Below are positions 1 to 33,045 of a stretch of 33,045 bases of DNA, in pieces. This stretch comes from Pseudomonas sp. ISL-84 (GTDB lineage Bacteria > Bacillota > Bacilli > Bacillales > Cytobacillaceae): the NCBI GenBank assembly GCA_018613035.1, contig JAGGRA010000083.1, positions 1 through 33,045 on the forward strand, in the 5' to 3' direction. A model generated the notes under the pieces. That model had not been told where the DNA came from, made no database searches, and saw only the letters and a program-made list of their open reading frames with translations. The first letter of the stretch is position 1. Each line of letters begins with the position of its first letter. Made by a program: the position numbers and the translations under genes.

Positions 1-21
1 ACCCATGCCGGGCGCACATAA

Positions 22-53
22 AAAACCCTTCTCCCGGCAGGAAGAAGGGTTTT
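22..53. terminator. Hairpin terminator at window edge
   Basis: Arms at 22-32 and 43-53 (AAAACCCTTCT / AGAAGGGTTTT) are perfectly complementary around a 10-base loop. There is a T4 tract on the plus strand and a T6 tract on the minus strand. It probably ends a gene lying left of the window. The rest of 54-231 shows nothing I can assign. Confidence 0.7.
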
Positions 54-231
54 GCTATGTTTGACAGAAAAGTTGGGGCGTTCTCATGCTTGTAGCTACA
101 GTGATTAAAGAATATATGCGTTGCGTTGAACGAACATGGCGAAGTCAGACAACAGTCCTATATAGTATAAGCGCTTTCCTGCTTTGTCTACACCGACAGC
201 TATTTTCAAGAGAAGTATGAACCTCAAGCCT

Positions 232-256
232 GATTAAAGGCAGAAGGATTGGGTAT
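232..256 (+). promoter_or_regulatory. Candidate SigB-type promoter for the YhfW-like gene
   Basis: GATTAA at 232-237 and a perfect GGGTAT at 251-256 are separated by 13 bases. This is close to the sigma-B pattern GTTTAA-N12-15-GGGTAT with one mismatch in the -35 box. It lies 84 bp before the start codon. It is a motif match by eye only. Confidence 0.35.
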
Positions 257-339
257 GGTTAGATAAAGATTGGAATTTGTATACAAATAGGTTTTGAAGG
301 AAAAATTATGAATGAATATGACCTTACAGGAGGACAGGT

Positions 340-1869
340 ATGACAACATCTAACCATAAAATGCCTCAGTACCCGGAGCCTTATTGGAGAGAAGAGGAGC
401 TTCCGGCTTTCGACAGACTCAGAGAGGACACCCAAACAGAAGTGGCGATTGTAGGAGGCGGTATAACCGGAATTACAGCTGGTTACCTCCTTGCCAAGGA
501 AGGTTTCAAAGTGGCCATTCTCGAAGCCGGCAATATTTTAAACGGGACCACAGGCCATACGACAGCGAAGGTTACTGCCCAGCATGGGTTAATTTATGAT
601 GAATTGATCAGCCATTTCGGCGAGGACAAGACCAGGCTTTACTACAAAGCCTCAACTGACGCCATTGATTTTGTTCGAAATACGGTTTCCGAAAAACAAA
701 TTGACTGTGACTTCAGCAATGAAGAAGGAATCATTTATTCTGTCACTGATGAATATGCAAATAAAGTGGAAAAAGAGTGGCAGGCATACGAAAAGCTTGG
801 CATTAACGGCGGTATGAAAGACAGCATTCCTTTTAACATTGATACAACAGCAATCCTGGCCATGCATAATCAGGCTCAATTCCATCCGCTGAAATATTTG
901 AAAAAGCTGCTCAAGGATTTTGTCGATATGGGCGGAACGGTTTATGAAAATACGACAGCGACTGATATTGAAGAAGGCAGCATGCCTGATGTCGTGACAA
1001 GGGACGGCCAGCGACTGAAGTGCAAATATGTCATTGCCGCTTCCCACTTCCCTTTCGCAGACATGAAGGGATTCTATTTTGCCAGATTATCTCCTGAGCG
1101 ATCGTATGTCCTTGGGGTGAGAACGAAAACCGACTTTCCAGGGGGCATGTATTACAGTGCGGATTCTCCAACCCGATCTCTAAGGTATACGCCTTATAAT
1201 GGAGAAAAATTGATTCTGGTAAGCGGTGACAGCCATAAAACGGGCCACGGACCTGATACGATGCAGCATTACACCGCTCTTGAAAGCTTTGCTGAAAAGG
1301 TGCTCGGCATTACTGATTATCCATATCGCTGGTCTGCCCAGGATTTATATACACTCGATAAGATTCCTTATATCGGACCTATTACTTCCAAGCAGAAAAA
1401 TATTTTTGTGGCAACCGGCTATCGAAAATGGGGTATGACGAACGGTACTGCTGCCGCCATGCTGATTAAGGATTTGATTATGGAAAAAGAAAATCCATAT
1501 GAAGAGCTGTTCACTCCTTCTAGATTCCAGGCTGATCCGAGCATTAAGAAGTTTATTACTGCAAACACGGATGTGGCCGGCCAGCTAATTAAAGGGAAGC
1601 TTGAATTCGTGCCAAAGGAAACAACAGACCTGGAGAACGATGAAGGCGGAGTAGTCATGATTAAAGGCAAGCGGACCGGGGCCTATAAAGATCCTGACGG
1701 CCGATTGCATCTAGTTGACACAACCTGCACCCATATGGGCTGCGAATGCGAATGGAATCACGGCGACCGCACCTGGGACTGCCCGTGCCACGGATCCCGC
1801 TTCTCCTATGACGGAGCAGTCGTCGAAGGCCCTGCAGAAAAACCGCTAAAAAAAGTGGATGCAGAATGA
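340..1869 (+). CDS. yhfW: FAD-dependent oxidoreductase with C-terminal Rieske domain (YhfW-like)
   Basis: 509 residues. The N-terminal DAO-type FAD domain begins with the dinucleotide-binding motif GGGITG at 39-44. The last ~100 residues form a Rieske [2Fe-2S] domain with ligand pairs C463-x-H465 and C481-x-x-H484 (CTHMGC and CPCHGSRF). The fusion suggests electrons pass from an oxidised small substrate (amine or amino acid) through FAD and the cluster to an unknown acceptor. No signal peptide is seen, so it should be cytoplasmic. AGGAGG at 328-333 sits 6 bases before the ATG and fixes the start. B. subtilis YhfW has this architecture and lies next to hemAT; a hemAT gene is 6 kb away here, so loose synteny remains. 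The physiological substrate of the family is not established. Confidence 0.9.
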   Translation: MTTSNHKMPQYPEPYWREEELPAFDRLREDTQTEVAIVGGGITGITAGYLLAKEGFKVAILEAGNILNGTTGHTTAKVTAQHGLIYDELISHFGEDKTRLYYKASTDAIDFVRNTVSEKQIDCDFSNEEGIIYSVTDEYANKVEKEWQAYEKLGINGGMKDSIPFNIDTTAILAMHNQAQFHPLKYLKKLLKDFVDMGGTVYENTTATDIEEGSMPDVVTRDGQRLKCKYVIAASHFPFADMKGFYFARLSPERSYVLGVRTKTDFPGGMYYSADSPTRSLRYTPYNGEKLILVSGDSHKTGHGPDTMQHYTALESFAEKVLGITDYPYRWSAQDLYTLDKIPYIGPITSKQKNIFVATGYRKWGMTNGTAAAMLIKDLIMEKENPYEELFTPSRFQADPSIKKFITANTDVAGQLIKGKLEFVPKETTDLENDEGGVVMIKGKRTGAYKDPDGRLHLVDTTCTHMGCECEWNHGDRTWDCPCHGSRFSYDGAVVEGPAEKPLKKVDAE

Positions 1870-1876
1870 TGTAAGA

Positions 1877-1925
1877 GTACCAGGTACCTATACCAGTTGC
1901 GTGAAGTGGTATAGGTACCTGGCAC
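1877..1925. repeat. REP-like palindrome, copy 1
   Basis: Nineteen-base arms at 1877-1895 and 1907-1925 pair with one mismatch around an 11-base loop. The arms contain GTACCAGGTACCTATACC. The second copy at 3999-4047 has essentially the same arms. It lies 8 bp after the YhfW-like stop codon, and a separate U-tailed terminator follows it, so termination alone does not explain it. Confidence 0.8.
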
Positions 1926-1930
1926 CAATA

Positions 1931-1964
1931 AAAAAATCCTCCTTCAGATGAAAGAGGATTTTTT
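1931..1964. terminator. Bidirectional terminator between convergent genes
   Basis: AAAAAATCCTC (1931-1941) pairs with GAGGATTTTTT (1954-1964). Poly-A on one flank and poly-T on the other let it act in both directions: for the YhfW-like gene on plus and the small minus-strand gene at 1970-2104. Confidence 0.85.
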
Positions 1965-1969
1965 CGTTG

Positions 1970-2104
1970 TTAGTCTTGTACGTTGTTTTCTTTCTTTTCT
2001 TTGCTTCCAGTTGTGAATTCTACAAGTTCTTCACTTGTGCGCTGTGGTCTGTGTTTATTGTTGTTGCGCTGTGCGTTGCCGTTCCCTTTCTTTGTTCTGC
2101 CCAT
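1970..2104 (-). CDS. Small basic hydrophilic protein, 44 residues, unrecognised
   Basis: Reading from ATG at 2104 gives 44 residues starting MGRTKKGNGNAQRNNNKHRP and ending in a Lys/Glu/Asn-rich tail (KEKKENNVQD). It has no Cys, Trp or hydrophobic stretch. AGGTGAG lies 3 bases before the ATG, with a second purine-rich site (AAAGGAG) further up, and the gene ends right at the bidirectional terminator. Composition and size resemble minor small acid-soluble spore proteins of Bacillus (SspK/N/O/P kind), but I recognise no specific family, so a spore role is only a guess. It lies 76 bp downstream of the amidase gene on the same strand and could be co-transcribed with it. Confidence 0.6.
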   Translation of the reverse strand: MGRTKKGNGNAQRNNNKHRPQRTSEELVEFTTGSKEKKENNVQD

Positions 2105-2180
2105 ATTCTCACCTGCTCCTTTTTTTCTTTTTCAAAAGTAGTATGAGTATTATGGCAGGCTCTTATTCTTTTTTGAATGC

Positions 2181-3665
2181 TTACGACAAACCGCTAAGCA
2201 CCGGAGCTTTTCTTTTCTTTGTCGCCTGCTCGTAGGCATAAGCAAGTTTAATTAATGTTGGTTCACTATAAGCAAGTCCTGTAAAGGTCATTCCCACAGG
2301 TTCACCTTCTGGCGTGTATCCGGCTGGAACTGTAATAGAAGGATAGCCCGCTTTGGCAGGAATTCCCGCTCCAAAGTTATTGGGGAACACGATTGCATCA
2401 AGTTGATGTTCCTGCATCACATGGTCAATGCCCTGTTCAGTTGACAGATAAATATCCTTCTCTAATGAGGAGATATAAGCTTTTTCAGTAAGGTTTCCGC
2501 TTGTTTCTTCCGACTCTGTTAAAATAGTTTGACCATATTTTAAGGTTTTCCCGCTGTTTTTTTCGTTAAATTCAATGACATCGGCCAGCGAGCGAATATT
2601 TAAATGCGGTGCGACAGTACGCAGATAGGCATTCAAATCTGCCTTAAATTCGTATGTCAGCACATCATAGCTCCACTGTGCTTTTGTGGAAGGAATCACT
2701 ACTTCCTCCACTACCTCTGCTCCAAGCTTTTTCAATTGGTCCACTGCCTCATTCATAACAGCAAGCTTCTCTTCGCTTAAATAATCGAAATACGTTTCCC
2801 TTGCGATGCCGATTCGGGCTCCTTTCAAGCCATCATGATCTAGATATTCTGTAAAATCTTTTCCCTGCAAATCTTGATTTGTTAAGGTAATAGGATCATT
2901 CTCGTCAGATACTGCCAGCACACTCAATAAAATAGCCGCATCCCTAACTGATCGCGCCATCGGTCCTGCGGTGTCCTGGCTATGCGCGATCGGGATAATG
3001 CCCGTTCGGCTAATGAGCCCTACTGTCGGTTTAATGCCTACGAGGGAATTCTGGCTTGCTGGGCTCAGAATGGAACCTGATGTCTCGGTTCCAATTGCTG
3101 CCGCAGCAAAATTAGCTGCCACAGCTGCACCAGAGCCTGCACTCGAACCCCCGACATCAAACTTGCCGGGTCCATAAGGGTTCAGGGTCTGTCCGCCCCT
3201 TGAACTATATCCGCTTGGCATCCCTTCTGTCATAAAATTGGCCCATTCTGTCATATTTGTTTTTCCCAGGATAACCGCTCCTGCTTCTCTTAATTGGGCA
3301 GCCACAAATGAATCTTTTTGTGCACAATGATTCTTCAGCGCAAGCGAACCTGCACTCGTATGCATTTTATCTCCAGTATCAATATTGTCCTTTAACAAAA
3401 TAGGAATTCCGTGAAGAGCGCTTCTCGGACCTGCCTTTTTCCTTTCTGCATCAAGTGCTGCCGCTATATGTAAAGCCTCCGGATTTAGTTCCAGAACGGA
3501 ATTGATCGCAGCCCCCTGGCTATCCTGCTGCCCGATCCGCTCCATATACAACAGAACAAGTTCCCTGGAAGTAACCTCTCCGCTCTCCATTTTTTCCTGT
3601 AATTCATCTATCGTAGCTTCAAGCAATACTTCATCGTGAAACATTTTCAGTCTCAAATTCTCCAT
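2181..3665 (-). CDS. Amidase signature family hydrolase
   Basis: 494 residues from the ATG at 3665, which has GAGGGG 9 bases upstream. The open frame continues upstream to 3947, but that part is translated repeat element A and is not protein. The amidase signature is clear: K92 (LLKDN), cis-Ser S174 in GGSSAGSG and nucleophile S198 in GTETSGSI form the Ser-cisSer-Lys triad. The spacing of 24 between the two serines is as in characterised amidases. It hydrolyses an amide, probably of a small molecule. It is a stand-alone enzyme: no gatB or gatC lies nearby, so it is unlikely to be the tRNA amidotransferase subunit. The substrate cannot be inferred. No signal peptide is visible. Confidence 0.88.
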
Positions 3666-3745
3666 CTTATGTATCCCCTCATTTTTAGTAAAATAAAGCC
3701 TGCCTATTAAATTCGCTAGGATATAGGGAATTTCCTTGTTTAAAA

Positions 3746-3990
3746 AGGCTCTGTTAAATTTGCCTGTTGATTTCCGCTGCAGGCACTCCCTTTCCGCGGG
3801 CGGTCCGGGAGCCTCCTCGTCGCTTTGCTCCTGCGGGGTCTCCCTTTGATCCGCACTCTCGCAGGACTTTGAATAAGCTTCCTCGAATTTACACCGCACG
3901 AAGGAAATGCGAATGCATTTTCGAGGATCTCGTGCCCTCCGCTCCAATCAACAGGGTGCTAAAAAACAACAATAAGCTTTAACAGAGCCT
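3746..3990. repeat. Dispersed inverted-repeat element, copy A
   Basis: Perfect 13-bp outer inverted repeats (AGGCTCTGTTAAA at 3746-3758, TTTAACAGAGCCT at 3978-3990) enclose a second perfect 10-bp pair (CCTGTTGATT at 3763-3772, AATCAACAGG at 3946-3955). Inside are a long stem (3880-3887 with 3920-3927) and a small hairpin AAATGC-GAAT-GCATTT (3905-3920). At 245 bp it has shorter flanks than copies C, D and F. It lies between the amidase start and the yfmL stop. No protein is credibly encoded. Confidence 0.85.
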
Positions 3991-3998
3991 TAAAAAAA

Positions 3999-4047
3999 GT
4001 ACCAGGTACCTATACCAGTTGGAGTGACTGGTATAGGTACCTGGTAC
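3999..4047. repeat. REP-like palindrome, copy 2
   Basis: Perfect 21-bp arms at 3999-4019 and 4027-4047 with a 7-base loop, built on GTACCAGGTACCTATACCAGT. It matches copy 1 at 1877-1925 almost base for base in the arms, with a different loop. It is wedged between the end of element A (3990) and the yfmL stop codon (4055). It could act as a 3' hairpin for yfmL, but it lacks a good U tract. Confidence 0.85.
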
Positions 4048-4054
4048 TGTGCTT

Positions 4055-5179
4055 TTAAACGATTTCACCGCCGCGCATAACCTTTTTCTCTGCGGTTTGG
4101 CCGAGTTCTTTGGTGAATTTTCTGAGTTCGCGTTCTTCTCTTTCGGTGACGAGAGAGATGACCGTTCCGCTGGCGCCAAATCTGCCTGTTCTGCCTGAAC
4201 GGTGGACGTATTGGTTAATATCTTTCGGGAAATCAAAATGAACAACATGGGTTACTCCCTTGATATCCAAGCCACGTGCTGCCACATCGGTTGCAATCAG
4301 CATATTAGTTTTGCCCGTCCGGAAATTTTTAATGGCTTTTTGCCGGTCAAATTTACTTAGGTCGCTGTGAAGTGTGCTGGAGGCAATATTTTTAAAATCA
4401 AGTTTCTCCGCCATCACAGTCAGATTTCCGATATCCTTCACAAACACCAAAGCCTTAATGCCTTCCAGCCTGGAAATCTTTTCGAGCATTTTAATTTTAT
4501 CCCTTGCTTCGGCAACAAAATAAATATGATCGACAGCTGCAGCCTGAATGGTTTCATCTTTTTCGACACGAATGACTTCAGCATCTGCTGTCAGTTCTTT
4601 TGCAATCTGCTCGATAACCGGCGGCAGGGTCGCTGAAAAAAGCAGAACCTGTCGTTCTTTCAGCGTCGATTTAACTATATTCTGGACCGCCTGTGCATGC
4701 TCGGGTACCAATAGCTGATCGCCTTCATCCAGCACAACCGTCTTAACCTCATGCATTTTCAGCTTCTTCTGCTTAATCAGCTCCAACACACGCCCAGGTG
4801 TACCCAATGCGATATGCGGATGCTTCTTTAATTTTTCAAGCTGCCTTTTCACATTGGCTCCTCCGATAAAAGAGGCCGCTTTAATGCCGCTTCCCTCCGC
4901 CCATTTTTGGACCTCCTGGAGGATTTGCATCACAAGCTCCTGGGAGGACGCTAAAATAACTGCCTGCACTGCCTGTTTTTCAGGATCAATTTTTTCAAGC
5001 ACCGGCAGCAAGTAAGCGAGTGTCTTGCCTGTTCCAGTTGGTGATTCTGCAATAATATCCTTTCCTTCCAAGGCAGCCGGGATCGCTTCTGTCTGAATCG
5101 TGGTCGGCTGGACAAATGCGGACTTTTTCCACACTTCCTGGATAAAAGGGTTCATATTTTCAATAATAGATTGTGTCAT
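4055..5179 (-). CDS. yfmL: DEAD-box RNA helicase YfmL
   Basis: 374 residues, matching the short YfmL helicases, with two RecA-like lobes and almost no C-terminal extension. Motif I is SPTGTGKT (46-53). Motif II reads DEGD (151-154) instead of DEAD, as in YfmL. Motif III is SAT (182-184), and motif VI HRSGRTGR is near residue 330. ATP-driven unwinding of RNA is expected; B. subtilis YfmL is linked to ribosome assembly at low temperature. AAAGGAG lies about 7 bases before the ATG. The short C-terminus ends at MRGGEIV, so no extra RNA-binding domain is present. It is monocistronic here, flanked by intergenic DNA on both sides. Confidence 0.9.
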   Translation of the reverse strand: MTQSIIENMNPFIQEVWKKSAFVQPTTIQTEAIPAALEGKDIIAESPTGTGKTLAYLLPVLEKIDPEKQAVQAVILASSQELVMQILQEVQKWAEGSGIKAASFIGGANVKRQLEKLKKHPHIALGTPGRVLELIKQKKLKMHEVKTVVLDEGDQLLVPEHAQAVQNIVKSTLKERQVLLFSATLPPVIEQIAKELTADAEVIRVEKDETIQAAAVDHIYFVAEARDKIKMLEKISRLEGIKALVFVKDIGNLTVMAEKLDFKNIASSTLHSDLSKFDRQKAIKNFRTGKTNMLIATDVAARGLDIKGVTHVVHFDFPKDINQYVHRSGRTGRFGASGTVISLVTEREERELRKFTKELGQTAEKKVMRGGEIV

Positions 5180-5314
5180 AGGTAACTCCTTTAAGCTTAA
5201 TTGCGTTATATCATATTTAATAATAGTATAGCCGAAAATCGGAAAAAATGAGTATCGGTAATGATACTAGCTTATAGGCAGGTAGATGTCCAGCAAATCA
5301 GCGTTCAAAACAGG

Positions 5315-5354
5315 AAAAGGCCCGAATCCCTAAGAAGGGATCCGTGCCTTTTTT
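5315..5354 (-). terminator. Terminator of the M6 protease gene
   Basis: AAAAGG...AATCCCT pairs with AGGGAT...CCTTTT in an interrupted hairpin just past the stop codon at 5362. There are T tracts on both strands. Confidence 0.7.
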
Positions 5355-5361
5355 ATAAACC

Positions 5362-7740
5362 TTATTTGTGAATCCATACAGCTCCAGCAGAGTTGTCCTT
5401 GGCTTCACCGATGACTTCAAACTTCAAACCGTGTTCAGGAACAATTCGTCCTGAATCAGGAATCAGGTCATTCTTGTATGTTTGTGAATCATCAAATATA
5501 GGGTTTCCTTTTAAACCCGCATAATTGTAATCACCGCGTGAAGGGGAGCTTACTTCCCAGGCAGGTGATTGATCAAGGGAGAACGCAGCATCCGCGATTT
5601 GATATCTCGTGCTTCCGATTATAGAAGGTTCACCATTTTTGTCACCAACGATGGCCTCAGGATGGGAATCGACTACTCCAAGGAATCCTTCTCCTGGGTG
5701 TTCGCCAACCCAGTTATCCGTAAAGCTATCATCTGCGTACCAAACAACTAAACCGGTATTGTATTTTACACCTCTTGAGGATGCTAATGCTGTATCAGAA
5801 CCTGCATGGTTTCTCCATTCTAAATAGTAGTGATTCTTTGCAAAGCTAATGCCGTTGGAAACAATGAATCCTTCAAGAGTCATTGGCGTCTCGCCTTCCG
5901 CATCATCAGAGAAAATTTCTTTTCCATCAGCTATCACTGAAATATTATCCATTGCAAATCCATCTAATGCCAGACCGCCATCTGTTACATATTCAAATGT
6001 AAGACTTACTTTGCTGCCTGCAAATTGGCTTAAATCGTATGATTGGTCTACCCATTGGCCTTTCGAAGATTCAGCGCGGGTATCTCCATCTGTATCTTCA
6101 TCACCAATTACATCAAGCTCAACTGGTTCGCCGTCAGCTGTCTTTGCAGTAACATACAGATAGTCATAATCGAACTCAATATCATAAAACATTTTTGCAT
6201 TAAATGTTGCTGTTGCTGCATCTGTTAAATCAATCTCAGGTGTTGTTAAAGCTGTGTGCAGGTCATCGCCTTTAGTGCTGTAGTAATATTTCTCGCCGAA
6301 AGCTGGCTTAATACCCTGCACTTCTTTTTCAGGAAGGTTTACTTTAACAATTCCCGGATTTTTAGATTTGGTGACACTTTGGTCAATGACAGTTGTTAGT
6401 CCTTTTTCATCAATATCACTATAATTCACTTCATTGATATTAGCCCAATTTCCGCCCATTAGCTTTTGGAAGTATTCCTTATTTTGCGGGGAGAAGCTTG
6501 TAGGCTCCGTTCCTGCAATATTTCCGTTCCAGCTGCCGCCGCTCATGACAGACCAGGAAGCAATCGGCTCACCATGTCCAGAATAGATTGTATCGTACTC
6601 ATCCGGCAAACCTAAATCATGGCCAAATTCGTGGGCAAATACGCCAACAGCTCCATCTTCAGGCTGGATTGTGTAATCAAAGGCGCCCATTTTTCCGTCC
6701 CAATAATCAACCTTGGCAGTTGTATTCGGAACTGCAAACACTCCGTCAAGTGTCCAGCGGTGAGACCATATGGCATCGTCACCAATCACTCCGCCTCCAG
6801 CTTCCTGTCCTGTACCAGCATGGATAATCATCAGGTGGTCCACTAAACCGTCTGGTTCATTGAAGTTACCATCTCCATCTAAATCATATAGATCATATAC
6901 ATCATATTCAGAAAGGTCCATTCCTGCATTAACCGCAGCCTTTAGAGCCTCTTTGACCAAATCCCTCGGTCCTTTTGGAGCCAAATTATCATGTCCTCCG
7001 TCCGGATTATCATCGCCATACTCTTTTGCCGTACCAGGGACTGTAAGCCAGTCTGAAACCGTTCCATCCACAGTATAGCTTCCGCCTGACTGCTCTTCAT
7101 AGAACTGTTTGAAGGTCTTAACTTTGTCGCCGTTGAAAAGCTTAAACTCTTTATCTCCGAACATAAGCTGTTCATAATGCTCGCGGCTGAAGTCATCAGC
7201 ATACATATAGCCTTCTTCCTGCTCTACATTGTTGTGTTTAAGGTCTTCGAACTCTGTCAGTAGAACAAGTACCTTGTCTGTTCTTACTCCACCTTTATAA
7301 GTGTCCTCTTTGGCAGTTGCTACTTTTACACCTGATTTTCCATCTTTAAAGCTATCATGGCCTTTGTTAAGCTTTTTTGATAACTCTTCTTTTTGCTTGG
7401 TTAGAAAATCTTTTGCTTTTTTATCAAACTCATCCTGCTTATTGTCTTTTTCAGTTTTGCCTGGTTTTTCACCCTGCTTTTCTTTTATATAAGCTTTAAC
7501 CGCCTTTTTAACCTCTTTTTGAGAAGCGTCTTTGGCAATTACCCCTCTCTCTTTTAATGCTTTACCCAATCTGTCCTCATCCACTATATTTAAGTCGATT
7601 GGAGCAGACAGTTCTTCTGCTGATACTTGTGAAGGGGCTGCTGTAGTTCCTGCAAAAGATCCAGCAAATAAAGCAGCAGCCATCATCGTGCTGGCTGTAA
7701 TTGAAGATAAAACCTTAAACGGTCTATTCTTATTACTCAT
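5362..7740 (-). CDS. inhA: Secreted M6 metalloprotease, immune inhibitor A type
   Basis: 792 residues from the ATG at 7740, chosen because AGGGAGG lies 7 bases upstream and the signal peptide then starts properly. A longer frame to 7797 has no ribosome site. A Lys/Arg-rich n-region and an Ala-rich hydrophobic core (about 8-33) are followed by a likely cleavage near VSAEE (about 39-43). Residues ~50-150 are a charged propeptide. The zinc site is [11 protein letters not shown] (H370, E371, H374), the gluzincin/metzincin-like M6 signature. An acidic calcium-loop-like [12 protein letters not shown] lies at about 286-297. The C-terminal half has a MAM/jelly-roll-like segment. InhA enzymes digest host defence peptides and matrix proteins and also process secreted proteins. 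A 12-bp inverted repeat precedes the gene. Confidence 0.92.
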
Positions 7741-7798
7741 TCTTGTAGCCTCCCTATTTCTTCGCTTTTCAAAATTTCTGAACATTGCGAGATTCATT

Positions 7799-7860
7799 CT
7801 ATCAAACTATCCAAACTTTTTTAATAGTCCGATAATACCTTTATACTTATAGTTTGATAG
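7799..7860. promoter_or_regulatory. Perfect 12-bp inverted repeat upstream of inhA
   Basis: CTATCAAACTAT (7799-7810) and ATAGTTTGATAG (7849-7860) are perfect inverted repeats 38 bp apart, 59-120 bp before the inhA start. They may be paired operator half-sites enclosing the promoter, or a leader hairpin. They do not match a regulator site I can name with confidence. Confidence 0.5.
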
Positions 7861-7937
7861 GGTAGGTTACAGGTAATTCCTCTCATTCTATTTATAGAAA
7901 ATTACAAAGATAGGAATTTATATCTATTTGAGCAAGA

Positions 7938-7972
7938 TAAAAAAAGAGCAGCGGTAATTCCCGGTGCTCTTC
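7938..7972 (-). terminator. Terminator of hemAT
   Basis: On the minus strand GAGCACCGG pairs with CCGCTGCTC (one mismatch), followed by T7, 10 bp past the hemAT stop. Confidence 0.8.
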
Positions 7973-7981
7973 TCCATATAA

Positions 7982-9301
7982 TTAATGTCCTCTATTCCCG
8001 CCTTCTGCTTTCTCTTTTAACTCGTTCGCCAGCAGCGAAAGGCTTTCGGTTGTATGGTTGACTTCCTGGATGGATTGGACGATACTGTCGAGGTCTGATT
8101 TGTTGCGGCCGAACATGTCCAGGTATTGTTCCATCTCCATTTTCACGGTCAGGAGGCCGCTTTTAACTTGCTGGATTTGTTTTTGTGATTCTTTAGTGGA
8201 CAGGTTCATTGAATCCATCGTATTCACCAGCTTGCTGATCTGATTATCACTTTTTTCGATTTGTGTTTTAATATGGCTGCTCATTTTTTTGGAGTTTTCG
8301 GCCAGCTTCCTTACCTCTGTGGCGACGACCGCAAAGCCCCTGCCTTCATCTCCTGCGCGTGCTGCTTCGATGGAAGCATTAAGGGCGAGCAGATTTGTCT
8401 GGTCGGCAATGTCCTCAATGCCTTTTGTCATCGTAATAATCTGTTCGGAAATCCCTTTTAATGCTTCAATTCCGCTGATTGATGTATTGACATCCTCAAG
8501 GACTTTATTAAATGCAGTGACCATTTCGTCCATTTGCGATTGATTAAGGTTTGTCAGGTTAAGCAGGTTTTTGCTGCTTTTTTGCGTTGTTTCCGTTTCG
8601 CTGCGGATTTGGTCGGCCCTTAGGCTTGTTTCATTAATGGATGCTTCCGTTTGCTGTACAGAGGCTGCGACCTCCTGGCTGATAGAATTCAATTCTTTTT
8701 GCAACTGGGTATTTGATTCATTCAGTTCATTCAGCTGGTTCATTCTGGCCTGAAGATAGGTTTCTACTACAAGCTGTGAATCTAAATTGGTTATGTGAGT
8801 AAGTGCCAGAAGCGCATTTGTCAGCTTTTCCGGGTCCTGGTGCAATTCAGCCACAATCTTTGGCAGCAGCAGCGTTTGAATGGCAGAGTATGTAGCCAGG
8901 AACCACTCAACTGGAAGGCCTGCGCCGTTATGAGTATTGCCGATTCGGGTGCGCATTTTAAAGTATTCTTCATCAAGATCTCCGCCTAATAAACTTTGGA
9001 AATAGCGGACAAAAACGTTATAAAGTCTTTCCCTGCTTGTATTGTTTTCAGCAACTCTTTTTAATGGCGATTGCTTGTAGAGATGATCCAAGACCAGCTC
9101 CAGCATTTCATCAAGCAGGGGCGAGATGATTGGTTTCATTTCCTTTAACGTCTCAAGATTCTTTCTCGAAAAGCCCATATACCACAATCGTTCAGAAATC
9201 GTTTGCTCATCTGCCCCAACAGACTCTTCCAACCTGGGAAAATTCATTTTCGGCTGAAAAGATGAAGCAGTGGAATTTTTCTTTTTTAACTGAAATAACA
9301 T
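7982..9301 (-). CDS. hemAT: Haem-based aerotaxis transducer HemAT (globin-coupled MCP)
   Basis: 439 residues (B. subtilis HemAT has 432). Residues ~30-195 are a globin-coupled sensor with proximal haem ligand H124 in [12 protein letters not shown]. There are no membrane segments, so it is a soluble receptor. Residues ~205-430 form the methyl-accepting coiled coil, with the conserved hairpin tip [20 protein letters not shown] that contacts CheA/CheW. It should bind O2 at the haem and steer swimming through the chemotaxis system. The start at 9301 puts GGAGGG 8 bases upstream; earlier in-frame ATGs at 9307 and 9337 are too close to that site or lack one. It is transcribed alone, with a promoter at 9356-9384 and its own terminator. 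Confidence 0.93.
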
Positions 9302-9355
9302 AGTCATGTCCCTCCGGCAAACAGCCAATTTGTACAATATTTGTATATATTATGT

Positions 9356-9384
9356 ATAATAAATAGCCAAATGGCAACTATCAA
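9356..9384 (-). promoter_or_regulatory. SigA-type promoter of hemAT
   Basis: On the minus strand TTGATA (9384-9379) and TATTAT (9361-9356) are separated by exactly 17 bases. The -10 ends about 55 bases upstream of the start codon. No sigma-D (TAAA...GCCGATAT) motif is evident, although chemotaxis receptors often use it. Confidence 0.6.
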
Positions 9385-9435
9385 CTCTCTCTTCTATCTT
9401 CTTATCGGGTCAATGGGCCTAAATGTGAATAGAGG

Positions 9436-9477
9436 CTGACTCAAAAGGTCGGTTAAGTGACGACCCTTTTGAGTCAG
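9436..9477. repeat. Long hairpin, ACTCAAAAGGTCG type
   Basis: CTGACTCAAAAGGTCG (9436-9451) pairs with 9461-9477 with one bulged C, followed by TTTTT on plus. It has terminator form, but no plus-strand gene reads into it. It lies between the hemAT promoter and repeat element B, so it looks like part of a repeat assemblage. Confidence 0.6.
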
Positions 9478-9545
9478 TTTTTATTCTAAGGACAATTTTC
9501 TTCTTTTTCTTACCTTAATGTATTTGCTGATCTTCATTCTTGCAC

Positions 9546-9740
9546 CCTGTTGATTGGAGCGGAAGGGGCGAGATCCTCGAAAATGCATTCGCATTTCCTT
9601 CGTGCGGTGTTAACTCGTAGATGCATAATCAACGTCCTGCGGGAGAAGCGAGTCAACGGGAGACCCCGCAGGTGCGAATGCACCGAGGAGGCTCCCGGAC
9701 CGCCCGCGTTCGCTGAGTCCCTGGAGCGGAAATCAACAGG
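9546..9740. repeat. Dispersed inverted-repeat element, copy B (reverse orientation)
   Basis: Bounded by a perfect 10-bp inverted repeat (CCTGTTGATT at 9546-9555, AATCAACAGG at 9731-9740). The core runs opposite to copies A, D, E and F. It keeps the small hairpin AAATGC-GAAT-GCATTT on the minus strand and the CCTCGA/TCGAGG stem side. Open frames through it, such as 9550-9924 plus, are translated repeat. It separates hemAT from the downstream kinase gene, so the 9302-9818 gap holds promoter, hairpin, element B and terminator. Confidence 0.85.
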
Positions 9741-9765
9741 CCAATTTTATAGAGCTATTGTCTCG

Positions 9766-9812
9766 AAAAAGAGGGTGTCCCAAAAGCTATACTTTTGGGA
9801 CACCCTCTTTTT
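9766..9812. terminator. Perfect 21-bp-arm terminator of the histidine kinase gene
   Basis: AAAAAGAGGGTGTCCCAAAAG (9766-9786, 21 bases written as read) pairs perfectly with 9792-9812 around a 5-base loop, with poly-T in both directions. It lies 7 bp past the kinase stop at 9819. The stem is much longer than a terminator needs. Confidence 0.85.
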
Positions 9813-9818
9813 TTGTTT

Positions 9819-11060
9819 CTATTTAATTTTTTTTTGGCTTAAAGGGATATTGATGTTCACAGCTGTGCCTTTCCCTACTTCACTGTCAAAAGCAATACTC
9901 CCGTCATGTTCTTCAATGATCTGATTGGTAACCATCAGCCCCAAACCTGTACCATCTGACTTGGTCGTATAAAATGGGTCGCCAACTCGATCGATGTTTT
10001 CAGCCATTATGCCGCAGCCCTCATCTTTCACGCGAATCAATACTCGCTGTCCCTGGAGCATTTCAGCAAAAATAGTAATGGTTCCGCCGTCAGGCATGGA
10101 TTCGATGGCATTCTTAACGAGATTAATAAACACCTGCTTCATTAGCTTCTCATCACATTCCACTTTCGGAATGTTTGCCAGGTCTTCTGCAGCAAATTTG
10201 ATATTCTGATTGGAGGCCTGCTCTTTCATAATAGAAATAACGTAGCTAAAAAGCGAATTTAAATCTACTTTTTCAAACACAGGCTGCCTTGGCTTACTCA
10301 GGAACATAAGGTCATCAGCGATCAAATTGATGCGGTCTATTTCTTCTATCATGATTTGATAGCGGTCCCGGTCTTCCGGATGCCTTTCCATCTGAAGCTG
10401 TGTAAACCCCTTTAAAGCGGAGAGGGGATTCCTGACTTCATGCCCAACCACTGAGGCCATCTGCCCGACAGCAGCCAGTTTTTCTGTTTGCCGCAGCTCC
10501 TGAAAAACAGTTGTCAGGGATTGAATATAGGAAAAGAAACGATTAAGAAGCACATAAGAAACACTTGAAAAAATGACCAGCAGCACGATGGGTACCATGA
10601 CCTTTTGGCTGCTCAGCAGAAAGCCTGCAACGAGATACTTACTTACCATTCCCCCTGTAACAATCCAAAAATAACGCTTATTGACAAAGAGCGGAGCAAA
10701 TATGATAAAAAACAGCTCTACAGCGTTTCCTGTCTGAAACTCCTTGGATTCACCAAAGTAAATCATCATGCTATTTGTAAAATCAATCAGCACAAAGCCG
10801 ATAAAGTACAAGTATTTTACCTTAAACGGACTGCCTGTTTTAAAGAAATATACCGCTGCCGGCAAAAGGCCGATAATGGCCAAATAATAACCGAAGCCTA
10901 GTCCGCCTTGCGGAAGTCCCGGGGTGCTCCCTGCATTGAGAGGAAGGAGATAATAATAAAATAAATCATAAAGTGTAAAAATAAGATAAAACAGCCACAT
11001 AAAAAGCCTGACTGCTTTTGTTTCTTCATTTATTAATGTCACTTGACTAAAACCCTTCAT
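9819..11060 (-). CDS. Membrane sensor histidine kinase, sporulation-kinase (KinB-like) type
   Basis: 413 residues. Residues ~17-172 are hydrophobic with about six membrane segments and no large extracytoplasmic domain. The H-box VVGHEVRNPLSALKGF carries H207 and resembles the KinA-E sporulation kinases. The N-box has N317 (NLVKNAIES), G1 is DEGCG (346-350) and G2 is GTGLGL (370-375), so the catalytic HATPase domain is complete. No response regulator lies nearby, which fits phosphorelay kinases that feed Spo0F. The signal could be sensed within the membrane or by a partner. GAGGAGC about 7 bases before the ATG supports the start. KinB identity itself is not proven, so no symbol is given. Confidence 0.87.
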   Translation of the reverse strand: MKGFSQVTLINEETKAVRLFMWLFYLIFTLYDLFYYYLLPLNAGSTPGLPQGGLGFGYYLAIIGLLPAAVYFFKTGSPFKVKYLYFIGFVLIDFTNSMMIYFGESKEFQTGNAVELFFIIFAPLFVNKRYFWIVTGGMVSKYLVAGFLLSSQKVMVPIVLLVIFSSVSYVLLNRFFSYIQSLTTVFQELRQTEKLAAVGQMASVVGHEVRNPLSALKGFTQLQMERHPEDRDRYQIMIEEIDRINLIADDLMFLSKPRQPVFEKVDLNSLFSYVISIMKEQASNQNIKFAAEDLANIPKVECDEKLMKQVFINLVKNAIESMPDGGTITIFAEMLQGQRVLIRVKDEGCGIMAENIDRVGDPFYTTKSDGTGLGLMVTNQIIEEHDGSIAFDSEVGKGTAVNINIPLSQKKIK

Positions 11061-11176
11061 AAAAAAGCTCCTCGGTTAACTCTATTAAAATGATTCCAAT
11101 AGCATTATTATAAACGGTTGAACCCATCATTGTATATTTTTCTTCCTTATAAGGTGTTTTTCGCTCCTAAATCGGA

Positions 11177-11208
11177 TTTAAAAACCGGCCTGCGAAATGC
11201 AAACCGGC
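11177..11208 (-). terminator. Terminator of the alcohol dehydrogenase gene
   Basis: On the minus strand GCCGGTTTGC pairs with GCAGGCCGGT (using G-U pairs) around ATTTC, followed by TTTT. It is about 65 bp past the stop. Confidence 0.6.
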
Positions 11209-11271
11209 TCACGTGATGATGATTAAATTTTTAAAGCTAAATATGATCAAAAATCGGCCGAGACCGCGGAC

Positions 11272-12405
11272 TTACGGCTTTAATATAACCTTTATACAGT
11301 CATCTTCATGGTCATTGAATATTTTATAGGCGCGATCAGCTTCTTCCAACGGAATCTGATGGGTGATAATCGATTTCGGGTCAAACTCCTGATTGGTGAT
11401 TTTTTCGAACAGTTCTGACATGTAATGCACGACTGGAGCCTGTCCCATTTTTATGGTGATGTTTCTTGAGAAAAACTCTTCAAGCGGAAACATGTTATAG
11501 GTTAATCCATATACGCCTGTCAGCTGGACAGTTCCAAACTTCCGGACAGCGTTCGCGGCAATTTGAATAGGGCCAAGTGTTCCGCCCTGCAGCTTCAGCT
11601 TTTGCTCAATCTTTTCAACAGCGGATTTTTTGCCGTCCATTCCCACACAATCAATGACCACATCTGCCCCGCCACTAGTAATTTCTTTTATATATGCACC
11701 CATGTCATCATATTTTGTAAAATCGTAAACTTCTACATCATTTGTAAGCTTGGCGTGGTTTAGCCGATAATCCAAATGGTCAACAGCAATTACCCGTTTG
11801 GCTCCCTTCATCCAGGCGAACTTTTGGGTCATTAATCCGATGGGCCCGCAGCCTAGTACCACAACTGTATCACCCTTTTTTACACCAGAATGATCCACGC
11901 TCCAATAAGCAGTCGGCAGTACGTCTGATAAAAACAACAGTGATTCATCTTCCAGCTCACAGGATTCCGGTACAACAAAAGGTAAGAAATTGCCGAAAGG
12001 GACTTTTAAGTATTCAGCCTGGCCTCCCGGATGGTTCCCGTATTTTTCTGTATAACCGAAGTAGCCTCCTGCGTCTTTATGGGGGTTGGAATTATCGCAC
12101 TGGCTCTCCATTTCGTTCTGGCAGTAAAAGCAATGCCCGCAGGAAACATTAAACGGGATCACAACCCGGTCTCCTTTTTTTACTCTCGTTACATCAGGCC
12201 CTGTCTCTTCGACAATCCCCATTGGTTCGTGCCCGATAATATAGCCGGGGCGCAGTGGCATGTTCCCCTGATATAAATGGAGATCCGATCCGCAAATAGC
12301 TGTTGACGTGATCCTGACAATAATATCATCCCGTTTCTCAATTCCTGGATCCTCTACATTTTTCACTTGAATATCTTTAGCTCCCTGGTAGGTTACAGCT
12401 CTCAT
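11272..12405 (-). CDS. Zinc-dependent alcohol dehydrogenase, formaldehyde-dehydrogenase-like MDR family
   Basis: 377 residues. Catalytic zinc ligands are C38 (ICGSD) and H59-E60 (GHEPMG). The structural zinc cluster is complete with C89, C92, C95 and C103. A Rossmann motif VLGCGPIG near residue 184 binds NAD(P). Length and motifs fit the glutathione-independent formaldehyde dehydrogenase-like branch that includes B. subtilis AdhB; these oxidise or reduce alcohols and aldehydes. The true substrate is unknown. AAGGAG lies 8 bases before the ATG. The gene stands alone with its own terminator and a possible sigma-B promoter at 12437-12461, suggesting a general-stress detoxification role. Confidence 0.88.
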   Translation of the reverse strand: MRAVTYQGAKDIQVKNVEDPGIEKRDDIIVRITSTAICGSDLHLYQGNMPLRPGYIIGHEPMGIVEETGPDVTRVKKGDRVVIPFNVSCGHCFYCQNEMESQCDNSNPHKDAGGYFGYTEKYGNHPGGQAEYLKVPFGNFLPFVVPESCELEDESLLFLSDVLPTAYWSVDHSGVKKGDTVVVLGCGPIGLMTQKFAWMKGAKRVIAVDHLDYRLNHAKLTNDVEVYDFTKYDDMGAYIKEITSGGADVVIDCVGMDGKKSAVEKIEQKLKLQGGTLGPIQIAANAVRKFGTVQLTGVYGLTYNMFPLEEFFSRNITIKMGQAPVVHYMSELFEKITNQEFDPKSIITHQIPLEEADRAYKIFNDHEDDCIKVILKP

Positions 12406-12436
12406 CCTTCACACTCCTTCAGTAATTTACTAGGCT

Positions 12437-12461
12437 ATACCCTGCTGGAAGGAAGGTTAAC
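12437..12461 (-). promoter_or_regulatory. Candidate SigB-type promoter for the alcohol dehydrogenase
   Basis: On the minus strand GTTAAC (12461-12456) and a perfect GGGTAT (12442-12437) are 13 bases apart. The -35 matches sigma-B GTTTAA at four of six positions. It lies 32 bp before the start codon. Confidence 0.4.
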
Positions 12462-12595
12462 TCCCTTTATATCCAACTCTCTTTTTGTAATTTTTACCTA
12501 TAATTAGAAGAATATTTTTTGGAAGATCAAAAGATAGATACAGCTTTTCACAGATTAATAGTCAAAAATGCTCAAATGCGAGGAATATAGGATAG

Positions 12596-12647
12596 TTTAA
12601 CTATTTTGAATTTTGTAAATATAATAAAAGCACAGCTTTAAGCTGTG
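12596..12647 (+). promoter_or_regulatory. Promoter and 5' leader hairpin of the first S8 protease
   Basis: TTTAAC (12596-12601) and a perfect TATAAT (12620-12625) are separated by 18 bases. Right after, CACAGCT (12631-12637) and AGCTGTG (12641-12647) form a 7-bp stem with a 3-base loop at or very near the predicted transcript 5' end. Confidence 0.55.
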
Positions 12648-12677
12648 ACAAATACATAGTTTGAGAGGAGATTCTGG

Positions 12678-13943
12678 ATGAAGAAAAAAAGAGTAATTGG
12701 GTCAGCAGTACTAAGTGTGGCAATGGGGCTTTCTGTATTTGCGTCTGGAGCTTTCGGCCAGCAGGTTGAGAGCAACGAGACATACCGGGTTATGATTCAG
12801 GGACCGGGCGCTGAACAAGCGAAGGCTAAAGCAAACTATGGCGTGCGCTGGGATTTCGGGAAGGAAGGTTTTACTACAACAGTAAACGCAAAACAGTATC
12901 AAGCCTTGTTGAAAAATAAAAATTTGGAGATTGATAGAGTTGACCAGATAAGCCTTGCACCTGTCAGCAAGGAATCTGCCGCCAAGCCGGGAGCCGAGGC
13001 TGCAGCTGCTCCGAATGATCGCACTCCTTGGGGAATTGAGGCTATTTATAATGACAGTGCGATTCAAAGCACTTCAGGCGGAAGCGGAATAAAAGTGGCG
13101 GTGCTTGACACAGGCGTAAACACAGCACATACTGACCTGGCTGGACAGGCAGAACAATGTAAGGATTTTACTCAAAGAAAATCTCCTTTAATTGATGGAA
13201 GCTGCGGGGATAAAAATGGTCATGGCACACATGTTGCCGGAACTGTCCTTGCACATGGCGGCGCTAGCGGACAAGGTGTATACGGTGTTGCACCGGACGC
13301 AGACTTATGGGCATATAAAGTGTTGAACGACAGGGGTTCAGGCTATTCCGATGATATTGCCGGTGCCATCCAGCATGCGGCAGATCAAGCAGTCAGCACG
13401 GGTTCAAAAGTTGTCATATCCATGTCTCTGGGTGCAAGCTCAAAGAGTTCATTGATCGCTGATGCGGTTGACTATGCATACGGAAAAGGAGTTCTAGTTG
13501 TGGCTGCAGCTGGAAACGATGGCCCTTCAGATAACACAATCGGCTATCCTGGCGCATTGGTAAACGCGGTTGCAGTTGCTGCACTGGAAGACGTTCAGGA
13601 GAATGGCTCATACCGTGTAGCCGACTTTTCTTCTCGCGGAAACCCTGCAACTGACGGCGACTATGTCATCCAGGAACGCGATGTTGAGCTTTCCGCACCA
13701 GGCAGAGCGATTGAATCTACTTGGTTCGATGGCACTTACAACACAATCAGCGGTACTTCCATGGCTACTCCGCACGTATCAGGATTGGCTGCAAAGATTT
13801 GGGCTGAAAACTCTTCATTGACTCATGCCGGTCTTCGCGCAGAGCTTCAAACCCGCTCCAAGCAATATGACATCCTTGGCGGAACAGGAGCTGCAGCTGG
13901 TGATGACTATGCGTCAGGCTTTGGTTTCCCTCGAGTGAAATAA
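12678..13943 (+). CDS. Secreted subtilisin-like serine protease (S8), paralogue 1
   Basis: 421 residues with signal peptide (MKKKR then a hydrophobic run to about residue 27). An I9-type propeptide spans ~35-95 (YRVMIQGP...). The mature S8 domain has D144 (AVLDTG), H182 (GHGTHVAGT) and S361 (GTSMATPHVSG). N280 (AAAGN) supplies the oxyanion hole. C161 and C176 flank a short loop and could form a disulfide, unusual among Bacillus subtilisins and shared with the second copy at 23849. GAGAGGAG lies 8 bases before the ATG. It carries its own promoter, leader hairpin and terminator. It should be a secreted endopeptidase, maturing by self-cleavage. Confidence 0.92.
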   Translation: MKKKRVIGSAVLSVAMGLSVFASGAFGQQVESNETYRVMIQGPGAEQAKAKANYGVRWDFGKEGFTTTVNAKQYQALLKNKNLEIDRVDQISLAPVSKESAAKPGAEAAAAPNDRTPWGIEAIYNDSAIQSTSGGSGIKVAVLDTGVNTAHTDLAGQAEQCKDFTQRKSPLIDGSCGDKNGHGTHVAGTVLAHGGASGQGVYGVAPDADLWAYKVLNDRGSGYSDDIAGAIQHAADQAVSTGSKVVISMSLGASSKSSLIADAVDYAYGKGVLVVAAAGNDGPSDNTIGYPGALVNAVAVAALEDVQENGSYRVADFSSRGNPATDGDYVIQERDVELSAPGRAIESTWFDGTYNTISGTSMATPHVSGLAAKIWAENSSLTHAGLRAELQTRSKQYDILGGTGAAAGDDYASGFGFPRVK

Positions 13944-13954
13944 TAGAATGATCG

Positions 13955-13991
13955 AAAAGCTTGGACCCCATTCCGGGATCCAAGCTTTTTT
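13955..13991 (+). terminator. Terminator of S8 protease 1
   Basis: AAAAGCTTGGACCCC (13955-13969) pairs with GGGATCCAAGCTTTT (13975-13989), one mismatch, followed by T residues. It starts 11 bp after the stop codon. Confidence 0.85.
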
Positions 13992-13998
13992 GGGGTGG

Positions 13999-14100
13999 GT
14001 TGATAATATATTGGCGCAAGTTGATGATATATTTTGGAAGCTGACGATTTATGGCCAAAGTTGATGATATATTCGATCAGTTGACGATAAATTTCTAAAA
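13999..14100. repeat. Five-unit 20-bp tandem repeat
   Basis: Units begin at 13999, 14020, 14040, 14060 and 14080, each 20-21 bp. They share GTTGAYGATAWATT and end in a variable 6-7-base tail. The period is close to two helical turns, so the motif falls on one face of the DNA. It lies downstream of the S8 terminator and before element C, between convergent genes. Confidence 0.8.
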
Positions 14101-14107
14101 GATTGTT

Positions 14108-14387
14108 GGCTTTAAATACATTTTGTAAAAAACTTTGATAAATAAGGTTGATTGATTGGAGCGCAAGGTGCGAGCTCCTCGAAAATGCTATCGCATTTCC
14201 TTCGTGCGGTGTTTATTCAAGGAAGCTTATTCAAAGTCCAGCGGGAGGAGTGGGACAGGTGAGACCCCACAGGTGCTTGCACCGAGGATGCTCACCGCCC
14301 GCCCCGCGGAAGCTTGAGCATCCTGGAGCGGAAATCAACCACTCCTCACAACTAGTTTAAATAGCAACAAAGTTTGCGAAAACAGCC
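14108..14387. repeat. Dispersed inverted-repeat element, copy C (reverse core)
   Basis: The inner pair is GGTTGATT (14146-14153) and AATCAACC (14333-14340). The right flank ends ACTAGTTT...AGCAACAAAG then TTTGCGAAAACAGCC at 14387, nearly the same as the right flank of copy D although the core is inverted. The small hairpin has loop GATA (minus strand) in place of GAAT with unchanged arms. With the tandem repeat it fills the 13944-14411 gap. Confidence 0.8.
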
Positions 14388-14411
14388 TTTCTATAAAAAA
14401 CTTACCATTTT

Positions 14412-15122
14412 CTACTGCAACGCCGCCTGTTTTTTCTGTTTTCGGTTATAAATAAGCTTTGATAGGCTGACACTCGCCTCATACAGCAGCAATAGCGGCA
14501 GCGTAACCAGAATGTCGGATATAAAGTCCGGCGGCGTGACCAAAATGGCAACCACAATCAGCACAAAATAAGCATACTTTCTAATTTTCTGCAGCGAATA
14601 GGGATTGATGATGCCAAGGCTGGTCAGGAACATGATAATAACGGGCAATTCAAACAAAAAACCGAATGGCAGTGTTAAGTGCAGAACGAATTTAAAATAT
14701 TTTTCCGTTGTAAAAAAGGCTGTAAACATCTCGCCGGATAAGGCCATCAGAAAGTTCAGCACGAGCGGCAGCAGGACGAAATAGCCAAACGATATCCCCG
14801 TTAAAAACAAGAAAAATAGAGCCGGGATATAGGATAAGGTCATTTTTCTTTCTGTTTTTGTCAGTGCCGGGCTGACGAACAGCCAGATTTGGTGGGCAGC
14901 AACCGGAATAGCCCCTGCTAACGCTACAACGGATGCGAGCATAAAATAGACCCAGAGAATTTCAGAGGGTCCCAGAACAGCCAGCTTAAAATCCAAATCT
15001 TTTACAAGCCATTCATAAATATCACTCACAAAAATAAAGGATAGTGCTAAAAATACAATAAAAGTAACCGCAATAATAATCAGTCTTTTGCGAAGCTCCT
15101 CAAAATGCTGAAGGACGATCAT
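14412..15122 (-). CDS. tatC: Twin-arginine translocase subunit TatC
   Basis: 236 residues with six predicted membrane segments. The N-terminus carries the TatC signature HFEELRKRL, part of the surface that recognises twin-arginine signals. The first in-frame ATG is used because a stop codon immediately precedes it; GAGGTG lies 10 bases upstream. It forms a minimal TatA-TatC translocase with the adjacent tatA (gap 115 bp). A small inverted repeat in that gap (GAAGGA/TCCTTC) may tune expression between the two. The position after phoX and tatA points to a TatCd-like, phosphatase-dedicated translocase. It ends close to element C with no clear terminator. Confidence 0.94.
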   Translation of the reverse strand: MIVLQHFEELRKRLIIIAVTFIVFLALSFIFVSDIYEWLVKDLDFKLAVLGPSEILWVYFMLASVVALAGAIPVAAHQIWLFVSPALTKTERKMTLSYIPALFFLFLTGISFGYFVLLPLVLNFLMALSGEMFTAFFTTEKYFKFVLHLTLPFGFLFELPVIIMFLTSLGIINPYSLQKIRKYAYFVLIVVAILVTPPDFISDILVTLPLLLLYEASVSLSKLIYNRKQKKQAALQ

Positions 15123-15237
15123 TCATGAAAAACACCTCAATAGTAAAGGAAGGAAGAAATCCTTCTCCCTCCCTGTTTTGATCCCGCAATTACGAGCAGT
15201 AAGCACCACAAATGTGCCTACGCACCAAGGTTACTAC

Positions 15238-15426
15238 TTATAGCAATTCTTTCTTTTTTTCTTCCTCAGACTGCTCATCCGATACTAGTTCGCGTGTTGA
15301 TTTCTTAAACTCTTTCAAGGTCGTTCCAAACGCCCTTCCGATTTCGGGCAGTTTGGAGGGACCGAAGATGATCAGCGCCAATACCAATACTAAAATTAAT
15401 CCTGGAATGCCTATATTTGATAGCAT
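15238..15426 (-). CDS. tatA: Twin-arginine translocase subunit TatA
   Basis: 62 residues: a single membrane helix (about 5-20), the hinge [14 protein letters not shown], then an amphipathic helix and a charged Glu/Lys tail, exactly the TatA/TatAd layout. In Gram-positives one TatA also covers the TatB role. AGGAGG lies 6 bases before the ATG. The start is only 9 bases past the phoX stop, so translation of the substrate and of its pore subunit is tightly linked. Confidence 0.94.
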
Positions 15427-15435
15427 GATAACCTC

Positions 15436-17076
15436 CTAGTATTTAAAGCCTGTGATGGCAACGACACCTGGACGAGGCATTGAATCTCCTTTGCGGTGAG
15501 GCCATTTGCTTGTCAAATTGTTTAAGTCTGCAGATTCTTCCCCGGGATGCTGGATGGACAGGAATAATGTTGTTTCGTTTGGAGTAAAAGACGGTCCTGT
15601 CAATTCGGCTTCTATTGGCGCAGATGCAAACTGGAAGGCTTCGCCAACATTTTTTCCGATTGTCGGGATGACGAACATGCCATTATTGGCAAAGTGCGTG
15701 TAAATGCCGCTGTTCAGCTTGCTTGAAGACATATCTGTAACAGTCCAAAGGTTGCCGAGGCTATCAAAGGTCAAATTATCAGGCGCACTGAATCCGCTTT
15801 GCTTTCCACCGGCTGCAAAAATCTCAAAATCGAATGATAAAGCCCCAAGATCATCACCATCTTCTATGAATCTAGTAATATGACCATGGAAGTTCCCATG
15901 TCGATCATTATTCGTATGAGCAATAAATACAGTTTTATCAAACGGGCTGATTTCCACGTCTTCAGGGCGGTCTGTAGGCGTTCCGCCGACCAGCAGCGCC
16001 GCTTCATGGCAGTTGACGACAACATCGGCCTGTGTCTGGAATTTCTTTAATAGCTCCGGCTTGTCCTTTGCTGCTTTACGCACATTTTCAGCCGTTAGAG
16101 GCACCCATTTCCCGCTGCCCATATTGGCCACATAAAGAGTCCCTTCTTCCAGCAGATCTGCATTCGCTTTCCCGCGTGATTCCACATACTTATTTCTGCT
16201 GATAAATTTATACACACAGGCGTCCTTTTTGTCATCGCCCATATACACCACGACACGGTTGTCATTTGTCAGGCCGACAGATGCGTTTTCATGGTTAAAG
16301 CGGCCCAGAGCGGTATGCTTGCGCAGCTTAAAGGTAGGATCGAATGGATCAACTTCTACAATCCATCCATAATGTGTATCATTTAAGCCTGCGTCCTTTG
16401 CTGTATTTTCAAAGTTTTCTTCTGCGGATAAAACGGTTCCCCATAAAGTCATGCCGCCCGAGCAGTTAGCAAAAGTGCCTTGCACATTTGTTGCATTTGC
16501 AACTGTTTTAGACCCTTTTGCTGGACCTGTCAGCTGAAATGGAGTTAGACCTGTAATTCGGCGTGCATATTTTGATTTTGTGTCCATTTTCCAGCTGCCT
16601 TCTTTATCACGGTACACTTCAATGATGGATCCACCCTGGTTATATAGCATTTTTTGAATCTGAGATGCAGTATATTTGCCGCTTGCAGGCTTTGCTCCAT
16701 GGACGAACATTTCACTTGAGTATTCATGGTTCACCCACAATAAGCCGCGTTTGTCTCCATCAATGGGGAAATATAATGTAAAGTCATTGTTAAAGCCAAA
16801 GGTATCCCCTTTCTGGTTGATGACATCTCCATACGCTGCCACAACATCATACTTGTACCCGCGCGGAAGCACCAGGTCATCCTTATCCGTCGGGTCAATC
16901 GGCTTAAAATTCAAACCAGAGATTTTTTTTTGGAATCCAAATAGATGGGATGCAGCTTCTGCACCTTTGGCTTCCACCTTTGGCACCATTGTGCCTAGAC
17001 CAGCAGAAGCGACTGTTAAAGCTCCTACTCCAGTACCTACATACGTTAAAAATTTGCGGCGATTTAATTCAGTCAT
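15436..17076 (-). CDS. phoX: PhoX-family (DUF839) alkaline phosphatase, Tat-exported
   Basis: 546 residues. The N-terminus has the twin-arginine signal NRRKFL (5-10), then a hydrophobic Gly/Ala-rich stretch and a likely cleavage near VEAKGAE (about 34-40). The rest matches the PhoX/DUF839 beta-propeller family, whose members use Fe and Ca to hydrolyse phosphate esters outside the membrane. Family motifs seen include the acidic/aromatic PHRKGD-like C-terminus and LWVNHEY. It is the first gene of phoX-tatA-tatC, which strongly suggests it is the cargo of that translocase and a phosphate-scavenging enzyme. In B. subtilis the same position is held by the unrelated phosphatase PhoD. A possible PhoP box lies at 17191-17216. 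Confidence 0.87.
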   Translation of the reverse strand: MTELNRRKFLTYVGTGVGALTVASAGLGTMVPKVEAKGAEAASHLFGFQKKISGLNFKPIDPTDKDDLVLPRGYKYDVVAAYGDVINQKGDTFGFNNDFTLYFPIDGDKRGLLWVNHEYSSEMFVHGAKPASGKYTASQIQKMLYNQGGSIIEVYRDKEGSWKMDTKSKYARRITGLTPFQLTGPAKGSKTVANATNVQGTFANCSGGMTLWGTVLSAEENFENTAKDAGLNDTHYGWIVEVDPFDPTFKLRKHTALGRFNHENASVGLTNDNRVVVYMGDDKKDACVYKFISRNKYVESRGKANADLLEEGTLYVANMGSGKWVPLTAENVRKAAKDKPELLKKFQTQADVVVNCHEAALLVGGTPTDRPEDVEISPFDKTVFIAHTNNDRHGNFHGHITRFIEDGDDLGALSFDFEIFAAGGKQSGFSAPDNLTFDSLGNLWTVTDMSSSKLNSGIYTHFANNGMFVIPTIGKNVGEAFQFASAPIEAELTGPSFTPNETTLFLSIQHPGEESADLNNLTSKWPHRKGDSMPRPGVVAITGFKY

Positions 17077-17190
17077 CCTTTAGCACCTCTTCTTTTCATT
17101 TAATAATGTTTGCAGCTTTTTTATGTATCAATCCCAAATACAATAGTAGAGAACGAATATTAAGAGAATGCTAAGGAATAACCGGAAAAT

Positions 17191-17216
17191 TGTAAAAATA
17201 GATTAAGAATTGTAAA
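17191..17216 (-). promoter_or_regulatory. Candidate PhoP-binding boxes upstream of phoX
   Basis: On the minus strand three hexamers TTTACA-N4-TTAATC-N4-TTTACA occupy 17216-17191, about 115 bp before the phoX start. PhoP sites in Bacillus are direct TT(A/T/C)ACA-like repeats with about 5-base gaps, so two perfect and one degraded box fit. A possible -10, TAATAT, is at 17162-17157, somewhat far away. Confidence 0.42.
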
Positions 17217-17280
17217 AACCAGAAAGGTGGAGGGGCGGTGATAGACTGTTATGGAAGATTGGATTACCCTCTTATCTAAT

Positions 17281-17315
17281 AAAAAAATGCCCGGCATCTG
17301 CCGGACATTTTTTTA
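17281..17315 (-). terminator. Terminator of the AGCS symporter gene
   Basis: AAATGCCCGGCA pairs with TGCCGGACATTT (one mismatch), with A7 on one side and T7 on the other, just past the stop at 17324. The intergene from here to phoX otherwise holds only the PhoP-like boxes. Confidence 0.85.
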
Positions 17316-17323
17316 CTATTCTA

Positions 17324-18781
17324 TTAAGATACTTTTTCTTCCTGGTGCTTATATTCTTCCTCCCAATACTCGGCGTTTTTGATGCCAAGCTTTTTGGAAT
17401 TGAATACAGGATCGAGACCTTGTTTCTTTTGGGCTTCGTAATCTTTTAAAGCAATCAAGGCCGGTTTCGCAAGAATCAGAATGGCGATAACATTGAGCCA
17501 AACCATTAATCCAAGACCAACATCCCCAAGTGCCCAAGCAAGGCCTGCCGTCTTAACGGAGCCATAGAAAGTTGCACCAAGCAGCACAAATTTAAGAACG
17601 AACATGGCAATTTTGCTATTTTTGCCGCTTACTAAGTAGGCTACGTTTGTTTCGGCCATATAGTAGTAAGCCATAATAGTTGTAAATGCGAAGAAGAATA
17701 GGGATACAGCAACAAACCCTGCACCGAATCCTGGAAGAACAGATTCAACTGCTGCCTGTGTAAAACCAGGGCCAGCTTCAACGCCAGGAAGGTTTTCTAC
17801 GATAGGAGTCTTTCCATCTGCTCCGACAGTGTTGAACATTCCAGTAAATAGAATCATGAACGCTGTTGCGGAACAAACAAATAAAGTATCAATGTAAACA
17901 GAGAACGCTTGAACAAGGCCTTGCTTTGCAGGGTGGGAAACTTCCGCAGCTGCTGCAGCATGCGGGCCTGTACCCTGTCCAGCTTCATTGGAATAGATTC
18001 CGCGCTTTACGCCCCAGGCGATTGCGCTTCCGATGATGCCGCCAAACATGGAATCGGCGCCAAAGGCACTGCTAAAGATTAATGAGAATACGCCAGGCAA
18101 TTCTCCGATATTCATACCAATAATAACTAAAGAAACAAGAATATAACCTACTGCCATAAACGGCACAGTATACTGTGCAACAGTCGCAATACGCTTTACC
18201 CCGCCAAAAATGATAAGAGCCAGCAAACCGACAACAACGAGGCCGGTTACTGTTTTACTTATGCCAAATGCATTTTCCATACCCAAAGCAATGGAATTTG
18301 ACTGGATCCCCGGCATTAAAAGTGACATTGCCAAAAGAGTCGCAACCGCGAAGAGTACGGCAAACCATTTGATTCCAATCCCTTTTTCAATGTAATAGGC
18401 AGGTCCGCCTCGGTAAACACCATCTTTTTTCACTTTGTAAATCTGGGCTAATGTAGACTCTACGAATGCGCTGCCTGCTCCGATAAAAGCAATGGTCCAC
18501 ATCCAGAAAACGGCACCAGGACCACCCATTGCAATCGCAGTGGCAGTACCGGCAATGTTACCAGTTCCTACGCGGCCGGAAAGAGCAATAGATAAGGCCT
18601 GAAAAGATGAAACACCCGCATCGGAACTTCTGCCTCTGAACATAAGCAAAACCATGTCTTTGATGTGCCGGACCTGCAAGAATCGGGTTAAAATCGAAAA
18701 TAGCAGCCCTACTCCAAGCAAGATGTAAATAACTGGTGTGCTCCATAAGATCCCATTTAGCTGATTAATAAAAGCTTCCAA
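17324..18781 (-). CDS. Alanine/glycine:cation symporter (AGCS family)
   Basis: 485 residues with about ten or more membrane segments. Family signatures are GRVGTGNIAGTATAI near residue 69-83 and SNEAGQGTGPHAAAAAEVSHP near residue 265-285. It imports alanine, glycine or a related amino acid with Na+ or H+. The start codon is TTG (18781), supported by GGGGG 7 bases upstream and the typical N-terminus MEAFINQLNGILW; no ATG fits better. The cytoplasmic tail is short and charged. It is monocistronic, with a clear promoter at 18831-18859. Its exact substrate (alanine versus glutamine, as for AlsT/GlnT) cannot be read from sequence alone. Confidence 0.9.
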   Translation of the reverse strand: MEAFINQLNGILWSTPVIYILLGVGLLFSILTRFLQVRHIKDMVLLMFRGRSSDAGVSSFQALSIALSGRVGTGNIAGTATAIAMGGPGAVFWMWTIAFIGAGSAFVESTLAQIYKVKKDGVYRGGPAYYIEKGIGIKWFAVLFAVATLLAMSLLMPGIQSNSIALGMENAFGISKTVTGLVVVGLLALIIFGGVKRIATVAQYTVPFMAVGYILVSLVIIGMNIGELPGVFSLIFSSAFGADSMFGGIIGSAIAWGVKRGIYSNEAGQGTGPHAAAAAEVSHPAKQGLVQAFSVYIDTLFVCSATAFMILFTGMFNTVGADGKTPIVENLPGVEAGPGFTQAAVESVLPGFGAGFVAVSLFFFAFTTIMAYYYMAETNVAYLVSGKNSKIAMFVLKFVLLGATFYGSVKTAGLAWALGDVGLGLMVWLNVIAILILAKPALIALKDYEAQKKQGLDPVFNSKKLGIKNAEYWEEEYKHQEEKVS

Positions 18782-18830
18782 ACAACTTCCCCCTTTTTAT
18801 TATATATTCTGAATCTTTTTCCTATTAAGA

Positions 18831-18859
18831 ATTATAGATTATAGACTGTTATATTACAA
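18831..18859 (-). promoter_or_regulatory. SigA-type promoter of the AGCS symporter
   Basis: On the minus strand TTGTAA (18859-18854) and a perfect TATAAT (18836-18831) are separated by exactly 17 bases. It lies 50 bp before the TTG start. Confidence 0.65.
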
Positions 18860-18992
18860 TGGTTTTTTAACGGTCATAAGGAATAATGTCATAGAACTTT
18901 TTGGCTTGCTTTACTTTTTCCGGGAGTGAGTTCGTTTTGTTCAGTGACAATGGGATAAATAGAATTATAGAGAACATTAATCTTCCTATTTT

Positions 18993-19004
18993 CGGAAATT
19001 TCCG
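18993..19004. promoter_or_regulatory. Palindrome CGGAAATTTCCG before the MFS gene
   Basis: A perfect 12-bp palindrome lies 52 bp before the MFS start and just upstream of AT-rich -10-like sequence (TATTAT at 19006-19011). It may be an operator. No dedicated regulator gene is adjacent. Confidence 0.4.
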
Positions 19005-19056
19005 CTATTATATATTTAGGGAAACGAAATGTTGACCGGAAAGAAGTGTTTCAAGC

Positions 19057-20265
19057 ATGAATAAACAAACAAAACGCAATTTAATGATCATGTGGTTCGC
19101 CAATTTCTTTGTGGCAGGCAGCATGACAATGGTACTTCCATTTATTTCTTTATATATAGAAACGTTTGGAGATCATTCCTCAACCTATGTTCAGCATTGG
19201 TCAGGCTGGACATTTGCCATTACGTTTGTCACCGCCTTTCTTTTTTCGCCGGTTTGGGGAAGAATCGGAGATCTTTTCGGACGCAAAAAAATCCTGATCC
19301 TGTCCGGGATAGGATTGGGTATTTCCATATTCTTAATGGGTTATGTGACCAATGTCTGGCAGCTGTTTTTCCTGAGATTATTTACTGGAATCTTTACAGG
19401 CTTCATCGGCATGTCCCAGGCATTTATTTCGACCCAGACACCTAAGGAGATTGCCGGCAGAGTGATGGGTACCCTTCAGACAGGAAGCATCACAGGCTCC
19501 TTGATGGGACCGCTTCTCGGCGGGGTTCTGGCAGATTTATTTGGTTTTGCAGATACATTTAAATGGACCTCTGTCGCCATCTTTGTTTCCGCGCTCCTCG
19601 TATTTTTCACAAGAGAATATAAAGTTGAAACCCAAAAGGGAGAAAAAACCCGGTACTCAAGCAAAGCCGTAATCCAGCATATTATCCGCAATCCGATTTT
19701 ACTGACGGTAATGCTGATCTCAACACTTGTACAAATTGCCCACTTCAGCATTCAGCCAATCCTATCTTTATATGTCAGCGAATTGCATGGACCGGAAAAT
19801 TTGGCCTTTTTTGCCGGAATCGCCTTTTCTGCAGCGGGTGTCGGAAATTTATTAATGGCAAGACAATGGGGGAAAATTGGGGACCAGCATGGATATATTA
19901 AGACTTTAGTTGTTCTGCTGCTCCTTGCAGGCATATTTTACTTGCCGGGCGGATTTGTCACAAACATGTGGCAGCTGGTCCTTGTCCGTTTTGCGCTTGG
20001 TGTGACAATCGGGGGCATTATTCCTGTCCGGATCGCCTATATCCGCCAGGAAGCCCCGGTTGCCATGCAGGGTGAAGTGCTTGGTTACAACACAAGCCTG
20101 CGTTTCTTCGGAAACATTATCGGACCAGTTCTCGGCGGTTTAATCTCTGCATACTTTGGCTTTTCAGCAGTCTTCGTTATCACCAGTTCCCTGCTTATTT
20201 TAAGCGGACTGATTTTGCTGGGCGCGATGAACCGCCATCCGAAGCTGGCGAAGGATTCTTATTAG
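19057..20265 (+). CDS. MFS multidrug-type efflux transporter
   Basis: 402 residues with about 12 membrane segments. Motif A GRIGDLFGRKK lies between segments 2 and 3 (~69-79), and an antiporter motif C-like GSLMGPLLGGVLAD in segment 5 (~148-161) places it among 12-segment drug:H+ antiporters. Substrates cannot be predicted. The ribosome site is weak (GAAAGAAG), so expression may be low or depend on another start. It is the only plus-strand gene between 14 and 30 kb, divergent from the symporter gene and convergent with the VOC gene. Element D lies past its 3' end; I see no good terminator. Confidence 0.88.
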   Translation: MNKQTKRNLMIMWFANFFVAGSMTMVLPFISLYIETFGDHSSTYVQHWSGWTFAITFVTAFLFSPVWGRIGDLFGRKKILILSGIGLGISIFLMGYVTNVWQLFFLRLFTGIFTGFIGMSQAFISTQTPKEIAGRVMGTLQTGSITGSLMGPLLGGVLADLFGFADTFKWTSVAIFVSALLVFFTREYKVETQKGEKTRYSSKAVIQHIIRNPILLTVMLISTLVQIAHFSIQPILSLYVSELHGPENLAFFAGIAFSAAGVGNLLMARQWGKIGDQHGYIKTLVVLLLLAGIFYLPGGFVTNMWQLVLVRFALGVTIGGIIPVRIAYIRQEAPVAMQGEVLGYNTSLRFFGNIIGPVLGGLISAYFGFSAVFVITSSLLILSGLILLGAMNRHPKLAKDSY

Positions 20266-20374
20266 GGGAAACTGTGTTTGGGTTAGAAAAATTTTCCCGA
20301 ATACGTTTTATGAACGATCCATTTATTTCATCGGTGAAAATCATTTTTTAGCCCATTACAATATTTAAAGTTAA

Positions 20375-20658
20375 GGCTCTTTTCGTATAGATTTGTTGTT
20401 TTTGGACTATAAAGCTTGCCCGTTGATTTCCGCTCCAGTCACGCAGCGAACCCGCGGGGAGGAACGGGAGCCTCCTCGGCGTTTCACGCCTGTGGGGTCT
20501 CCCGCTCCCTCTCTTCCCGCAGGACATTGAATAGGCTTCCTCGAATAAGCACCGCACGAAGAAAATGCGAATGCATTTTCGAGGATCAAGTGCCTTCCAC
20601 TCCAATCAACTCAGTAATTAAAACTAGTTTGTAAGCAACAAACTTTGCGAAAACAGCC
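20375..20658. repeat. Dispersed inverted-repeat element, copy D (full-length)
   Basis: 284 bp. Outer ends GGCTCTTTTCG (20375-20385) and CGAAAACAGCC (20648-20658) are inverted repeats with one mismatch. Inner ends are GTTGATT (20422-20428) and AATCAAC (20604-20610). The right flank has ACTAGTTT and AGCAACAAACTTTGCGAAAACAGCC-like sequence shared with copy C. The core hairpin AAATGC-GAAT-GCATTT and its outer stem are intact. It fills most of the 20266-20704 gap; 20266-20374 shows nothing assignable. Confidence 0.85.
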
Positions 20659-20666
20659 AAAGGTTA

Positions 20667-20700
20667 AAAGCTGCCTCCTTGCATTCCTGGAGGCAGCTTT
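20667..20700 (-). terminator. Terminator of the VOC gene
   Basis: On the minus strand AAAGCTGCCTCC pairs with GGAGGCAGCTTTT around a 9-base loop, 4 bp past the stop at 20705. Confidence 0.85.
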
Positions 20701-20704
20701 CTGT

Positions 20705-21070
20705 TTATTCGTTAAAATGGCAGACGCCAAGTTTATTTCCATCAAGGTCTTCGAACTCAAACCACTTTACAGTCCCATCATCCTGAATCTGCTCTGCTTT
20801 AACCTCGTGCCGGAGCAAATGGCGATGGGCTTCTTCAATATCAGCAACAAAGAAGTTAAAAGAGATAGGTGAATTCTTCCGTTCCTTGACCTGTTTGGAT
20901 GACCGGATCAGTGTTAAAGGTGTCTCTCCGATCTCCAAGGCTGCATATCCGCTCAGATCATCCTTCCATCTCACCGGGAAACCGAGGACTGTGCTGTACC
21001 AATCAATCGCTTTTTCAAAATCATTAACCTGCAGGAAGACCGTGTCGATTCTTTTAAAAATACCAGACAT
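20705..21070 (-). CDS. VOC-family (glyoxalase/bleomycin-resistance fold) protein
   Basis: 121 residues from the ATG at 21070, where GGAGG lies 6 bases upstream; a longer frame to 21124 has no ribosome site. Two beta-alpha-beta-beta-beta modules are visible: IDTVFLQVNDFEKAIDWYSTVLGF, split here as IDTVFLQVND and WYSTVLGF, opens the first, and FFVADIEEAHRHLLRHEV opens the second. The C-terminal FEFEDLDGNKLGVCHF is typical of the family. Members are metal-dependent isomerases, dioxygenases or drug-binding proteins. A conserved Glu/His metal set is only partly evident, so no activity is proposed. It is transcribed alone. Confidence 0.8.
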   Translation of the reverse strand: MSGIFKRIDTVFLQVNDFEKAIDWYSTVLGFPVRWKDDLSGYAALEIGETPLTLIRSSKQVKERKNSPISFNFFVADIEEAHRHLLRHEVKAEQIQDDGTVKWFEFEDLDGNKLGVCHFNE

Positions 21071-21164
21071 TTGAAACCTCCATAAAAATGTTATGAATAT
21101 GGAATATTCAACATCCTTATTCAATTACCTTTTTAACATGAGGAATCAGTTAAAACTAGTATAT

Positions 21165-21345
21165 TCATTTCCGCTCCAAAAGCTCAGCGAACCGCATGCT
21201 TTAAAGACGCTCCTCAAGCAAAAAGGCCTGCAGGGTCTCTCCTTGACTCGCTACTCACGCAGGACACTGAATAGATTTGACACAGCAAGAAGGAAATGCG
21301 AATGCATTTTCGGGGATCGCGCCCCTTCCGCTCCAGCCAACAGGG
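21165..21345. repeat. Dispersed inverted-repeat element, copy E (degenerate)
   Basis: The core keeps TTTCCGCTCC at the left and CCGCTCCAGCCAACAGG at the right, the AAATGC-GAAT-GCATTT hairpin and the CAGGGTCTC/CGCAGGACACTGAATAG blocks. The GTTGATT end has decayed to TTCATTT, and the middle is rearranged. An ACTAGT just to the left (21156-21161) recalls the C/D flank. It occupies most of the 21071-21413 gap. Confidence 0.7.
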
Positions 21346-21382
21346 TACAAATATCATAATCTGGCTTTTACAGAACTAAATG

Positions 21383-21410
21383 CAAAAAGCCAGCGTATTA
21401 GCTGGCTTTG
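21383..21410 (-). terminator. Terminator of the CoA-disulfide reductase gene
   Basis: On the minus strand AAAGCCAGC pairs with GCTGGCTTTTTG around a TAATAC loop, just past the stop at 21414. Confidence 0.85.
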
Positions 21411-21413
21411 TTA

Positions 21414-22745
21414 TTACTTAGCTGCGTTGCTGGCAATATGAATTGCGTCCCAGACACCTGCAAATGGCGGTGCATAGCATAAGTCAACCATGCCAAGTTC
21501 ATCAGCAGGCATATTGTTGTGGATGGCCACGGCAAACACGTCAATTCGGAGGACGACTCCTTTGTTGCCAATTGCATGAGCGCCAAGTATTCGGTTCGTC
21601 TCTTTTTCACAAATGAGTTTTATCCAAATGGGTGTTGGATTCGGATAATAGCTCGGATGGTCTGCAGCCTTTACAAATTCGGTTGAGTAGCCGATGCCCA
21701 TCTTTTTCACATCTTCCTCGGAAAGCCCTGTTCTGCCAAGCTCCATGTCAAAAATTTTAATAGCGGCACTTCCCAGTGTTCCCACATACTTGTCATGGCT
21801 TCCGGCTATATTGGCTCCTGCAAGGCGGCCGCATTTATTGGCATTGGTTCCGAGAGGGATATAATCATTTTCTTCAAGTACTTTATGATAGACTTGCGCA
21901 CAGTCACCTGCTGCATATACATCCTCAATATTCGTGCGCATTTCGCGATCGATAATGATAGCGCCATTTTCCGCTAATTCAATGCCCGACCCTTCCAGGA
22001 ATTTGGTCGCCGGCCTTACGCCAACTGCAACCAGCACCAAATCAGCTTTATAGGTGCCTTTGTCTGTTTTAACACTTTCCACTTTTTTGTCCCCGTTGAA
22101 GCTCTCTACCTTTTCACCCAGGTTCAATTCAACACCATTTTCCCGGATTTCTTTTTCGGCAATGTCTGTTATTTCTTTATCAAAAGGCGCAAGTATACGC
22201 TCTCCCATTTCGATGACTCTAACGTTTTTACCGATCGTTTTCATTGCTTCGACCACTTCGATTCCGATGTAGCCTCCGCCAACAATGACGACATCTTTAA
22301 CTTCCGGTTTATGGGCAATTTCTTTTAAAACCATTCCATCTTCAAGTGTTTTCAGCACATGAATGTTCTCGAGGTCTGCTCCAGGGAATGGAGGCATAAC
22401 TGGGAATGTTCCTGTACCAATCATTAGCTTATCGTATGTATCCGTAAAAATTTTGTTGGCTGAAAGGTCTTTAACTGTTACTTCTTTCTTTTTTGTATCT
22501 ACTTTTACGACTTCATGCTGAAGGAAGGTTTTGATTCCCCTCTCAGAAAATTGTTCTTGTGTCCGTGCAATCATTTTCCGATAATCATCATTTTCGCCTG
22601 ATACATAATAGGGAAGGCCGCATGCTCCATAGGATAAAAACCTGCCTTTTTCATATACGATAATTTCGGCTTTCTCATCCATTCTTCTAAGCTTTGAAGC
22701 GGCCGACATGCTCGCTGCCACCCCGCCAATGACTAATAGTTTCAT
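21414..22745 (-). CDS. cdr: CoA-disulfide reductase (FAD/NAD(P)H-dependent)
   Basis: 443 residues from the ATG at 22745 (AGGAGAG 6 bases upstream); the open frame continues to 22832 without a ribosome site. FAD-binding starts at once with IGGVAAS. The single redox cysteine C42 in YGACGLPYY replaces the CxxxxC pair of ordinary disulfide reductases, as in CoA-disulfide reductase and NADH peroxidase. The NAD(P)H motif VGGGYIGIEV lies near residue 155-165, and the C-terminal tyrosine motif CYAPPFAGVWD is the CoADR type. It should reduce CoA disulfide with NAD(P)H to hold the thiol pool; bacilli rely on CoA and bacillithiol. NADH peroxidase or polysulfide reductase activity is a possible alternative. 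It follows the aldolase gene by 130 bp on the same strand. Confidence 0.87.
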   Translation of the reverse strand: MKLLVIGGVAASMSAASKLRRMDEKAEIIVYEKGRFLSYGACGLPYYVSGENDDYRKMIARTQEQFSERGIKTFLQHEVVKVDTKKKEVTVKDLSANKIFTDTYDKLMIGTGTFPVMPPFPGADLENIHVLKTLEDGMVLKEIAHKPEVKDVVIVGGGYIGIEVVEAMKTIGKNVRVIEMGERILAPFDKEITDIAEKEIRENGVELNLGEKVESFNGDKKVESVKTDKGTYKADLVLVAVGVRPATKFLEGSGIELAENGAIIIDREMRTNIEDVYAAGDCAQVYHKVLEENDYIPLGTNANKCGRLAGANIAGSHDKYVGTLGSAAIKIFDMELGRTGLSEEDVKKMGIGYSTEFVKAADHPSYYPNPTPIWIKLICEKETNRILGAHAIGNKGVVLRIDVFAVAIHNNMPADELGMVDLCYAPPFAGVWDAIHIASNAAK

Positions 22746-22875
22746 AGGGATCTCTCCTAACGTCTTATTCCATGACCGATTTTTATTAAGCTTTTTCAAC
22801 ATAGCTTTAGTTAAAAGGTGAAAATTATGCACTGCTGCAAACAGAGACTATACCCTTATAGCTATCCTATTTTGA

Positions 22876-23661
22876 TCATTTTAAAACGTTTTTCAGGACT
22901 TCTACTGTCACCTTTCTGACAATGTTTTCGATCATTTCTTCAGACAGCCCCATTGTTTCAGCCTTCGCTTCGCTGCTTGGAGCTGGGATTCCGCCTGTGT
23001 GGATGCCCATTTTTCCACGGATGGAAATGAGCTCTGCGATTTGCCCAGTGCTTAATTCATTTGATTGTTGAATAATATGGTTGGAATATAGGAGCATAAG
23101 CGCATAATGCTCGAGTGACTCCATCCTGAAATAGGCTTCTGTAATATCACGGCCCCAAGTTAATGCACCGTGGTTGGCAAGCAGAACCGCATTGTAGTCC
23201 TTGCAATATGGCGCTATGGAATCAGGCACTTCCTGTGTGCCCGGAGTAGCATACGGTGCAACCGGAACTTTACCAAGCAAAACGATGGCTTCAGGTGAAA
23301 CGGGCTTATCAAGGCTTATGCCGGCAATGGCAAACGATGTTGCCACAGGCGGATGGGCATGGACAACTGCTGTCGCTGCCGGATTTTCCTGATAAACTCT
23401 TAGATGCATTTTCACTTCTGACGAAGGTTTATGTGTACCTTCAAGAATATTGCCGGATAAATCCATTTTCACCATCATGTCAGGCGTCATAAAACCCTTG
23501 CTAACTCCAGTTGGCGTTGTCCAGATTTCATTAACGCCTGTTTTGATTGAGATATTTCCGTCATTAGCCGCTACAAAATTTTTATTGTACACTCTTCTGC
23601 CCATTTCACAGATAAGTTCCTTTGCTTCATGATCACTTATATATGTATATGGTTCAGCCAT
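22876..23661 (-). CDS. Class II sugar-phosphate aldolase (fuculose-phosphate aldolase family), DrdA-like
   Basis: 261 residues. Zn ligands H101 and H103 (VHAHPP) and H164 (ANHG), with catalytic-type E82 (PSSEVKMH), match class II aldolases of the AraD/FucA family. The start at 23661 gives AAGGAG a 9-base spacing; the in-frame ATG at 23670 abuts the site. In the family these split a ketose 1-phosphate into DHAP and an aldehyde. With an MtnK-like kinase and MtnA-like isomerase 2-5 kb upstream on the same strand, the best reading is DrdA of 5-deoxyribose salvage (5-deoxyribulose-1-P to DHAP + acetaldehyde) or the methylthioribulose-1-P DHAP shunt. A MtnB-type dehydratase is less likely because the sequence is FucA-like. 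Confidence 0.82.
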   Translation of the reverse strand: MAEPYTYISDHEAKELICEMGRRVYNKNFVAANDGNISIKTGVNEIWTTPTGVSKGFMTPDMMVKMDLSGNILEGTHKPSSEVKMHLRVYQENPAATAVVHAHPPVATSFAIAGISLDKPVSPEAIVLLGKVPVAPYATPGTQEVPDSIAPYCKDYNAVLLANHGALTWGRDITEAYFRMESLEHYALMLLYSNHIIQQSNELSTGQIAELISIRGKMGIHTGGIPAPSSEAKAETMGLSEEMIENIVRKVTVEVLKNVLK

Positions 23662-23698
23662 GGCTGCCATCTCCTTTCCTATTCACATCCTCTCCTAT

Positions 23699-23728
23699 TG
23701 TATATTCAAAATCAATTGGCTTCAGCAA
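23699..23728 (-). promoter_or_regulatory. Candidate promoter of the aldolase gene
   Basis: On the minus strand TTGCTG (23728-23723) and TATACA (23704-23699) are 18 bases apart, 37 bp before the start codon. Confidence 0.45.
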
Positions 23729-23764
23729 TTTTTATAACTTTTCACCTTTCGCTAAAATCTGATC

Positions 23765-23778
23765 ATTTCCGCGGAAAT
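23765..23778. promoter_or_regulatory. 14-bp perfect palindrome upstream of the aldolase promoter
   Basis: ATTTCCGCGGAAAT is a perfect palindrome about 37 bp upstream of the proposed -35 and about 20 bp from the protease terminator. Its position suits an activator or distal operator site. Confidence 0.4.
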
Positions 23779-23795
23779 ATTTTCAAATTTCGCAG

Positions 23796-23835
23796 TGAAA
23801 AAAACCGCCTGATCATTGGACCAGACGGTTTCGGG
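23796..23835 (-). terminator. Terminator of S8 protease 2
   Basis: On the minus strand AAACCGTCTG pairs with CAGGCGGTTT (one G-U) and is followed by T8, 13 bp past the stop at 23849. Confidence 0.85.
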
Positions 23836-23848
23836 GGTTACCTATTTA

Positions 23849-25126
23849 TTATCTTACGCGAGGGTATCCGAAGCCTGATGCGTAGTCATCGCCAGTTGCT
23901 GCTCCGTAACCGCCTTTAATATCATACTGCTTTGCACGGTTTCTAAGCTCTGTGCGAAGCTGTGTATGGCTCATATTAGGATTGGAAGACCAAATTTTAG
24001 CCGCAAGTCCTGCTACGTGAGGAGTAGCCATGGATGTGCCGCTGATTGTGTTGTAGCCGCCGTTATACCAAGTGGATTCAATGCTCGCTCCCGGTGCAGA
24101 TACTTCCACATCACGCTCTTGGATATAATAGTCACCATCCGTGTTCGGGTTGCCTCGGGATGAGAAGTTGGCTACACGGTATGTACCGTTTTGCTGAACA
24201 TTTTCAAGGGCCGCAACGGCAATAGCATTTGTTAAAGCACCCGGGTAACCAATCGTATTAGCGCTATAACCGGAGTTTCCTGCTGCAGCAACAATAAGGA
24301 CACCTTTGCTGTATGCATAATCAACTGCGCTCGCAATTAATGAGTCTTTGCCGCTGGAACCAAGTGACATGTTAATCACTACTTTTGAACCCGTGCGGAC
24401 CGCTTCGTCTGCAACATGACGGATTGCTCCTGCGATATCATCGGAATATCCAGAACCGTTATCGCCTAAAACTTTGTACGCCCATAACTTTGCCTGGGGC
24501 GCTACGCCATAAACGCCAAGGCCGTCATAGCCTCCATGCGCCAAAACGGTACCCGCTACATGCGTTCCGTGACCCTGGCGGTCAGTACAGGTTCCGTTCA
24601 CCATGGAAGAATATGATTGTGTAAAATCTTTACATTGCTCAGCAGAGCCTTCCAAGTCAATGTGATTTGTATATACGCCTGTATCAAGAACAGCCACTTT
24701 AATTCCGCTTCCGCCTGATGTACTGCTAATGTAACTGTTATTATAAATAGATTCGATTCCCCATGGAGTCTGGTCGCTAGGATATCCTGCTGCTTCTAAT
24801 GAGATTGAGTCATTCTTGGATGAAGAGGCTTCCGTTCTGGCTGTATCGAGTGTAACCTCGCTTACTTTTTCGATCGTTATGTTCTTGTTCTTTAAAAGTG
24901 CCTGGTACTGTTTCGAATTAACCTCTGCAGTAAGGCCGTCTTTTCCAAAATCCCAACGTTCTTCGATCTGCGCTTTTACATTTGCCCGCTCAGCTGCAGG
25001 TCCCTGGATAAGAACCCGATAAGATTCATTTGCCTCTGGCCCCTTCGCAAATGCTCCTGCTGTAAAAACGGATAAACCCATGGTCATACTTAGAAGTGCT
25101 GCTCCTAATGCCCTTTTTTTCTTCAT
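23849..25126 (-). CDS. Secreted subtilisin-like serine protease (S8), paralogue 2
   Basis: 425 residues, same layout as the 12678 gene: signal peptide (MKKKRALGAALLS...), I9-type propeptide (YRVLIQGP...), and an S8 domain with D148, H186 and S365. The C165/C180 pair is conserved at the same relative place. Most of the mature domain is identical or similar to paralogue 1, whereas the propeptide-to-mature linker (about 95-118) differs in length and composition. AAAGGAG lies 7 bases before the ATG. It has its own promoter and terminator, so it is an independent unit even though it sits between the isomerase and aldolase genes of one pathway. It points opposite to paralogue 1. Confidence 0.92.
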   Translation of the reverse strand: MKKKRALGAALLSMTMGLSVFTAGAFAKGPEANESYRVLIQGPAAERANVKAQIEERWDFGKDGLTAEVNSKQYQALLKNKNITIEKVSEVTLDTARTEASSSKNDSISLEAAGYPSDQTPWGIESIYNNSYISSTSGGSGIKVAVLDTGVYTNHIDLEGSAEQCKDFTQSYSSMVNGTCTDRQGHGTHVAGTVLAHGGYDGLGVYGVAPQAKLWAYKVLGDNGSGYSDDIAGAIRHVADEAVRTGSKVVINMSLGSSGKDSLIASAVDYAYSKGVLIVAAAGNSGYSANTIGYPGALTNAIAVAALENVQQNGTYRVANFSSRGNPNTDGDYYIQERDVEVSAPGASIESTWYNGGYNTISGTSMATPHVAGLAAKIWSSNPNMSHTQLRTELRNRAKQYDIKGGYGAATGDDYASGFGYPRVR

Positions 25127-25180
25127 CCTTTTTCTCCTTTCAAATTCTTTATTTTTTCTGTCGGTTCTTGTTGCTTTTCA

Positions 25181-25210
25181 AGTATATTTAAAACATTCTG
25201 ACTTTAACAA
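25181..25210 (-). promoter_or_regulatory. Candidate SigA promoter of S8 protease 2
   Basis: On the minus strand TTGTTA (25210-25205) and TATACT (25186-25181) are 18 bases apart, 54 bp before the start codon. The 25211-25467 stretch upstream is AT-rich and shows nothing further. Confidence 0.55.
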
Positions 25211-25467
25211 TGCGCTAAATTATGTAATTTACAAACTCTGGAATCAGGCATAGATTCATAGCTTCTAAAAAAGTATCAGGCCTTTTGATGGATTTACAAA
25301 TGTTTTCCACTACATCCATATTATTTAATTCATAATTTTTACAAAAATAATAATATTTTACAGTAATTTATAGTCTGAAAGTTTTATATGAAGAGTCAAA
25401 TTACACTCATTTTTTTTGGTTGCAGCAGGGATATTTTCCTAGTGGAACGCTTTAAAGGTTTAAAACA

Positions 25468-25752
25468 AAGTCTCTTTTCAAATAGGTTGCTGTTTTTTCC
25501 TATGAATTCAGCCCGTTGATTTCCGCTACGGGCACTTGCTGTCCGCGGGGGGAACGGGTGCCTCCTCGACGCCCTGCGTCTGTGGGGTCTCCCGCTTCCT
25601 CTCCTCCCGCAGGACATTGAATAAACTTCCTCGAATAGACATCACACGAAGGAAATGCGGCAGCATTTTCGAGGATCAAATGCCCACAGCGAAGATCAAC
25701 TCAGCAAATTAAATTGAGTTATTGAAAAACAACAAACTTTACTAAAACACCC
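25468..25752. repeat. Dispersed inverted-repeat element, copy F (full-length)
   Basis: 285 bp, the same size as copy D. The left flank AAGTCTCTTTTC...GGTTGCTGTTTTTT mirrors the right flank AACAACAAACTTTACTAAAACACCC. Core ends are GTTGATTTCCGCT on the left and GATCAAC on the right. The small hairpin keeps AAATGC/GCATTT arms, but its loop is GGCA instead of GAAT. It lies between protease 2 and the isomerase gene and fills much of the 25127-25794 gap. Confidence 0.82.
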
Positions 25753-25757
25753 ACATC

Positions 25758-25790
25758 AAAAAAGCCTCCTGCCATTTGGCTCGGAGGCTT
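25758..25790 (-). terminator. Terminator of the kinase-isomerase operon
   Basis: On the minus strand AAGCCTCC pairs with GGAGGCTT around a loop, followed by TTTT, 5 bp past the stop at 25795. It separates the isomerase transcript from the downstream protease and aldolase genes. Confidence 0.85.
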
Positions 25791-25794
25791 TCAT

Positions 25795-26859
25795 CTATTT
25801 TTTGAACATTTTAGGCAGGCTTTCATTAAACGGGGCATATGCAATGCCGTTTTCTGTGATAATGCCTGTGATCAATTCGTTATCAGTCACATCAAATGCT
25901 GGATTGTACGTCTGCACACCCTCTGGTGCCATTGGCTTTTCATACCATTTAGAGGTGATTTCCTCGGATGGCCTTAGCTCGATATGGATGTCCTCGCCCG
26001 TTTTGCATGTGAGATCCACTGTTGAAAGGGGTGCACAAACATAGAATGGGATTTGATAATGCTTAGCCAGAATCGCAACTCCCGATGTCCCGATTTTATT
26101 GGCTGCATCACCATTTGCTGCTACCCGGTCACAGCCAACGAGCACGGCCTGAATCTTGCCTTCTTTCATCACAATGCTGGCCATATTATCGCAAATCAGC
26201 GTGACATCAACACCTGCTTCTTTCAGCTCCCAGGCTGTCAGACGGGCACCTTGGAGAAGCGGACGTGTTTCATCCGCATACACTTTAAAATCATACCCTT
26301 GTTCCTGACCAAGATAGATTGGGGCCAGAGCAGTCCCATATTTTGCGGTCGCGATGGTTCCCGCATTGCAGTGTGTGAGGATACCCCAGCCGGGCTCAAG
26401 GACTGAAAGAGCATGTTTCCCAATTGATTCGCATACCTCTTCATCTTCAGCACGAATGTTTTCAGCTTCCTCTTTCAAAGCAGCTTTCACTTCAGCTGCA
26501 CTCATGCCTTCTTCCTTTTGAAAGCGGGCTTCCATACGGTCAAGCGCCCAAAACAGATTAACGGCAGTGGGCCTTGAAGAGGCAAGGTATTCCTTGGCTT
26601 TTTTAAAGTCGCTATAAAGCTCTTCATAGCTCTCTGCACTGGATTTCTTTGTGCCTAAATACACTCCATAAGCAGCGGCAATGCCAATCGCCGGAGCGCC
26701 GCGAACCTTTAAATGATAGATTGCTTCCCATATATCCTTTAATTCTTTTAAATGCAGAAAGTTCTTTTCGTTTGGAAGAACTGTTTGGTCTAAAAGAATA
26801 AGAGCATCGTTTTCATCGTCCAATCTGACAGACTGGATCACATCCACTGGTTTTCCCAT
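25795..26859 (-). CDS. mtnA: S-methyl-5-thioribose-1-phosphate isomerase family (MtnA / DrdI-like)
   Basis: 354 residues (B. subtilis MtnA has 353). Family motifs RGAPAIG (53-59), catalytic C164 in THCNAG and D244 in GCDRVAANGD are all present. It converts an aldose-1-phosphate to the ketose-1-phosphate: methylthioribose-1-P in methionine salvage, or 5-deoxyribose-1-P in Drd salvage. AGAGGAGG precedes two adjacent ATGs; 26859 gives a 7-base spacing and 26862 a 4-base spacing. The open frame to 27021 is antisense-free overlap with the kinase gene and is not used. It starts 13 bp after the kinase stop, so the two form an operon. The nearby FucA-type aldolase makes the Drd or DHAP-shunt role a serious alternative to classical mtnA. 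Confidence 0.88.
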   Translation of the reverse strand: MGKPVDVIQSVRLDDENDALILLDQTVLPNEKNFLHLKELKDIWEAIYHLKVRGAPAIGIAAAYGVYLGTKKSSAESYEELYSDFKKAKEYLASSRPTAVNLFWALDRMEARFQKEEGMSAAEVKAALKEEAENIRAEDEEVCESIGKHALSVLEPGWGILTHCNAGTIATAKYGTALAPIYLGQEQGYDFKVYADETRPLLQGARLTAWELKEAGVDVTLICDNMASIVMKEGKIQAVLVGCDRVAANGDAANKIGTSGVAILAKHYQIPFYVCAPLSTVDLTCKTGEDIHIELRPSEEITSKWYEKPMAPEGVQTYNPAFDVTDNELITGIITENGIAYAPFNESLPKMFKK

Positions 26860-26872
26860 CATGCTGCCTCCT

Positions 26873-28096
26873 CTAGAATCTTTTTTCACAGCTTTTAAGA
26901 GCGCCTGCAAAGTCTGCGCCTGTTTTGAAAGATTCCCTATCCATAATAAACATTTTGCCGGCTGCCAGACAAATCTTTTCTGCAGCAGCTCTGCTGTTTG
27001 GGTCTTCAATCGATGTGACATCTTTTACAGACGCCAATCCGATAATTCTTCTGCAGAGCTCAAGCCCGGCTACAGCCGCTGTGTCGCGAAGAACTGTATC
27101 CAGGTAGTATTCCTTAAAGCCATCATATCTGGCTGTTTGTTCGGTTGCTTTTTCATCCCATGCCTTCATAAATTTATCCTTAAAAAGATCTACGATATCT
27201 TCAATCGTATTTTGGAGATACGCCTCTTGATCGGCTCTTAAATCTTCATCTGCAATCGTATATTTTGCGTTAACATAAGCGAAAATCAGGTTGGCAAGGA
27301 CGTTTCCGATATCGTAGCCGGCAGGTCCATAAAAGGCGAATTCCGGATCGATGATTTTAGTAGAATCTTCTTTTATAAAAATAGAGCCGGTGTGCAGGTC
27401 GCCATGAAGGAGAGACTGGGCATTGGACATAAACTCAAACTTAAGCTTTACTGTCTCAAGCTGCAGCTTCGGATCTGACCAGATTTCCTGTTCTGCATAC
27501 GCTCTAGTTCCCTCGAACACTTCATTTCTAGGACAATTATAAAATGGCTCTGTAAATACAAGGTCCTCAGAAATTTCACATAATTCAGGGTTGGTGAATT
27601 TTTGGACAAGCGCCTTCTTTTCCTTATGTCCCATCACTACGTCCGAGGTAAGCAATAATGTATTCACCAGGAACGTTGAAATATGGTCAGCAAACAGCGG
27701 AAACTTTCTATGCTGCATCAATGCGGTTCTCATGATCATATGATCGGACAAGTCCTCCATTGCCGTACAGTTCATGATCGGATCATAATGATACACCTTT
27801 GGCACGAACCCTGGCGCCAGCTTGTTTTGTCTCTCCAAAATCTCAAATTCAATGCGGTTGCGGTCAGGAGACAGCTTAAATTCATCAGAAATTCTGGCTA
27901 CAGGGCCGGCCTGCTTTATGATAAGAGACTTATTATTTTTATGATCAATCAGTTTAAATACATAGTTTAAGTTGCCATCCCCAATTTCCCTGCACTCCAA
28001 TTCTGCATCCGGTGCAAAGAAATCCAGCCTTGTTTTTGCGTACTCGATGGCTTCCTGTTCATTCATCGTAAAATAGGCAGATGTGAAAACCGTCAT
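26873..28096 (-). CDS. mtnK: Methylthioribose kinase family protein (MtnK / DrdK-like)
   Basis: 407 residues with an aminoglycoside-phosphotransferase/choline-kinase fold. ATP-site lysine K61 is in LIIKQAG, the catalytic loop is HGDLHTGS (231-238) and the metal-binding DPEF is at 250-253. It phosphorylates the 1-OH of methylthioribose or 5-deoxyribose. The start at 28096 follows GAGGAGG by 9 bases. It is the first gene of the kinase-isomerase pair. In B. subtilis mtnKA is under an S-box (SAM) riboswitch, but the 151-bp leader here is too short and lacks that fold after the STAS terminator is discounted, so methionine control is not evident. Sequence alone does not separate MtnK from DrdK; the symbol is by family. 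Confidence 0.85.
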   Translation of the reverse strand: MTVFTSAYFTMNEQEAIEYAKTRLDFFAPDAELECREIGDGNLNYVFKLIDHKNNKSLIIKQAGPVARISDEFKLSPDRNRIEFEILERQNKLAPGFVPKVYHYDPIMNCTAMEDLSDHMIMRTALMQHRKFPLFADHISTFLVNTLLLTSDVVMGHKEKKALVQKFTNPELCEISEDLVFTEPFYNCPRNEVFEGTRAYAEQEIWSDPKLQLETVKLKFEFMSNAQSLLHGDLHTGSIFIKEDSTKIIDPEFAFYGPAGYDIGNVLANLIFAYVNAKYTIADEDLRADQEAYLQNTIEDIVDLFKDKFMKAWDEKATEQTARYDGFKEYYLDTVLRDTAAVAGLELCRRIIGLASVKDVTSIEDPNSRAAAEKICLAAGKMFIMDRESFKTGADFAGALKSCEKRF

Positions 28097-28205
28097 GTTA
28101 AAAGCCCTCCTCAATTCCCATAAAATAATCTATGATTTCGTGTATTTTATATATTTTAAAATATCTAAATACTATCATGGGATGGGGGCTTCGACAATCT
28201 TTTTT

Positions 28206-28236
28206 TAATAGAAAAGAGCTGCCATGATAGCAGCTC
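28206..28236 (-). terminator. Terminator of the STAS-domain gene
   Basis: GAGCTGC (28216-28222) and GCAGCTC (28230-28236) form a perfect 7-bp stem with TTTT on the minus strand, 12 bp past the stop at 28248. Between it and the kinase start are only AT-rich bases, including the palindrome ATATTTTAAAATAT (28151-28164). Confidence 0.8.
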
Positions 28237-28247
28237 CGGTGTTTTTC

Positions 28248-29063
28248 TTATTTAATGCTCGTAATTGCCTGCTGTACGGTAGAGTAGACTTCAAGCGAGG
28301 AGAGGTCAATTCCCAGATTGACTGCGCTTTTCGCCAGGTCTGGGCGCACGCCTGTTGCAATTGTATTCACTCCTGTCAGGAGGAGGATGTTGCGGATATC
28401 AAAAATATGCTTGGCAATTTGAATGTCGATATTGACTGTGCCCGAAAAGTCGATGATGAGGGTTTCGATGCCCAATTGATTTACTTTCGGGACTGCTTTT
28501 TCAATAATGATTTGTGCCCGGTCATAGTCAATGTTCCCGATCAATGGCAATATCGCGATCCTATCCTGGATGGGCACAATGGTAGCGGAAAGTTCATTTA
28601 CCTGTAATTCTGTTTCTTTTAATCGTTTTTGTGTCTGGCGTTCGAAGGCAAATACAGTTTCATTGATGCTTATATCAAGCATATGGTTTACTTTCTTTAC
28701 AATGGTAATCGTCTCATCAGCCGTTAGCCCATAATCTGTACCGATTGTTTTTAGTCTATCAGTAAATACGATGCGGGTGTCTGGATAGCGGGTGACGATA
28801 TCTGAGATCTTTCCGCCTCTTGATGCCGCCCGTTCCCCGTTTCCTTTGCTCCATTCGACCAGGCCGTCAGGAACTTGATCTCCCTCATTCGCAATCATCT
28901 TTCCCAGAAACTTTATAAACTCAATATACATCGAAACAGCAGCGTCAAATTCTTGTTTTGGAATCTCAAAACCGAATCTGTCCACAATTTCTGCAACGAT
29001 TTCTTCAGATAATCCCTCCGCATTTTGAGTAAGATACGCTGAAACTTTTTGTATAGGCTCCAT
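28248..29063 (-). CDS. RsbR-type STAS-domain protein (stressosome component paralogue)
   Basis: 271 residues, the size of B. subtilis RsbRA-RD. The N-terminal ~150 residues are a helical, variable sensor region with no haem or flavin signature I can see. The C-terminal ~160-270 is a STAS domain: QDRIAILPLIGNID begins it, LIIDFSGT holds the region of the first RsbR phospho-threonine, and ATGVRPDLAKS holds that of the second. RsbR proteins form the stressosome with RsbS and RsbT and release RsbT to switch on sigma-B. No rsbS, rsbT or sigB is nearby, so this is a satellite paralogue. GAGGAG lies 12 bases before the ATG, a rather long spacing. Confidence 0.85.
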   Translation of the reverse strand: MEPIQKVSAYLTQNAEGLSEEIVAEIVDRFGFEIPKQEFDAAVSMYIEFIKFLGKMIANEGDQVPDGLVEWSKGNGERAASRGGKISDIVTRYPDTRIVFTDRLKTIGTDYGLTADETITIVKKVNHMLDISINETVFAFERQTQKRLKETELQVNELSATIVPIQDRIAILPLIGNIDYDRAQIIIEKAVPKVNQLGIETLIIDFSGTVNIDIQIAKHIFDIRNILLLTGVNTIATGVRPDLAKSAVNLGIDLSSLEVYSTVQQAITSIK

Positions 29064-29160
29064 CTGTAAGTATATCTCCTCTCTTATGTCATGCTTCGAT
29101 TATAACCTACTATCCCTTTAAATTGGCAGATTGGGGAAATAAATAGGAACATTTTACTTG

Positions 29161-29235
29161 GGCTGTTTTCGCAATTTTTTTTGTATAAACGATGGACTTT
29201 TCCTTTCAGCAGGTACTTGCTTTCCGTTAGTTACC
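29161..29235. repeat. Remnant of the dispersed inverted-repeat element (copy G)
   Basis: GGCTGTTTTCGCAA at 29161-29174 is identical over 14 bases to the reverse complement of copy D's outer right end. Beyond it, GGTACTTGCTTTCCG at 29211-29225 resembles core start sequence. The rest of the element is missing or unrecognisable. The 29236-29354 stretch holds GC-rich sequence I cannot assign. Confidence 0.5.
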
Positions 29236-29354
29236 GCCGCTGTAAAATAATGGCCGATACTTTCCATGACGCGGTGGGGCGCAGCCCAGCCTGCTCTCGC
29301 TGATCGGCCTTCCCCATTTCGCAGATAAAAGGCCCAAGATTAACCCAATCCTTT

Positions 29355-29669
29355 TTACTGGCCGGCCTGATTTAGATTTTTTTGTTCATAATCTTCTTCC
29401 TTTATGCTGCTGATGAGCAGGGATTGAAACTTTTTGAACAGCTCCTGAATTTCATCGTCCTGATTGATCAGCGGCAGCATATTATGATACTCCTCCTCAG
29501 ACTTGAAATAGCTGATTTCTGTCCACTTTGATTGGTCTTCTTTGCTTTTTAAGACAGATGTCTGAACTTCAGTGTACTTTCGGTAGATTTCACCGGCTTT
29601 CTTCTGTATATCCAGCAGTTCCTGTTCATTTTCCGGCCGGATACGGTATTCATAAAGTTTTACAAACAT
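29355..29669 (-). CDS. Small NIPSNAP / antibiotic-biosynthesis-monooxygenase-like protein
   Basis: 104 residues. The start MFVKLYEYRIRPENEQELLDI and the block WTEISYFKSEEEYHNM resemble the ferredoxin-like dimeric alpha-beta barrel proteins (NIPSNAP and ABM families), read here from pattern only. Such proteins are usually small dimers with catalytic or ligand-binding clefts; no catalytic residues can be named. AAAGGAG sits 5 bases before the ATG. It begins 21 bp after the stop of the 29691-30467 gene on the same strand, so the two are probably co-transcribed and may act on the same small molecule. Confidence 0.7.
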   Translation of the reverse strand: MFVKLYEYRIRPENEQELLDIQKKAGEIYRKYTEVQTSVLKSKEDQSKWTEISYFKSEEEYHNMLPLINQDDEIQELFKKFQSLLISSIKEEDYEQKNLNQAGQ

Positions 29670-29690
29670 AATAGCTCCTTTGTGAATGTT

Positions 29691-30467
29691 TTATGGGTTA
29701 CCCTGCATCATCCCAAGTTTCTGATATATTCTCAGGGATTCTATTAAAAATTGCTGGTTATAGCCAGTCTTCTCATGGATTCTGGACGCCCATTCTTCAA
29801 TAGAACCGGCTGGCTCGTCCTTATATAACCCTTTTGTTGTACTCAGAAAGCTATGCCAATTATAAAACTCCCAGTGAGCCGTTTCGTTTTTAAAAGGAAC
29901 CCTTTGCTCCAGCAGCGGCTTTGGCTTTATCCAATTTTGCGAGTATTCGGCTGCTTCCAGAAACATGTTCATAGCAATTGGTGATGTGTCATATACTTGT
30001 CTCGATACTTTACCATTCGGGCGGTGGTAGGAAATCTCAAGCCCATTCTCTATTGCAGACAATTGGACTTCTGCCGCCGGGAAAAATCCGCTTAATTTTT
30101 CCGAAGTAAAATTCTCTGCCTCTTGATCAATTAAGATTGGCTGCAGCCATTGGTCACCGAGATCACATAAATAGCGGCAGCCTTGTTCATCGACAGCAAC
30201 TGCTGCCGCATGGGAAGAAGGGGTAAGTAACTGGTGGCCAACAGGATAGGCATGGATTCCAGCCTGCTTAAATTCATGAAGAAGCCAGATGGCCAGATCA
30301 AAGCAGTTTCCCGTGATTCCGTACTTGGCACGATGCTCCTTCATAAGGGAGACATCCCGCTGCTTCTTCAGCCCTCCTTTATCGTAATACCATGCTTTCG
30401 TTAAGGTCTCCATCGGAAACCCGTCAAACTTTCTCCAGACTGACAATATGGAATCGGGTGCGTGCAT
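29691..30467 (-). CDS. Arylamine N-acetyltransferase / transglutaminase-like protein
   Basis: 258 residues. A Cys-His-Asp set is visible in the order and spacing of NAT/transglutaminase folds: C55 in ITGNCFDLAIWLL, H86 in SSHAAAVAV and D102 in YLCDLGDQW. The segment GNCFDLAIWLLHEF looks like the NAT loop RGGYCFE-type helix with Gly-Asn in place of Gly-Gly/Tyr. The C-terminus (WEFYNWHSFLSTTKGLY) is unlike NATs and helical. Transfer of an acyl group or cleavage of an amide is plausible, but the acceptor is unknown. GAGAGGAAG 7 bases before the ATG is a moderate ribosome site. It is upstream of, and likely co-transcribed with, the small NIPSNAP-like gene. Confidence 0.65.
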   Translation of the reverse strand: MHAPDSILSVWRKFDGFPMETLTKAWYYDKGGLKKQRDVSLMKEHRAKYGITGNCFDLAIWLLHEFKQAGIHAYPVGHQLLTPSSHAAAVAVDEQGCRYLCDLGDQWLQPILIDQEAENFTSEKLSGFFPAAEVQLSAIENGLEISYHRPNGKVSRQVYDTSPIAMNMFLEAAEYSQNWIKPKPLLEQRVPFKNETAHWEFYNWHSFLSTTKGLYKDEPAGSIEEWASRIHEKTGYNQQFLIESLRIYQKLGMMQGNP

Positions 30468-30595
30468 TGCAATCTTCCTCTCGTATCTCTCTCCTTTGTA
30501 TATTCTTTTTCGATGGAAAAACTCCTCTTCCTTTTGATTGCTGTGGAAATTATGATAGAGTATTTTTCAGAAACAAACATTAGAGGAGGCTTCTT

Positions 30596-31639
30596 ATGGC
30601 CAAGCACATTGGATTTATTGGTACATACACAAAGGGAGAAAGCGAAGGCATCTACTCTTTCGTTCTCGATATGGAAGCAGGCAAGATTTCAGCCGCAAAA
30701 GTGGCGGCAAGATTGGATAATCCAACCTATTTAACGATTAGCAAAGATAATCAATATCTATATTCAGTGGCAAAAGAAGGCGAAGCGGGCGGTGTGGCTG
30801 CCTATCGTTTGGACAGCAGCAGCGGTTCATTGGAAAAGATTAACAGCCAGGTTTCAGCTGGATCCCCTCCATGCCATGTGAGCGTTGACTGTGAAGGACG
30901 CAATGTATTCAGCGCAAACTACCATAAAGGAACCGTGGAATCTTACTTAACCGAGGAAGATGGCTCTCTTGGGCCTGCGGTTTCTGTTATGGAGCACAGC
31001 GGATCAGGTCCGGACAGCAGGCAGGAAAAGCCGCACACTCACTATGCCGGGCTAACTCCTGATGAAAAATATGTGATTGCAGTGGATCTGGGCATTGACC
31101 AGGTAATTACTTATGAAGTTAGTGATGGTGTTTTAAAAGAACAAAGCTCATTTTCTGTAAAACCAGGCAGCGGTCCAAGACACCTTGTTTTCCATCCGAA
31201 TGGAAAGTATGTTTATGTCATGACCGAATTCAGCTCTGAGGTTCTGCTGCTTCAATACCATGAGGATGGCAGCTTTACTCAGCTGCAGGCGATTTCAACC
31301 CTTCCTGAAGGGTTTACGGAAAATAATCAGGGCAGCGCCATCCACATTTCTTCCGATGGACGATTTGTTTATGCCGGCAACCGCGGGCATGACAGCATTG
31401 CCGTTTTCTCCGTAAATCAAGATAATGGAGAGCTTTCATTTGTGGAGCATACCTCAACAAAAGGAAACTGGCCGCGGGACTTTGTGCTGGATCCTTCAGA
31501 AAAATTCGTGGTGGCCACTAACCAGAATTCCAGCAATATGGTTTTATATAGAAGAGATGAAGAGACTGGGAAGCTGACACTGCTGCAATCAGACGTGGCT
31601 GTGCCGGATCCGGTTTGTGTGAAGTTTTTACATGTGTAG
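30596..31639 (+). CDS. pgl: Lactonase family protein, 6-phosphogluconolactonase type (YkgB-like)
   Basis: 347 residues (B. subtilis YkgB is 349). It is a seven-bladed beta-propeller of the cycloisomerase-2/YkgB lactonase family. Repeated blade motifs are YLTISKDNQYLYSV, HVSVDCEGRNVFSAN, GLTPDEKYVIAVDLG, HLVFHPNGKYVYVMTE, HISSDGRFVYAGNRG and FVLDPSEKFVVATNQ. The conserved RHLVFHPNGKY and NRGHDSI features are clear. It hydrolyses 6-phosphogluconolactone in the oxidative pentose phosphate route. AGAGGAGG lies 7 bases before the ATG. It diverges from the acyltransferase-like gene with a 128-bp shared gap. Confidence 0.88.
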   Translation: MAKHIGFIGTYTKGESEGIYSFVLDMEAGKISAAKVAARLDNPTYLTISKDNQYLYSVAKEGEAGGVAAYRLDSSSGSLEKINSQVSAGSPPCHVSVDCEGRNVFSANYHKGTVESYLTEEDGSLGPAVSVMEHSGSGPDSRQEKPHTHYAGLTPDEKYVIAVDLGIDQVITYEVSDGVLKEQSSFSVKPGSGPRHLVFHPNGKYVYVMTEFSSEVLLLQYHEDGSFTQLQAISTLPEGFTENNQGSAIHISSDGRFVYAGNRGHDSIAVFSVNQDNGELSFVEHTSTKGNWPRDFVLDPSEKFVVATNQNSSNMVLYRRDEETGKLTLLQSDVAVPDPVCVKFLHV

Positions 31640-31782
31640 GAAAGCGGATGCGTCCTTGCCCATCGGCGAATATGTGATTGGCTAAGGGTCACAGGCGCAG
31701 GAAGGCTTCGCCAGCTCTTAACACTGCACCGCCAAGCTTTTGGAAGATGCGGGTCAAGGGCACACGTTCTTAATTGGAAAGT

Positions 31783-31826
31783 AAAAGGGTGAGAAGCTGC
31801 TTATTTGCAGGCCTCTCACCCTTTTT
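31783..31826 (+). terminator. Terminator of the lactonase gene
   Basis: AAAAGGGTGAGAAGCTGC (31783-31800) pairs with GCAGGCCTCTCACCCTTTTT (31807-31826), with T6. It is 144 bp past the stop; the stretch between them holds no gene I can see. Confidence 0.8.
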
Positions 31827-31855
31827 TCGTTGCAGATTAACGGGGATTAGACACA

Positions 31856-31926
31856 CCACATGAGTGGCACTATTCTTATCGATTAGGTCCTTCGATATTG
31901 ATTTCACCACTTGAGCGGCACCATTC
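31856..31926. repeat. Two 20-bp imperfect direct repeats
   Basis: CCACATGAGTGGCACTATTC (31856-31875) and CCACTTGAGCGGCACCATTC (31907-31926) match at 17 of 20 bases, 51 bp apart. Each half-forms a CCAC/GTGG hairpin. They lie between the lactonase terminator and the 3' end of the YogA-like gene. Confidence 0.5.
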
Positions 31927-31969
31927 ACTCCCATTAATTCCTTTCAACTTCTGTCTGTGAAGATTCACT

Positions 31970-32965
31970 TTATTCACTGATTTTAAAGGCGATTTTACCC
32001 CATTGTTCAGCATTTTCGATTTTATCAAAAGCCTGCTCAAATTTCTCAAGCGCCAATGCTTGATCGAGGGCTGGCCTGATTTCATGCTTCTCAATAAATT
32101 GAAGCATCTCGTGGTATTCCTCGGCACTTCCCATTGTGGAGCCGAGCAGATTTTGCTGGGCATAAAACAGGCTGCGGAGATTGAGTTCGAGCTGGTCGCC
32201 TGAAGAGGAGCCAAATGTAACAATGGTTCCGCCGTTCCGGAGAATGCCGAGTGATTTATTGAATGTGGCGGGACCAACTGATTCAATAACAAGATCAACC
32301 TTTTCCCCGCCAAGTGCTTCATTCCAGTCTTCGTTACTGGCGAGCGCTTTGTCTGCACCCAATTGGAGCGCCTTCTCGCGTTTTTCCTCCGAACGGGATG
32401 CCACGTATACGGTTGCTCCTGCTGCTTTCGCAAATTGCATGAGGAAAGTGGCAACGCCGCCGCCGATTCCCGGAATAAATACCTTCATGCCGGCTTTGAC
32501 CTTCCCTCTCGTGAAAAGGGCTCGGTACGCTGTCAGCGCTGCAAGGGAAAGGACACCTGCTTCCTCCCAGGTTAGATAGGCTGGCTTGGGTGCTGCATTT
32601 TCAGCTGGAATTACGATATATTCGGCAAACGTTCCGTGGAATGGCAAGCCGACGATTTCAAATCCGGCTGGCGGAGCATCGCTGTTTTCTTTCCAGCCAA
32701 GCCCCGGGTTGATGATAACTTCATCGCCAGCTTTTACATTTGTGACACCTTCACCAACTGCATCAATGATGCCTGCTCCGTCTGAACCGATGACGAGTGC
32801 CGGCTCTTCCGGCTTGTGGCGGTTCAAGACGAATAAATCACGATGGTTTAATCCTGCTGTTCTTAATTTGACTCTAACTTCCCCTGCAGCCGGCTCCGGC
32901 TTTGTCATTTCTCCATAGGATAAGCCGCTGCGGCCTATTTTTCCTTCATGAAAGATAGCTTTCAT
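31970..32965 (-). CDS. MDR zinc-less alcohol dehydrogenase / quinone oxidoreductase (YogA-like)
   Basis: 331 residues. Typical MDR fold: NHRDLFVLNRHK near residue 40, the cofactor motif PGIGGGVATFLMQFAKAAGA near residue 168, and substrate domain residues at both ends. It has no cysteine-rich structural zinc loop and no catalytic zinc set of ADH type, so it belongs to the zinc-independent quinone oxidoreductase/YogA branch, using NADPH to reduce quinones or enals. The ribosome site is weak (AGGTG, 7 bases before the ATG). The stop codon at 31970 faces the lactonase gene convergently. The B. subtilis relative YogA is similar in size; the substrate is unknown. Confidence 0.85.
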   Translation of the reverse strand: MKAIFHEGKIGRSGLSYGEMTKPEPAAGEVRVKLRTAGLNHRDLFVLNRHKPEEPALVIGSDGAGIIDAVGEGVTNVKAGDEVIINPGLGWKENSDAPPAGFEIVGLPFHGTFAEYIVIPAENAAPKPAYLTWEEAGVLSLAALTAYRALFTRGKVKAGMKVFIPGIGGGVATFLMQFAKAAGATVYVASRSEEKREKALQLGADKALASNEDWNEALGGEKVDLVIESVGPATFNKSLGILRNGGTIVTFGSSSGDQLELNLRSLFYAQQNLLGSTMGSAEEYHEMLQFIEKHEIRPALDQALALEKFEQAFDKIENAEQWGKIAFKISE

Positions 32966-33045
32966 CTAAATACACCTGCTTTTCTTTTAAAATTTCGTCT
33001 ATTTCTATCATATCTTGAAAAGGGATGATAAAGTCCATATAATTG

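Follow-up and report, generated by a model that had tools for sequence, protein, structure and literature searches.

We interpret, with moderate confidence, the dispersed repeats of the 33,045-nt stretch of DNA that was analyzed (the window) as MITEs that lack a transposase, are probably mobilized in trans by an enzyme of the ISL3 family, and carry a hairpin that likely acts as folded RNA in the transcripts of neighboring genes. The function of the hairpin is the least certain part of this interpretation. What is common to all copies is a core of approximately 125 nt with the borders GTTGATT...AATCAAC, not the ends. The ordered sequence blocks that a sequence-only reading had described for six copies and one weak remnant were found in that order, and a profile of the core reports copies A to F. 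The places named in that reading were right, but the limits of A, F, and C had to be moved to those given here. Similarly, the outer ends it proposed are indeed shared by C, D, and F, but it did not separate two end classes over one interior, namely type 1 (GGCTCTGTTAAA..TTTAACAGAGCC, present in A and decayed in B) and type 2 (GGCTNTTTTCG..CGAAAACAGCC, present in C, D, and F).

Copy A (3747..3989, plus strand, 243 bp) is a type-1 MITE with a long core (approximately 3766-3952; core profile E 8e-17), the termini GGCTCTGTTAAA..TTTAACAGAGCC, and agreement at 7/8 flank positions; a truncated form is found at the orthologous place of a relative, G300. Copy B (minus strand, approximate limits 9537..9757) was recognized from the core profile and the letters themselves, and combines a core with a decayed type-1 end that reads AGCTCTATAAAATTGGCC on the minus strand. 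Copy C (14086..14387, minus strand) was assigned as a type-2 MITE by the core profile and an end match, with GGCTGTTTTCGCAAACTTTGTTG running from 14387 downward and, as judged by eye, a decayed lower end (CAACAATCTTTTAGAAATTTATC) at approximately 14086. Copy D (20375..20658, plus strand, 284 bp), a type-2 MITE identified from its ends and flanks, with 6/8 flank positions in agreement, is the window copy with the nearest relatives elsewhere in the genome; judged by the likeness of letters only, D-like copies may be nested, with a type-1 element within type-2 ends. Copy E (plus strand, approximate limits 21151..21360) is decayed, with its core at approximately 21166-21340 (core profile E 4e-5). 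Copy F (25470..25752, plus strand, 283 bp) is a type-2 MITE with substitutions in its ends and agreement at 6/8 flank positions. Finally, G (29161..29235, plus strand) is kept as a probable remnant, because it combines a type-2 end match with only approximately 20 nt that resemble the core and is not reported by the core profile.

Across a 2,033,045-base sample, corresponding to approximately 40% of the host genome, the core profile identified 155 copies, which extrapolates to approximately 390 copies for the whole genome; a reversed-sequence control of the same sample resulted in 0 matches. Several very short copies contain runs of N and were left out of the analysis. The window, which had been singled out for its high density, is indeed dense with one copy per 5.5 kb, but it is not exceptional in comparison to one per 13.1 kb across the sample. 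Several contigs of the host genome start or stop within a copy, which explains these assembly breaks. Searches of phages with copy D gave no match, and end fragments used as queries against plasmids and phages returned nothing specific.

The suggestion that these sequences are MITE-like or functional dispersed repeats is borne out by their terminal inverted repeats, 8-bp duplications, and an empty site for one copy. Elements are approximately 120-450 bp long; type-2 ends were found in 56/148 copies and type-1 ends in 23/148, while 39/148 have no recognizable end. The target-site duplications that were to be looked for were found in 34 of the 79 two-ended copies (7-8 of 8 positions matching), are AT-rich and 8 bp long, and occur with both end types. 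They flank 21 of the 56 type-2 copies (shuffle mean 1.7, maximum 7) and 13 of the 23 type-1 copies (shuffle mean 0.8, maximum 4); a 9-bp frame gave none and a 7-bp frame few. For one 242-bp type-1 copy outside the window, an empty site with an 8-bp overlap is present in the relatives G300 and G308, and the letters of this site were confirmed in G308. Copies C, D, and F are missing from the orthologous places in G300, where E is present; E is likewise present in G308, while D and F are absent there as judged by gap size. With a duplication of fixed length, terminal inverted repeats, high copy number, and no transposase gene, the family has the features of MITEs and would insert between genes with duplication of an 8-bp target. 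The concern that the copies might have no common ends does not apply, as the ends are common within each class.

It could instead be proposed that the copies are a fixed regulatory repeat of the host, such as a terminator or insulator, that spread by duplication or recombination. Consistent with this, 0/155 copies lie within called longer genes, and terminators point into 15/79 left ends and 18/79 right ends compared to 6.7% per strand for random intergenic windows. However, the target duplications, the empty site, the lineage-specific copies, and the strong differences in copy number among genomes of one genus argue against this proposal, to which we assign next to no probability.

The transposase would have to act in trans, and an ISL3-family enzyme is the candidate suggested by the similarity of the ends. 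ISL3 ends (GGCTCT..TTTGTTG) with AT-rich 8-bp flank repeats were found in 13/39 loci, in a search in which the 8-bp duplication was itself a criterion; their layout is the same as that of the MITE ends, and at best 12/16 bases are identical. Members of the ISL3 family encode a transposase of approximately 400-450 codons, whereas the window MITEs encode none, and the earlier statement that the window holds no transposase agrees with its genes, as named by eye. A cognate transposase with the same ends, which had been put forward as a check, was not found in the 2.03 Mb: neither this sample (40% of the host genome) nor the further loci examined contain a transposase between type-1 or type-2 ends, or an autonomous partner with identical ends. 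No ISL3 domain was found in the host, no ISL3 transposase with the MITE ends was found in the host or its genus, and a wider ISL3 search returned similar ends only. A GGGTCTGTTAA match in L163 and L166 lies inside a broken transposase gene. Four end pairs more than 500 bp apart have matching flanks, and the contents of three were read: the pair in L367 (C18) encloses an IS110-like gene (by eye) and is likely a chance pair, that in L255 encloses a nucleotidyltransferase gene, and that in L239 has no long frame inside. The fourth spans 3,090 bp on C7.

The core folds into a single long imperfect hairpin, in which 23 of the 38 pairs have compensatory (double) changes across genera. Paired cells amount to 92.6%, compared to 81.1 in shuffles and 40-47 when the alignment is slid. 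The interior is thus a covarying hairpin, which disposes of the alternative that the copies are fragments of a decayed coding gene. In Rfam 15, no match was found in the window at the gathering score, and L034 gave chance-level matches only. Two observations hint that the hairpin may have a role as RNA. Pairs are better retained on the complement of the strand written in the sequence-only reading, where 4/222 cells of the outer stem are unpaired compared to 15/222 on the written strand, and in 67 of 92 tandem cases the complement runs in the same direction as the genes (p 1.4e-5). It is also more stable than the written strand, both when G-U pairs are disallowed (108/109) and with DNA energies (106/109); because these controls show the same difference, its better folding does not indicate RNA. 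With corrected copy extents, sense to the nearer gene is balanced (13:13).

The good folding under DNA energies (z of -6.5 and -6.0 in two cores) and the persistence of the strand difference under these energies would also fit a hairpin that works as DNA, in a single-stranded or cruciform form that arises in replication or transposition and is seen by a transposase or host factor. The behavior of the core resembles that of palindromic DNA in further respects, as a local segment is flipped in 28/133 core matches and cores have collapsed between short direct repeats to GTTGATTTCCGCTCCAATCAAC in L190 and L205. On the other hand, a nearly constant U-G pair (34/37) and the wobble changes would count as mismatches if the hairpin were DNA. 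A-C cells outnumber G-U cells when this one pair is excluded (38 vs 19), which favors the RNA reading, and G-U cells outnumber A-C cells when it is included (53 vs 38), which counts against it. Moreover, MITEs with the same ends but without the core exist, so the core is dispensable for movement. Between convergent genes, the two orientations are about equally frequent (14:12), which argues against a pure replication effect and leaves replication strand as the sole cause of the orientation unsupported. We therefore regard a role as DNA as rather unlikely. Under the preferred RNA reading, the working strand would be the complement of the one written in the sequence-only reading; the hairpin would fold during read-through transcription from the neighbors, and the folded RNA might be cut there or might hold back the polymerase, so that neighboring genes would be little harmed by the element.

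The core extends beyond this host and beyond these MITEs. Its start motif is present in 105 of 299 Bacillales genomes, and in other Bacillales the core is carried between different arms. It also occurs in the transposase leader of 25/80 IS1182-type loci, always in sense orientation (25/25) and at two different positions, and in five loci another core, inverted, lies close to the opposite end. The sense strand of these leaders is the opposite of the complement proposed above as the working strand, which counts against that proposal. IS1182 elements could have gained the cassette through insertion of such a MITE behind their left-end hairpin. The opposite derivation, in which the copies are internal-deletion derivatives of core-carrying IS1182 elements, can draw on the same 25 leaders and the five with an inverse second core. 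However, IS1182 ends (CAGACTGTAGACAAA) and duplications, which consist of whole terminator hairpins, are unlike the ends and 8-bp duplications of the MITEs, and none of the 8 full-length copies read from the same IS1182 subfamily in the host's genus carries the core, making this derivation highly improbable.

The sharp core borders, the arms that differ between genomes, the separate distributions of core and type-2 ends among genomes, and the two positions in IS1182 leaders would also be expected if the core were a mobile unit in its own right, with its own means of entering MITEs and leaders. Against this, 121 cores with distinct flanks show no duplication at the core borders at lengths 2-12, and no core-only empty site was seen, the clean empty site being that of a whole MITE; we consider such a unit distinctly unlikely. 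A broader and tentative proposal, possible but not one we would call probable, is that the hairpin functions as an RNA cassette and has been passed between unrelated transposons (ISL3-type MITEs, the arms of other genera, and IS1182). If so, the cassette in transcripts would control or shield element expression and the effects on neighbors, and would represent a regulatory part transferable among mobile elements throughout Bacillales. A hairpin shared by differently ended elements and IS1182 leaders makes the exchange of non-coding functional parts testable, and the module matters in that at least 5 matches occur in 57/299 Bacillales genomes with pairing preserved across genera.

REP/REPIN sequences are moved by a Y1 transposase without target duplication and lack DDE-type terminal repeats; the 8-bp duplications and terminal repeats rule out this identity. 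We found no published description of the hairpin module, and the core is not known to resemble ERIC/IRU in sequence. ERIC is approximately 127 bp long. The ERIC/IRU elements of enterobacteria are high-copy intergenic imperfect palindromes in 3' parts of genes with a proposed action in mRNA (PMC10969869); the core is of similar size but is a cassette within several element types. The bcr1 repeat, 147-167 bp long according to PMC2267715 and called specific to the B. cereus group in a title among the references of that article, is a mobile folded repeat of a related bacterium that can be set beside the core by description only. TIMEs are Tn3-derived miniature non-autonomous elements reported to form mosaics, and the consulted part of that report, which gives Tn3-derived ends, mentions no common hairpin cassette (PMC4133298). 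BOX and RUP of Streptococcus pneumoniae are small MITE-like repeats located between genes, their interiors fold, and they have been linked to ISSpn2 and IS630-Spn1. Insertion in the vicinity of IS elements was proposed for RUP, and BOX has a modular build, with one and the same boxB flanked by differing modules in S. suis (PMC3049150). The window elements resemble BOX and RUP in being short, intergenic, MITE-like, and folded, but differ in sequence, ends, and size, having ISL3-like ends, 8-bp duplications, and a core that is also present in IS1182 leaders.

The window corresponds to one whole contig (C84, 33,045 bases) of the host genome, which comprises 5.11 Mb in 100 contigs. The ordered repeat blocks described in the sequence-only reading were found in copies A–F, which share a core, a ~125-nt hairpin running from GTTGATT to AATCAAC. 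The 15-mer at the start of this core has 159 exact matches in the host genome and 248 with at most one mismatch, compared with 2 for the backwards pattern. A profile made from short and long cores identified 155 copies in 2,033,045 host bases and 0 in the reversed control (the same DNA read backwards), which extrapolates to approximately 390 copies in the entire genome. Among 40 of 366 first-look candidates that were scored, about a dozen resembled copy D at 91–98% identity over ~270–300 bp. None of the 155 copies is located inside a called gene; genes were called by a longest-ORF rule after removal of copy-overlapping ORFs shorter than 200 codons, and this result speaks for longer genes only. 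No published description of the repeat family was recognised among openly licensed PMC papers.

The repeats are MITEs, transposase-less elements bounded by one of two kinds of terminal repeats (type 1 in copy A and, in decayed form, in copy B; type 2 in copies C, D, and F). For 148 copies, flanks of 400 nt were inspected: both ends are type 2 in 56 and type 1 in 23, a single end is recognisable in 30, and no end in 39. The target-site duplications that the sequence-only reading had suggested looking for were found, with a length of 8 bp, along with an empty site in relatives of the host. In an 8-bp frame, the flanks agree at 7–8 of 8 positions for 21 of the 56 type 2 copies and 13 of the 23 type 1 copies, versus means of 1.7 and 0.8 (maxima of 7 and 4) in 1,000 shuffles; a 9-bp frame gave 0 and a 7-bp frame 7 and 3, respectively. 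The empty site of a 242-bp type 1 copy on host contig C17 was observed in two related genomes, G300 and G308, which are 91–94% identical there; the two flanks adjoin with an overlap of exactly 8 bases, the junction letters being read in G308 only. Copies C, D, and F are missing from the orthologous places in G300, and D and F also from G308, as judged from gap size. Copy A is present in a truncated form in G300, and copy E is present in both relatives. At ~23,742 and 28,206–28,224, the relatives have a copy or a copy-sized gap and the host has none.

No transposase was detected between these end pairs in the 2.03-Mb host sample or in the other loci compared. Elements of the ISL3 family produce 8-bp duplications, and the ISL3 domain, absent from the host, is encoded in 8 of 36 genomes of its genus and 112 of 299 genomes of the order. 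Ends were located in 13 of 39 ISL3 loci by a search that included matching 8-bp flanks among its criteria; most resemble GGCTCTATAATATTTGTTGGGG and GGTTCTAAGTCAAATGTTGGGG, similar in layout to the MITE ends but identical at no more than 12 of 16 bases. The likeliest reading of these sequences is that an ISL3 transposase moves the MITEs. At L255:1501-2605, type 2-like ends with flanks alike at 7 of 8 positions surround a nucleotidyltransferase gene (PF06042), possibly a cargo-carrying relative.

The core start motif is present in 105 of 299 Bacillales genomes and 45 of 117 genera, with at least five matches in 57 genomes, as counted from the table for these 299. Because the backwards motif also matches once each in seven genomes, some of the single matches are due to chance. 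The type 2 end, with at most one mismatch, is present in 96 of the 299 genomes and 43 of the 117 genera, with none listed for the backwards end. Ends and core are distributed separately, with 221, 123, and 68 ends and no core in G030, G028, and G134, and 58, 55, and 47 cores and no ends in G214, G137, and G175. Six further genomes contributed 60 loci, some with less than a full core; here likeness stops abruptly at the core borders and the arms differ, being type 1 in G139 and G261, type 2-like in G131 and G255, and of other kinds in G175. Type 2-ended elements with quite different interiors were also observed (L228, L231, L235, L237, and L248), some of them with inverted repeats seen by eye. 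The covarying hairpin is common to several element types.

For analysis of the fold, 133 core matches (some loci overlap) were reduced to 68 of 118–136 nt and dereplicated to 37, giving an alignment of 138 columns. RNAalifold predicted 38 pairs, 23 of them with double changes. Paired cells amount to 92.6%, versus 81.1 ± 0.6 in shuffles, and double-changed cells to 159, versus 48 ± 6 in shuffles and 22–34 with the partners slid. Fold z scores range from −2.6 to −7.4 for six cores as RNA and are −6.0 and −6.5 for two cores as DNA. Neither the core nor the window matched Rfam. In 105 of 109 cores, the complement of the strand in which the core is written has the more stable fold; this preference persists when G-U pairs are disallowed (108) or DNA energies are used (106) and so is no sign of RNA. 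A-C cells, which become G-U on the complement, number 38 and G-U cells 19, or 53 with one nearly constant U-G pair included; unpaired cells in the outer stem number 4 of 222 on the complement and 15 on the written strand. Action of the core hairpin as an RNA is a lead on which the evidence is mixed. Within the core, the segment CGCTTTCC is found as such in 62 of the 133 matches, and AGCGAAC, an apparent local flip, in 28. A structured unit, CTAGCCCCTCGAGGTCATAAG..CTTATGCTTGTCGGGGCTG, is nested within the core in L179–L181, L183, L186, L188, and L239 (three tandem copies; L239:1501-2334) and has two matches in the host sample. At a transposase gene in another genome (L060:1060-3100) are two diverged cores, one of them with an insertion separating GAGGCCACTGAAAAA from TTTTTCAGTGGCCTC.

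A gene was called on each side of 146 copies; the two genes are co-directional at 92 copies, divergent at 28, and convergent at 26. In the co-directional gaps the written strand is antisense 67 times and sense 25 times (p = 1.4e-5 if the copies are treated as independent), a ratio of 58:18 for leading-strand and 9:7 for lagging-strand pairs. Leading:lagging orientation is 14:12 in convergent and 10:18 in divergent pairs. Among 79 elements, terminators directed inward were found at 15 left ends and 18 right ends, compared with 6.7% per strand for 814 intergenic windows chosen at random, an excess that may be partly due to nearby gene ends.

In Peribacillus plasmids, the core separates the left end from the transposase gene in an element assigned to the IS1182 family by NCBIfam. 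The 80 best of 307 IS1182-type loci taken from genome records, 7 of these 80 being too short upstream, include 25 with the core in the leader (6 from one genome), sense to the transposase gene in every case, and one more with a remnant. The core follows the left-end hairpin and precedes the promoter (by eye) in Peribacillus, Mesobacillus, Bacillus sp. OV166, and B. suaedaesalsae, and is found between promoter-like letters (by eye) and the ribosome-binding site in Lysinibacillus, Sporosarcina, Lederbergia, Robertmurraya, and others. A second, inverse core is present near the 3′ end in five IS1182 loci; in L286 and L287 a core is outside the element, and in L271 an inverse core is part of a neighbouring left end. 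The core is absent from the eight full-length IS1182 copies read in the genus of the host. In OV166, letters resembling decayed type 1 ends flank the core, related IS1182 elements have a coreless form, and the duplication is not clear (5 of 8 positions agree). From these sequences we infer that the leader core stems from a type 1 MITE inserted into the T-run that follows the hairpin of the IS. Members of this IS1182 group (L040–L044, L067, L068, and others) are located in terminator hairpins, the hairpin being found on either side of the IS.

A second repeat in the window, the palindrome AGTACCAGGTACCTATACC..GGTATAGGTACCTGGTAC, is located at 1873-1925 and 3995-4047, the latter directly adjoining copy A; its arms have 16 matches in the 2.03-Mb sample and 0 in the reversed control, and it is possibly a REP-like element. 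Two inversely oriented genes for subtilisin-like proteases (by eye; 12678-13943, plus strand, and 23849-25126, minus strand) are ~70–74% alike in three stretches, and 20-bp units (..GTTGATGATATA..) are repeated in tandem over a short stretch next to copy C, at 14012-14091.
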